43,160 nucleotides of DNA, taken from positions 1 through 43,160 of IMG/VR virus record IMGVR_UViG_3300003322_000095. One strand, 5' to 3'. Shown here one piece after another: positions 1-43,160 of this stretch. Source of the stretch: a virus. Positions within the stretch are counted from its first letter, which is position 1, and each line of letters starts with the position of its first letter. The translations under genes and the position numbers were made by a program. Under the pieces are notes generated by a model that was given only the letters and a program-made list of their open reading frames with translations, searched no databases and was not told the DNA's origin.

Positions 1-23
1 CCGCCGATACCGGCGAGTGGCGG
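1..23. repeat. Terminal direct repeat, left copy
   Basis: Bases 1-23 are identical to bases 43138-43160. The helicase frame reads through the joined repeat without a shift. This is best explained as the overlap left when a circular or circularly permuted genome is assembled, not as a packaged terminal repeat, because it lies inside a gene. Confidence 0.9.
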
Positions 24-782
24 TTGAAAGGCCATGCCGTGCGCCCGTTCTGGGACTGGGTGGCGAGCTGGTCGCGCTGCGTGTCGCGGCCGTCCGACCT
101 GGGATTTTCGGATGACGGTTTCGACCTGCCGCCGCTGACCATCGAGCGCCACGCCGTGGACTTCGACGGGGACTGCGACGCCAGCGGCCAGCTGTTTCAC
201 TCGCCCGAGCTGTCGGCCACCGGCATTCACAAGGAAAAGCGCAATAGTGCCGCCGTGCGCTGTGATCGCGTCGCCGAACTAGTTGCCAGCAGCCCCGAGC
301 AATGGCTGATCTGGGTCGATACCGACTACGAGGCCGATTTGCTCAAGGCACGCATCCCAGAGGCCGTCGAGGTGCGCGGCTCCGACCGCGCCGAGGACAA
401 GGAGTCCAGGCTGCTCGGCTTCGCCGATGGCTCGGTGCGCATCCTGATCACCAAACCGTCCGTGGCCGGCATGGGCATGAACTGGCAGCAGTGTCACCAG
501 ATGGCGTTCGTAGGCCTGTCCTACAGCTACGAGCAGTTCTATCAGGCGGTGCGGCGGTGCTGGCGCTTCGGCCAGAAACACCCCGTCACTGCGCACATGG
601 TGATGACCCATGCCGAGGCGGCGATCTGGTCCAAGGTCTCGGCCAAGGCCGACAAGCACGACGACATGAAACGCGAGATGCGCGAGGCGATGCAGCGCAA
701 CGCCGGCATACTCGTGCCGCAACGAAACATCTACACCCCACAACAAACCGCCAATTTCCCTTCCTGGCTCCGGAGCGCCTAA
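1..782 (+). CDS. SNF2/DEAD-box helicase, C-terminal part (continues from 42549-43160)
   Basis: This is the C-terminal helicase lobe of a superfamily 2 (SNF2-like) ATPase. The reading frame is already open at base 3 and runs to TAA at 780-782. Joined to the right-edge fragment across the shared 23 bases it gives one 456-residue protein. The visible motif VI-type sequence AVRRCWRFGQ (about bases 546-575) supplies the arginine finger, and a V-level motif VAGMGMNWQ lies upstream. The family uses ATP hydrolysis to move on or remodel DNA; in phages it usually lies among early replication genes, as here. The stop is followed by one base and then the methyltransferase ATG. Partial only because of the contig break; the family call is firm, the exact role is inference. 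Confidence 0.88.
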   Translation, partial: ADTGEWRLKGHAVRPFWDWVASWSRCVSRPSDLGFSDDGFDLPPLTIERHAVDFDGDCDASGQLFHSPELSATGIHKEKRNSAAVRCDRVAELVASSPEQWLIWVDTDYEADLLKARIPEAVEVRGSDRAEDKESRLLGFADGSVRILITKPSVAGMGMNWQQCHQMAFVGLSYSYEQFYQAVRRCWRFGQKHPVTAHMVMTHAEAAIWSKVSAKADKHDDMKREMREAMQRNAGILVPQRNIYTPQQTANFPSWLRSA

Positions 783-1658
783 ATGATCATCGACCAACAC
801 CACGGCCAGCATTTCAGCCTGTACAACGCCGACTGCGTGGAATTTGCCGCGGCGGCACCGTCCGACAGCATCGACTTTTCGATCTACTCGCCGCCGTTCA
901 GCAACCTGTTCGTCTACTCGGACAGCGACCGCGACATGGGCAACAGCGCCAATGACGAGGAGTTCTTCGCGCACTACACCTACCTGCTGCGCGAGCTGTA
1001 CCGCATGCACAAGCCGGGCACCATCAGCGCGGTGCACGTCAGCGACATCCCGTTGACCAAGTGGAAAGACGGCAAGATCGGCATCAAGGATTTCAGCGGC
1101 ATGACCATCCGCGCCCATGAGGAGGCCGGTTTCGTGCTGCACAGCCGCATCACCATCTGGAAGTGCCCAGTGGTCGAGATGACGCGCACCAAAGCACATG
1201 GCCTGCTGCACAAGACGCTGCTGAAAGACAGCAGCCGCAGCCGACAGGGCATGCCGGACTACCTGCTGATCTTCCGCAAGGAGGGCGAGAAGGAGCGACC
1301 GTGCAGCCACACTGCCGCCGACTTCCCGGTCGATCTGTGGCAGAAGTGGGCCAGCCCGGTGTGGATGGATATCCAGCAGACCAACACGCTGAACGTCAAG
1401 GCGGCGCGCGAGAACGCCGACGAGAAGCACGTCTGCCCGTTGCAGCTCGATCTGATCGAGCGCGCCCTGATCATGTGGTCGGCCCCGGGGGATGTGGTGT
1501 ACAGCCCGTTCACCGGCATCGGCAGCGAGGGCTACATGACGCTCAAGGTCGGTCAGGGACGGCGCTTCCTCGGCACCGAACTGAAGCCAGCGTATTTCCG
1601 CCAGGCGGTGGGCTACCTGACGGCGGCCGAGCAGACCGGGCAAGACCTGTTTGCATAA
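783..1658 (+). CDS. DNA methyltransferase, beta-class (N4-cytosine or N6-adenine)
   Basis: 291-residue S-adenosylmethionine-dependent DNA methyltransferase. The catalytic motif IV is SPPF at residues 36-39, and the SAM-binding motif I (SPFTGIGSEGY) lies near residues 241-251. Motif IV before motif I is the beta-class order. SPPF/SPPY enzymes are usually N4-cytosine or N6-adenine methylases; the sequence alone does not settle which base or which recognition site. It directly follows the helicase and ends the rightward early unit, with a terminator hairpin 11 bases after the stop. A likely job is protection of phage DNA from host restriction (inference). Confidence 0.85.
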   Translation: MIIDQHHGQHFSLYNADCVEFAAAAPSDSIDFSIYSPPFSNLFVYSDSDRDMGNSANDEEFFAHYTYLLRELYRMHKPGTISAVHVSDIPLTKWKDGKIGIKDFSGMTIRAHEEAGFVLHSRITIWKCPVVEMTRTKAHGLLHKTLLKDSSRSRQGMPDYLLIFRKEGEKERPCSHTAADFPVDLWQKWASPVWMDIQQTNTLNVKAARENADEKHVCPLQLDLIERALIMWSAPGDVVYSPFTGIGSEGYMTLKVGQGRRFLGTELKPAYFRQAVGYLTAAEQTGQDLFA

Positions 1659-1668
1659 TTTTCACGAC

Positions 1669-1710
1669 ACCATCAACTTGCACAACTATTTATATAAGTT
1701 GATGGTTTTT
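1669..1710 (+). terminator. Intrinsic terminator after the methyltransferase
   Basis: An 11-bp perfect inverted repeat (ACCATCAACTT at 1669-1679, AAGTTGATGGT at 1696-1706) with a 16-base AT-rich loop is followed by a T run to 1710. It closes the rightward early transcript and insulates the next promoter. Confidence 0.8.
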
Positions 1711-1726
1711 CGATAAAATAAATGTT

Positions 1727-1759
1727 TTGCATCTTTAACGCGATCAACATAAAATGTTG
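1727..1759 (+). promoter_or_regulatory. Sigma70-type promoter with operator over the -10
   Basis: TTGCAT (1727-1732), a 17-base spacer and TAAAAT (1750-1755) make a near-consensus promoter for the gene at 1779. A perfect 15-bp palindrome, CAACAT-AAA-ATGTTG (1745-1759), covers the -10, so a repressor bound there would block RNA polymerase. The architecture (palindrome around a central AAA) resembles the operator at 41765-41781. Confidence 0.7.
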
Positions 1760-1778
1760 CCACAAAGGAGGTGTGGCA

Positions 1779-1940
1779 ATGCCAATTAAGGACGCCGCGA
1801 AGCTGATCGGAGTTTCGCACCAATACGCATGGAGCATGGTCAAGCAGGGTCGCATCAAGGCCACGAAATTTGGCCCGATGTGGATAGCGGACAAGGCATC
1901 CGTGATGCAGTTCAAGGCGCAGCGTGATGCCGCTGCATAG
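1779..1940 (+). CDS. Small helix-turn-helix DNA-binding protein (excisionase/MerR-like fold)
   Basis: 53 residues. The sequence begins with an HTH_17-like helix pair (KDAAKLIGVSHQYAWSMVKQ) and then a short wing with KATKFGPMWIA, the pattern of excisionase-like or phage regulatory proteins. The ATG at 1779 has a near-perfect ribosome-binding site AAGGAGGTG at 1765-1773; earlier in-frame starts would lie upstream of the promoter's start point. It is first in its transcript, immediately under an operator palindrome, so autoregulation is plausible. No integrase is present, so a true excisionase role is unlikely. Confidence 0.75.
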   Translation: MPIKDAAKLIGVSHQYAWSMVKQGRIKATKFGPMWIADKASVMQFKAQRDAAA

Positions 1941-1942
1941 AC

Positions 1943-1985
1943 AAAAAAATCCCCGCGTCGTAGCCGTTCCAGCGGCTCAGCGGGG
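1943..1985 (-). terminator. Hairpin with T tract on the minus strand
   Basis: CCCCGC (1951-1956) pairs with GCGGGG (1980-1985), and inside it AGCCG (1962-1966) pairs with CGGCT (1973-1977). The run of seven A at 1943-1949 reads as a U tract only for leftward transcription, so the hairpin is an intrinsic terminator on the minus strand. No leftward gene lies nearby, so it would stop antisense RNA. For rightward RNA it is a hairpin without a U tract. Confidence 0.6.
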
Positions 1986-2005
1986 TTGATAGAGGTAAAC
2001 CCATT

Positions 2006-2197
2006 ATGCTGAACATTCCGCAGCGCATCAAGGACTTTTTCCTTGAATTGCGCATCGCCCTGGCGCGCTGGGACATACTGCTGTCCGCCGACGCCGAGGA
2101 GACCCGTCGCCACTACCTGCGCATGGCGCGACTGATCCGCCGGCGCAGCCCGGCGCAGATCGCCCGGATGGCGAAAAAGCGGGGGACATATGAATGA
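2006..2197 (+). CDS. Small basic hypothetical protein
   Basis: 63 residues, rich in Arg and predicted helical (RHYLRMARLIRRRSPAQIAR). The start has a ribosome-binding site AGAGGT about 9 bases upstream. Its last codons overlap both starts of the methyltransferase pair (2190 and 2194), so translation is probably coupled. No recognised family; it may bind nucleic acid because of its charge, which is inference. Confidence 0.6.
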   Translation: MLNIPQRIKDFFLELRIALARWDILLSADAEETRRHYLRMARLIRRRSPAQIARMAKKRGTYE

Positions 2198-2897
2198 GCT
2201 GGCACTTTTCGCTGGTGCTGGTGGAGGAATACTCGCTGGCAAGCTTCTGGGGTGGCGAACCGTGTGCGCAGTGGAAATCAACTCCTACTGCGCAAGACGA
2301 CTTATGCAGCGCCAAAATGAGGGGCACCTTTCACCGTTCCCCATTTGGGATGATGTATGTACCTTCGACGGACACCCATGGCAAGGGATTGTTGATGTGG
2401 TATCGGGGGGATTTCCCTGCACCGACATCAGCCCTGCCGGAAAGAAAGCTGGAATCGACGGAGACGAAAGCCGGCTCTGGGTGGAAATGGCGAGAATCAT
2501 TCGTGAAGTACGACCTAGATACGCGTTCGTGGAGAACTCGTCAATGCTCACTCATCGGGGACTCGAACGTGTTCTCGGAGACCTGGCCGCGATGGGGTTC
2601 CATGCACGATGGGGAGTGCTTGGATCTGGCGACATTGGCGCCGAGCACTGCCGTGATCGCGCCTGGATCCTGGCCGACGCCATGCCACGGGAGTTCCCGA
2701 TGGGGTGGGACATTTCAAGAGGTCGGTGGAAGCAAGAACAAGTTGCGCGGAACGCCCATAGGCAAGTTGTATGTGAACCCGGATTTCTGGGAAAGCCTCA
2801 TGGGATGGCCGATCGGATGGACCGGAATCGCGCCATTGGCAACGGGCAAGATCCTCGAGTGGCAGCAACAGCATTCTCCATACTCTCCAGAAACTGA
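2190..2897 (+). CDS. dcm-like: C5-cytosine DNA methyltransferase
   Basis: 235 residues, compact for the family, with all main motifs. SAM-binding motif I is FAGAGGGILAGKLLG near residues 7-21. Catalytic motif IV is GGFPCTDIS (the Cys is the nucleophile), motif VI is FVENSSML, motif VIII is CRDRAW, and motif X is AIGNGQ near the end. It flips and methylates cytosine at C5 in a short target, probably to avoid host restriction. The short target-recognition region fits phage solo methylases. A second, fully open frame (2194-2910) covers the whole gene, and base composition here is less GC-biased at third positions than in neighbours, as expected when two frames are constrained. The start codon is close to the GGGGG site (4 bases). 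Confidence 0.88.
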   Translation: MNELALFAGAGGGILAGKLLGWRTVCAVEINSYCARRLMQRQNEGHLSPFPIWDDVCTFDGHPWQGIVDVVSGGFPCTDISPAGKKAGIDGDESRLWVEMARIIREVRPRYAFVENSSMLTHRGLERVLGDLAAMGFHARWGVLGSGDIGAEHCRDRAWILADAMPREFPMGWDISRGRWKQEQVARNAHRQVVCEPGFLGKPHGMADRMDRNRAIGNGQDPRVAATAFSILSRN

Positions 2898-2910
2898 GGA
2901 TGCCGCATGA
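2194..2910 (+). CDS. Overprinted protein in the +1 frame of the cytosine methyltransferase
   Basis: 238 residues read in a different frame over the entire methyltransferase gene and 13 bases beyond it. It begins MSWHFSLVLVEEYS, has SWRTRQCSL and TWPRWGSM in the middle and ends with LMGWPIGWT and a QQQH stretch. From memory, phage proteins with this start and a late WPIGWT motif are annotated repeatedly as hypothetical or methylase-like; I cannot check this here. Support in the sequence: an ATG 8 bases after GGGGG (better spaced than the methylase start), 716 bases with no stop, and a stop that overlaps the next small ORF as ATGA. The function is unknown. The alternative is a chance open frame in GC-rich DNA, made less likely by its length and the linked ATGA. 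Confidence 0.6.
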   Translation: MSWHFSLVLVEEYSLASFWGGEPCAQWKSTPTAQDDLCSAKMRGTFHRSPFGMMYVPSTDTHGKGLLMWYRGDFPAPTSALPERKLESTETKAGSGWKWRESFVKYDLDTRSWRTRQCSLIGDSNVFSETWPRWGSMHDGECLDLATLAPSTAVIAPGSWPTPCHGSSRWGGTFQEVGGSKNKLRGTPIGKLYVNPDFWESLMGWPIGWTGIAPLATGKILEWQQQHSPYSPETEDAA

Positions 2911-2969
2911 ACCGTGAACAACGCCGCGCCTTGAAGAAGGCCCAGTATGCCTATGTGGGGAGCGTGTGA
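2907..2969 (+). CDS. 20-residue basic peptide
   Basis: A tiny ORF (MNREQRRALKKAQYAYVGSV) whose ATG overlaps the stop of the overprinted frame (ATGA at 2907-2910). It ends one base before the ATG of the replication gene, and the GGGGAG inside its end serves that gene. Short Arg/Lys-rich peptides starting MNREQRR are, as I recall, common in phage genomes. Could be a real peptide or just a coupling device. Confidence 0.45.
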   Translation: MNREQRRALKKAQYAYVGSV

Positions 2970-2970
2970 T

Positions 2971-3885
2971 ATGGCACGTATCCGCACTATCAAGCCAGAG
3001 TTCTGGACTTCAGAGCAGGTCATGGAGGTCTCTCCGATTGCTCGCCTGCTATTCATTGGCATGTGGAATTTTTGCGATGACAAGGGCGTGATTCCTGCCA
3101 GCTTCAAGACACTGAAAGCCCAGATATTCCCTTCTGACGACATCCTATCCAAGGACATTGAGCCGCTTATTGGCGAACTACTGGCGCAAGAACTTCTTGG
3201 TCAGTTTGAAGCTGATGGCCGCACTTGGTGGTTTGTTACGGGTTGGCATCACCAACTGATCAATCGTCCATCCAAGTCCCGCTACCCTTCGCCTCCGTGC
3301 CAGATCGCACCGCTACCCGAAGCCGCCGGACAGGACGATTCAGTGAATGATGTCGCAGAAACACATCAAGTCTCACCGCAAGCCAACAGCAAAAAAGACA
3401 TCAAATCACTGAAAGATCACGGAGAACTCACGGAGCACTCACTGAGCACTCACGGAGAACTCATTGACGGAAGGGAAGGGAAGGGAAAGGAAGGTACAAC
3501 TACCTCACTGCGTTCGGTAGTTGAGAGAGAGGCGCGCACGCCCGATCCTGCCGCGCTTACCTCGTGCCCTGCCTGCTTCACCGCCACCGTCGCCCATCGC
3601 GGCCTGGCGTCGAATCTGCAACTCGACCTAGCGAACGAGATTGGCATGTTCCTGGCGAACGCCCGCAGCAAGGGCCGCATGTCCGCCGACTGGAACGCCG
3701 AGTTCGAGATGTGGCTGCGCCGATCCCGCAACTTCGGCAACGGCAAGGACCAGCAGTCCAGTGCCGCCGGCAAGAACGCCGGAAACTCCCGCGATGACGG
3801 ACGACGTGCCGCAGCCAACACGCTGGGCGTCGGTTCTCAGTACCTGACCCCGGAGGAATTCGACCATGAGCAACTCACCCGCTAG
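2971..3885 (+). CDS. Phage replication initiator (lambda O-like organisation)
   Basis: 304 residues. The N-terminal part (MARIRTIKPEFWTSEQVM, then RLLFIGMWNFCDDKG) is the winged-helix-type start seen in phage replication proteins that bind the origin. A low-complexity linker follows at residues about 130-190. The C-terminal part (LANEIGMFLANARSKGR, EFEMWLRRSR) resembles DnaT/primosome-type helical domains. The linker DNA carries tandem 11-bp repeats (see 3407-3523), as the lambda O gene carries lambda's origin. The start at ATG 2971 has GGGGAG 8 bases upstream. The next gene, P-like, overlaps its end. The general replication call is good; direct homology to lambda O is not claimed. Confidence 0.7.
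   Translation: MARIRTIKPEFWTSEQVMEVSPIARLLFIGMWNFCDDKGVIPASFKTLKAQIFPSDDILSKDIEPLIGELLAQELLGQFEADGRTWWFVTGWHHQLINRPSKSRYPSPPCQIAPLPEAAGQDDSVNDVAETHQVSPQANSKKDIKSLKDHGELTEHSLSTHGELIDGREGKGKEGTTTSLRSVVEREARTPDPAALTSCPACFTATVAHRGLASNLQLDLANEIGMFLANARSKGRMSADWNAEFEMWLRRSRNFGNGKDQQSSAAGKNAGNSRDDGRRAAANTLGVGSQYLTPEEFDHEQLTR
3407..3523 (+). repeat. Iteron array and hairpin: candidate replication origin
   Basis: Four tandem 11-bp units with consensus CACGGAGMACT lie at 3418-3428, 3429-3439, 3440-3450 and 3451-3461. Degenerate units flank them at 3407-3417 and 3462-3472. Upstream is an A-rich stretch (3384-3417), downstream a purine tract (3469-3494) and an 8-bp perfect inverted repeat, CAACTACC (3497-3504) with GGTAGTTG (3516-3523). 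The array is inside the initiator gene, in the codons of the linker. Repeat length is close to one helical turn, so bound proteins would sit on one face. Origin function is inferred from this architecture and from lambda. Confidence 0.65.
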
Positions 3886-4447
3886 CCTCGCCACCGTGGC
3901 GATGATCTTTCGCTCCCTGCGCGGCCGCTTCGGCACGGCGTTCGTGGACCGCTACCGCTCCGGCTCGGTGGTGCCCGATGGTCAGCCCAACGCCGGCAAG
4001 GACACTGGGCTGCTGGAGGCCATGGCGGTGTGGGCGCACGAACTGCGAGGCCTGTCCGCCGCAGAAATCCAGCGCGGCGTAGAGGCGAAGTTCAAGTTCC
4101 CGCCGAGCTGCGACGAGTTCGTGCAGGCTTGCTGCCGGGACGTCGATTACGCCGCCCTGCACAACGAGCAGTTCAAGGCCTTGCCTGCCCCCACCCTGAC
4201 CCGCGAGGAAGCGGCACAACGCATGGCTCAGGTGCAGGGTGCGGCACGCAGTGCACGCTTCCCGATCGACAATCGGCTGCGCCTGGACTGGGCCTATGCC
4301 ATCGCCGAGGAGACGGCACGCGGGGTGTACCACGGCGGAATCTGGCTCAAACGCATCGCCGCCTTGGCGATCGAGAGCTCACGCAAACCGGTGCCGGAGT
4401 CGCTGCGTGCTTTTCTGCCGAAATCCACGGTGGAGGCCGAGGCATGA
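3866..4447 (+). CDS. Replication protein P-like helicase loader
   Basis: 193 residues. Residues about 50-85 (LEAMAVWAHELRGLSAAEIQ, then FPPSCDEFVQAC) match the pattern of lambda P-type and related phage proteins that bring the host DnaB helicase to the origin. Its position after the initiator, overlapping its end by 20 bases, is the classic O-P order. A good ribosome-binding site (GGAGG, 9 bases from ATG) decides the start. No ATPase motif is visible, which fits P-type rather than DnaC-type loaders. Confidence 0.65.
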   Translation: MSNSPASLATVAMIFRSLRGRFGTAFVDRYRSGSVVPDGQPNAGKDTGLLEAMAVWAHELRGLSAAEIQRGVEAKFKFPPSCDEFVQACCRDVDYAALHNEQFKALPAPTLTREEAAQRMAQVQGAARSARFPIDNRLRLDWAYAIAEETARGVYHGGIWLKRIAALAIESSRKPVPESLRAFLPKSTVEAEA

Positions 4448-4593
4448 AACCCCACATCACCAAAACCGCCGACGGCTATGCCTGCACCGGCAGGGGCTAC
4501 CGGATCAGCAGCGTCACCGCCTCCGGTGCCTACATCGCCTGGGTGCGCTACGTCAGCCTGCGGATCATTTGCAAACTGGAGGTGGCGGCATGA
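4444..4593 (+). CDS. Small hypothetical protein (49 aa)
   Basis: Starts in an ATGA overlap with the P-like gene and ends in another ATGA overlap with the next gene. The short sequence has alternating polar and aromatic residues (GYACTGRGYRISS) that would fit a small beta fold. No family recognised. The two overlaps are the main support for it being real. Confidence 0.6.
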   Translation: MKPHITKTADGYACTGRGYRISSVTASGAYIAWVRYVSLRIICKLEVAA

Positions 4594-4769
4594 GCCGCTT
4601 TCCTCATAAACGGCCTGTGGCGCGATCAAATGGCGAAGTGGTACCGATGCTAGTCGGAAAGCCAGATCGTTGCGCCATGAGTCTAGGACGACCTGGAAGC
4701 GGCATTGGCGTGACGGGTCGAGAGTGTGATTTGCAGATTCATGGCTATCAGGAGGCAGACAGGGCATGA
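4590..4769 (+). CDS. Small hypothetical protein (59 aa)
   Basis: Begins in an ATGA overlap with the gene before and ends in an ATGA overlap with the gene after. The protein is basic at its N-terminus (MSRFPHKRPVARSNG) and has no recognised domain. Confidence 0.5.
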   Translation: MSRFPHKRPVARSNGEVVPMLVGKPDRCAMSLGRPGSGIGVTGRECDLQIHGYQEADRA

Positions 4770-4957
4770 TCACCATCGAACTGAGCGCCAAGGCCCTGGC
4801 CGTCTGCGAAACGCATTACACGACGCCCGGCAAGGGCAACGGCTGCGGCAAATGCCCGATCCAGCGCGAGTGCATCACGCAGCGACCGGTGCGCTCCATG
4901 GTCGAGCTGGAAGTGTGGCGGGCACGGGTCAACGAAGCGGCGGAGAAGGCGACATAA
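4766..4957 (+). CDS. Small cysteine-rich protein
   Basis: 63 residues with four cysteines, one early (AVCETHY) and three clustered as CGKCPIQREC, a pattern able to bind zinc or an iron-sulfur cluster. It starts in an ATGA overlap and stops two bases before the PAPS-reductase-like gene, so the two may act together, but this is inference. No named family. Confidence 0.6.
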   Translation: MITIELSAKALAVCETHYTTPGKGNGCGKCPIQRECITQRPVRSMVELEVWRARVNEAAEKAT

Positions 4958-4959
4958 AT

Positions 4960-5742
4960 ATGATTACTAAAAACAATAGGATTGTTGCGCAATTTTCATG
5001 CGGAGCGGCATCTGCTGTGGCGACAAAACTCGCTCTTTCTCAGTACGGTGACCGAGTCGTAATTCTCAATGCCTTCGTTGAGGAGGAGCACGAAGACAAC
5101 AGACGATTTGCCACTGACTGCGAAAAATGGTTCGGGCGCGAAATCATCATGTTGCGCGATGCAAAATATGATGCTAGCGCTATCAAGGTATTCGAGACGG
5201 TTGGTTATATCAAAGGGCCGAAAGGCGCGGCCTGCACTTCACGGATCAAGCGCGGACTGCTTCGGGAGTTCGAGCAGCCTGGCGATGTGCTGGTGCTTGG
5301 ATATACCGCCGAGGAGCAATGGCGGCTCGACGACTGGATCGAAGATTGGCCTGATCGACCAATCATTGCACCGCTCATTGATCGCGGACTGACAAAAGAG
5401 GATTGCAAGGCAATGGTGATCCGAGCAGGCATTGAGTTGCCAGCTATGTATCGACTTGGCTATGACAACGCCAACTGCATTGGCTGCGTGAAAGGTGGGC
5501 TCGGGTACTTCCGTGCAATTCGTGAAGATTTCCCTGCTCAGTTCGAGCGCTTGGCACAGGCCGAAGACAAGGTGGCTCAGCTTCATGGGGATAATGCATA
5601 CATTCTTCGCCATAGGTCAGGGCCGTTGAAAGGGCAACGTTTCCCGCTTCGGCAGTTGCCAGTTGGCCCGGCCCATCGCGGAGAGCCGCTGCCGTCATGT
5701 GGACTTTTCTGTGAAATGGCAGAGCAGGAGTATGCCGGATGA
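4960..5742 (+). CDS. PAPS-reductase/ATP pyrophosphatase-like (PP-loop) protein
   Basis: 260 residues. The N-terminal AQFSCGAASAVATKLAL is a variant PP-loop (usual SGGxDS), the signature of the N-type ATP pyrophosphatases that include PAPS reductase, DndC and thiolation enzymes. A CIGCVKGGLGYF motif lies at about residues 171-182 and another Cys pair (CGLFC) near the end; the first is typical of the phage branch of this family. Such enzymes adenylate or reduce substrates in sulfur transfer; the phage substrate is unknown (nucleotide, tRNA or DNA modification are options). Base composition is visibly AT-richer than the neighbours, suggesting separate acquisition. Confidence 0.75.
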   Translation: MITKNNRIVAQFSCGAASAVATKLALSQYGDRVVILNAFVEEEHEDNRRFATDCEKWFGREIIMLRDAKYDASAIKVFETVGYIKGPKGAACTSRIKRGLLREFEQPGDVLVLGYTAEEQWRLDDWIEDWPDRPIIAPLIDRGLTKEDCKAMVIRAGIELPAMYRLGYDNANCIGCVKGGLGYFRAIREDFPAQFERLAQAEDKVAQLHGDNAYILRHRSGPLKGQRFPLRQLPVGPAHRGEPLPSCGLFCEMAEQEYAG

Positions 5743-5951
5743 CCACAACCTGCGAAGCCTGCGCCCACCGCGAGCGCGGGCTGTACCTCGCTGGCTGCGC
5801 GACCTGTCAGGCGCGTCACCTGGCACGGCTGATGAAGCGCGACCGGCAGGCGGCGTACCAGCGTGCAGCTGAGCTCGGCGAGGACGTCGAGGCGCTGAAA
5901 CGGCGGGTGCGGGTGGAGTGGGAATTGGACCATAAGGGGGAAGCGAAATGA
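5739..5951 (+). CDS. Small zinc-finger-like protein
   Basis: 70 residues. Two CxxC pairs (CEAC at residues 5-8 and CATC at 20-23) with about 11 residues between them suggest a zinc ribbon, followed by an Arg-rich helix. Starts and ends in ATGA overlaps. It may bind nucleic acid; no family name can be given. Confidence 0.6.
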   Translation: MTTTCEACAHRERGLYLAGCATCQARHLARLMKRDRQAAYQRAAELGEDVEALKRRVRVEWELDHKGEAK

Positions 5952-6208
5952 CGAGAGATGACGTGATCCGCATGGCGCGGCAGGCCGGTTTCACAATCGG
6001 CCCGCACTGTAGTCGCACGAGTGGCGATAATGCGTTGATCGATATGTTAATGCACTTGGCAAAGATGGTAGCAGCAGCCGAGCGCGAAGCATGCTGCGGT
6101 TGTGAGGTTGTGAATTCTGCCAGAATCCTTGGCTCTGATTATCCACACATCGTAGTTGAAAAATATCAAAGAGCCATCCGCGCCAGAGGCGAGAGGGATG
6201 ATGTATGA
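5948..6208 (+). CDS. Hypothetical protein (86 aa)
   Basis: ATGA overlaps on both sides place it in the same translation chain as its neighbours. It contains a helical AAEREACCGCEVV segment and a likely helix-turn start (TRDDVIRMARQAGF), a pattern often seen in small phage early proteins of unknown role. Confidence 0.55.
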   Translation: MTRDDVIRMARQAGFTIGPHCSRTSGDNALIDMLMHLAKMVAAAEREACCGCEVVNSARILGSDYPHIVVEKYQRAIRARGERDDV

Positions 6209-6636
6209 GCACCGTCACCCTGACATTGCCGTATCCGATCAGCGCCAACCGGTACTGGCGATCATTCGTTCCGCGTGGACAGAAGCGCGCCATCGTGACA
6301 CTGAGCGACGAGGCCAAAGTGTACAAGAAACAGGTGGCTGGCATTGTCCTTGCAGCCGGCATCAAAGCGCCGTTCGATGGCCGCGTGGCCGTGGACATCG
6401 CACTGTACCCGAGCCGACCGAAGGACTGGCAGCGCCGCGCCAAGAAAAACCCGGAGTGCTGGGACGATGACGTGATGTCCATCGACCTGGACAATGCTAA
6501 CAAGGTGCTACTCGACTCGCTCAAGGGGCTGGTATTCCACGATGATAAGTGGGTGCGCAAGTTGTTTGGTGAGCGCATGGAGCCGGACGGCGAGGCCCGG
6601 GTTGTCGTCACCGTGACGCAGATTGGCACCGTGTGA
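6205..6636 (+). CDS. rusA: RusA-family Holliday junction resolvase
   Basis: 143 residues, normal for RusA. The start LPYPISANRYWR is the usual N-terminal strand and substrate loop. The acidic cluster IDLDNANKVLLDSL with D94 and D96, followed by FHDD (D113/D114), supplies the metal-binding active site. The enzyme cuts four-way DNA junctions formed in recombination or replication and so resolves branched DNA before packaging. It ends the rightward replication unit and lies just before the promoter of the packaging genes; it would act on products of the RecT/YqaJ system coded on the other strand. Confidence 0.9.
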   Translation: MSTVTLTLPYPISANRYWRSFVPRGQKRAIVTLSDEAKVYKKQVAGIVLAAGIKAPFDGRVAVDIALYPSRPKDWQRRAKKNPECWDDDVMSIDLDNANKVLLDSLKGLVFHDDKWVRKLFGERMEPDGEARVVVTVTQIGTV

Positions 6637-6653
6637 ACAGATGGGTATTTTCA

Positions 6654-6681
6654 TGTTGAATTGATATTCAGCAGGTATAAT
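6654..6681 (+). promoter_or_regulatory. Promoter with perfect TATAAT and internal dyad
   Basis: TATAAT at 6676-6681 is a perfect -10. The -35 is weak (TGTTGA at 6654-6659, 16-base spacer). Between them sits the dyad TGAAT-TGAT-ATTCA (6657-6670), a possible activator or repressor site. The predicted start near 6688 leaves the ATG at 6707 as first start codon. A weak -35 with a good -10 suggests control by an activator (inference). Confidence 0.6.
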
Positions 6682-6706
6682 GTCAGCAGCTTATCAAGGG
6701 CGCGCC

Positions 6707-6895
6707 ATGGAAAATCAACCGTCAATCGCATCGCATTCCCTGCTACCAGCCGAGGCCAAGGCGAAGCTGATTCGCGCCGCGTTGGCCGGCACCAATCGAC
6801 AGCGCGCCGTCGAATCCGCCATTGCTTGGGTCAAGAGCATGTACCCAGAGTGTTTTCGTCATGAGGAGATCAGATGCGGCACATTGTCGGAGTGA
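6707..6895 (+). CDS. Small hypothetical protein (62 aa)
   Basis: ATG at 6707 with AAGGG 6 bases upstream; an earlier ATG at 6680 lies inside the -10 of the promoter and is rejected. The helical sequence (LLPAEAKAKLIRAALAGTNR) has no known domain. It overlaps the following HTH gene by 22 bases. First gene of the packaging transcript. Confidence 0.55.
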   Translation: MENQPSIASHSLLPAEAKAKLIRAALAGTNRQRAVESAIAWVKSMYPECFRHEEIRCGTLSE

Positions 6896-7122
6896 ACGAG
6901 CGGGGTATGCGCGTCGGCGAAGATCACCAGAACGCGAAGCTGAGCAATCATGAGGTCGACCTGATCCGCGCACTGCGTGAGGAGCATGGCATGACCTATG
7001 CGCAGATCGCCGAGAAGTTCGAGATCGCCAAGGAGACCGTGGCTGACATCGTCAAATGCCGTCGCCGTGCTCAAGTGCCGGTGGCCTGGCGTGCCGTGAC
7101 GAGCGGCGTTATTTTGGGCTGA
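6874..7122 (+). CDS. Helix-turn-helix protein
   Basis: 82 residues. The HTH lies at about residues 34-60 (LREEHGMTYAQIAEKFEIAK then TVADIVK), a resolvase/homeodomain-like type. The ATG has AGGAG upstream. It sits directly before the terminase genes, so it could be a late regulator, possibly the factor that recognises the late-promoter box found at four later sites; this is only inference from position. Confidence 0.65.
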   Translation: MRHIVGVNERGMRVGEDHQNAKLSNHEVDLIRALREEHGMTYAQIAEKFEIAKETVADIVKCRRRAQVPVAWRAVTSGVILG

Positions 7123-7149
7123 TGGCTGAAACGATATAACGGAACAATC

Positions 7150-7656
7150 ATGAGCAAGAAATTACCGCGCGGAAGGCCGTCCACCTTCGCGACGTCCGTT
7201 GGTGACGAAATCTGTCGTCGCATTGCGGAAGGGGAGACGCTGCGGTCGATTTGCCGCGAGCCGAACATGCCGGCATGGCGCACGGTGTATGGATGGATGG
7301 AGGCAAACGAGGAGTTTCGAGCACTCATCGGGCGCGCGCGCGAACTCGGGTTCGACGCCATCGCCGAAGAGGCACTGGAGATCGCCGACACGCCGATAAC
7401 CGGCGTCCGGATCGAGCTCAGCGAGACCGGCAAGAAGGAGGTCCGCGACGACATGCTGGGTCATCGCAAACTGCAGGTGGAGACGCGCCTGAAGCTGCTG
7501 GCTAAGTGGAGCCCGAAGAAGTACGGCGAGCGCGCCGCCGTGGAACTGACCGGTGCCGAAGGTGGTCCGGTGCAGATCGATGAAACGACTGCCGCCGCCA
7601 AGTTGGCCGCGATCATGGCCACGGCCCAGGCACGCAAGGACTCGGTGGAAGAGTGA
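7150..7656 (+). CDS. terS: Terminase small subunit (Sf6-type)
   Basis: 168 residues. An N-terminal HTH (GDEICRRIAEGETLRSICRE, then TVYGWM) would bind the packaging site, and a central helical oligomerisation part with KLQVETRLKLLAKWSPKKYG is the hallmark of the Sf6-like small terminase family. It overlaps the large subunit by four bases (GTGA). In phages with this family DNA is packaged by headful cutting from a pac site, which fits a circularly permuted genome. Confidence 0.88.
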   Translation: MSKKLPRGRPSTFATSVGDEICRRIAEGETLRSICREPNMPAWRTVYGWMEANEEFRALIGRARELGFDAIAEEALEIADTPITGVRIELSETGKKEVRDDMLGHRKLQVETRLKLLAKWSPKKYGERAAVELTGAEGGPVQIDETTAAAKLAAIMATAQARKDSVEE

Positions 7657-9221
7657 ACGTCGCCGAGATCCGCGACCTGATGCGCTATATGACCGAGGCC
7701 GAGAAGGCGGAGGTGATGGCGATCCTGGCGCAGGACACGGCCATCTGGCGCGCGCTGCCCGGCCCGCAGACGCAAGCGCGTATCTCGCCGGCCGATATCG
7801 TCGGCTTCGGCGGCAGTGCCGGTGGCGGCAAGACCGCGTTGTCGTGTGGCATCTCTGTCACCGAGCACCGCAAGACCGCCATCTTTCGCCAGAACGGCAC
7901 GGAGCTGACGGGCGTCATCGATGAGCTGGCCGCGATCCTCGGTTCGCGCGACGGCTTTAACGGCCAGGCCAACATCTGGCGCACCGTGACGCCGGACGGT
8001 GTGCCGAGACAGATTGAATTCGGCTCCTTCCCCAACGCCGGTGACGAGAAGAAATACCAGGGGCGACCGCATGACCTGCTGGTGTTCGACGAGGCCGCCA
8101 ACATGCGCGAGGCGGCCGTGCGCTTCCTGATGGGCTGGCTGCGCACCACCACTCCCGGGCAGCGTTGCCGCGTGCTGATGTGCTTCAACCCGCCGACCAC
8201 CGCCGCCGGCCGCTGGATCATCAAGTTCTTCGCGCCGTGGCTCGACAAGAAGCACCCGAACCCGGCCAAGCCGGGCGAGTTGCGATACTACGCTACCATC
8301 GCCGGTGAGGACATCGAGGTGCCGGACAACCGGCCATTCGTGCTCAATGGTGAAGATCGCGTCTATGATTTCGACGAACGCGACCATGCGCCGACCGACA
8401 TCATCCGCCCGCTGTCGCGCACCTTCATCCCGTCGCGCGTCTCAGACAACCCCTACCTGATGGGAACCGGCTACGTGAGCACCCTGCAAGCCCTTCCCGA
8501 GCCGCTGCGCTCGCAAATGCTGAACGGCGATTTCTCGGCTGGCATCGAGGATGACCCGTGGCAGGTCATCCCCACCGCTTGGGTGGAAGCGGCGATGGCG
8601 CGCTGGAAGCGGCCGGATCGCCTGCCGGAGATGGATAGCCTGGGCGTGGACGTGGCGCGCGGCGGCAAGGACAACACCATCATCGCCCGGCGCCACGGCA
8701 TGTGGTTCGACGAGGCGCTGGTGCATCCCGGCTCGACCACACCGGACGGGCCGAAGGTGGCTGGGCTGACCATGGCCGCGATGCGCGACCGCGCGCCGAT
8801 CCATCTCGACGTGATCGGCGTCGGCGCCAGCCCCTACGATTTCCTCAATGACGCCGGTCAACCGGTGCTCGGCATCAACGTCAGCGAGAAGGCGACCGCG
8901 ACCGATCGATCGGGGCGGCTGCGCTTCTTCAACCTGCGCTCGCAGTTGTGGTGGCAATTCCGCGAGGCCCTGGACCCGGCCAACAACACCGGCATCGCGC
9001 TGCCGAATGACCCGCAGCTGCTGGCCGACCTATGCGCGCCGACGTGGGAACTGTCCGGCAGCACGGTGAAGGTGGAGAGCCGCGACGCCATCATGTCCCG
9101 CATCGGCCGCTCACCGGACTGGGCTTCGGCCTACGTGCTGGCCCTGATCGACACCCCGAAACGCCATGTGCTGGAAGCCATGCGCACCGACCGCCGCACC
9201 GACTACGACCCCTATTCATGA
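7653..9221 (+). CDS. terL: Terminase large subunit
   Basis: 522 residues. The ATPase has a Walker A GGSAGGGKTA at residues 53-62 and a Walker B LLVFDEAA with D146-E147. The C-terminal RNase H-like nuclease begins at about residue 330 with SLGVDVARGGKD, where D333 is the first metal-binding residue. It pumps DNA into the prohead and cuts it. The GTG start overlaps the terS stop. The next gene starts in an ATGA overlap with its stop. Confidence 0.95.
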   Translation: MNVAEIRDLMRYMTEAEKAEVMAILAQDTAIWRALPGPQTQARISPADIVGFGGSAGGGKTALSCGISVTEHRKTAIFRQNGTELTGVIDELAAILGSRDGFNGQANIWRTVTPDGVPRQIEFGSFPNAGDEKKYQGRPHDLLVFDEAANMREAAVRFLMGWLRTTTPGQRCRVLMCFNPPTTAAGRWIIKFFAPWLDKKHPNPAKPGELRYYATIAGEDIEVPDNRPFVLNGEDRVYDFDERDHAPTDIIRPLSRTFIPSRVSDNPYLMGTGYVSTLQALPEPLRSQMLNGDFSAGIEDDPWQVIPTAWVEAAMARWKRPDRLPEMDSLGVDVARGGKDNTIIARRHGMWFDEALVHPGSTTPDGPKVAGLTMAAMRDRAPIHLDVIGVGASPYDFLNDAGQPVLGINVSEKATATDRSGRLRFFNLRSQLWWQFREALDPANNTGIALPNDPQLLADLCAPTWELSGSTVKVESRDAIMSRIGRSPDWASAYVLALIDTPKRHVLEAMRTDRRTDYDPYS

Positions 9222-9781
9222 TGAAACACTTCCGCTTGCTGGCCGAGGGCCTCGACGTGCAGCCGTTACTGGCTGAGATAGATCAACACCCTGATCTGTG
9301 GCGCCAGATCACCGCGCGCCAGGATCACCCAGAGAGCGCACATAAGGACACCGAGTGCATTTTCCTGCGCGGGCCGGCCGAGATGACGCGCCATGGCGTG
9401 CAGCATGATCTGTCGGCGCTGGACTACCCAGCGCTGGCCTTGCTGCGCGACCCGGCGGCCAATCTTGTCAACCCGCTGATGCAGTCGCTCGGCATCACCG
9501 AGCTAGGGCGGGCCATGATCGTGCGGCTTCGGCCGGGCGGGTCCATCACGCCGCACGCCGACGAGGGCGACTATGCCGCGCATTTCGCGCGCTTCCATTT
9601 CTCGCTGCAGTCCGACGAGGGCAACCTGTTTGTCTGCGGCGGCGAGGTCGTGCATATGCACCCAGGCAGCGCCTGGTGGTTCGCGCACCGCGTCGAGCAT
9701 TTCGTGGTCAACCGCAGCGAGCGCCCCCGCCTGCACCTGATTCTCGATGCCGTGGTGCCAGGGTTCGACTCGCTGCTGTAG
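9218..9781 (+). CDS. Aspartyl/asparaginyl beta-hydroxylase-like 2OG-Fe(II) oxygenase
   Basis: 187 residues. The iron site is H113-A-D115 in TPHADEG with distal H161 in HRVEHFV, and R171 is placed to bind 2-oxoglutarate. The fold is the cupin-like jelly roll of aspartyl/asparaginyl beta-hydroxylases. The substrate could be a virion protein or a host protein; the phage data do not tell. It starts in an ATGA overlap with terL and ends in TAG, whose AG begins the late-promoter box. Its place between terminase and portal suggests modification of a structural protein (inference). Confidence 0.75.
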   Translation: MMKHFRLLAEGLDVQPLLAEIDQHPDLWRQITARQDHPESAHKDTECIFLRGPAEMTRHGVQHDLSALDYPALALLRDPAANLVNPLMQSLGITELGRAMIVRLRPGGSITPHADEGDYAAHFARFHFSLQSDEGNLFVCGGEVVHMHPGSAWWFAHRVEHFVVNRSERPRLHLILDAVVPGFDSLL

Positions 9782-9846
9782 GTGTGCGTACTGCCTGGCC
9801 ACGACACGATACTGCCCCCATCCAATTCTGCTGGGGGCGCGTCGTG
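9780..9846 (+). promoter_or_regulatory. Late promoter A with RBS-covering hairpin
   Basis: Box AGGTGTGCGTA at 9780-9790, 17 bases, then GATACT at 9808-9813; expected start near 9820. A hairpin spans the promoter: CACGAC (9800-9805) pairs with GTCGTG (9841-9846), and GCCCCCA (9814-9820) with TGGGGGC (9832-9838). The downstream arm contains the GGGGG ribosome-binding site and the GTG start of the next gene. RNA that starts at 9820 lacks almost all of the upstream arm. Confidence 0.65.
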
Positions 9847-10296
9847 CGTATCGTCGAAACTACCATCACCGACAAGGTCGACCAGATCGCCGAATTGCTG
9901 CGCGCCCACTGGGACGAGATCGCGCTCAACAAGGACGTGATGGTGCTTAAGCCGGACGTCGACAAGTACCGTCAGTTGGAGTCCATGGGCCTGGTACTGA
10001 CGTTGGTAGCCTACGACGATGACGACCAGATCATCGGCTACTCCATCAATTTCATCCAACACCACCTGCACTACGCAGACCTGAAGTACGTCGCCAATGA
10101 CGTGCTGTTCGTTCGGCAAGACCTGCGCGGCAGTACCCGCATCGGCCGCCAGTTGATCGCTGAAACCGAAGCCAAGGCCAAGGCCATCGGCGCGCAACTG
10201 GTGCTGTGGCACGCCAAGGAAGGCACGGCGCTGGCTACACTGTTGCCGCGCATCGGCTACCAGGTGCAGGACATCGTTTTCAGCAAGAGGGCTTGA
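9844..10296 (+). CDS. GNAT-family N-acetyltransferase
   Basis: 150 residues. The acetyl-CoA loop is seen in VRQDLRGSTRIGRQLIAE (residues about 90-107), preceded by a strand DVLFV, and a late LLPRIGYQVQD completes the fold. The acceptor is unknown. GTG start is chosen because GGGGG lies 6 bases upstream and the late promoter A starts about 24 bases before it. Similar GNAT proteins next to portal genes occur in BPP-1-like phages (recollection); a role in modifying a virion or host protein is inference. Confidence 0.8.
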   Translation: MRIVETTITDKVDQIAELLRAHWDEIALNKDVMVLKPDVDKYRQLESMGLVLTLVAYDDDDQIIGYSINFIQHHLHYADLKYVANDVLFVRQDLRGSTRIGRQLIAETEAKAKAIGAQLVLWHAKEGTALATLLPRIGYQVQDIVFSKRA

Positions 10297-10298
10297 TC

Positions 10299-10601
10299 AT
10301 GGGTTATTCCGCCGCCGCCGCCGTCGTGTTGTCCGTTGCCTCCTCCGTATACAACGGGGAGCAGCAGAAGAAATCGGCCGAGGCAGCGCGCCAGCAGGCC
10401 GAGCGGCAGGCCAAGAAGCAAGAGGTGGCCGCCGACGAGGCCTTCAACGCCGCCAACAAGAAGAAGCCCAACGTCGCTGGGGCCATTTCTTCCGCCCAGC
10501 AGGACGCCCAAGGTGGCGCCTCCGGTACCATGCTGACCGGCCCGCAAGGGGTCGACGCCTCGACCCTGCCGCTGGGCAAATCCACGCTGTTGGGCGGCTG
10601 A
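10299..10601 (+). CDS. Small virion-region protein with N-terminal hydrophobic segment and coiled coil
   Basis: 100 residues. A hydrophobic start (AAAAVVLSVASSVY) is followed by a Gln/Ala/Lys-rich coiled coil at about 20-55 and a Gly-rich tail ending LPLGKSTLLGG. This layout is common for the small protein just before the portal in T7/BPP-1-like podoviruses. Its role is not established. It ends one base before the portal ATG. Confidence 0.65.
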   Translation: MGYSAAAAVVLSVASSVYNGEQQKKSAEAARQQAERQAKKQEVAADEAFNAANKKKPNVAGAISSAQQDAQGGASGTMLTGPQGVDASTLPLGKSTLLGG

Positions 10602-10602
10602 C

Positions 10603-12288
10603 ATGGTCTCTATTCCGGCGACAGAACTGCGCCAACAACTCGACAACCGGTGGTCGCAGTTGCAGAACGAGCGCTCCAGTTGGATCAGCCATTGGCGTGA
10701 GATCAGCGACCACCTGCTGCCCCGCAGTGGGCGCTTCTTCCTGCAGGACCGCAACAAGGGCGATCGGCGCCATAACGCCATCTACGACAACACCGGCACG
10801 CGCAGTCTGCGCATTCTGGCCGCCGGCATGATGGCCGGCATGACCAGCCCGGCGCGCCCGTGGTTTCGCCTGGCCACCGCTGATCCCGAGCTGATGAAGT
10901 CGAGCGCCGTCAAGACATGGCTGTCCGACAGCACGCGACTGATGCTGGACGTGTTCCAGCGCTCCAATACCTACCGCGCGCTGCATGCCATGTACGAGGA
11001 ATTGGGGGCCTTCGGCACCGCCGCCTGCATCATCGCCGACGACTTCGAGGACGTGATCCGGCTGTTCCCGCTCACCGCTGGGGAATACGCCATCGCCACC
11101 GACTACCGCGGCGAGGTGTGCACGCTGTTCCGCGAGTTCCAGATGACGGTCAGCGCCATGGTCAAGGAGTTCGGCCGCGAGCAGTGCAGTGCCATGGTCC
11201 AGAGCATGTACGACCGTGGCACGTTGGACGCCTGGGTGACGGTGGTGCACGCCATCGAGCCGCGCGCCGACCGCGACCCGACCAAGCGAGACGGCCAAAA
11301 CATGGCGTGGCGCTCGATCTACTTCGAGCAGAGCGGCGACCGCGGCCAGGTGCTGCGCGAATCCGGCTTCACCAAGTTTCCGGCCTTGGTGCCGCGCTGG
11401 GCCACCGCCGGCGGCGATATCTACGGCAACAGCCCGGGCATGGAATCCCTCGGCGACATCAAGCAGCTGCAGCACGAGCAGTTACGCAAGGCGCAGGGCA
11501 TCGACTACATGACCAAGCCGCCGCTGCAGGTGCCGACCAGCATGAAGAACCGCGATGTCGACACGCTGCCCGGCGGCGTGTCGTTCGTCGACCCGGCCAA
11601 CCCGAACGGCGGCATTCGTACCTCGTTCGAGGTGCGGCTCGATCTGAGTCACCTGTTGGCCGACCTGCAGGACGTGCGCCAGCGCATCAGCAGCGCGTTT
11701 TATGCCGACCTGTTCCTGATGCTGGCCAATAGCTCCAACACCAACATGACCGCGACCGAAGTGGCCGAGCGCCACGAGGAGAAGATGTTAATGCTGGGGC
11801 CGGTGGTGGAACGACTGCAAAACGAGCTGCTCGATCCGCTGGTGGACATGACCTTCGAGCGGCTGCTGTCGACCGGCGTGCTGCCGCCTCCCCCGGAAGA
11901 ATTGCACGGCCAGCCGCTGAACGTCGAGTACGTCAGCGTGCTGGCGCAAGCGCAACGAGCTATCGGCACCAACAGCGTGGATCGCTTCGTCGGCAACCTG
12001 GGTGGGGTGGCGCAGTTCAAGCCGGAGGTGCTGGACAAGTTCGACAGCGACGAGTGGGCCGACGCCTACAGCGACATGCTCGGCATCGACCCGCGCCTGA
12101 TTGTGCCATCCGACAAGGTCGCCGCCGTGCGCCAGCAGCGCGCCCAGGCCCAGGCCCAAGCCGCGCAAGCCGAGCGTGCCAATCAAGTGGCCGATACCGC
12201 GCAGAAGCTCGGCAACACGCCCACCACCGGAGGCAACGCTGCCAGCGACATCCTGTCGGCGTTCTCCGGCTACACCTCAGGAAGCTAA
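10603..12288 (+). CDS. Portal (head-to-tail connector) protein
   Basis: 561 residues, a usual size for T7-type portals. The N-terminal LLPRSGRF and the segment TRSLRILAAGMMAGMTSPARP are typical of podovirus head-tail connecting proteins, and the C-terminal part has a Gln/Ala-rich helix and a flexible tail. Twelve copies form the ring through which DNA enters and leaves. The order terminase, portal, scaffold, coat supports the call. Confidence 0.92.
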   Translation: MVSIPATELRQQLDNRWSQLQNERSSWISHWREISDHLLPRSGRFFLQDRNKGDRRHNAIYDNTGTRSLRILAAGMMAGMTSPARPWFRLATADPELMKSSAVKTWLSDSTRLMLDVFQRSNTYRALHAMYEELGAFGTAACIIADDFEDVIRLFPLTAGEYAIATDYRGEVCTLFREFQMTVSAMVKEFGREQCSAMVQSMYDRGTLDAWVTVVHAIEPRADRDPTKRDGQNMAWRSIYFEQSGDRGQVLRESGFTKFPALVPRWATAGGDIYGNSPGMESLGDIKQLQHEQLRKAQGIDYMTKPPLQVPTSMKNRDVDTLPGGVSFVDPANPNGGIRTSFEVRLDLSHLLADLQDVRQRISSAFYADLFLMLANSSNTNMTATEVAERHEEKMLMLGPVVERLQNELLDPLVDMTFERLLSTGVLPPPPEELHGQPLNVEYVSVLAQAQRAIGTNSVDRFVGNLGGVAQFKPEVLDKFDSDEWADAYSDMLGIDPRLIVPSDKVAAVRQQRAQAQAQAAQAERANQVADTAQKLGNTPTTGGNAASDILSAFSGYTSGS

Positions 12289-12291
12289 GCC

Positions 12292-12612
12292 ATGGCTAGT
12301 CCCGATTACCGCTATTTCGGCCATCCTGCCGCCATCTCGGACGTGGTGGACTTGGAGGGCAATGCCCGCGTCAACATCTCGACCAGCTCCACCGGGGCAC
12401 AAAGCGCCGCGCTGGAGGAGGGCATCTATGACGTGTGGAGCGACGTTGATTGCTATCTCAAAGTCGCCACGACCGCCAACGACGTGACCACGTCCAACGG
12501 CTACCTGCTGCGCGCCAATAACACCATCCCGGTGTTCGTGCGGCGTAATTCCAAGATCGGCGTGATCCTCGCCTCGGGCACCGGCACGCTGTCTTATCAC
12601 CTGATCGGGTAA
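12292..12612 (+). CDS. Hypothetical virion protein (106 aa)
   Basis: Predicted all-beta (many Val/Thr/Ser strands such as ARVNISTSSTGAQSA) and without cysteine-rich or enzymatic motifs. AGGAAG lies 7 bases before the ATG. Position between portal and scaffold suggests a head decoration or tail component; no family recognised. Confidence 0.65.
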   Translation: MASPDYRYFGHPAAISDVVDLEGNARVNISTSSTGAQSAALEEGIYDVWSDVDCYLKVATTANDVTTSNGYLLRANNTIPVFVRRNSKIGVILASGTGTLSYHLIG

Positions 12613-12615
12613 GCC

Positions 12616-13020
12616 ATGCGCCAACGACAAAACAATAGCGTCGCCGCTGCCGGAACCCAGCAGCTGCTGTTCATCAAACGTGGCGCGAACCTGCAAAGCA
12701 CGGCCGATCAAGCGCTGACCAAGCAGTTCTCCGGCACCAACTACGTCATCACCAAGGTGCTGGCCGTCACCAAGAGCGGCGGCGCGACCGTGGCCTGTGC
12801 CGGCGGGCTCTACACTGCCGCCAGCAAGGGCGGATCGGCCCTGGTTGCCGCCACCCAGTCGTGGCTGGGCGCCAGCGCCGCCGGCAAGGCGGTCGACGCC
12901 ACGCTCGCGGCTGTAGTCGGCACCGACGTGCAGAGCGCCACGCCGATTTTTAGCCTGACCACCGGCTCGACCGCCGCCGCCACCGCCGATCTGTTCGTGT
13001 TCGGCCTGATCGTTGACTAA
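12616..13020 (+). CDS. Hypothetical virion protein (134 aa)
   Basis: Ala/Thr/Gly-rich, predicted beta structure, ending in VFGLIVD. Begins four bases after the previous stop with only a weak ribosome-binding site. It may be a head decoration protein similar in composition to the protein at 15466. No family recognised. Confidence 0.6.
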   Translation: MRQRQNNSVAAAGTQQLLFIKRGANLQSTADQALTKQFSGTNYVITKVLAVTKSGGATVACAGGLYTAASKGGSALVAATQSWLGASAAGKAVDATLAAVVGTDVQSATPIFSLTTGSTAAATADLFVFGLIVD

Positions 13021-13031
13021 AGGGGAATGAC

Positions 13032-13343
13032 ATGGCTCTCGTGAGCATGAAAACCGGCAATGACGACTATGTGGACAGCGGCCCCAACCCGTATGGCTAC
13101 GGACTGTGCATCCGACTGAACGACGAGCAGTGCGCGGCGCTCGGCATCACCGAGCCGCTCAAGGCCGGCAGCGTGGTGATGCTGACCGCCCATGCCTTCG
13201 TCGCCAGCGCGACGCAGTCGGTGGAGGGTGACAGCGACGACGCCGGGCCGGACGTCTGCATGGAACTGCAGATCACCGACCTGAGTCTCGGCAGCACTGG
13301 CAAGACCGACGGCGAGCGCGCCTCGCTGCTGTACGGCGATTAA
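13032..13343 (+). CDS. Capsid staple-like protein
   Basis: 103 residues. The start MALVSMKT, the central NPYGYGLCIRLNDEQ and the late ELQITDLSLG match, as I recall, the family annotated as capsid staple proteins, which pin neighbouring coat subunits on the outer shell. An AAGGGG site precedes the ATG. The next gene is under late promoter B. The name is moderately certain, the structural role follows from context. Confidence 0.6.
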   Translation: MALVSMKTGNDDYVDSGPNPYGYGLCIRLNDEQCAALGITEPLKAGSVVMLTAHAFVASATQSVEGDSDDAGPDVCMELQITDLSLGSTGKTDGERASLLYGD

Positions 13344-13346
13344 GCC

Positions 13347-13380
13347 AGGTGTGCGTACTCGCGCCCCCCGGTCTTATCGT
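13347..13380 (+). promoter_or_regulatory. Late promoter B, probably giving a leaderless mRNA
   Basis: Box AGGTGTGCGTA at 13347-13357, 17 bases, then TATCGT at 13375-13380. Six bases later is the ATG at 13387, so the expected transcript start falls on the A of the start codon. No Shine-Dalgarno sequence is visible before that ATG. Confidence 0.55.
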
Positions 13381-13386
13381 TTCTGC

Positions 13387-13707
13387 ATGACTCAAGATTC
13401 CCATTTCGATCCACTCGATACCCAAGCCCAGCAACGCGCTCGCGATGATGCGGCCGATCGCGCCCGTCTCGCAGCTGATCTGGAGGCCAAGGACATCGTG
13501 TGGCTGATGGGGAACAAACGCGGCCGCCGCATCATGTGGCGGCTGCTGGAAAAAACCGGCGTCTATCGCTGCTCGTTCACCGGCAACAGCACGACCTTCT
13601 TCAACGAAGGCCAGCGCAATGTCGGACTGATGCTCACGGCACAGATCCACGAGCACGCGCCGGACGCCTACGCACTGATGCTCAAGGAGCGACGCGAACA
13701 TGAGTGA
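13387..13707 (+). CDS. Bbp19-like protein
   Basis: 106 residues. The pattern DIVWLMGNKRGRRIMWRLLE, followed by GVYRCSF and EGQRNVGL, is that of the family named after Bbp19 of Bordetella phage BPP-1, found between portal and coat genes. Its role in the head is unknown. The ATG lacks a ribosome-binding site (see promoter B). It overlaps the scaffold gene by eight bases. Confidence 0.75.
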   Translation: MTQDSHFDPLDTQAQQRARDDAADRARLAADLEAKDIVWLMGNKRGRRIMWRLLEKTGVYRCSFTGNSTTFFNEGQRNVGLMLTAQIHEHAPDAYALMLKERREHE

Positions 13708-14374
13708 CACGCTGATGACGGCCGACGCAACCACCACTGGTTCGGCAGACCAGCAGACGGCTTCCACGGAAACGGAAACCGATGCCGCCACCACGGAAGC
13801 CAACCAGCAGCAAAGCGCCACCACCGAGGACGGCACCGACACCAGTACCGAAACCAAGACGGACGGTGATGGAACGGATGGCGATACCGTCAAGACCGGC
13901 GCGCCGGAAGCCTACACCGAGTTCACGATGCCGGACGGCGTCACGCTGAGCGACGACCTGACCGGCCAGATCAAGGACTTCGCCAAGCGCAGCAACCTGA
14001 CCCAGGAGCAGGCGCAGGAACTGGCCACGCTGGCTGCCGAACGCAAGGCGGGCGACAGCAAGGCGGCGCAGGAAGCGGCCACCCAAGCGGTTGAGCAGGC
14101 CAAGGCGCAATGGATGGCCGACGCCAAGGGCGATAAGGAATTCGGCGGCGACAAGCTCGGCGAGAACCTGTCGTTCGCCAAGAAGGCGCTCGACCAGTTC
14201 GGCACCCCGGAATTGCGCACGTTGTTGGATGAGTCTGGACTGGGCAATCACCCGGAAGTGATCCGGTTGATGGTCCGGGCGGGCAAGGCAATCAGCGAGG
14301 ATCGCATCGTCACCAGTGGTCAGGCGTCGCCCGGCCAACGTGACGCGGCGAAAGTCCTCTACCCGAATCAGTAA
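13700..14374 (+). CDS. Scaffolding protein
   Basis: 224 residues. The first 75 are Thr/Asp/Glu/Gln-rich and disordered; the rest is highly charged helix (SNLTQEQAQELATLAAERK) typical of capsid-assembly scaffolds that guide coat proteins and then leave. Directly before the coat gene, the usual place. Acidic and free of Cys. Confidence 0.82.
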   Translation: MSDTLMTADATTTGSADQQTASTETETDAATTEANQQQSATTEDGTDTSTETKTDGDGTDGDTVKTGAPEAYTEFTMPDGVTLSDDLTGQIKDFAKRSNLTQEQAQELATLAAERKAGDSKAAQEAATQAVEQAKAQWMADAKGDKEFGGDKLGENLSFAKKALDQFGTPELRTLLDESGLGNHPEVIRLMVRAGKAISEDRIVTSGQASPGQRDAAKVLYPNQ

Positions 14375-14388
14375 AGGAGTAAGACCCT

Positions 14389-15450
14389 ATGGCAACCCTG
14401 CCGAAAGCCGGCGCCGTCACCCTGCTGGACGTCGCCAAGTCGCTCGACCCGGACGGCAAGACCTCGACTGTGGTCGAACTGCTGAACCAGAGCAATGAAA
14501 TCCTCACCGACATGCTGTGGATGGAAGGCAACCTGCCGACCGGCCACCGCACCACCATCCGTACCGGACTGCCGACGGCGGTATGGCGTCAGATGTACCA
14601 GGGTGTGCCGCCGAGCAAGTCGGTGCGCGCCCAGATCGACGACGCCTGCGGCATGCTGGAAACCCGCGCCGAGGTCGACAAGGACATCGCCGAGCTGAAC
14701 GGCAACAGCGGCGAGTACCGCTTGTCCGAAGCGCAAGCGTTCCTCGAGTCGATGAACCAGACCATGGCGCAGACGCTGTTCTACGGCGACACCACCGTCA
14801 ACCCGGAGCGCTTCATGGGCCTGGCACCGCGCTACTCGTCGCTGTCGGCGGGCAACGCGCAGAACATCATCGACGCCGGCGGCACCGGCTCCGACAACAC
14901 ATCGGTGTATCTGGTGGTGTGGGGCAAGAACACCATCAGCGGCATTTTCCCGAAGGGCTCGAAGGCCGGCTTGCAACACGAGGACCTCGGCCTGATCGAC
15001 GCCTTCGACGGCAGCAACAACCGCTACCGCGCCTACGCCGACCACTGGCAGTGGAAGTGCGGCGTGTCGCTGCGCGACTGGCGCTACGTGGTGCGCATCG
15101 CCAACGTCGACGTGTCCGATCTGGTCGGCCAGACCGGCACCCAGGCCACGACCGCCAGCACCATGCTGATCAAGCTGATGCTGAAGGCGATGGCGCGCAT
15201 CCCGTCGATGGGCATGGGCCAGCCGGTGTTCTACGCCAGCCGCACCGTCAAGGAGATGCTGTCGATCTCGGCGCTGGACAAGTCGCAGAACGCGCTGTCG
15301 ATCACCGATGCCGTGAACCAGTTCGGTAGCGTGAACCCGGGCAGCGTGGCCGGGTCCGGTGCCGGCATCAGTGGTGGCACGCTGAAGTTCTTCGGCGTTC
15401 CGGTGCGCACCGTCGACCAGCTGCTGGCTACCGAAGCCCGCGTCGTGTAA
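14389..15450 (+). CDS. Major capsid protein (GP7/Bbp17-type)
   Basis: 353 residues. The N-terminal part (VTLLDVAKSLDPDGK, then ILTDMLWMEGN and HRTTIRTGLP) is characteristic of the GP7-type coat proteins of BPP-1-like phages, which have the HK97 fold. A strong ribosome-binding site (AAGGAG) precedes the ATG. It follows the scaffold and precedes the cement protein, the order of the BPP-1 cluster. This is probably the most abundant virion protein. Confidence 0.9.
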   Translation: MATLPKAGAVTLLDVAKSLDPDGKTSTVVELLNQSNEILTDMLWMEGNLPTGHRTTIRTGLPTAVWRQMYQGVPPSKSVRAQIDDACGMLETRAEVDKDIAELNGNSGEYRLSEAQAFLESMNQTMAQTLFYGDTTVNPERFMGLAPRYSSLSAGNAQNIIDAGGTGSDNTSVYLVVWGKNTISGIFPKGSKAGLQHEDLGLIDAFDGSNNRYRAYADHWQWKCGVSLRDWRYVVRIANVDVSDLVGQTGTQATTASTMLIKLMLKAMARIPSMGMGQPVFYASRTVKEMLSISALDKSQNALSITDAVNQFGSVNPGSVAGSGAGISGGTLKFFGVPVRTVDQLLATEARVV

Positions 15451-15465
15451 CCAGGAGACCACGAC

Positions 15466-15894
15466 ATGATTCTCGATTCGCAAGAAATCTTCTCGGCGGC
15501 GCAGGCGGTCACCTCGACCGGCGATACCGCATCCACCAACGTGCTGGATACCCTGGCGGCGCAGGACGAAGGCGTCGGCCATTCGGTCTATCTGGTGTGC
15601 CAGGTCAACACCACCGCCACCTCGGGCGGCTCGGCCACCGTGCAGGCGGTGTTGCAGACCTCGGCGGACAACTCCAGCTGGAGCGACGTGGCGGCCGGTG
15701 CCGCCGTCGCGGTGGCCTCGGTCACGGCCAAGACGCAGCTGTTCCGTACCAAGCTGCCGCTCGGCTTGCAGCGTTACGTCCGCGTGGTATGGCGTGTCGG
15801 CACCGCGGCGCTGACCGCCGGCAAGTTCGACGCCTTCCTGACCATGGACATCCAGCAGAGCACGCCGTATGCCTCTGGCTTCAGCGTGTCCTAA
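15466..15894 (+). CDS. Bbp16-like capsid cement protein
   Basis: 142 residues, Ala/Thr/Val-rich, predicted beta sandwich. The start MILDSQEIFSAAQAVTSTGD and the later LGLQRYVRVVWRVGT match the pattern of Bbp16 cement proteins that trimerise on the capsid outside and strengthen the shell. CAGGAG precedes the ATG. Confidence 0.78.
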   Translation: MILDSQEIFSAAQAVTSTGDTASTNVLDTLAAQDEGVGHSVYLVCQVNTTATSGGSATVQAVLQTSADNSSWSDVAAGAAVAVASVTAKTQLFRTKLPLGLQRYVRVVWRVGTAALTAGKFDAFLTMDIQQSTPYASGFSVS

Positions 15895-15907
15895 CCGGGA
15901 GTGAACG

Positions 15908-16099
15908 ATGGCTATCACAGTGGAAGCCACCCAGCGTGGCTATTACGGCAACCTGCGCGAGCCGGGCGACCGGTTCGATATCGTCGACAAACAGGCGTTC
16001 AGCACCAAGTGGATGCGGCGCGTCAGCGACAAGGCTACGGCTGAGGTGGTGACGCTGCCGGTCGAGCCGACACCAGAAGGCGACGCCGCGCTGAATTGA
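15908..16099 (+). CDS. Small hypothetical protein (63 aa)
   Basis: A short protein with RGYYGNLREPGDRFDIVD and KWMRRVSD, a motif set often seen in small phage proteins between coat and tail genes. CGGGAG precedes the ATG. Ends the capsid transcript, 17 bases before a strong terminator. Confidence 0.65.
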   Translation: MAITVEATQRGYYGNLREPGDRFDIVDKQAFSTKWMRRVSDKATAEVVTLPVEPTPEGDAALN

Positions 16100-16116
16100 G
16101 CGTGGCAGCCATAACC

Positions 16117-16140
16117 ACGGGGCCTGATGGCCCCGTTTTT
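16117..16140 (+). terminator. Intrinsic terminator after the capsid genes
   Basis: ACGGGGCC (16117-16124), loop TGAT, GGCCCCGT (16129-16136), then T to 16140: an 8-bp perfect GC stem with a U tract. It should reduce transcription from capsid into tail genes, giving high coat and lower tail expression. No late-promoter box follows it directly, so the tail genes at 16161-18945 depend on read-through. Confidence 0.88.
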
Positions 16141-16160
16141 GCGAGAAGAAAGGAGCCGGC

Positions 16161-16766
16161 ATGGCTAGTGATGTCGAAATCGCCAACCTGGCCTTGGCGC
16201 ACCTTGGCGACGACGCCACGGTGGCCAGCCTCAACCCGCCCGAGGGTAGCGCGCAGGCCGAGCATTGCGCCCGCTTCTATCCGCACGCCCGCGACGTGCT
16301 GCTCGAGATGCACGACTGGAACTTCGCCACCGTGCGCGTTCAGCCGGCCCTGGTCGCCGATGCCGTCACCGGGACGTGGCTGTACGGCTACGAGGGGCCC
16401 AGCGACGCGGTGCGGCTGCTGGCCGTGCTGGCACCCAATGGGCAGGACGATCAACCGCAAGACTTCGTGGTCGAGACCGACGCGACCGGCCGCGACCTGA
16501 TCCTGACCAACCAGGCCGATGCCGTGCTGCGCTACACGCGCTACGTGACCGACACCGCCAAGTTCTCGGTGCTGTTCGTCGACGTGCTGTCGTTGCTGCT
16601 GGCGTCGTATCTGGCCGGGCCGGTGATCAAGGGCTCGGAAGGCCGCGCCGAGTCGGAACGCCTGAAGAAGGAAGCGTCGGCGATGCTGGCGGCGGCCTCC
16701 ACCTCCGACGCCAACCAGCGCCATTTCCACCCGACGCACACCGCCTCCTGGATCGGGGCACGCTGA
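16161..16766 (+). CDS. Tail tubular protein A-like adaptor (T7 gp11-type)
   Basis: 201 residues. The start DVEIANLALAHLGDDA and the segment FYPHARDVLLEMHDWNFA are the standard signature of the gp11-like adaptor that links portal and tail nozzle. An AAGGAG site precedes the ATG. Followed by the nozzle gene after one base. Confidence 0.85.
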   Translation: MASDVEIANLALAHLGDDATVASLNPPEGSAQAEHCARFYPHARDVLLEMHDWNFATVRVQPALVADAVTGTWLYGYEGPSDAVRLLAVLAPNGQDDQPQDFVVETDATGRDLILTNQADAVLRYTRYVTDTAKFSVLFVDVLSLLLASYLAGPVIKGSEGRAESERLKKEASAMLAAASTSDANQRHFHPTHTASWIGAR

Positions 16767-16767
16767 C

Positions 16768-18945
16768 ATGGCCATGATCCGCACCGTGTCGACCTCGTTC
16801 TCGGGAGGCGAGGTCACGCCGGAATTCTTCGGCCGCATTGACGACGCCAAGTACCAATCGGGGCTGGCCGCCTGCCGCAACTTCATCCTGTTGCCGCATG
16901 GCCCGGCCGCCAACCGCCCCGGCTTCGAGTACGTGCACACCGTCAAGGACAGCACCAAGCGCACCCGTTTGCTGCCGTTCACCTTTTCCACCACGCAGAC
17001 CTTCGCCATCGAGCTGGGGGCCGGCTATTTCCGCTTCCACACCAACGGCGCCACGCTGATGGCGGGCTCGCCGGCGGCCTGGTCCGGCGCGACCGCCTAT
17101 GTGGTCGGCGATCTGGTGACGTCCGGCGGTGTGCGCTATTACTGCACCGCCGCGCACACCAACCACGTGCCGCCGAACACCAGCTACTGGTACGCACTGC
17201 CGGCCAGTGGCGAGTACGAGATGCCGAACGGCTATGCCGAAGCCGACCTGTTCGATATTCATTACGTACAGTCGGCCGACGTGCTGACGCTGGTGCACCC
17301 GAATTACCCGCCGGCCGAACTGCGCCGGCTCGGTGCCACCGACTGGACGCTGACCAACATCAGCTTCGTGCCGCCGCTGTCGGCCCCTACCGGCGTTGCC
17401 GCCACCACCACCGGTTCCGGCTCGACGACCTATGCCTACGTGGTCACCACAGTGGGCGACAACGGCATCGGCGAGTCGCTGGCGTCCTCCTCGGCCAGCT
17501 GCACCAACAACCTGCTGACCACCGGCAACTACAACACCATCACCTGGTCGAGCGCCAGCGGCGCCAAGCGCTACAACGTCTACAAGCAGGACAATGGCCT
17601 GTACGGCTATATCGGCCAGACCGATGGGCTGACCTTCAAAGACGACAACATCGCCGCCGACATCTCGCAAACGCCGCCGGAGCTGAATAACCCGTTCAGC
17701 GGCGCCGGGAATTACCCTGGGGCGGTGTCGTACTTCGAGCAGCGCCGCTGCTTCGCCGGCACCATCAACAAGCCGCAAACGCTGTGGATGACCCGCTCCG
17801 GCACCGAGTCGAATCTGGCCTACTCGATCCCGACGCGCAGCGACGACGCCATTACCTTTCGGGTCGCGGCGCGCGAGGCCAACACCATCCGCCACCTGGT
17901 GCCGCTCAACAACCTGGTGCCGCTGACCAGTTCAGCGGAATGGCGCGTCACCAGCGTCAACAGCGACGCCATCACCCCGACCTCGGTCGCGGTGCGGCCG
18001 CAGTCCTACATCGGCGCCAACGGTGCGCAGCCTATCATCGTCAACAACAACGTGCTGTACGCGGCGGCGCGCGGCGGCCACATGCGCGAACTGGCCTACA
18101 ACTGGCAGGCGTCCGGCTACGTGACCGGCGATCTGTCGCTGCGCGCGCCGCACCTGTTCGACGGCAAGGATGTGGTGGACCTGACCTACGCCAAGAGCCC
18201 GTACCCCATCGTCTGGGCCGTCAGCTCCGACGGCACCCTGCTCGGACTGACCTACGTGCCCGAACAGCAGGTGGGCGGCTGGCATCGCCACGATACCGAC
18301 GGCGTGTTCGAGTCGGTCACGGCGGTCGCCGAAGGTAGCGAGGACGCGCTGTACGCCATCGTTCGGCGCACCATCAACGGCGCCTCGGTGCGCTACGTCG
18401 AACGCATGCGGCCGCATCTGTTCGGCACGCTGCCCAATGCCTTCTTCGTCGACGCCGGGCTGACCTACAACGGCACTCCCGCCTCCACGCTCAGCGGGCT
18501 GAGTCATTTGGAGGGCAAGACCGTCAACATCCTGGCAGACGGCGCGGTGCACCCGCCGCGGGTGGTCACCAGCGGCCAGATAACGCTGGATCAGGCCGCC
18601 TCACTGGTGTCGGTCGGACTGCCGATCACCGCAGACCTACAGACGCTGCCACTGTCGTTTCAGGTGATGGGCTACGGCCAGGGCCGACCGAAGAACGTCA
18701 ACAGCGTCTGGCTGCGCGTCTACCAGTCGAGCGGTATCTTCGCCGGGCCGTCCTTCGACAAGCTGACCGAAGCCAAGCAGCGCACCACCGAACCCTACGG
18801 TACGCCGCCTGCATTGAAGAGCGAGGAAATCAAGATCGTGGTCACGCCCTCGTGGTCCGACAGCGGCGCGCTGTGCGTGCGCCAGTCCGATCCGCTGCCG
18901 CTCACCGTGGTGTCGCTGAGCATGGAGGTCTCGGTCGGCGGCTAG
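16768..18945 (+). CDS. Tail nozzle protein (T7 gp12-like, tail tubular protein B)
   Basis: 725 residues. The N-terminal SFSGGEVTPEFFGR, then YQSGLAACRNFILLPHGPA and NRPGFEYV, is typical of gp12-like nozzle proteins. Residues about 205-300 form a fibronectin-like insertion (PTGVAATTTGSGSTTYAYVV). Six copies form the tail tip through which DNA and internal proteins leave. Its stop TAG starts late-promoter box C. Confidence 0.88.
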   Translation: MAMIRTVSTSFSGGEVTPEFFGRIDDAKYQSGLAACRNFILLPHGPAANRPGFEYVHTVKDSTKRTRLLPFTFSTTQTFAIELGAGYFRFHTNGATLMAGSPAAWSGATAYVVGDLVTSGGVRYYCTAAHTNHVPPNTSYWYALPASGEYEMPNGYAEADLFDIHYVQSADVLTLVHPNYPPAELRRLGATDWTLTNISFVPPLSAPTGVAATTTGSGSTTYAYVVTTVGDNGIGESLASSSASCTNNLLTTGNYNTITWSSASGAKRYNVYKQDNGLYGYIGQTDGLTFKDDNIAADISQTPPELNNPFSGAGNYPGAVSYFEQRRCFAGTINKPQTLWMTRSGTESNLAYSIPTRSDDAITFRVAAREANTIRHLVPLNNLVPLTSSAEWRVTSVNSDAITPTSVAVRPQSYIGANGAQPIIVNNNVLYAAARGGHMRELAYNWQASGYVTGDLSLRAPHLFDGKDVVDLTYAKSPYPIVWAVSSDGTLLGLTYVPEQQVGGWHRHDTDGVFESVTAVAEGSEDALYAIVRRTINGASVRYVERMRPHLFGTLPNAFFVDAGLTYNGTPASTLSGLSHLEGKTVNILADGAVHPPRVVTSGQITLDQAASLVSVGLPITADLQTLPLSFQVMGYGQGRPKNVNSVWLRVYQSSGIFAGPSFDKLTEAKQRTTEPYGTPPALKSEEIKIVVTPSWSDSGALCVRQSDPLPLTVVSLSMEVSVGG

Positions 18946-19010
18946 GTGTGCGTAGGAATTCCCCACGGCGCTACAGTCCCGACATAAGGGATACTCCGCC
19001 GAGGGGATTT
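18944..19010 (+). promoter_or_regulatory. Late promoter C with RBS-covering hairpin
   Basis: Box AGGTGTGCGTA at 18944-18954, 17 bases, TACAGT at 18972-18977; expected start near 18984. The upstream arm TCCCC-A-CGGCG (18960-18970) pairs with CGCCG-A-GGGGA (18997-19007), one A/A mismatch, and TCCC (18977-18980) pairs with GGGA (18988-18991) inside. The downstream arm contains the GAGGGG ribosome-binding site (19001-19006) for the ATG at 19011. RNA started at 18984 has no upstream arm. Confidence 0.65.
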
Positions 19011-19610
19011 ATGGGCTTTTCTGCCGCGACTAACGCTAGTGCCGCCTCCGCTGGTTCGGCCTCCACTGGTTCGACTGCCGCCGCCGGTTCGTCAGGCCTG
19101 GGCACGGCCTCGCTCGGCTTCATGGTGGCCGGCATGGCGTCGTCCATGATTGGCAGTTATTACGGCGCCCAGGCGCAAAAATCGACGCTGGCGTTTCAGG
19201 CGTCGATGAATGACATCAACGCGCGCATCGCCGAGAAGAACGCGCAGCAAACCATTCTGGCCGGCCAGCGTCAGGAGCAAGCGACGCGACTGCAAACGGC
19301 GTCGCTGAAAAGCGATCAACGCGCCGCCATGGCCGCCAACGGCATCCAACTCGGCGAGGGCACCGCCGCCAACGTCATTGCCAGTACCGACGTGCTGGGT
19401 GAGATCGACGCCAACACTGTGGCGATGAACGCGCTGCGCCAAGCTTGGGGCTACCGTACCCAATCCACCAACTACGGCAATGAGGCATTGATGCAGCGCG
19501 CCGCTTCCGGCGCCATCAGTCCCGGTATGAGCGCGGCCACCTCGCTGCTCGGCAGCGCCGGCTCCGTGGCGCAGTCGTGGTATCAGATGAACAAGACTGG
19601 AGCGCGCTGA
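19011..19610 (+). CDS. Internal virion protein (small)
   Basis: 199 residues. A Gly/Ala/Ser-rich start, a hydrophobic stretch (LGFMVAGMASSMIGSYYGAQ at about 37-56), then a long Gln/Ala-rich coiled coil and AWGYRTQSTNYGNEALMQR. This pattern fits the internal core proteins of T7/P22-like virions that are ejected with DNA and enter the envelope. Stop overlaps the next start (TGATG). Confidence 0.7.
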   Translation: MGFSAATNASAASAGSASTGSTAAAGSSGLGTASLGFMVAGMASSMIGSYYGAQAQKSTLAFQASMNDINARIAEKNAQQTILAGQRQEQATRLQTASLKSDQRAAMAANGIQLGEGTAANVIASTDVLGEIDANTVAMNALRQAWGYRTQSTNYGNEALMQRAASGAISPGMSAATSLLGSAGSVAQSWYQMNKTGAR

Positions 19611-21769
19611 TGCCGATCGTTCCCACCTACGGCGCGGCCCCGCGCGTCGCTACCTCTGGCGGTTTCGATGGCGCACTCAGCGGTGGAGACGACCGTTCCG
19701 CGCAGATCGGCGCACAGCAGACCGCCAACCTCGGTGGGGCGCTGACGCAGTCAGGCGAATCGCTGGGCCGTGTCGCCATCGACATGCAGCAGATGGTCAA
19801 CCAGACCCGCGTCAACGACGCGCAGAATCAGTTGCGCGAAACGATCCTACAGAAGACCTACGACCCGACCAACGGTTATCTGGCGCTGAAGGGCAAGGCC
19901 GCGCTCGACCCCGACGACAACGGCCAAGCGCTGCCGGACCGCTACGCCAGTGACGTGCAGAACATCGCCAGCATGATCAGCGACCGGCTCGGCAATGATG
20001 CCCAGCGCCGCGAATTCAATCTGCAAGCGCAGAACATGGTGACGCAACTGCGCGGCGACGCCGAACGTCACATGATGGGCGAGTTCGTCGCCTACCATAA
20101 CTCGGTGCAGGACGGCACTATCGACCTGTCTGCCGAGCAGGCCAAAGCGGCCTGGAACAACCCGGAACGCATTGCCCCGGCGGTCGATTCGATCAAGGCG
20201 GCGATCTACCAGAAGGGCCAGTTGAACGGCTGGTCGGCCTCGCAGATCGAGGCGGCCATGCTCAAGACCACCAGCGCCGTGCACAAGGACGTGGTGATGG
20301 CCGCGCTGGAGAACAACAACCCGACCTATGCGCTTGGCTACCTGGATCGGCACAAGGCCGACATGTCGGCCGACGACATCCTGCGCGTGCAGGGCCAGGT
20401 CAATCAAAGCGTGTGGTCGGCCCAGGCGCTGGGCGCGGTGCAGGTGGCGTCCACCAAACTGCAGACGCAGATCATGCCGGGGGACGCCGACCGCGCCTTT
20501 AACATCGCACTGGGCACCGAGTCGGGCAATCGCCAGTTCGACAGCAAGGGCCAGCCGCTGACGTCGCCAAAGGGCGCGATCGGCGCGGCCCAGGTGATGC
20601 CTACCACCGCACCGGAGGCGGCCAAGCTGGCCGGACTGCCATGGGACGAAAACCGCTACAAAAACGACGCCGAGTATAACCGGGCGCTGGGTCGGGCCTA
20701 TTTCAACAAGCAGGTGCAGGACTTCGGCGGCGATTTGGGGCGCGCCTACGCCGCCTACAATGCCGGTCCGGGCGCGGTGAGGGAGGCAATGAAGAAGGCC
20801 GAGCGCGCCGGTGATCGGCTGGTGCCGGCCAAGCCAGACGATTATCTGGCCTACCTGCCGAAGGAGACGCAGAACTACGTCGCCAAGAATCTGGCCAAGT
20901 ACGGCAGCGGCGGCGGAGCTCCGTCCCGTCCCACCGAATCCGACTTCATCAGCACGGCCCTAGAGCAACTGCCGCCGGGGGCCTCGCCGCAAGCGCTGAA
21001 GCTGACCCGCGAACAGGCCAAGCAACAATACGACCTGCTCAGCCGGTCGCTGAAGGACTCGGGCGACTCCGCCGTCAGCGAGGCGCAGCAATGGATCATC
21101 CAAAACGGCGGCAATTTCACCCAGCTGCCGGTGCCGCTGCGCAGCCGCGTGATGCAGTACGCGCCCGACAAGTACGACAGCCTGATGAAGTTCGCCGGGG
21201 AGATCGCCGCCGGGCCGCCGACCAAGACCGACTGGAACACCTACACCCAGCTGCGCGCCATGGCGTCCAGCAACCCGGTTCAGTTCGGCAAGACCGACCT
21301 GCGCAGCTACTATCCCCAACTGGCGCCCACCCAGCGCGAGCAGTTGCTGGACCTGCAGATGAAGGCCAAAGACCCCAAGCAGCACGCCGATGTCGCCAGT
21401 CTGTCCGAACAGCTGAGCAACGCGCACAACCTGCTGGGGTTTGGCCGTGGCGACGCGGTGAAAAAGGGCCAGTTCGACGATGCCGTGACGCAGCAGTTGG
21501 CGGCCGAGACGCGCGCCAAGGGCAAGCCACTGGACTTTGCCGAGCGCGACAAAGTCATCAAGCGCATGATGCTGCCAACCACCGGGGGCGGCTGGTTCAG
21601 CACGCCGCGCATGTACCAGTCGGCCGGCACGCCGGACGCGCTCACCGCCCAGCCGAAGCTGAGCGATAATGACCGCACGCTGATTATCGCCGCCCTCAAG
21701 GGCGAAGGGCTTCAGCCGACCGAGGCCAACATCCAGGCCCGTTTCAAACTGCGCTACGGAATCCGCTAA
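19610..21769 (+). CDS. Internal virion protein with lytic transglycosylase domain
   Basis: 719 residues. A goose-lysozyme/SLT-type domain lies at about 295-400: the catalytic Glu is E304 in GTESGNRQF, followed by GAIGAAQVMPTTA and YAAYNAGPGAV, the standard SLT motifs. The flanks are long helices. It would be ejected with the DNA and locally cut peptidoglycan so that the tail channel can cross the wall. Overlaps its neighbours by one base at each end. Confidence 0.85.
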   Translation: MPIVPTYGAAPRVATSGGFDGALSGGDDRSAQIGAQQTANLGGALTQSGESLGRVAIDMQQMVNQTRVNDAQNQLRETILQKTYDPTNGYLALKGKAALDPDDNGQALPDRYASDVQNIASMISDRLGNDAQRREFNLQAQNMVTQLRGDAERHMMGEFVAYHNSVQDGTIDLSAEQAKAAWNNPERIAPAVDSIKAAIYQKGQLNGWSASQIEAAMLKTTSAVHKDVVMAALENNNPTYALGYLDRHKADMSADDILRVQGQVNQSVWSAQALGAVQVASTKLQTQIMPGDADRAFNIALGTESGNRQFDSKGQPLTSPKGAIGAAQVMPTTAPEAAKLAGLPWDENRYKNDAEYNRALGRAYFNKQVQDFGGDLGRAYAAYNAGPGAVREAMKKAERAGDRLVPAKPDDYLAYLPKETQNYVAKNLAKYGSGGGAPSRPTESDFISTALEQLPPGASPQALKLTREQAKQQYDLLSRSLKDSGDSAVSEAQQWIIQNGGNFTQLPVPLRSRVMQYAPDKYDSLMKFAGEIAAGPPTKTDWNTYTQLRAMASSNPVQFGKTDLRSYYPQLAPTQREQLLDLQMKAKDPKQHADVASLSEQLSNAHNLLGFGRGDAVKKGQFDDAVTQQLAAETRAKGKPLDFAERDKVIKRMMLPTTGGGWFSTPRMYQSAGTPDALTAQPKLSDNDRTLIIAALKGEGLQPTEANIQARFKLRYGIR

Positions 21770-24700
21770 TGGCGAACCCCTTTTCGATCGAGGCTATCCA
21801 GTCCACCAACGACCAGCAGTCCGGCAACCCTTACAGCCTTGACACGATCCAGGGCGACCAGTCCGTGGCGCTGCGCTCGTCGTTAAATGCGGCGCTGCCG
21901 TCGAATCCCGATCAGGCGGCCAAGGCGCTGCAGTTGTCGCGTGCTACCGGGCTGGCGCCGGGCGCGGTCGAGGCCAATTTGCCCGAGGTCGCGCACTCGG
22001 CCGCGCTGGACGCGTACGAGCAGATGCTGGCCGGCGCGCCGACAACGCGCCAGTTCCTGACGGTACCGGACAACGCCAAGCTGGCACATGACGACGTCGA
22101 GAATCTGACCGGACTGGAGCGCATCGTCGCACCCGCCGTCAGCACCTTGCGCGCCATCCCCGCCGGCTTGCAGAAGATTGCCGCGAACCTGGTCTACGGG
22201 GTGCCGGAGTCGTTGATGAGCTTGGGCAGCCAGTACATCGGCCAGCCGTTGGTCGGCACCTTCCTGCCGGAAGACCCGTTCGCGCGTGGACAGGCGGCTT
22301 TCAATCGCTGGCGCAAGAGCGGTGAGCAGGTGGGCGAGCAGATCGCCGGGGCGCAGCCGCAAGGCTTCGTGGCGCGCTCGATCAATTCTGGCGCCGAGTC
22401 GTTCGGCCGCATGCTGCCCGGGCTGGCGGCCGCCGTGGTCACCAAGAACCCGGCCTACGCCATCGGTGCCGGCGCGCTGGATCAAGGCAACCAGTCGATG
22501 CTGCGCGGCCTGGAGGAGGGATTGAGCCCGACGCAATCGCTCGCCTATGGGCTGCAGGACGCCACCGCCGAGGCCGTGACCGAGAAAATCCCGATAGGCC
22601 GGCTGATCAAGGATTTGCATGCGGGCGCGTCCGTGTGGAAAACCCTCGGCCACCAGATCCTGACCGAAACCCCGACAGAGATGGTCGCCACCGCTTGGCA
22701 GAACTTCAACGAATGGGCCAACCTGCACCCGGAAAAGACGCTGAGCGATTACCTCGGCGAGCTGCCCGAGGCCGAGGCGCAAACCGTCTTGGCAACGATC
22801 ACTACCTCGGTGCTGAGTGCCGGACTGGGCAAGGGGGCCTATGCTCTGGCACACCGCGCCGAACAGCGCCGCATCGACGCGCAACAGGCCGAGCAGAACG
22901 CGCAGGCGCTGACGGCGCTCGATCAATTGGCGCAGGCCAATAAGACGCGCACCCGCGACGCGCAGACGTTCCAGTCGTTCATCGCGCAGGCGGCGGAGCA
23001 GGGTCCGGTGCAGGATGTCTACCTATCGGCCAACGATCTGGCGCAATCCGGCGTGGACCCGGCCAAATTGGCCGCGGCGTCACCGTCGGTCGCCGCACAA
23101 CTGCCCACCGCCGTCGCCACCGGGGGCGACGTGCGTATCCCGGTCGAGGAGTTCGCCACCACCGTCGCCGGCACCGACTTGGCGCAAGGCCTGATCCCGC
23201 ATCTGCGCACCGACCCGAACGGGTTCAGTCAAGCGCAGGCGCAGCAATATTTCCAGGGTGATGGTGAGCAACTGCGCCAGGAGGTGGAGCAGGTGCTGAC
23301 CGAGAAGCAGCAGGATGACGCCTTCAAGGCCTCGCGCGACGCCGTGCGCGATGACTTCCAGCGGCAACTCGATAGCGTCGGACGCTTCACCAAGGACGTG
23401 AACAAGGCCTATGCCACGCTGGCGGCCAACTTCTACGCGGTGACCGCCGCCAAGCTGGGCATCACGCCACAGGAGATGGCCGAGCGCTACCCTCTGCGCG
23501 TGCAGGCTGAGGCGCTGCCCGGGGCGAAGGTGCTGGAGCAGGAGGAGCGTCCGGCTGGGAACTTGGCCGCGCAACTGGAAACCGAGCATGAGGGGCTGAA
23601 GCTTGACCTGTTGGATGGTAGGGCGGGTAAGCCATGGGTCTTATCGCGTATTGTCGTACCGGAAGGCGAACGCAGCAGTGGCATCGGATCCGAAGTAATG
23701 CAGCGCATTGTCGACGCGGCCGATACAGCCGGGCGAACCGTGGCGTTGACGCCCTCCAGCGACTTTGGCGGCAACAAGAAACGGCTGACCGAGTTCTATA
23801 AGCGCTTCGGTTTCGTCGAGAACAAGGGTAAGAATAAGGACTACGAAATCAGCGAGGCGATGTATCGGTCGCCGAAAAATCTGGCAGTCCAGCAGGACGG
23901 TCAAGGCGAACTGCAACAGAAGCAGCGCGGCAGCATCAGCCTGCCGGACGATATCACCCAGTCGCCCAGCGTCATCACACTGCTGAAGGACGCCGACGCC
24001 TCCACCTTCTTCCACGAGATGGGGCATTACTTTCTGGAGGTCTACCACGACGTTGCCAGCCGCGAGAATGCGCCGCAGGAAATCAAGGACGACCTGAATG
24101 CCGTGTTCGGCTGGTTCGGCGATGGCCTCGACGCCGCCAAGTGGTCGGCCATGACGCTGGACGAGAAGCGCCCCTATCACGAGCAGTTCGCGCGCGGTTT
24201 CGAGGCCTTCCTGTTCGAAGGCAAGTCGCCGTCGGTCGAGATGCAGGGGCTGTTCACCCGCTTCCGCGCCTGGTTTCTCAACGTCTATCGCTCGCTGACG
24301 GCGCTGAATGTCGAGCTGAGCGACGAGGTGCGCGGCGTGTTTGGCCGCATGCTGGCCAGCAGCGACGCCATCCAGCAGCAGGAAGCCTTGCAGGCCTTCG
24401 CGCCGATGTTCGCCACCGCCAGCGAGGCCGGCATGAGCGACGCGCAATTCAAGGCCTATCACGAACAAGGCGTCGAGGCGACACAGGACGCCATCAGCAA
24501 GCTGGAGACGCGCAGCCTGAAGGACATGCAGTGGCTGTCCAATGCGCGCAGCAAGCTGTTGCGCCAATTGCAACGCGACGCCGCCGAGAAGCGCAAGGCG
24601 GTCCGCCAGGAGGTCGAGCCGGAGGTGATGGCCGAGCCGGTCAACCTGGCGCGCCGCTTCCTCAAGCGCGGCGAGGTCGAGCAGAACGGCGAGGTGATCA

Positions 24701-27700
24701 AGGCCGAGAGGGGGGCCAAGCTATCCATTGCGGCGCTGAAGGAGATGTACCCGGAAGGGGCCTTGGCCGATCAGCCGGATTGGCGTGCGCTGGGCTACGG
24801 CAAGTACGGCATGCTGGCCGAGGAGGGCCTGCATCCCGACGCAGTGGCAGCGATCTTCGGCTTCGACTCGGGCGACCAGCTGGTCCATGCGCTGCTGACC
24901 GAGCCGCCGGCCAAGGACCGGATCACGGCGCTGACCGACCAGCGCATGCTGGAGCGCTACGGCGACATCAATTCGCCGGCGGCCTTGGCGCGCGCCGTCG
25001 ATGAGGCGATCCATAACGACCTGCGGACCCGCTTCATCGTCACCGAGGCCAACGCCCTGGCCGATGCAGTGGGCAAGCCGCGCCTGGTCGCCGCCGCCGC
25101 CAAGCAGTTCGCCGAGCAGGTCGTGTCGCGGCTGCGCGTGCGCGACCTGAAGCCGGGCCAATTCACCAACGCCGAGGCGCGCGCCGCCCGGGCGGCCGAG
25201 AAGGCGCGCAAAGTGGGTGATCTCGCTACGGCCTCCACCGAGAAACGCAATCAGGTGTTCCAGAACCTGGCTGCCAAGGCGGTGCTCGAGACGCGCACCG
25301 AAGTCGACAAGGCCGTGCGCTACCTGAAAAAGTTCGAGCGCAGCGGCACGCGCCAGAATCTGCGCGGCGAGTTCCTGGCGCAGCTGGATGAGCTGCTGGC
25401 GCGTTTCGACCTGCGCTCCAGCCAGAGCCTGACGGCGATTGATCAGGCCAAGCGTCAGGCGCTGGCCGACTGGATGCAGCAGGAGGCCGAACGGCTGGCC
25501 GCGCCGACGCCGGAACTGGCTGGCTTCGTGCTGGACGAGACCTACCGCAAGAGCTACAAGGACCTGACCGTCGAGGAATTGCGCGGATTGCGTGACAGCG
25601 TCAAGCAGCTGGAGCATCTGGCGCGCCGCGAACAGCAGGCCTACCTGGCCCAGCGCAACATGACCATCCAGCAGGAGGTCGCGGCCGGTGTGGCCGAGAT
25701 GCAGGCGGCCTATCCCGAGGCCTTCGACGGCGATGATCTGCCGGTGTTGCCGTCACCGCTGGGGCACCAGTACGCGCCGAAACTGGCCCAGTCGCTGGCC
25801 GACTCCGGTGGCCGGCTGAAAGCCGAGTTCCTGCCGATGGAGACGCTGGTGGACCTGCTCACGGCGGGGCGGTTCGGCCAGTTGCACGACTCGCTGTTCG
25901 GCCGAATCAGTCACGCCTCGGACCATAAGGCCGAACTGGCCGGGCAAATCCGCGCGCGGCTGAAGCCGGCCTATGACGCGTACACGCTGCGCGAAAAGCG
26001 CGATTTCGCCCGTAAGGAAATCCCCGGCACGCGCATGACGCGCGAGAACCTGCTGATGCTGGCGCTGCATTACGGCAACGTCGAAGGGCGTCAGCGGCTG
26101 GCCTCGCAGGGGTTCAACGACCTGATCGTCGGCCAGTTGCTGCGCCACCTGAGCGACAAGGACATGAACCTGGCCGAGGCGATCTGGTCGCTGAACGACG
26201 ACTTCATCTGGCCGCAGTATCAGGCCCTGAACGAGCGCACGCGCGGCATCGCGCCTCCCAAGGTGCAGCCGGCGCCGATGACGATCAACGGCCGCACGCT
26301 GCAGGGCGGCTACGTCAAGCTGGTGTACGACGCGCAGTTCGATGAGGCCACGCGCGGACGCGACAGCATGGACGACGCGATGGCGATGATCGCCGGGCGC
26401 AGTGGCGGCACTGCCAAGACCAACCAGGGCAGCAGCACGCAGCGCATCGACGAGCTGTCACGCATGCCCCTGCTGGAATTGCGCGCGGTCGGCCAGGCGG
26501 TCAACGAGCATATCCACGATATCGCCTATCGCGAGGCGGTGGCCGACATGGTACGCCTGCTGCGCGAGCCGAAGCTGCGCGATGCGATCAAGGCCGTGTC
26601 CGGCAATGCCGTCTATACCGAGTTGCTGGCCAAGGTCAATGAGGTGGCGGCCAGGCCGATGGACCCGTCCGGGGCCGTGCTGAAGGGCTTGAACCTGGCG
26701 CGCAAGAACACCACCATCGTGCTGATGTCGGGGGTCAAGACCGCGCTAGTCAACTACTCTGGCCTGATTCCGGCGCTGACGCGGGTCAATGCCGGCGCGC
26801 TAACCAAGGCCGTCGCCAAGGTGCACAGTCCTCGTGGGATGCAGATGATCCGCTTTGCCGAAGAAAAATCCAGCTACATGCGTGAGCGCAACAACGCCTT
26901 TACCAGCGATCTGCAGCAGCAGATGGACAGCCTGACGGTGAAGAGCCAGATCCTGCCGAGCATGAGCAGCTTCCTGATCCTGATGCGCATGGTGGACCGC
27001 ATGACCTCGACCAGCGTCTGGCTGGCGGCCTACGAGGATGGCAACAAGCGCTTCAGGCTCGACGACGGCACGCCGGATGAGGCGCGCGCCATCGAGTACG
27101 CAGACAGTGTCACCCGCACCACGCAGGGCTCGGGGCGCGACGTGGATACCTCGAAAATCCAGACGCGGTTCGGGCCGTGGTCAAAGCCGTTCCTGATGTT
27201 CTACAGCTATTTCAACAGCCAGGGCGCGCTGCTGGTTCGCCAGGGCGTGATTTCCGAACGCGCCTGGGCCAACGGTGACCGCGTCAAGGCGGTCGGCCTG
27301 TTCGCGGCGTCCTACCTGGCCATCGTGGTGGTGCCGGCGTTGATCAATGATATCGCCGCGGGCAAGTGTGACGACGCCATCAGCGGCAATGAGGGCTGGA
27401 CCCGCTGCACGGCCAAGGCCATCGCCATGAACATGGCCGGCTTCGTCCCGGTGGTGCGTGACATGGCCCCCTATGTGTGGGGCACGATCGACGACAAGGA
27501 GCCGAATTTCGGACTGCGCATGACCGCTCTGACGGCCTACTTCGAGGGCATCGGCAAGGGCATCGGCTCGGCCGTCAAGGCGGCTCAAGGCGAGGCGGGT
27601 GACACGGACACAAAGAACATTTTCATGGGCATGGCCTTCGCCCTGGGCTTGCCCGGCCTGCTGATGTGGAACGCGATCACCGGCACCAAGGAATTCGCCG

Positions 27701-27750
27701 ACGGAGAGGCGGGGCCGCAAGCCATCGTATTCGGCGCCCCAAAGCACTAG
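21769..27750 (+). CDS. Giant polyvalent internal virion protein (GNAT and zincin-like domains)
   Basis: 1993 residues, far longer than T7 gp16. Visible parts: a helical N-terminal region to about 600; a GNAT-like domain at about 608-705 (SSGIGSEVMQRIVDAA, then LTEFYKRFGFV); a zincin metallopeptidase site H749-E-M-G-H753 in FFHEMGHYF; long charged helices to about 1300; a region with KNTTIVLMSGVKTALVNYSG at about 1645-1665 and FYSYFNSQGALLVRQGVI near 1811-1828, resembling large polyvalent protein modules; and a hydrophobic helix (LFAASYLAIVVVPALI) near 1845. Such proteins are packed in the head and ejected into the host, where the enzymatic domains could act early. Starts in a TAATG overlap; its TAG stop begins box D. 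Confidence 0.82.
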   Translation: MANPFSIEAIQSTNDQQSGNPYSLDTIQGDQSVALRSSLNAALPSNPDQAAKALQLSRATGLAPGAVEANLPEVAHSAALDAYEQMLAGAPTTRQFLTVPDNAKLAHDDVENLTGLERIVAPAVSTLRAIPAGLQKIAANLVYGVPESLMSLGSQYIGQPLVGTFLPEDPFARGQAAFNRWRKSGEQVGEQIAGAQPQGFVARSINSGAESFGRMLPGLAAAVVTKNPAYAIGAGALDQGNQSMLRGLEEGLSPTQSLAYGLQDATAEAVTEKIPIGRLIKDLHAGASVWKTLGHQILTETPTEMVATAWQNFNEWANLHPEKTLSDYLGELPEAEAQTVLATITTSVLSAGLGKGAYALAHRAEQRRIDAQQAEQNAQALTALDQLAQANKTRTRDAQTFQSFIAQAAEQGPVQDVYLSANDLAQSGVDPAKLAAASPSVAAQLPTAVATGGDVRIPVEEFATTVAGTDLAQGLIPHLRTDPNGFSQAQAQQYFQGDGEQLRQEVEQVLTEKQQDDAFKASRDAVRDDFQRQLDSVGRFTKDVNKAYATLAANFYAVTAAKLGITPQEMAERYPLRVQAEALPGAKVLEQEERPAGNLAAQLETEHEGLKLDLLDGRAGKPWVLSRIVVPEGERSSGIGSEVMQRIVDAADTAGRTVALTPSSDFGGNKKRLTEFYKRFGFVENKGKNKDYEISEAMYRSPKNLAVQQDGQGELQQKQRGSISLPDDITQSPSVITLLKDADASTFFHEMGHYFLEVYHDVASRENAPQEIKDDLNAVFGWFGDGLDAAKWSAMTLDEKRPYHEQFARGFEAFLFEGKSPSVEMQGLFTRFRAWFLNVYRSLTALNVELSDEVRGVFGRMLASSDAIQQQEALQAFAPMFATASEAGMSDAQFKAYHEQGVEATQDAISKLETRSLKDMQWLSNARSKLLRQLQRDAAEKRKAVRQEVEPEVMAEPVNLARRFLKRGEVEQNGEVIKAERGAKLSIAALKEMYPEGALADQPDWRALGYGKYGMLAEEGLHPDAVAAIFGFDSGDQLVHALLTEPPAKDRITALTDQRMLERYGDINSPAALARAVDEAIHNDLRTRFIVTEANALADAVGKPRLVAAAAKQFAEQVVSRLRVRDLKPGQFTNAEARAARAAEKARKVGDLATASTEKRNQVFQNLAAKAVLETRTEVDKAVRYLKKFERSGTRQNLRGEFLAQLDELLARFDLRSSQSLTAIDQAKRQALADWMQQEAERLAAPTPELAGFVLDETYRKSYKDLTVEELRGLRDSVKQLEHLARREQQAYLAQRNMTIQQEVAAGVAEMQAAYPEAFDGDDLPVLPSPLGHQYAPKLAQSLADSGGRLKAEFLPMETLVDLLTAGRFGQLHDSLFGRISHASDHKAELAGQIRARLKPAYDAYTLREKRDFARKEIPGTRMTRENLLMLALHYGNVEGRQRLASQGFNDLIVGQLLRHLSDKDMNLAEAIWSLNDDFIWPQYQALNERTRGIAPPKVQPAPMTINGRTLQGGYVKLVYDAQFDEATRGRDSMDDAMAMIAGRSGGTAKTNQGSSTQRIDELSRMPLLELRAVGQAVNEHIHDIAYREAVADMVRLLREPKLRDAIKAVSGNAVYTELLAKVNEVAARPMDPSGAVLKGLNLARKNTTIVLMSGVKTALVNYSGLIPALTRVNAGALTKAVAKVHSPRGMQMIRFAEEKSSYMRERNNAFTSDLQQQMDSLTVKSQILPSMSSFLILMRMVDRMTSTSVWLAAYEDGNKRFRLDDGTPDEARAIEYADSVTRTTQGSGRDVDTSKIQTRFGPWSKPFLMFYSYFNSQGALLVRQGVISERAWANGDRVKAVGLFAASYLAIVVVPALINDIAAGKCDDAISGNEGWTRCTAKAIAMNMAGFVPVVRDMAPYVWGTIDDKEPNFGLRMTALTAYFEGIGKGIGSAVKAAQGEAGDTDTKNIFMGMAFALGLPGLLMWNAITGTKEFADGEAGPQAIVFGAPKH

Positions 27751-27801
27751 GTGTGCTTACTCGATAGCCTGACTCCGACAATGGGGTCAGGCTATTGAGG
27801 G
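27749..27801 (+). promoter_or_regulatory. Late promoter D inside a 17-bp hairpin
   Basis: Box AGGTGTGCTTA (one change, T for G) at 27749-27759, 17 bases, GACAAT at 27777-27782; expected start near 27789. Bases 27760-27776 pair with 27783-27799: 17 bp including two G-U pairs, with the -10 hexamer as the six-base loop. The downstream arm contains most of the ribosome-binding site GAGGG (27797-27801). RNA started at 27789 lacks the upstream arm. Confidence 0.7.
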
Positions 27802-27808
27802 CATGTCC

Positions 27809-30049
27809 ATGACCATTTCTTCCGAAACGCGCAAGGCCGGTCCGTTCTCCGGCAACGGCTCGACCACCGCCTTCCCGTTCACGTTCAAGGTGTTCGCCGC
27901 CAGTGATCTGCTGGTGGTGCGCACCGATCCGACCGGCGCCGAAACCACGCTGGTGCTGACCACCGATTACACCGTGGCGCTGAACGCCGACCAGAACGCC
28001 AGCCCGGGCGGGACGATCACCTACCCGGCCTCGGGCTCGCCACTGCCGACCGGCTATAAGCTGACCGCGACCAGCGCGGTCGCCAACCTGCAGCCGGTGG
28101 ACCTGACCAACAACGGCGGGTTCTACCCGGCCGTGATCAATACCGCGCTGGATCGGCTGACCATCTTGTGCCAGCAGATCGCCGAACGGGTCTCGCGCAG
28201 CGTCAAGCTGGCCATCTCCGCACCGGTCGGGGTTGATACCCAATTGCCGGCGCCGGTGCCATACAGTCTGATCGGGTGGAATGCGGCCGGAACCGGGTTT
28301 CAAAACGCTGACCCGACCTATTCGACCGCGCTGGCAACGGACCTCGCCTCCACCGACCCTGCCAAGGGCGTCGCCCTGGTCTACGGGGCCGGTCGCGTCG
28401 TCGCCAGCATCACCGCCCTGCGTGCCTTGCCGAAAACCGGCTCGCCGAACGTGTTTGTCACCAGTTATTACGGTGATGGACTCGGCGGCGGCGGCGCGTA
28501 TTACTACGACGCGGGCGATACCACCTCGGGTGCCTATTTCACCGGGTCGATTTCCGGCACCACGCTGACAGTCTCAGCGGTCACCAACGGCACGCTGGTG
28601 GTAGGGCAGCTGGTGTCCAGCGCGACCACGGCGGCGCGCACATATATCACCGCGCTCGGCACCGGCACCGGCGGCACCGGCACCTATACCGTGTCGGTAT
28701 CGCAGACCGTCGCCAGTGGCGCGATGGGGGCCGACAACGGCGGCACGGTCATCGTGGCGTCCGATGGCGGCCGGTGGAAACTAGCCGACACCAAGATGCT
28801 CAGCCTTAGGCAATTTGGTGCAAAAGGAGACGGTGCGACAAACGATTATCCGGCAGTATCGGCATGGACAGCTGAAATACTGAATTCCGGTAAAAAAGGT
28901 TACGCGCCGGCAGGTCGTTACAAACTCACTTCTGCATGGGTGATTGATTTTGCAGCATGCTCAAGTCTCGGCCTGACAATCGAAGGCGACGGCATGCAGC
29001 GCACAATATTTGATCTGACGTCCGTAACCTCTGGGGTGCCATTTCAGGTTGAGGACAGCAATGGCGCAACTGGTGGCGACACATTCTATGTGTCGATGTC
29101 AGATTTTGGCGTCCTGACCAATATCAATGGCACCGCCGCTGCGCTTGGTAAAAACGATTTATCTGACGCTCTCAACGCCTGCATCTTCGGGCCGCTTTAT
29201 TTTGCCAACGCCTCAACCGGCGCAAGTGCATGCGCACTGGAAATCAATGGTGTTTATCAGTCGCAATTGAACGTGACGGCCAACTGTAGCGGATCATCAG
29301 CTAATGGTGATTCCGTGCGTGTACGCCAGATGCAATTCAGCACGCTGACCGGGTCAGGAGGGAATGGCACGAACAGCCTGCATTTCACCGGAGGTTATTC
29401 ATTCGGCAATACGATCCTTAATTTCGACGCAGAGGAAGTGGCAAAATGCGTTCTGATTGATGTGTCTACCGCCAGCTCCAATACGTTTATCGGAGGTCAA
29501 CTGTCATGGTCCGTGGCCGGTATTGATGCCACTGCTGGCAGCAACAATATTTTCGTCAATCCGAATTTCGGCAGCGGTGGGACCAAGGTGCTTGGCAGTA
29601 CAGGCATCGCCGTAATTGGCGATGGCAAAGGATATGGCACATTAGTACTGCCAAATACCACAGTCCGCGCTCCAGTCGGTGACGCAGTCAATTCAATCGA
29701 CGCTATCGCTGGTCAGCAGGCGTCCGAAATATTCCTGCGTGCAAACAGCAAGCGATGGATGCTGCGCATGGATAACTCGAGCGAATCGGGAAGCAATGCG
29801 GGATCAAACATTGTTTTGACGCGGTTCAGCGACACCGGGGTTAACCTTGGGGACGTTTGGTACGTTACACGAAGCAATGGGCAAATGACCATTAATAATG
29901 TAACGCTAGCTCAAGTTGGTTTCTTCGGTACTGGACCCGTCGCAACGAAACCTACCGTAAGCGGGTCTAGGTCCAGCGGGGCAGCGCTTACGTCTCTATT
30001 GGGGGCACTGTCATCGCTCGGGTTAATCAACGATACGACAACCGCCTAA
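27809..30049 (+). CDS. Tailspike with beta-helix (pectate-lyase-like) receptor domain
   Basis: 746 residues. The first 150 form a virion-anchor domain as in T7-like fibres ([34 protein letters not shown]). A Gly/Thr-rich module at about 250-310 looks inserted. [21 protein letters not shown] (about 334) opens a right-handed beta-helix of the pectate lyase 3 type, probably with depolymerase or binding activity on host polysaccharide. From about base 28795 the DNA is clearly AT-richer, so the receptor domain was probably exchanged. ATG 27809 is chosen over 27803 because GAGGG is 7-8 bases away; the upstream ATG is only 1-2 bases from it. Confidence 0.82.
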
Positions 30050-30063
30050 GCAGAGGCGGAAAC

Positions 30064-30150
30064 GTGGCAGATCGCATCACAACGACCGCCGATCACGCTG
30101 CCTTGCGCGGTGCAATGTGCGGCTGCATGAAACAACACGAACAAGGATAA
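30064..30150 (+). CDS. Small hypothetical protein (28 aa)
   Basis: GTG start with AGAGG 7 bases upstream, ending four bases before the holin-like ATG. The peptide (ADRITTTADHAALRGAM, then CGC) has no known domain. It fills the otherwise empty space between tailspike and lysis genes. Could be a coupling ORF. Confidence 0.4.
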   Translation: MADRITTTADHAALRGAMCGCMKQHEQG

Positions 30151-30154
30151 ATTC

Positions 30155-30478
30155 ATGTCTGAACCGCTAACCGTGGCCGTCAACGCCGCGAGAGAATACG
30201 GCATCAACGCCATCCTGATGTTGGCCGGGCTGTTCGGCGCGGCGATCAGTTTCAGCTACATGAAACCGATGACGCGGGGCCAGATCTGGATGACGCTTGG
30301 TTCCGGGCTGGTAATGGCGAACTACCTGACCCCGCTGGTGGTCTGGCTCTGCAAAATCCCCGCCGAATTCAGCCTGGGTGCGGCATTCCTCATCGGCTTG
30401 TTCGGCATGCCATTGCTACCGGTGACGCTGGCGGCGATCAAACGCAAGCTGGGTGCCGATACGGCGGTAGGAGGCTGA
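30155..30478 (+). CDS. Holin-like membrane protein
   Basis: 107 residues with three likely membrane helices (about 17-35, 44-63, 72-95) and a basic C-terminus (KRKLGAD). Position directly before another small membrane protein, the endolysin and the spanins indicates a pore-forming holin that times lysis. ACAAGGA precedes the ATG by about 8 bases. Confidence 0.75.
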   Translation: MSEPLTVAVNAAREYGINAILMLAGLFGAAISFSYMKPMTRGQIWMTLGSGLVMANYLTPLVVWLCKIPAEFSLGAAFLIGLFGMPLLPVTLAAIKRKLGADTAVGG

Positions 30479-30479
30479 T

Positions 30480-30713
30480 ATGGAAACCGCACTGAACGTG
30501 ATTGCCGGGGCGGTGCTGCTCTATGCCGCGCTGGACCGGCTGAACAACATGGGTCCGAAAACGCGCTTTGTCGTACGCCTGGCGGGCTGGCTGCTGGCCT
30601 TGGCGGGCGGGGCGGGGGTGTTATCGATGGTGACGCCGATCCACATGTTGCCGACGCTGGCGATTGCCGGCTCGGCGGCGTGGCTGGTGGCGGATCGACG
30701 GGGGGCGAGGTAA
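30480..30713 (+). CDS. Second small membrane protein (holin or antiholin)
   Basis: 77 residues. Hydrophobic segments at about 3-18, 33-50 and 55-72 with a basic end (ADRRGAR). Follows the first holin-like gene by one base and overlaps the endolysin start by one base (TAATG). Two consecutive holin-like genes often act as holin and antiholin; which is which cannot be told. Confidence 0.65.
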   Translation: METALNVIAGAVLLYAALDRLNNMGPKTRFVVRLAGWLLALAGGAGVLSMVTPIHMLPTLAIAGSAAWLVADRRGAR

Positions 30714-31210
30714 TGGCACGAATTTCGGAGCAAGAGGCCGGCGGCAAAAACGTGCTGGCGTTCCTGGATATGATCGCGGTGAGCGAGCTGGGCGAGCGGC
30801 TGTTGGCAGCCTCGGATGACGGTTACAACGTGATCGTTGGCAGCACGCCCACTTCGCCGGACCTGTTCCCGAGCTACAAGGACCATCCGCGCAAGCGGGT
30901 GCCGTTGCCAAAGCTCGGCATCAACAGCACGGCGGCCGGGCGCTACCAGATCCTGGCGTGGATCTTCGATCACTACCGGGAAGCCTTGGGGCTGTCGAAT
31001 TTCGGCCCGATCAATCAGGACCGCATCGCGCTGCAGCTGATCCGCGAATGCAGGGCGCTGGACGACATCAAGGCGGGGCGGTTTGGTGCGGCGGTGACCA
31101 AGTGCAAGAGCCGGTGGGCATCGCTGCCTGGGGCTGGGTACGGGCAGAACGAGCATTCGCTGGTGCACCTGATGGCGGCGTACACGGCGGCCGGCGGGGT
31201 GGTAGCATGA
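30713..31210 (+). CDS. Endolysin, lambda R-type transglycosylase (GH104-like)
   Basis: 165 residues. The match to lambda R is clear: LAFLDMIAVSELGERL with the likely catalytic Glu at residue 24, then GYNVIVG, SYKDHPRK, STAAGRYQIL, and WASLPGAGYGQ. It cuts the glycan chain of peptidoglycan without hydrolysis. There is no signal peptide or SAR domain, so it needs the holin pore. Stop overlaps the Rz start (ATGA). Confidence 0.92.
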   Translation: MARISEQEAGGKNVLAFLDMIAVSELGERLLAASDDGYNVIVGSTPTSPDLFPSYKDHPRKRVPLPKLGINSTAAGRYQILAWIFDHYREALGLSNFGPINQDRIALQLIRECRALDDIKAGRFGAAVTKCKSRWASLPGAGYGQNEHSLVHLMAAYTAAGGVVA

Positions 31211-31689
31211 CGAGCCCCATCCCGCTCCTTTACCGCTGGCTGGCGCTGCTGGCGCTGGCCGTCGCCCTGCTCGGCTTCGGCTGGGTCAAGGGCGCCAGCC
31301 ACGTACAGGCGCGCTGGGATGACGCCGTGGGGCGTCAGGCGCTGGCGACCGTCCATGTCCAACAGCGCCAGGCTGAGGCCACCGTCAAGGTGGTGACCCA
31401 GTACGTCGATCGCGTGCGCACCGTGCATGTTACCGGGGAAACCCTCATCAAGGAGGTGCCCATCTATGTCTCGCCTGATAGCCCTGCTCTGCCTGGCGGT
31501 TTCCGCATGCTGCACGACGCCGCCGCCCTCGGTCAGCTTCCCGACCCCGCCCGAGTTGCTGATGCGCCCGCCGTCCCCGCTCAAGATGCTGCCGCCACCG
31601 TCGCGGCCAACTACCTCACCTGCCGCGAAAACGCCGAACAGCTGACGGCGCTGCAGTCGTGGATTCGGGAGCAGTATCAGTTGCAATAG
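31207..31689 (+). CDS. Rz: Rz-like inner-membrane spanin
   Basis: 160 residues. One N-terminal membrane helix (LALLALAVALLGFGWVKG, about 11-28), then a periplasmic helix rich in Gln/Val/Ala and a C-terminal CRENAEQLTALQSWIREQ. This is the standard i-spanin plan. With Rz1 it joins the inner and outer membranes at the last step of lysis. Rz1 is fully nested in another frame. Confidence 0.85.
   Translation: MTSPIPLLYRWLALLALAVALLGFGWVKGASHVQARWDDAVGRQALATVHVQQRQAEATVKVVTQYVDRVRTVHVTGETLIKEVPIYVSPDSPALPGGFRMLHDAAALGQLPDPARVADAPAVPAQDAAATVAANYLTCRENAEQLTALQSWIREQYQLQ
31466..31645 (+). CDS. Rz1: Rz1-like outer-membrane lipoprotein spanin, nested in Rz
   Basis: 59 residues. Signal sequence MSRLIALLCLAVSAC with a lipobox (VSA-C15), then a Pro/Ser-rich mature part (PPPSVSFPTPPEL), as expected for Rz1. 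AGGAGG lies about 9 bases upstream of the ATG. It is embedded in the +1 frame of Rz, the usual arrangement in lambdoid phages. Confidence 0.88.
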   Translation: MSRLIALLCLAVSACCTTPPPSVSFPTPPELLMRPPSPLKMLPPPSRPTTSPAAKTPNS

Positions 31690-31700
31690 CGGAGGGTGCC

Positions 31701-31826
31701 ATGTGGCTGTTCTGGTGGTGGATGTGGGTTGGCCAGCGCCGGAAGCCCGGCACTGGCCCAGTGGTGATTCACGTCGATTTCCGCTCACGCCGTCGGATCA
31801 GCCGCGAGCCCAACTCCGGGTCATGA
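31701..31826 (+). CDS. Possible Trp-rich peptide (41 aa)
   Basis: An ATG 11 bases after the Rz stop with GGAGGG upstream opens MWLFWWWMWVG, then a basic tail (RSRRRISRE). Its end overlaps, head to head, the end of a leftward gene (31769-31933). A stable hairpin lies inside it, so this could be just the end of the transcript. Confidence 0.35.
   Translation: MWLFWWWMWVGQRRKPGTGPVVIHVDFRSRRRISREPNSGS
31731..31758. repeat. Stable hairpin at the convergent junction
   Basis: GGCCAG (31731-31736) pairs with CTGGCC (31753-31758) and GCCGG (31738-31742) with CCGGC (31747-31751), one C/A mismatch and an AAGC loop. No U tract follows on either strand, so termination here would not be classical intrinsic; it may protect RNA ends or aid Rho. 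Confidence 0.5.
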
Positions 31827-31933
31827 TAGGGTGGTGCTTCTCCGATGCCGGCGGCGATGATCAGCAGCATCGCCACGATGATCAGCAGGAGGCACAGCGT
31901 CAGCGCGAGAATGGCGATGGAGATATCTGCCAT
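31769..31933 (-). CDS. Small membrane protein (54 aa)
   Basis: A leftward ORF starting three bases after the HAD gene stop, with AGGTGAG in the end of that gene as ribosome-binding site. One strong membrane helix (AILALTLCLLLIIVAMLLII, residues about 7-26), then a basic tail (RLIRRRERK). Last gene of the leftward unit; converges with the lysis genes. Role unknown; single-helix basic-tailed proteins can act in exclusion or lysis, which is inference. Confidence 0.65.
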   Translation of the reverse strand: MADISIAILALTLCLLLIIVAMLLIIAAGIGEAPPYHDPELGSRLIRRRERKST

Positions 31934-31936
31934 TAA

Positions 31937-32416
31937 TTAGAACTCACCTGGAGCAACTTGAAAACAAGGCACCCCACTGTCGCGCCACATCTTCACAACG
32001 CGGTCGCGGTCATCGAATGTAGCCACTAGTCTGCGCCTGTCGTCAGTCATCATATCGTCAAGCCATTTTCGTTTAAGCACATCGTCTGCGGTATAATCGC
32101 CTTCGGAGCGCATAGTCAGTATGTCTTGTGTCCCAAAGGCGCTATCAAAGTCACTGGTTACAAAACTTGTGTGCTTCACCAGCCATTCCACGGTCTGATC
32201 CCGCACTTCGTCACTGCGCCCACTGAAAACCCACACGTCAGCGAATCTGCGCAAGCTCTCCATAACTCGAAGTACAGGCAAATTTGGCTTGTCATTCACG
32301 CATGCGGCATAAAAACCTTTCCAGTCCTGTTTTCCGCGCTCACGCTCAACGAAATGCCGGCGGTGCTCAATAAGGGCCAAAGTTCCATCAAGATCAAAAA
32401 TGTAAAGTGGTTTCAT
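31937..32416 (-). CDS. HAD-superfamily phosphatase (polynucleotide 3'-phosphatase-like)
   Basis: 159 residues. Motif I is FDLDGTLA near residue 7, with the nucleophile and acid Asp; motif II is VFSGRSDE; a late FDDRDRVVKMWRD carries motif IV acidic residues. The pattern, including HRRHFVE after motif I, resembles phage phosphatases related to the 3'-phosphatase part of T4 polynucleotide kinase. It could repair DNA or RNA ends. ATG at 32416 is chosen for its GGAGAAAC site; longer starts have none. Upstream 71 bases hold no gene. Confidence 0.78.
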   Translation of the reverse strand: MKPLYIFDLDGTLALIEHRRHFVERERGKQDWKGFYAACVNDKPNLPVLRVMESLRRFADVWVFSGRSDEVRDQTVEWLVKHTSFVTSDFDSAFGTQDILTMRSEGDYTADDVLKRKWLDDMMTDDRRRLVATFDDRDRVVKMWRDSGVPCFQVAPGEF

Positions 32417-32487
32417 TGTTTCTCCATAGTCCGTTTTAACATTGCGGCATGCCATACTGAATCTGCTACATCTCAGCATCCGGTGAA

Positions 32488-32676
32488 TTAAGCGATATCA
32501 CCCACGATGTCGGCCAGCGAGCGCCACGACTGCCACACCTTGAACGTGCTGATCGCCATCACCAGATGCGCGGTCTGCTCATCCAACACGTGCCAGTCCT
32601 TCACGCCCTTCAGGTTGAGATAGTCCTCGAGGCGTTTCTTCGCCGCCGCCAACACGACTTCTTCGGCCTTGGTCAT
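32488..32676 (-). CDS. Hypothetical protein (62 aa)
   Basis: Helical and charged at the start (TKAEEVVLAAAKKRLEDYLN), with tryptophans later. AAAGGA lies 7 bases upstream of the ATG. No family recognised. Part of the leftward unit. Confidence 0.6.
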   Translation of the reverse strand: MTKAEEVVLAAAKKRLEDYLNLKGVKDWHVLDEQTAHLVMAISTFKVWQSWRSLADIVGDIA

Positions 32677-32686
32677 GGCAATTCCT

Positions 32687-33073
32687 TTATTTGACTAGGC
32701 TGGCCACGTAGTCCAGCAAGTAGATTTTAGGGGCGAGCCAAATCTTTAGCCAATCGAAGTTATAAAAGAACACTAAGATAAACACTATGCTGCCGACAAA
32801 CCCAACACCGATAGTGCCCGCCAACCATTCTTCGTGCAAAGCGCCCATTCCTTTATTCTTGGTGCCGGCTTTCACCCAAAGCACCAAGCCGATAAACCAT
32901 GCGACGCTGAGCGCTTGAGACAGGAAACTACTAACCGCGTGCCATACCAATAGCTGATGGATAACGTCTGGCAATTGTGCTTGCAGGAAACTAGCCGCCG
33001 CGTCTGCACCCGCTAGGCTCTTGTTAATCAACGCGGCCAACTCGTCGTTCAATGCAGTGCTTTTCTGTTCCAT
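32687..33073 (-). CDS. Membrane protein of unknown role
   Basis: 128 residues. An amphipathic start, then hydrophobic helices at about 42-70 and 90-112 (VGFVGSIVFILVFFYNF) and a third weak one at the end. Could be a superinfection-exclusion or holin-like protein; there is no motif to decide. The base composition is AT-richer than in neighbours, suggesting later acquisition. The ATG at 33073 has GGAG 8 bases upstream; the TTG at 33079 is too close to it. Confidence 0.65.
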   Translation of the reverse strand: MEQKSTALNDELAALINKSLAGADAAASFLQAQLPDVIHQLLVWHAVSSFLSQALSVAWFIGLVLWVKAGTKNKGMGALHEEWLAGTIGVGFVGSIVFILVFFYNFDWLKIWLAPKIYLLDYVASLVK

Positions 33074-33095
33074 CTTCAATGCTCCATGTTATTCA

Positions 33096-33506
33096 TCACC
33101 ATTCCAGCGATGATCGTTCTGCCATTGGCGACCGGCTAGTACCGACCGACTTCCCCGCCGCATGCCTGGCGGCAATCAGCCGGCTTGGCAACGCCCACAG
33201 CGATTCCGGCACCACGCTGCGATTGGCCCGCTGGTCGTCGGTGAGACCGACGGGCAGCGACTGGAGGAGCTGTTCCTTCTTCCGCTGCGCCTCCTGGCGC
33301 CGCTCCTCGTTCACCTGGCGGCGGAAGCAGCCGCACGAGATGATTTTGCCGCAGGTGACGTCTGACTTGGCCGCTACGCGTTCCTTGCCGCATTCGCACA
33401 CGAACCGCCAGAACGTGCGCATGTAGCCGCCCTGCTCGCGCGACTCCTCGTAGCGCACGGCGGTGAGCAGGCCGAACTTTTGCCCGCTGATGTCGATGGC
33501 ACGCAT
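33096..33506 (-). CDS. Zinc-ribbon protein (AP2/HNH-associated type)
   Basis: 136 residues. Residues 5-60 hold FGLLTAVRYEE, then WRFVCECGKE and SDVTCGKIISCGC, a four-cysteine pattern (CxCG...CGC) known from phage DNA-binding proteins and the start of some homing endonucleases. The C-terminal part is a charged helix without the HNH or AP2 catalytic region, so a nuclease function is not supported. AAGGAGAG precedes the ATG. Confidence 0.65.
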   Translation of the reverse strand: MRAIDISGQKFGLLTAVRYEESREQGGYMRTFWRFVCECGKERVAAKSDVTCGKIISCGCFRRQVNEERRQEAQRKKEQLLQSLPVGLTDDQRANRSVVPESLWALPSRLIAARHAAGKSVGTSRSPMAERSSLEW

Positions 33507-33507
33507 G

Positions 33508-33882
33508 TCACTCTCCTTTCTCGGTTAGGCCGCCGGCAAAACCGTCGGGGTGAGGCCAGGGTTGCTCTTGAGTCGATATCGGAATTCCGATGTTGCCCCG
33601 CTCGTCTGGCGGCTGCATGGCACGAATGGACGACGACAGTTCTTTGGTCAGCATCAGCCCGACATTGCCATCCCAGCGTGCAGGCAGGTTGTCGGACAGG
33701 TTCGCCGCCATCTCCCGCGCAGCCTCAAACCCTTGCAGGCGCGCCGCATCACGCTGCTTCCGAAGCTGGTCGATAGCATCGGCCAGCTGGTGCATCATTC
33801 TGCCTGCAACCGGCACTTGGTCGTGGTCACCCGTGATCTCGGCGAAGATGCGCAGCTTCTCAATTTTCTCATCGTTGAACAT
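33508..33882 (-). CDS. Hypothetical protein (124 aa)
   Basis: Helical (NDEKIEKLRIFAEITGDHDQ, then DAIDQLRKQRDAARLQGFE) with a Pro-rich end. The start at 33882 is fixed by GGAGAAAA; it overlaps the end of the preceding gene by 14 bases. No family recognised. Confidence 0.6.
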   Translation of the reverse strand: MFNDEKIEKLRIFAEITGDHDQVPVAGRMMHQLADAIDQLRKQRDAARLQGFEAAREMAANLSDNLPARWDGNVGLMLTKELSSSIRAMQPPDERGNIGIPISTQEQPWPHPDGFAGGLTEKGE

Positions 33883-34402
33883 TGGTTTTCTCCATGGCCG
33901 CGTCGATGTCTGAATCGCATTCAGACTCCAACAGAATCTCTTCTGACTCATCCATGAAGTGCCGTGGCATTTTCATCACGAGAATTTCTGGCGCTCCTGG
34001 TAGCACTTCGATGTCATCGCTTCTCAGCCACCGATACCGCGCTGCATCCCTAGCCATCTCCTTCAGGTATTCAACAAACTCCGGCAGCATGCGCTTGCCG
34101 TCATCGCCGACGGCGAACCGAGCTTCGGCTAGCCAGTGCAGTAGACTGGCAATGGTCGCGTCGGCCTTGATTAGCTCGGTGGCATCCTCACTGGCGGACA
34201 GTTGGCGCTCCAACTCCTCGACGCGGTCGAGCAGGGCCAGCACGGTGGCGGGGTTGGCCAATTTCATGAACGCCTCGTCCTTCCCCATGTGATCGCCCAT
34301 CTCTACCGTTCCATCCCATCCGTGAGAACGGATAATGTCTTTGGTGGCCTCAGCCGCCGCCCTGATCTGCTCCGGCGTGTAGCCGGCGTAGGTGGTGGTC
34401 AT
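33869..34402 (-). CDS. Hypothetical early protein (177 aa)
   Basis: Contains a coiled coil (LALLDRVEELERQLSASE) and a segment ARDAARYRWLRSDD that recurs in phage and prophage proteins of unknown role (recollection). AAGGCGG precedes the ATG at 34402; overlaps the preceding gene by four bases (ATGA-type). Confidence 0.6.
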   Translation of the reverse strand: MTTTYAGYTPEQIRAAAEATKDIIRSHGWDGTVEMGDHMGKDEAFMKLANPATVLALLDRVEELERQLSASEDATELIKADATIASLLHWLAEARFAVGDDGKRMLPEFVEYLKEMARDAARYRWLRSDDIEVLPGAPEILVMKMPRHFMDESEEILLESECDSDIDAAMEKTNVQR

Positions 34403-34614
34403 TTGGCACCGCCTTTCTGTTCGGAGGCGCATTGGCAAACTTTGACCTCAGCAGACCACGTTCCATCAAATCGCGGAGCGACAGTGCATCCATCCGCGAG
34501 CCATTTGCCAAGAATTTGGCCGGCGTCTTTTCGGTCGGCTCTAATGGTGTCAATCGCACCCACGACGACACCGCATTGGCATGTGGCAACAAATCCGGTT
34601 GGCTTTCGCTTCAT
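34399..34614 (-). CDS. Small cysteine-containing protein (71 aa)
   Basis: Four Cys arranged as CQC near the start and CQC near the end (FVATCQCGVVVG, EVKVCQCASE) suggest metal binding. The ATG at 34614 overlaps the stop of the previous gene (TGATG) behind a GGGGGTGA site. Confidence 0.6.
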   Translation of the reverse strand: MKRKPTGFVATCQCGVVVGAIDTIRADRKDAGQILGKWLADGCTVAPRFDGTWSAEVKVCQCASEQKGGAK

Positions 34615-35804
34615 CACTCACCCCCTTCCAGCTTCGGCGCGGCACGGTCTAGGCGCTCAATCTCGGCCAGGATCAGGGCACCGGCTTTCACTAGATCACG
34701 ACGGGCCGTGCTTGGCTTCCACCATTTGTAATCCAATGGCCATGCATCGGGGTAAAGCGCCTTCTTGGATAGTTCCGCCCTGTGCGCCCATGCTGCGTAG
34801 CAGGATGCCGCCTCGGCAAGTTCGCCGCTGATGTGCACGTCATCGTGCTCCGGAGCCCAGCCCTCGGCCTCAACTTGGCGCTGCCGCTCAGCCAGTACGT
34901 CGGTGGCTGCGCGGGTCATGACAGGCGGCTTCGGCGCGGCGGCGAGCATGGCGCGCAATTCGCGTTTCTGCTCCTCGGCATTTTCGAGTTCACCTCCTTG
35001 GTCGAACCGGCTGCCAACCAATGACCAAGCGCTGGCGAATACCTTAGCCTGTGTCATCACTTTGTCTATCCACCCATCCGACACGGCCACGGCTGGCGGC
35101 TGGGCTACCGTGTCGTGTAGTGGCCATACGCGCAAAATGGCATCGCCTTCGTATTGCAGAAGAAGCTTGCCGGTGTCCTCGGAAATCCATGTTCCATCAT
35201 CCTTGCGACGGGCAAGCATGGTGCAGATGTCACCTTCCCCATCCCAATTGTCCCGATAGCGGATGGCATACAGCCCAGGTTCCCCCTGCTGCCCCTCGGC
35301 TGCGGCGATGGCGGCTTCCGCGTCTGGCAGGCTGCTCAATCTCTCAAACCGACCGCCAGCTTCAATCTCACTCCATGGCGCGATATCACCATTCAGGTGT
35401 AAGCCAGCAATGCCTTCGCTCTCTGCCATCAAGCCTTGGATTTCCCCGGTGACATTTTTCAGCGCTGTCAGCAGCCGCTGGTTCACCGGCTCGGGCTGGG
35501 CCTGCGACTGGATGCTGTCCACGATGGCGGAGGGGTCGACGCTGGTCATCGCCGTGTATTCTCTGCCGTCGGGACAGTCCCCCCACGCATCAATCATGGC
35601 ACTCCGCGCCGCCTCAGCCACCTGCATCGCGTCGCGCTGGCAGGACTGGGCTCCGGCCTGATACAGATTCCAGCCGATCTGCATCACCGCGTTCAGGAAC
35701 GCGCCGTGCTTGTCGCTCCAGAGGTTGGCGACCTTGTCGGGCTCGCCCTGCGTTTCCTCGGCGTAGGCGGCGATGAACACCTCGCGCATGGTCTGGTTGT
35801 TCAT
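34614..35804 (-). CDS. Large hypothetical early protein (396 aa)
   Basis: A mosaic protein. The middle part has WSEIEAGGRFERLS; the last 95 residues (LAERQRQVEAEGWAPEHDD, then SCYAAWAH, WKPSTARRDLVKAGALILAE) match a domain widely found in phage early proteins and of unknown function. N-terminal 70 residues resemble another small phage protein family (REVFIAAYAEETQGEP). ATG overlaps the RdgC stop (ATGA). No catalytic motif recognised. Confidence 0.65.
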   Translation of the reverse strand: MNNQTMREVFIAAYAEETQGEPDKVANLWSDKHGAFLNAVMQIGWNLYQAGAQSCQRDAMQVAEAARSAMIDAWGDCPDGREYTAMTSVDPSAIVDSIQSQAQPEPVNQRLLTALKNVTGEIQGLMAESEGIAGLHLNGDIAPWSEIEAGGRFERLSSLPDAEAAIAAAEGQQGEPGLYAIRYRDNWDGEGDICTMLARRKDDGTWISEDTGKLLLQYEGDAILRVWPLHDTVAQPPAVAVSDGWIDKVMTQAKVFASAWSLVGSRFDQGGELENAEEQKRELRAMLAAAPKPPVMTRAATDVLAERQRQVEAEGWAPEHDDVHISGELAEAASCYAAWAHRAELSKKALYPDAWPLDYKWWKPSTARRDLVKAGALILAEIERLDRAAPKLEGGE

Positions 35805-36718
35805 GCTGTTTTCCTTTCTGCTTGCGCTTCTTCCCGTCCACCCAAAGCGGCCACCAACTCATCCAGCAATTCGCCCAGCTCCTCGACCATCAGGATGTAT
35901 GTGGCCTCAAACAGCGAGGCTTGATCATCGCCAGCCTGTGCCGCTTCCTCTTGCAACACAGCCAGGAACTGAAGGCTCTTGAGTTGCATCGTATCGGTCA
36001 GCACAAAGCGGATGCGCTCACGCCAGATCAGCCCAAGGCGCGTGCACTGCTTGCCGGTGGCAATGTGCTGACGGATTTCATCAGCGGTCAGGTCGTGGCG
36101 CTTGGCGCGGACGATGGCCCCTCTCTCGCTGCCGTCCTTCAGCTCGCACTCGGTGTCCAGCTCGAAGCCGGCCGGTGCGTCGCCCTCGGCCAGCCAGGCG
36201 GTCATCGCAGCGTGCGGGGCGATCTGGGTACGCGGCAGAGCGGCGGGGAAGGGCGGTAGCGCATCGCGCAACTTGCTCACCAGCGCTTCGGACTTGCTGG
36301 CCGTGGCCGTGTCGACCACTAGGTAGCCGCGGCGATTGTCGATGTAGGCCAGCGTCCGACTGGAGCGCGTGAAGGCGCGCGGCAGCAGGTCGTTGGTGAT
36401 CTGTTCCTTGAGCGCCTGCTTTTCCTTACGCCCGACCTTGCGCAGCTCTTTGGTCTCGATTTCGGCCACCTTGGCGTCTAGTTGTTCGCGGATGATTGCG
36501 GCTGGCAGCACCTTGTCTTCGCGCTTGAGCGCCACCAGACCGGTGCCACGGCTGGTGAAGACGGGGCCGTCGACGTGGCTGGCTGGCGACACCCAGCCCT
36601 CGGCGAACCAGTCGAGGCCATTGCAATGCTGGAAGGGCTTGGCGTTGAGCCGGTTGGCTAGGATATCGAAGTCGACATCGCCGGGAATGGCGTAGAACGA
36701 GGCTTGCTTGATGAACAT
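35801..36718 (-). CDS. rdgC: RdgC recombination-associated protein
   Basis: 305 residues, normal length. The start MFIKQASFYAIPG, the GLDWFAEGWVSP segment, LPAAIIREQLDAKVAEIE and the late GLIWRERIRFVLTD are RdgC signatures. RdgC forms a ring around duplex DNA and inhibits RecA-driven strand exchange. In a phage it may favour the RecT pathway over host RecA or protect replicating DNA (inference). TCAGGAG precedes the ATG. Confidence 0.9.
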   Translation of the reverse strand: MFIKQASFYAIPGDVDFDILANRLNAKPFQHCNGLDWFAEGWVSPASHVDGPVFTSRGTGLVALKREDKVLPAAIIREQLDAKVAEIETKELRKVGRKEKQALKEQITNDLLPRAFTRSSRTLAYIDNRRGYLVVDTATASKSEALVSKLRDALPPFPAALPRTQIAPHAAMTAWLAEGDAPAGFELDTECELKDGSERGAIVRAKRHDLTADEIRQHIATGKQCTRLGLIWRERIRFVLTDTMQLKSLQFLAVLQEEAAQAGDDQASLFEATYILMVEELGELLDELVAALGGREEAQAERKTA

Positions 36719-36736
36719 GGTTGCTCCTGAAAATGG

Positions 36737-36838
36737 TCAATCGTGGATAGGCTTACCCGGCGTCCATCGGTACAGCGGCTTGCCGTGACGGTAGCCGATG
36801 TGACGCCAGTGGCCGGGTGGGGTGTAGAGGTGAATCAT
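36737..36838 (-). CDS. 33-residue basic peptide
   Basis: Starts in an ATGA overlap with the stop of the exonuclease gene and ends 18 bases before RdgC. The peptide (MIHLYTPPGHWRHIGYRHG, then KPLYRWTPGKP) is His/Arg/Pro/Tyr-rich. The coupling is its main support; no family. Confidence 0.55.
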   Translation of the reverse strand: MIHLYTPPGHWRHIGYRHGKPLYRWTPGKPIHD

Positions 36839-38490
36839 CCGGCCACCTTCGCTTCAGCAGAGGCCGCTACTTCCATCACATGCTTGGCGATGGCATGGCA
36901 GATCCGGACGAAGTCCGCTTCGTGATACAGCCTGGCTGAGCCATTGGCCTGCGCGGTGAAGCCGAGCGTGGCGAGAAGATCAGCGGTGACGGTGAAGCCG
37001 AGACGGTCGTTGATCATGCCGAGGCGCAGCGTCGGTGTGCCACGTGAGGCAGGCTCTTCTTTGGTAACGCCGTGCATGATGTCTTGGTCGAACAGCGGCG
37101 CTGCATCATGAAGCTCTGCGTGCGCCATTGGCACCGCCTTTTTGGCCTCCTCATACAGCCGCTTCCGCTCGGCTTCCCGCTGTTCGCGTTCTTCCCTTTC
37201 GCACTCGGCTTGTTGGTGATCGTCGATGCGCGCCTTGATCAGCAACGCCAGATCGTCCGACGCCTTGTGCACGATCACTGACTCATCGGCGAACAAGAAC
37301 AGGTAATCAGTGGCCAGAGCATTCAGCGTCTTGAGGTTGGCCGACAACTTGTCGGCGATGGCGTTGGCCTCGGCCTTGACGCGGGCCAGCTCACTGGCGG
37401 CGGCATCGCGCAGGCTGGCTAGCGTGCGCTTGCCCTTGATGGCTCCAGCGAAGTCGCCAGCCATGGCCGGCATGTAGTTCTTGCCGATGGTGGCATTCAG
37501 GCTGACCACATGATCATGCAAACTCTTCTTCGACTCCAGCACGATGCTGTCGCGGATGGCTTCCTTACGCTGCTTTACCAGCTTTTCCAGATCCAGCCGG
37601 ACCTGGCGCGCTTCGGCGCTGATGTCGTCGATGGCCTTGAACAACTGATCGATGCTGGCGGTCTGGCTCAGTGCGTGTTCCTTTGCCGCCTTGAGCCGGG
37701 TTTCCACGTCCTCGCACCACTTCACCGATTGCTCGGCATCGGCAAAGTCCTGATCGGTTTCCAGTGTTTTGTTCACGCTGCGAATCGCCGCCAGTGCCGT
37801 GCTCTTGAACTCGGCCAGGTTGGACGCCGTCACCATGCCGGTGACCTCGATGCGCAGCGCTGGCAGGGTCTCGGGCGCTTTGCCGGTGAGGTTGGGCGCC
37901 TGCTCGGCGTTCGGCTGATAGGCGGCCAGATCCTGGGCAAACTGCTTCCAGCCAGCAATCAACTGGGTGCGGCGTGCCGGCACCGACTCGTACCAGCAGC
38001 CCAGCGTTTTTTCTTCCGAACCGTCCGACGTGGTGAAATAGGCGCGCTGGGCGCCGGACACCAGCAGTTGCTGCTCGAGTTGCGCCCAGTAATGCGGTTC
38101 CAACTCACCAGCCTGCACGGCGGCGGCCAGCTCCTGGTTCCACAGTTTGTTCTCCCAGATCACCTCCTCCAGCATCGTGATGCCGTCGAAGCTGGCCAGC
38201 AGCGGCAGGCCCTCCACCTCCAGAACTCCCGTAGCCGGATACAGCTCGTCGCCGATCACCGCTTCGGCCAGCGGGCGGGCCTTCGCCTCGGCGTCGTGGC
38301 CGGCGTCGAAAAGGCGCTGAGTGGCCGGGTTGATCTCTTCGGTGAGACCGGTGGCCTTGGCGTGCAGCAGCGCGGTGCGGGTGGTGTACTTGCTGACCCC
38401 CAGCATGGCGGCCGCCTCGCTGGCCGTGAAGTGTTTCGCCCGGACGGCGAGCCATTCCGGCGAGCCCTGGACCAGATCAAGCGTTTTCAT
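36835..38490 (-). CDS. YqaJ-type recombination exonuclease with long C-terminal extension
   Basis: 551 residues. The YqaJ nuclease domain fills the first 200: QGSPEWLAVRAKHFTASEAA, then LLASFDGI, VIWENKLWN (the E-x-K of the PD-(D/E)XK site) and HYWAQLEQQLLVSG. Such enzymes degrade one strand to give ends for annealing. The remaining 350 residues are helical with a coiled coil (EREEREQREAERKRLYEEAK), unusual in length. ATG 38490 is preferred: AGGG is 7 bases away, only 1 base from ATG 38496. Overlaps the RecT gene end. Confidence 0.83.
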   Translation of the reverse strand: MKTLDLVQGSPEWLAVRAKHFTASEAAAMLGVSKYTTRTALLHAKATGLTEEINPATQRLFDAGHDAEAKARPLAEAVIGDELYPATGVLEVEGLPLLASFDGITMLEEVIWENKLWNQELAAAVQAGELEPHYWAQLEQQLLVSGAQRAYFTTSDGSEEKTLGCWYESVPARRTQLIAGWKQFAQDLAAYQPNAEQAPNLTGKAPETLPALRIEVTGMVTASNLAEFKSTALAAIRSVNKTLETDQDFADAEQSVKWCEDVETRLKAAKEHALSQTASIDQLFKAIDDISAEARQVRLDLEKLVKQRKEAIRDSIVLESKKSLHDHVVSLNATIGKNYMPAMAGDFAGAIKGKRTLASLRDAAASELARVKAEANAIADKLSANLKTLNALATDYLFLFADESVIVHKASDDLALLIKARIDDHQQAECEREEREQREAERKRLYEEAKKAVPMAHAELHDAAPLFDQDIMHGVTKEEPASRGTPTLRLGMINDRLGFTVTADLLATLGFTAQANGSARLYHEADFVRICHAIAKHVMEVAASAEAKVAG

Positions 38491-39211
38491 AGACATTCCC
38501 TTTTTCGGTTTCGCAGGCGCGGATGGACGATTCCTGCCGGTCGGTCAGCGTGTTGCGCGATTTGATCTTGGCGATGATATCGTCGGCGGTGCGTCGTTCG
38601 CTTTCGATCAAGCCTTTCCACTGCGCGAAGTTCTCCTCGAACTTGTCATCCGGGTACGGCGGCAGCTCTTTCGCCAGTACTTGAACCTGCTCGGTGATGT
38701 CCTTCTCGCGGATGCGCTCGGCGTCATCCTCATCGCTGATGCCGCCGAAGCCAAACGCCATGCGGGCGCACTGGATCATGGCCTTGTGGCGCAGCATCCG
38801 CTTCGGATGGGATTGCCACGGGCCGCCGCCCGGCTTCTTGCACTCGCTCATGTACTCGGTGATGCGAATCGGGCGGGAGCGGTCCTTGCGGTAGATGACG
38901 CAGGTGCAGCTCTCGTCGTCCGTCTCGAAATCCATGCCGTCAAACTGCGGATGCTCGTTAATGATGCGCGCCCAGCCGTCCACGCCCACCACCGGAACGA
39001 TGCCACCGTTCTTGTCGGGGAAGGCATAGATTTCCTTGGTCCACGGGTTCAGCCCGAACTGATTGGCGACGATCAGCAGCGCGGTCATCTGCGCGTCGGA
39101 GACCTGACCCTTGAAGGCGGTCTGCTTCAGAGTGGACATCAATTCTTCGCCGTCACCCAAGTTGAAGCGCTGGGCTAGCTGGTTGGTCAGGGTAGTCAGA
39201 GCAGTGCTCAT
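38477..39211 (-). CDS. recT: RecT/Bet-family single-strand annealing protein
   Basis: 244 residues. FKGQVSDAQMTALLIVANQF, then LNPWTKEIYAFPDKNGGIVP and VGVDGWARIIN are standard RecT-family motifs, followed by PKRMLRHKAMIQCARMAFGF. It binds ssDNA and anneals strands; with the downstream YqaJ exonuclease it makes a two-gene recombination module like Red. ATG 39211 is in an ATGA overlap with the previous stop. Confidence 0.92.
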   Translation of the reverse strand: MSTALTTLTNQLAQRFNLGDGEELMSTLKQTAFKGQVSDAQMTALLIVANQFGLNPWTKEIYAFPDKNGGIVPVVGVDGWARIINEHPQFDGMDFETDDESCTCVIYRKDRSRPIRITEYMSECKKPGGGPWQSHPKRMLRHKAMIQCARMAFGFGGISDEDDAERIREKDITEQVQVLAKELPPYPDDKFEENFAQWKGLIESERRTADDIIAKIKSRNTLTDRQESSIRACETEKGNVYENA

Positions 39212-39555
39212 GCGGTTTCTTTCTTCAATTGCGCCTCGGCTGCGTGGTCGATCCACTCGCGGGCGGCTTGGGCCAGGTGGGGATAGAGCGCGGCCATCAT
39301 CGGATCACGGTCGAACGCGGCACGCAGCAGTTGCTTGACGACGAAAGCGTGGAACTCGTCCAGCAGCGCTTCGCTGCCGGTGTCGTGCAGGCTTTCCACG
39401 AAGCCACCAGCCAGCTCGGCGCGGTGCTTCTCGTCGTCGAGCAGTAGGTCGGCCTCGGCCTCGATCGCCAGGATCAGCGACTCGTCGCGGTCCTCGCGGG
39501 ACAGGTGCCGCGCCAGATCGCCCATCACTGGGCAGGGAAACATGGAGAGGCTCAT
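39208..39555 (-). CDS. Hypothetical acidic protein (115 aa)
   Basis: Rich in Asp/Glu and Leu (LILAIEAEADLLLDDEKH), helical. ATGA overlaps at both ends put it in the recombination unit, directly before RecT. It might be a DNA mimic or a small partner of RecT; both are guesses. Confidence 0.6.
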   Translation of the reverse strand: MSLSMFPCPVMGDLARHLSREDRDESLILAIEAEADLLLDDEKHRAELAGGFVESLHDTGSEALLDEFHAFVVKQLLRAAFDRDPMMAALYPHLAQAAREWIDHAAEAQLKKETA

Positions 39556-39797
39556 GCTGCACCGCCTTTCGCTGCCGTGATGGCCTTGTCCACAATACTG
39601 TCCGCTACCATGCCGAGCTTCATGGCGGACAGCAGCATCAGCGCCTTCATCATCTGGTCACATTGAGCCGATGCGTTGTGCAGTTTCATCTCCATCTCGG
39701 CGATCTGCTCAGGCGTCAGCGTTGCCAGCCGCGCCAAATGATCGCGACGCTCTCGTTCGTAGCGCTGTTGCAAGGTTTCTTCATGAAATGTCGGCAT
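39552..39797 (-). CDS. Hypothetical helical protein (81 aa)
   Basis: Charged N-terminal helix (LQQRYERERRDHLARLATL) and a Met/Leu/Ala-rich C-terminal helix. Start one base after the preceding stop (TGACATG). No family. Confidence 0.6.
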   Translation of the reverse strand: MPTFHEETLQQRYERERRDHLARLATLTPEQIAEMEMKLHNASAQCDQMMKALMLLSAMKLGMVADSIVDKAITAAKGGAA

Positions 39798-39798
39798 G

Positions 39799-40014
39799 TC
39801 AGGCCCTCGACACTGATGTTGGAACTTCCAGCGCCAGCAGTTCACGGTTGACGCGCTGCTTCTGCTCCTCCAGATGAGCGATCTCGGCGGCGATCAGCGG
39901 CAACTGCATGCGCAGACTGTCGATCTCAGCGGCAAGTTGCCGGGTCAGACGGCGGCCACGGTACAGGCGCAGGGCGCGCTTGATCTGGGCGATGAGGCGG
40001 CTTAGGGTCATCAT
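39799..40014 (-). CDS. Hypothetical coiled-coil protein (71 aa)
   Basis: Arg-rich start (RLIAQIKRALRLYRGRRL) then a coiled coil (IAAEIAHLEEQKQRVNREL). Starts in an ATGA overlap; an alternative ATG lies one codon later. No family. Confidence 0.6.
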   Translation of the reverse strand: MMTLSRLIAQIKRALRLYRGRRLTRQLAAEIDSLRMQLPLIAAEIAHLEEQKQRVNRELLALEVPTSVSRA

Positions 40015-40220
40015 TTGGTCTCCAGTAGGTGGTCAAGGCGCTGGCACACGTCCAGCGGGGTTTCCAGGGCGATCACAATCAGCCCGGCGTCAAACAGCTT
40101 CTTGATCTCGGCGAGCGCATCGGCGGCGGGTGCCTGGCATTTGAGCGTTGCCAGTTCCTCGGTAGCGCTCTTCAGCAGGCACTCGATCGCGGCGATCCTG
40201 GCGGCGTCGGGGGTTTGCAT
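40011..40220 (-). CDS. Hypothetical protein (69 aa)
   Basis: Helical with one Cys pair region (AAIECLLKSATEELATLKCQ) and an amphipathic end. ATG 40220 has GGAGG 8 bases upstream; upstream in-frame starts have none. Follows the hexanucleotide array and leads the chain of overlapping genes that contains RecT. Confidence 0.6.
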   Translation of the reverse strand: MQTPDAARIAAIECLLKSATEELATLKCQAPAADALAEIKKLFDAGLIVIALETPLDVCQRLDHLLETK

Positions 40221-40289
40221 GGTGACTGCCTCCATCAAGGAGAAGAATTCCAGCGCGAGGCGGGAATCCGTCGATAAATGCGATGCCTG

Positions 40290-40508
40290 TTACCCGTACC
40301 CGTACCCGGACCCGGACCCGGACCCGTCCCCGTACCCGGACCCGGACCCGGACCCGGACCCGGACCCGGACCCGTCCCCGTCCCCGTCCCCGTACCCGTA
40401 CCCGGACCCGGACCCGGACCCGTCCCCGTCCCCGTACCCGTACCCGGACCCGGACCCGGACCCGGACCCGTACCCGGACCCGGACCCTTGCTTATGCCAT
40501 CGCTTCAT
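40290..40508 (-). CDS. Gly-rich low-complexity protein coded by a hexanucleotide array
   Basis: 72 residues: MKRWHKQ followed only by Gly alternating with Ser, Tyr or Asp until TAA. The ATG lies six bases after the DUF6948-like stop with GGAG (in that stop region) 9 bases upstream, so it looks coupled. The tail is wholly encoded by GGG-NNC hexamers. Such Gly/Tyr/Ser sequences are flexible and may form condensates or bind surfaces; the number of repeats could vary between isolates. It may also be a chance frame over a repeat. Confidence 0.45.
   Translation of the reverse strand: MKRWHKQGSGSGYGSGSGSGSGYGYGDGDGSGSGSGYGYGDGDGDGSGSGSGSGSGSGYGDGSGSGSGYGYG
40291..40488. repeat. Tandem hexanucleotide array with three unit types and higher order
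   Basis: 33 contiguous 6-base units NNCCCG on the plus strand, where the unit starts TAC, GAC or TCC (last unit degenerate). In order the runs are TAC3, GAC3, TCC1, TAC1, GAC6, TCC3, TAC2, GAC3, TCC2, TAC2, GAC4, TAC1, GAC2. Runs always come in the cycle TAC, GAC, TCC (the last two cycles lack TCC), so a longer unit has itself been repeated. No frame on either strand contains a stop within it. Confidence 0.9.
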
Positions 40509-40514
40509 GTTGAA

Positions 40515-40904
40515 TCACTCCGGCGTGTGCGCCTTAACTTCGGCGAGCTGTTTGGCGGATTTTTCGCTGCACGGGATGACTTCAATGCATTCCGTGAGAA
40601 TGATTTCCGGCAGAGAAACAGACAGCTTCGAATTGCTTTCCGACAGTCCGTCTGCGGCAATCTTCGACAGCGTGAAAGCCTTGTCCCAATACCAGATACG
40701 GCGCGTATCCGACAGGCGAACCTCCGGGCCTTGGCGGGCATCCAGTGTGCCGAAGTGCACACCAGCCGAGTAGGTACGGATGATGACCGGCGTGCCGATC
40801 AGGTGCGCATCGACTGCAACCGGAGCGTCCTGCGCGCCTTGAGTTGCACCAAACAGTGCCGACAATTCTTTGGCCTGGCCAATCGTCAAATCATTGATGT
40901 TCAT
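40515..40904 (-). CDS. DUF6948-like early protein
   Basis: 129 residues. The start MNINDLTIGQAKELSALFG, then PVIIRTYSAGVHFGTL, the ARRIWYW-type sequence (TRRIWYWDKAF) and EIILTECIEVIPCSE fit a conserved family of phage proteins of unknown function (DUF6948, from memory). AAGGAAAG precedes the ATG, which also overlaps the stop of a small upstream ORF. First well-defined gene of the leftward unit. Confidence 0.78.
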   Translation of the reverse strand: MNINDLTIGQAKELSALFGATQGAQDAPVAVDAHLIGTPVIIRTYSAGVHFGTLDARQGPEVRLSDTRRIWYWDKAFTLSKIAADGLSESNSKLSVSLPEIILTECIEVIPCSEKSAKQLAEVKAHTPE

Positions 40905-41038
40905 GCTGTACTTTCCTTCGTTGTTTGGTGGAAACACCTAAATCGCCTGTCACGCGTCTTAGGTGACGGCCCTGTTTCCAAGGCCGACCGGTCTTTCCCG
41001 GCCGTCAGGTGATCGGTAGCTTTAGGCGGAACTTGCAT
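40901..41038 (-). CDS. Small upstream ORF coupled to the DUF6948-like gene (45 aa)
   Basis: ATG 41038 with GCGGGG 7 bases upstream; the stop TGA overlaps the next ATG (ATGA at 40904-40901). The peptide is basic (MQVPPKATDHLTAGKDRSAL, then KTRDRRFRCFHQ). Its own start overlaps the stop of a further upstream frame (TGATG at 41040-41036). Probably a real small gene or a translated leader peptide. Confidence 0.5.
   Translation of the reverse strand: MQVPPKATDHLTAGKDRSALETGPSPKTRDRRFRCFHQTTKESTA
40929..40980 (-). promoter_or_regulatory. Stem-loop in the leftward leader
   Basis: On the minus-strand RNA, TGGAAAC (40980-40974) pairs with GTTTCCA (40935-40929) and CACCTAA (40965-40959) with TTAGGTG (40941-40935), sharing one base, with an 8-base bulge. 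It lies just before the ribosome-binding site of the DUF6948-like gene, so it could modulate its translation. Confidence 0.5.
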
Positions 41039-41580
41039 CACCATTCCCCGCCTGTTGGTGGCCGGTGCTGATCTCCGGCATTGCTGATCTTCGTGGCGTC
41101 ACCGCCAGCATCCGACATGGCTCCGCAATTTTTCAACGCCGAGTCCAGCCTGCCATCTTGCGCATCAGCCTGCGCATTCACCAACACGGAAGCGGGCCGG
41201 GCTTTCCCCGGCGGTCAGCAGGCGTAGTTCCTGCGCATTTGCGTTAGGTAGGCCGCGCTACACGCAAAAGATCTGAGTCCCTTTCGGGCCGTCGGCATCA
41301 CCGCTTCGGTGTTGGTGCTGGCCTTTAACCTCGCCAGCGCGGAGGCATCAGCCGTTGGGTCAGGCCGCCGCTCGCCTGTGTACTACTATTCCCGGCTCCA
41401 CTCCCCTCCTCTGCGTCTTGAACACCTTGGTCCTCCCGCTCGCTGCCTCCGCTTCATCGCGCCGCGCCGCTGGTCGCATCGGTTCGTGTGCCGGCGTTGG
41501 CCGCCCGCTTGAAAACGGTGGGCGGTGTGCCGTTGCTACTGTGGATTGTGAAGGATCGGTGCGCTGTGTTTCAGTGCTAT
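41039..41580 (-). other. Leftward leader with short frames and hairpins, no normal gene
   Basis: From the expected start of the leftward promoter (near 41580) to the first supported small gene there are about 540 nt without an ORF of normal size. The stretch has short frames: 39 codons at 41479-41360 (MRPAARRDEAEAASG), 27 codons at 41298-41215 (MPTARKGLRSFACSAAYLTQ) and, in the same frame past its TGA, 58 more sense codons to TGA at 41040-41038. GC-rich hairpins include GCCGGG-GAAAG-CCCGGC (41212-41196), and GGGAAAG-like elements recur near 40997 and 41284. It may be a decayed gene, a set of leader peptides or a structured RNA. Confidence 0.5.
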
Positions 41581-41586
41581 GGGCTC

Positions 41587-41615
41587 ACTATACAAATGAG
41601 TTTGTTATCCGTCAA
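41587..41615 (-). promoter_or_regulatory. Leftward early promoter
   Basis: On the minus strand TTGACG (41615-41610), a 17-base spacer and TATAGT (41592-41587) form a strong sigma70-type promoter. It drives the leftward recombination unit. The inverted repeat CAATAAA/TTTATTG (41613-41639) overlaps its -35. Confidence 0.75.
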
Positions 41616-41749
41616 TAAATATTTTCTACTCGTTTATTGGCGTGTCACTGATGCAACGTCAAGGTGATTACTTATTTGAAAGCGGGAATAACAACATTAT
41701 TCAAATATCCGTGAAACGCTGGTGTTTCATGGGCATCGCAGCGGGATGC
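41613..41749. repeat. Ladder of inverted repeats in the AT-rich divergent control region
   Basis: CAATAAA/TTTATTG (41613-41619, 41633-41639); TATTTGAA/TTCAAATA (41673-41680, 41700-41707); TGAAAC/GTTTCA (41712-41717, 41724-41729); GCATC/GATGC (41733-41737, 41745-41749). They lie between the divergent promoters in a markedly AT-rich stretch with no gene. They could be operators, or part of a second origin. Confidence 0.6.
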
Positions 41750-41759
41750 GCATGGTTAT

Positions 41760-41787
41760 TTGACGTGAACTAAAAGTTCACTAATAA
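41760..41787 (+). promoter_or_regulatory. Rightward early promoter with 17-bp operator palindrome
   Basis: TTGACG (41760-41765), 16-base spacer, TAATAA (41782-41787). The spacer is filled by the perfect palindrome GTGAACT-AAA-AGTTCAC (41765-41781), which touches both hexamers. A dimeric regulator there would control the early rightward genes; the obvious candidate is the product of the first gene. Confidence 0.75.
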
Positions 41788-41815
41788 TGTATTTGTTTCC
41801 ACAGAGGACCATAAC

Positions 41816-42028
41816 ATGACCCCCATTGACCGAGCCATCAGCATCATGAGCTCACAGCAAGCGCTGGCCGATGCCATCAGTACCCCGGCACGGCCGATCA
41901 CACAATCGCACGTCAGCTACTGGAAGCGCACCGGTCGCCTCCCCGCCGAGTACGTGCTGGCGGTCGAAGCGGCCACCGGCATCTCGCGCCACGAGTTGCG
42001 GCCGGATTTGTATCCGGAGGAGGAGTGA
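41816..42028 (+). CDS. YdaS/Cro-like transcription regulator
   Basis: 70 residues. SSQQALADAIS is the first helix pair and ITQSHVSYWKRTGRLPAEYV the recognition helix and turn, followed by VLAVEAATGISRHELRPDLYP, the typical end of YdaS/Cro-type proteins. AGAGGACC precedes the ATG. As first gene under an operator it probably represses its own promoter and perhaps the leftward one. No separate CI-type repressor gene is visible nearby. Confidence 0.85.
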   Translation: MTPIDRAISIMSSQQALADAISTPARPITQSHVSYWKRTGRLPAEYVLAVEAATGISRHELRPDLYPEEE

Positions 42029-42552
42029 TGACCCCCTCCCAACAACTGCAGCTGCGCCGGGCCAACAAGCATGCGCGCCAGACGAAACAGGCCGATCAAG
42101 CCCGAGAGCGATTGACGCGCGTCGTCGCTGAGGCGCCACCCAACATCATCGCCGGGTTGCCGGTGTCAGTCGTACCGGGGCCGGTGCGCGACCGTCTGCT
42201 GGCTAAGAGCCTCAAGCGCCAACTGGCGGCCGACATGAACCCCGACGACTGGTCATCCGACCAGATCAACGAGCTGATTTTCATGCATAACACCATCTGC
42301 CGAGCGTTGGCGAAGCGACCCAATGCGAGCGTCAAGGCGGCCACGCTGGCGCTGTGCGAGACGCTGGAACGCATCAAGGCGCGTAAACGCGAGCATGGCC
42401 GCTACGGTGCGACCGGTGAGGAATGGCAGCAGCTCAAGCGCCACGTCAACACCATGCAGACTTGGCTCGAAACGCTGCCGGGCGGCGTGCTGTTTGAGGC
42501 CGAGGAATCGGCTGGCCGCTGGCATGAAGTGAATCGAGGGGATGAGCAATGA
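42028..42552 (+). CDS. Hypothetical early protein (174 aa)
   Basis: Basic N-terminus (RRANKHARQTKQADQARERL) and a helical centre (INELIFMHNTICRALAKRPN, then ALCETLERIKARKREHGRYG). It lies between the regulator and the helicase with TGATG and ATGA overlaps on either side. ATG 42028 is preferred over GTG 42025 for spacing from GGAGG. No known family; a DNA-binding partner of the helicase is a guess. Confidence 0.65.
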   Translation: MTPSQQLQLRRANKHARQTKQADQARERLTRVVAEAPPNIIAGLPVSVVPGPVRDRLLAKSLKRQLAADMNPDDWSSDQINELIFMHNTICRALAKRPNASVKAATLALCETLERIKARKREHGRYGATGEEWQQLKRHVNTMQTWLETLPGGVLFEAEESAGRWHEVNRGDEQ

Positions 42553-43160
42553 GCTACCACGAATTCCTCCGCTCGAAACAGATCGCCGCGCACATGAGCG
42601 GCTTCGAGCCCTTGGCGATGAATGCCGCGTTGTTCCCGATGCAGCAGCACTGCGTCGATTTCGCGCTGCGTCAGGGACGTTCGGCCATGTTCGAGGACAC
42701 TGGGCTTGGCAAGACGCTGCAGCAGCTGGAGTGGGCACGCCAGGTGGTCGAGCACGCTAATGCGCCCGTGCTGGTGTTGACGCCGCTGGCGGTAGCGGCG
42801 CAGACCGTGCGCGAGGCGGCCAAGTTCGGCATCGACGCGGCGCAGATTGCCGGCGATGCTGACGTGCAAACCCGCGTCTGCGTCATCAACTACGACCGAC
42901 TGGACCGGCTGGATCTGTCGCGTTTCGCCGGGGTGGTGCTGGACGAGTCCAGCATCCTGAAAAACTTCAGCGGGCGCACCCGCAACGCGCTGGTGAATGC
43001 GTTCCGGAACACGCCGTACCGGCTGGCCTGTACCGCCACCCCGAGCCCGAACGACCACACCGAACTCGGCAACCATAGCGAGTTCCTGGGCGTGTTGAAC
43101 CACAGCGACATGCTGCCGCGCTGGTTCATCAACGACACCGCCGATACCGGCGAGTGGCGG
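42549..43160 (+). CDS. SNF2/DEAD-box helicase, N-terminal part (continues at 1-782)
   Basis: 204 residues up to the window edge. Walker A is DTGLGKT with GLGKT at residues 52-56; motif Ia VLVLTPLAV; the motif II box is DESS at 132-135; motif III is TATPSPND. These are the ATP-binding lobe of a SNF2-like superfamily 2 helicase. The ATG at 42549 is in an ATGA overlap with the previous stop; another ATG at 42542 is in the wrong frame. Together with the left-edge part it makes 456 residues. Confidence 0.9.
   Translation, partial: MSYHEFLRSKQIAAHMSGFEPLAMNAALFPMQQHCVDFALRQGRSAMFEDTGLGKTLQQLEWARQVVEHANAPVLVLTPLAVAAQTVREAAKFGIDAAQIAGDADVQTRVCVINYDRLDRLDLSRFAGVVLDESSILKNFSGRTRNALVNAFRNTPYRLACTATPSPNDHTELGNHSEFLGVLNHSDMLPRWFINDTADTGEWR
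43138..43160. repeat. Terminal direct repeat, right copy
   Basis: Identical to bases 1-23; marks the circular join of the assembly inside the helicase gene. Confidence 0.9.

Follow-up and report, generated by a model that had tools for sequence, protein, structure and literature searches.

C5-cytosine methyltransferases composed of two polypeptides have been described. In M.EcoHK31I, the alpha chain carries motifs I-VIII and X, motif IX is located alone on a small beta chain, and the predicted recognition domain was placed in alpha (PMC3404938). The beta gene of EcoHK31I is reportedly nested within alpha in another reading frame (Lee et al. 1995). M.AquI also consists of two polypeptides, and its recognition region is divided between both (PMC3404938). 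C5 methylases of two polypeptides are already known, and therefore the principle itself is known.

The current work concerns a locus in the IMG/VR virus record IMGVR_UViG_3300003322_000095, in which the window, that is the whole stretch of DNA analyzed, comprises 43,160 nucleotides. The locus very likely encodes one two-subunit C5 methyltransferase whose halves are almost completely overprinted; its translation, heterodimer formation and activity are inferred.

Structure of the locus and its start region

Two genes on the plus strand overlap almost completely, over about 700 nt. The alpha gene (frame 1, 2190-2897) encodes 235 amino acids with the catalytic domain of a C5-cytosine methyltransferase, containing motifs I-VIII and X. 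The beta gene (frame 2, 2194-2910), located in the +1 frame over alpha, encodes 238 amino acids and is interpreted as the recognition and motif IX subunit. The start codons at 2190 and 2194 lie 4 nt apart within ATGAATGA (2190-2197, plus strand), in which the stop of a 63-aa upstream ORF (2006-2197) is also found. A first-pass annotation, made from the sequence alone, had noted two gene-long open frames starting four bases apart at these positions, and this observation held.

A search of IMG/VR with frame 1 only returned 80 loci, 74 of them distinct. The context AATGAG[CT]TGG, with the frame-2 start MSW, was preserved in 75 of the 80. A Shine-Dalgarno match was detected in 112 of 163 loci; its median distance was 4 nt from the start of alpha, which amounts to 8 nt from the start of beta. 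The stop of beta shares an ATGA (2907-2910) with a downstream ATG. The reported coupling to the next ORF was confirmed as an overlap, but that ORF has just 20 aa. GC content at third positions was 0.56 in frame 1, versus 0.82-0.89 in three adjoining genes, in agreement with the weakened bias claimed earlier, though another adjoining gene (2968-3885) is also low (0.64).

Elsewhere in the window, a second DNA methyltransferase, of the N4/N6 type, is located at 783-1658, shortly upstream of the C5 pair (PF01555, E 1.5e-13), and a PAPS-reductase-like protein is encoded at 4957-5739 (PF01507, E 0.005, under the curated cut-off).

Partition of methyltransferase motifs between alpha and beta

Alpha matched PF00145 over residues 4-162 (E 1.2e-25) and phrog_363 in PHROGs (E 7e-53); the NCBIfam match fell under the curated cut-off. 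The alpha family profile matched the catalytic domain of M.HhaI (E 1e-20), and the AlphaFold2 model of alpha matched both M.HaeIII and M.HhaI, with pLDDT below 50 at residues 178-216. On the plus strand, motif I (FAGAGG, 2208-2225) is largely invariant in alignment A2. In motif IV, which contains the catalytic Pro-Cys (PCTDIS, 2415-2432), P76 and C77 are invariant, as are E115 and N116 in motif VI (FVENS, 2526-2540) and R155 and R157 in motif VIII (CRDRAW, 2649-2666), the invariance of these key residues being judged over 63 sequences. Motif X (AIGNGQ, 2832-2849, plus strand) is located further downstream, back in frame 1. The PF00145 catalytic-domain criterion (motif I, the PC of motif IV, the EN of motif VI, and motif VIII) is satisfied by frame 1. 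A recognition domain and motif IX ahead of motif X were not found in the alpha chain, and the full-chain criterion, which demands both before motif X, is satisfied solely by the two chains together. The earlier claim that frame 1 has all C5 motifs therefore failed: motifs I, IV, VI, VIII and X are present, and motif IX and the recognition domain are absent.

The N-terminal part of beta (2194-2670, plus strand; MSWHFS... KYDLDTRSWRT ... SETWPRWGSM) lies over the catalytic domain. It is followed on the same strand by the putative recognition-domain region (2671-2772), which starts with WPTPCHGSS and over which frame 1 is a near-neutral linker, and by motif IX (VNPDFWESLMGWPIGWT, 2773-2823), recognized by hhalign to single-chain C5 methylases. 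In that comparison, GKLYVNPDFWESLMGWPIGWTG of frame 2 aligned with GNPRLAPAFSEWMMGWPAGWVT of the single-chain actinophage C5 methylases (96.1%, 45% identity), in a match spanning 22 columns only. The IX-X stretch of the single-chain actinophage enzymes is co-linear with M.HhaI 268-307 in a weak local alignment that has no significance of its own. By a strict pattern, motif IX was found in beta in 145 of 163 relatives and in alpha in none of the 163; other relatives contain variants such as WFMGWPLGWT. Motif X was detected in alpha in 155 of 163 relatives and in beta in 0 of 163.

Beta matched phrog_1008, labelled 'DNA methyltransferase', as did all 74 rows of the beta alignment. Searches of Pfam, NCBIfam and PDB with beta gave no match, a 38-aa consensus of motif IX gave none in a PDB search, and AlphaFold2 run on beta with 74 sequences produced no usable model (mean pLDDT 48.5). 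The recognition-domain fold of beta is unconfirmed by any model; its placement in beta rests on the pattern of selection and is an inference from sequence alone.

Frame 2 compared with chance

The null model permuted synonymous codons within each gene, by which the protein and the codon usage were kept. Of the 74 distinct loci retrieved with frame 1 only, 70 had an open frame 2, versus 0.19 expected under this shuffling. At the present locus alone, the chance of an open frame 2, given the frame-1 protein and its codon usage, was 0.0015. The third frame contained 6-27 stops in each of the IMG/VR loci. In 197 of 198 loci, none of the 50 synonymous shuffles scored as high against the profile as the real frame 2; this set includes prophage loci of bacterial genomes left out of profile building. 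After shuffling, about 130-210 of roughly 270-390 bits persisted in full-length loci, and conservation of frame 1 is enough to produce about half of the frame-2 score. Raw frame-2 similarity, much of which is imposed by frame 1, is therefore not proof by itself, and tblastn identity of frame 2 was rejected as stand-alone evidence after the shuffles.

Seven ordinary single-chain C5 methylases (L288-L294), from bacterial plasmids (several of them beside restriction genes) and one Straboviridae phage, were used as controls. They contained 102 frame-2 stops, versus 112 expected, and their frame-2 profile scores fell within the shuffles. Since ordinary C5 methylases show neither a stop deficit nor a score excess, the shuffle null is sound. 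The single-chain enzymes of actinophages were dropped as a negative control, being themselves not negative.

The first-pass annotation had proposed to ask whether each hit to the second-frame protein lies over a methylase frame. The outcome was positive: both frames were present in all loci examined, the overlap was in +1 in 202 of 207, and frame 2 as a stand-alone gene was not found among the 207. These loci are related rather than independent, and those on bacterial genome contigs were picked by frame 2. The annotation had named as a refutation the presence of frame-2 stops in homologues with an intact methylase. Such stops are very rare: L040 and L097 have one internal TAA each. In locus L050 (3001-3435), frame 1 has a stop at codon 145 and frame 2 is intact, which may reflect a sequencing error or decay.

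Selection in both frames

Relatives were compared in 178 pairs with a nucleotide identity of 75% or more; each difference was classified according to its consequence in frame 1 and in frame 2, and substitution rates were obtained by simple counting with Jukes-Cantor correction and bootstrap over codons. Over the whole overlap, dNN/dSN of frame 1 was 0.28 (0.24-0.33) and dNN/dNS of frame 2 was 0.44 (0.40-0.49), with a range of 0.34-0.44 also given for beta. Purifying selection acts on both frames, which meets the criterion for an overprinted pair. The proposed search for suppressed synonymous change in both frames thus gave a positive result, and the view of the locus as a long, ancient dual-coded gene for an enzyme and its partner is supported.

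The strength of selection changes along the overlap. In the catalytic part, the ratios were 0.16 for frame 1 and 0.53 (0.45-0.63) for frame 2. Between motifs VIII and X (alpha codons 164-215), frame 1 was near neutral (0.89; 0.78-1.04) and frame 2 had a ratio of 0.30 (0.24-0.37). The motif IX stretch gave 0.20 in frame 2, and the motif X stretch gave 0.13 in frame 1. The dominant constraint therefore shifts from frame 1 to frame 2 and back to frame 1 at the boundaries of the catalytic, recognition-IX and motif X parts.

Split, fused and overlapped relatives

In many actinophages and environmental contigs, alpha stops after motif VIII, and a beta gene in +1 contains PTP-type recognition repeats, motif IX and motif X. 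This split beta corresponds to the recognition region, motif IX and motif X of single-chain enzymes (E 1.5e-53). The N-terminal part of beta in the window matched the overlap region of actinophage beta with an hhalign probability of 99.4%, although the alpha frame beneath it imposes part of this similarity. The forms found range from fused and split to partly or almost fully overlapped, and in every case of overlapping open frames beta is in +1; in split genes, the open beta frame overlaps alpha mostly by about 180-340 nt. Among cultured organisms, the closest relatives of the present locus are in Pseudomonas (L128 and L129, for example).

In the apparently single-chain actinophage enzymes (L120, L121, L207-L267), the last part of the catalytic domain is overlapped by a +1 ORF that resembles beta and carries ..FSETWPxSGMTRxGxAYELP..LPTP... 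Here 19 stops were counted, versus 52.6 expected, and the score lies above the 99th shuffle percentile in 27 of 30. In this group, gp55 of Babsiella is annotated within gp54. It is possible that the +1 ORF is a relic of a split ancestor or a working gene. The direction of evolution is undecided because these enzymes show such an ORF, as if they had been fused from a split pair.

Some annotations record one half of a pair. In Streptomyces phage phiBT1 (L123, NC_004664.2; 732-1232, 850-1779), the annotation of gene 9.1 reads 'DNA methylase may be inactive', and the absent half, with the recognition region and motifs IX and X, is an unannotated +1 ORF overlapping the gene end. In Stenotrophomonas phage SOVA965 (L112, PP079418.1; 1489-1989), 'DNA-cytosine methyltransferase' is the label given to the beta frame, and the catalytic frame is unannotated. 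The tails are swapped in the Leptospira plasmid pLiSL34 (L119; 1506-2183), where frame 1 has a beta-type C-terminus without motif X; a small indel may have broken this alpha/beta pair. Two C5 methylases chosen as controls, L287 on a Paracoccus denitrificans plasmid (800-2047) and L295 on the plasmid pAQ5 of Picosynechococcus PCC 7002 (725-1936), also have a long +1 ORF with motif-IX-like sequence (MMGFPPGW / YMGFPWHLF), and their methylase frame ends in a sequence resembling motif X. They are likely to be further nested pairs outside phages.

Proposed function and alternative explanations

The dual selection, the partition of motifs, and the homology of beta motif IX to single-chain and split C5 methylases are shown by computation. 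Translation of both frames, formation of a heterodimer and methylation of phage DNA are inferred, without expression or biochemical data. In the proposed mechanism, set in a temperate phage or prophage, alpha would bind AdoMet and provide the catalytic cysteine, beta would provide motif IX and DNA recognition, and the N-terminal segment of beta over the catalytic domain may dock on alpha. Each chain alone would be without an essential part, and jointly they would restore the order I-VIII, recognition-IX, X, with functional information alternating between the frames along the DNA. Near-coincident starts on one mRNA would tie the amounts of alpha and beta together. The enzyme would methylate phage DNA, presumably against host restriction.

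Beta might be a real protein but act as a regulator, an inhibitor or an independent factor, for example in anti-restriction, rather than as half of the enzyme. In favor of this, no homologue beyond the family is known for the first two thirds of beta, and the fold of beta is unknown. The reading is nevertheless unlikely: alpha is without motif IX in 163 of 163 loci, the beta C-terminus matches motif IX, the beta of actinophages clearly corresponds to the C-terminal portion of the single-chain enzymes, and frame 1 is near neutral exactly at the position expected for the recognition domain. The inhibitor option raised in the first-pass annotation is thus corrected, the partner being most likely the recognition and motif IX half of the same enzyme. 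Production of a single polypeptide by programmed frameshifting, from frame 1 (I-VIII) to frame 2 (recognition, IX) and back to frame 1 (X), agrees with the exactly matching order of the functional parts on the DNA. It would, however, require two shifts. In addition, the start codon of frame 2 and its context are conserved, the ribosome site is well spaced, the N-terminal part is without stops and under purifying selection throughout, and split relatives have separate beta genes. Frameshifting is therefore very improbable.

The remaining alternative, that frame 2 is open merely through composition or frame-1 conservation, draws support from the good part of frame-2 similarity that frame 1 forces, by which raw BLAST identities are inflated. 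Against it stand the 70 open frames in 74 loci where 0.19 were expected, the scores above all shuffles in 197 of 198, the lack of signal in ordinary C5 methylases, and the stronger constraint on frame 2 than on frame 1 over the recognition part. The synonymous shuffles refute this explanation at the family level, and it is practically excluded.

Implications for phage methyltransferases

The proposed two-subunit arrangement in two frames is found again in phages and prophages by the hundreds, and annotation usually catches one half. Gene callers give one frame only, by which alpha appears as a methylase without a recognition domain, and beta is either called hypothetical or mistaken for the methylase. 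Pairing alpha with beta completes hundreds of phage methyltransferases, the specificity of which can be tested by co-expression. A same-strand overlap of about 700 nt is rare, and it allows selection to be traced between frames across one protein fold.

A bolder reading is favored by a narrow margin when all of its parts are taken jointly. It holds that these loci belong to a phage methyltransferase class that is large and has not been described, with near-full overlap, starts 4 nt apart and alternating parts, that the split or overlapped state is old and shared by phages of actinobacteria, proteobacteria and other hosts, and that the +1 ORF of the apparently single-chain actinophage enzymes is a relic or a working gene. 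If this were true, an exchange of recognition specificity would rewrite both frames at once.

Comparison with known two-polypeptide systems

The general principle is not new, M.EcoHK31I being the precedent. Like M.EcoHK31I and M.EaeI, in which motif IX lies on the small chain and motif X on the large chain, the enzyme consists of two polypeptides. Beta and alpha overlap on the same strand in different frames, as is reported for M.EcoHK31I (the overlap is in +1 in 202 of 207 loci here). Unlike in M.EcoHK31I, the recognition domain is assigned to beta by selection (0.30 in frame 2, 0.89 in frame 1), and beta begins 4 nt past the alpha start and spans nearly all of alpha. M.EcoHK31I is part of a restriction-modification system of bacteria (YGGCCR), whereas the present pair is found in a virus record. 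The likeness is one of shared motif layout, drawn by analogy, and does not settle between common descent and convergence.

In M.AquI, motifs IX and X are both on beta; the present locus, in contrast, has motif X in alpha and an overprinted beta. M.AquI is approached more closely by the actinophage relatives. Their split pairs (RemusLoopin gp34/35, Camerico gp38/39, Firecracker gp6/5, Andrew gp43/44, and Peaches gp77/76) resemble the present locus in the +1 beta, in motif IX and in the similar overlapping N-terminus of beta, whose recognition repeats in these phages are PTP..D..G. They differ from it in the partial overlap (annotated as about 20 to 240 nt) and in motif X, which is in beta. PHROG 363 (alpha) and PHROG 1008 (beta) are both labelled 'DNA methyltransferase', and the labels shown are silent on one two-frame locus. 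A description of such an overlap in phages was not found in the open-access literature searched, which is weak evidence of absence. The present pair differs from the described systems in that its two genes coincide over nearly their whole length, in that beta holds the recognition region, and in being widespread among phages.

Follow-up and report, generated by a model that had tools for sequence, protein, structure and literature searches.

Do the late promoters of a BPP-1-like phage lie inside hairpins that hide the next ribosome-binding site, and could translation of the downstream genes depend on the promoter that made the RNA? The window analyzed here is the whole of IMG/VR record IMGVR_UViG_3300003322_000095, a BPP-1-like podovirus of 43,160 bases. 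Its structural genes match those of Bordetella phage BPP-1 (portal 68%, Bbp13 62%, and terminase 62% identity), and other genome arms encode RecT, YqaJ, RdgC, and RusA-type genes and methyltransferases. An initial annotation had described hairpins at three sites, A, C, and D. On the + strand, site A precedes a GNAT-like acetyltransferase gene (9844–10296; PHROG 1249; Pfam Acetyltransf_7 slightly under cut-off), site C precedes a Bbp12-like internal virion protein gene (19011–19610; PHROG 418), and site D precedes a tail (spike or fibre) gene (27809–30049) with a conserved N-terminal domain that begins MTIS. A tail gene start at 27803 was replaced by ATG 27809 as the likely start, as homologues begin MTIS; the geometry of site D is unaffected. 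Inside the structural cluster, ahead of a Bbp14-like gene, a GGGGCC..GGCCCC hairpin followed by TTTTT (16076–16141) is probably an intrinsic terminator, and similar hairpins occupy the same place in relatives.

Four window sites, starting at 9782, 13349, 18946, and 27751, carry a GTGTGCG/TTA core and an xAxxxT hexamer exactly 26 nt from the core start. The chance expectation for such sites in the window is 0.03 (≤1 mismatch), and the four found are not due to chance. Relative to the predicted transcript start, the core spans about −38 to −30. All four are on the + strand. Site A (9782–9813) has core GTGTGCGTA at 9782–9790, a −10 GATACT at 9808–9813, and a predicted transcript start at ~9820; its 26-nt spacing is fixed in relatives too. 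Site B (13349–13389) has its core at 13349–13357, a −10 TATCGT at 13375–13380, and an ATG at 13387. Site C (18946–18977) has its core at 18946–18954, a −10 TACAGT at 18972–18977, and a predicted start at ~18984. Site D (27751–27782) has core GTGTGCTTA at 27751–27759, a −10 GACAAT at 27777–27782, and a predicted start at ~27789.

Relatives each carry their own repeated version of the core at the same genes: GTGCCCGTG in BPP-1, and GTATACGTA, GTGCACGTA, ATGCACTTA, GTTCACTTA, GTACGCGTG, and others elsewhere. Because each lineage has its own version, a verbatim search for the window core word in relatives found none. Element discovery required a −10 and is biased toward it. Exact cores were then counted with no −10 requirement, giving 179 distinct copies on the late-gene strand vs 1 on the opposite strand, with xAxxxT at +26 in 96% of the 179 and in 0–14% (mostly <5%) at other offsets, for per-genome cores that were originally found using the −10. 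For relatives, a rule and not the annotation fixed the start codons and predicted transcript starts, some of which will be wrong. On this sequence evidence we take the elements as real, phage-specific late promoters with predicted transcript starts. Scanning viral and genome collections with the window core returned no relative of the window phage, in keeping with chance matches. No element family of this kind was present in the scanned genome portions of epsilon15, phiV10, and Carin1. A simple sigma70 promoter scan detected nothing at the window sites, and the T4-type late promoter box TATAAATA is absent from them; they have the −35-region core and xAxxxT at +26 instead. No description of BPP-1 late promoters or late transcription was found in the limited set of papers searched. 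One relative, L176 (PQ492659.1, Limnohabitans phage DC33), has a taxonomy line of Inoviridae, yet its genes match BPP-1-like podoviruses.

The promoters serve two kinds of gene start. Of 193 distinct sites, 110 place the start codon 5 to 9 nt past the −10 (mostly 6 or 7), and their RNA should therefore begin on the AUG. This predicted leaderless class includes bbp19 nearly always, bbp24/GNAT often, and window site B, where the −10 is followed by ATG 13387 and no start-hiding hairpin was found. The remaining sites, which have a leader and a Shine–Dalgarno sequence (SD), are those of the Bbp12-like gene (site C), of the tail gene, and, in a subset of phages that includes the window phage, of the GNAT gene.

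Hairpins occur at the three SD-bearing sites of the window, all on the + strand. At site A (9800–9846), GCCCCC (9814–9819) pairs with GGGGGC (9833–9838) over the SD, and CACGAC (9800–9805) pairs with GTCGTG (9841–9846) over the GTG start at 9844. At site C (18960–19007), TCCCCACGGCG (18960–18970) pairs with CGCCGAGGGGA (18997–19007) with one A·A mismatch, covering the SD GAGGGG (19001–19006). At site D (27760–27799), 27760–27776 pairs with 27783–27799 in a 17-bp stem with two G-U pairs, and the 3′ arm runs into the SD GAGGG (27797–27801). The site D loop, GACAAT (27777–27782), is exactly the −10 hexamer. All three sites share a 5′ arm upstream of the predicted transcript start and a 3′ arm over the SD. 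This geometry, the cover of the GTG at A, and the stem coordinates and loop at D agree with the initial annotation. Stop codons of the upstream genes lie ~10 to 20 nt before the stems, and from these coordinates a terminating ribosome should therefore cover little of them. Rfam 15 gave no match at gathering score in the window.

We infer the following mechanism. The spacer, −10, and first bases of a late promoter would double as the 5′ arm of a hairpin whose 3′ arm covers the SD or start codon of the next gene. Read-through RNA from upstream would hold both arms and be closed to ribosomes. RNA from the local promoter would lack the 5′ arm and be translatable, and translation of the gene would thus depend on a local promoter switched on by a putative phage activator. 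Leaderless promoters of the same set would reach a similar outcome by a simpler route, as their mRNA would start on the AUG and read-through RNA would have no SD there. The existence of read-through RNA is itself presumed, and calling it "early" is a guess; protection from any read-through, prophage included, would be expected to leave identical traces.

Ranked by local stability alone, D is the one remarkable site in the window, in the top 0.6% of positions vs 8.7% for A and 13% for C. Shuffle tests gave z of −7.6 to −8.2 at D and spacer-shuffle p values of 0.01 at C and 0.14 at A. When upstream halves were swapped, the site's own half ranked 1 of 16 at A, 2 of 28 at C, and 1 of 19 at D. A and C are individually weak, and their weight comes from relatives. 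Tail-gene starts were collected from 36 phages, window included. When the sequence ahead of the predicted start was shuffled, the native hairpin outdid 95% of the shuffles at 25 of the 36 (median z −3.5). Swapping tail halves between lineages gave −12.4 kcal/mol for matched vs −4.9 kcal/mol for swapped halves (permutation p = 5e-5), and the own half was best of 19 in 13 lineages. Matched halves also paired better at C sites (−8.4 vs −4.7 kcal/mol; p = 5e-5) and at other SD sites (−6.5 vs −3.5 kcal/mol; p = 1.5e-4). The leaderless bbp19 sites gave −3.7 vs −3.1 kcal/mol (p = 0.09), and other leaderless sites a small difference (p = 0.004). Composition-controlled shuffling gave mean z values of −2.6 for SD tail sites, −1.2 for C sites, −1.2 for other SD sites, and −0.4 and −0.6 for leaderless sites; 124 clusters of SD gene starts that lack the element served as the control (mean z −0.15). 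SD sites differ from the control (p = 2e-8) and from leaderless sites (p = 0.0017), so that the hairpins are concentrated at SD sites.

Stems at the same place differ between lineages and pair within lineages, not between them, and the hairpins are thus renewed in unrelated sequence. This is the trace expected of compensatory evolution. Covariation was detected in one clade, the GTATACGT phages: in the hairpin that covers the bbp19 AUG, nine cells are doubly changed and the score is 0.268 vs 0.116 ± 0.027 for shuffles (0 of 500 as high; slid registers 0.015–0.091). Clear covariation was seen in this alignment, one of two examined; the other comprised six tail leaders read in fixed register. 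The compensatory change in stems that the initial annotation had proposed to look for in relatives is borne out by the swap and shuffle tests and by the alignment with clear covariation. Its reading of three unrelated stems as a selected, genome-wide design holds for the shared geometry and for selection over chance, but the arrangement is not uniform in the phage, as site B is leaderless. We consider the hairpins selected and family-wide, strongest at the tail gene, from the sequence comparisons. Many relatives miss a hairpin at one site or another, and about one-quarter of tail lineages have none; the tail hairpin is absent in L126, L019, L088, and DC33, and weak in L158. Three leaderless tail genes also carry strong hairpins, which end at the AUG, and SD hiding is therefore not the whole story. 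In the tail starts of L061, L064, L048, L050, and L054, the 5′ arm lies between the −10 and the transcript start and the SD is in the loop rather than the stem. A further geometry is seen at L129:13757, where the whole of a strong hairpin is downstream of the predicted transcript start and its loop holds the SD.

Read-through and locally started RNAs were folded in silico. The probability that the window SD is unpaired in read-through RNA is 0.00 at A, 0.17 at C, and 0.02–0.08 at D, and in locally started RNA it is 0.18–0.30; these results are stable to the assumed start and upstream length. Folding therefore predicts an SD that is firmly closed at A and D, as the initial annotation had supposed, but an opening that is only partial, and small at C. 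At tail sites across the family, the SD of read-through RNA is predicted to be less accessible than when the upstream sequence is shuffled (p = 0.006), and it opens further in RNA from the local start (p = 6e-4; mean gain 0.23). Other non-C SD sites show occlusion relative to shuffles (p = 0.034) and opening (p = 0.007). At C sites, neither SD occlusion beyond shuffles nor opening in local RNA was significant. Accessibility over an earlier pool of all SD sites was not significant (p = 0.35), and a rule of SD accessibility that would hold at every SD site was rejected. For SD sites, the excess pairing of the spacer peaks 14–10 nt upstream of the start codon; for leaderless sites, the peak is 5–3 nt upstream. 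On these folding models, the proposed effect on translation appears well supported for the tail gene, moderately supported for GNAT-type SD sites, and weakly supported for C sites.

Promoter-in-hairpin licensing is, in our judgment, probably the explanation as a whole. The same hairpins might instead stop or process read-through transcription, as intrinsic terminators, RNase III sites, or 3′-end protection of the upstream message, with the SD overlap a by-product of tight packing. By eye, TTTTT follows the tail hairpin in BPP-1 (L004:36310–36371) and in the L085 phage (tail start L446), and the site D stem comes directly after a 1,993-codon gene. We regard this reading as improbable: an intrinsic-terminator scan found no terminator-like site and no T run after the hairpin at A, C, or D, most relatives likewise lack a T run, excess pairing follows the position of the start codon, SD accessibility at tail sites falls beyond shuffles, and the signal is weak at leaderless promoters, though these also follow genes. 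The TTTTT-ended tail hairpins of BPP-1 and the L085 phage may additionally terminate read-through RNA.

It is very unlikely that the inverted repeats act as DNA, whether as an operator, as a cruciform, or as a signal for promoter melting near the −10. The stems of a single genome have unrelated sequences and so offer nothing for a shared binder to recognize; leaderless promoters carry the same core yet are largely free of stems; and in many relatives the 3′ arm lies 10–20 nt beyond the −10, at the SD. A DNA role would suit the −10 in the loop at D, in L173, and in the GTATACGT bbp19 sites, and the small signal that persists at leaderless sites other than the tail gene. A somewhat larger, still low, probability attaches to selection of D alone in the window, with A and C as ordinary folds of GC-rich sequence. 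The stability ranks of A and C and the spacer shuffle at A speak for it, and their swap ranks and the enrichment of both site classes as groups speak against it. Under the preferred reading, licensing of translation by the local promoter, the foremost case would be the tail gene, with translation expected only from RNA of its own promoter.

A phage protein that reads the promoter core was sought. No RNA polymerase gene was seen among the genes scanned in the window. A small, single-HTH, Bbp27-like protein encoded ahead of the terminase genes (6874–7122, + strand) is a candidate only for the late activator and core reader. Its BPP-1 counterpart, Bbp27 (L004:15921–16157), is annotated as an endonuclease. 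Of 65 element-bearing loci, 45 yielded the HTH protein; many of the remaining 20 are short, and it is present in all four of these for which whole records were searched (L006, L008, L014, and L017). BL94 has the HTH protein and, by eye, a GTGCGCATG element. The protein is absent from the complete genomes of epsilon15, phiV10, and Carin1. A fold search gave generic HTH matches only (E >0.05), some to sigma region 4, and this weak similarity would fit a −35 reader. The protein co-occurs with the elements, but HTH sequence and core did not co-vary once relatedness was removed (partial Mantel r = 0.02, p = 0.38). We tentatively propose, as a possibility somewhat short of even, that a small phage HTH protein resembling sigma region 4 reads a dedicated class of late promoters in BPP-1-like phages, and that this class is coupled to translation either through leaderless starts or through hairpins that contain the promoter. 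Late proteins, and most of all the receptor-binding tail protein, would then be made only from late-activator RNA and never from read-through.

BPP-1 is the model phage of diversity-generating retroelements, and the analysis provides its late promoter consensus. Leaderless mRNAs are predicted for named genes, and a candidate activator is named. What was a T4 curiosity would become a family-wide, testable rule in which translation is licensed by the promoter that made the RNA, which suggests a way for compact phage genomes to keep overlapping transcripts without mixing their outputs.

The hairpin logic itself is already known from T4 gene e and sigG. In T4 gene e, and also soc, 49, and I-TevI, late promoters lie inside a hairpin that sequesters the ribosome-binding site; longer transcripts fold over the SD or start, and RNA from the promoter within the 5′ strand lacks the structure and is translated (PMC3014915). 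The initial annotation had named this precedent, and the comparison is apt. As in gene e, the promoter is contained in, or shares sequence with, the 5′ strand of the hairpin at A, C, D, and most tail sites of relatives, judged by predicted starts, and the SD and/or start codon is sequestered in window read-through RNA in silico. Unlike T4, which uses gp55-type promoters (TATAAATA), these phages have an unrelated core and −10, and the arrangement recurs, both at several genes of one genome and across a family, beside leaderless promoters of the same class. In Bacillus subtilis sigG, a large hairpin is proposed to block read-through RNA from PspoIIG (PMC5942855). There too the hairpin is present only in read-through RNA and not in local-promoter RNA, but sigG is a single cellular gene with sigmaF/sigmaG promoters. 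In IS10/Tn10, read-through RNA folds over the transposase start and the native transcript does not, which resembles the sites here; it differs in using the transposon end and in having no promoter set. A further comparison is BPP-1, in which the same late genes carry its own element, GTGCCCGTG, before bbp24, bbp19, and bbp9, with a hairpin of at least 12 bp before bbp9. Core and stem sequences differ from those of the window, the BPP-1 bbp9 hairpin ends in TTTTT, and bbp24, predicted to be leaderless in BPP-1, comes with an SD and a hairpin in the window. The features that look new are the promoter class, the family-wide gene starts with a promoter inside a hairpin, the prominence of the tail gene, and the presence of leaderless promoters within one and the same set.
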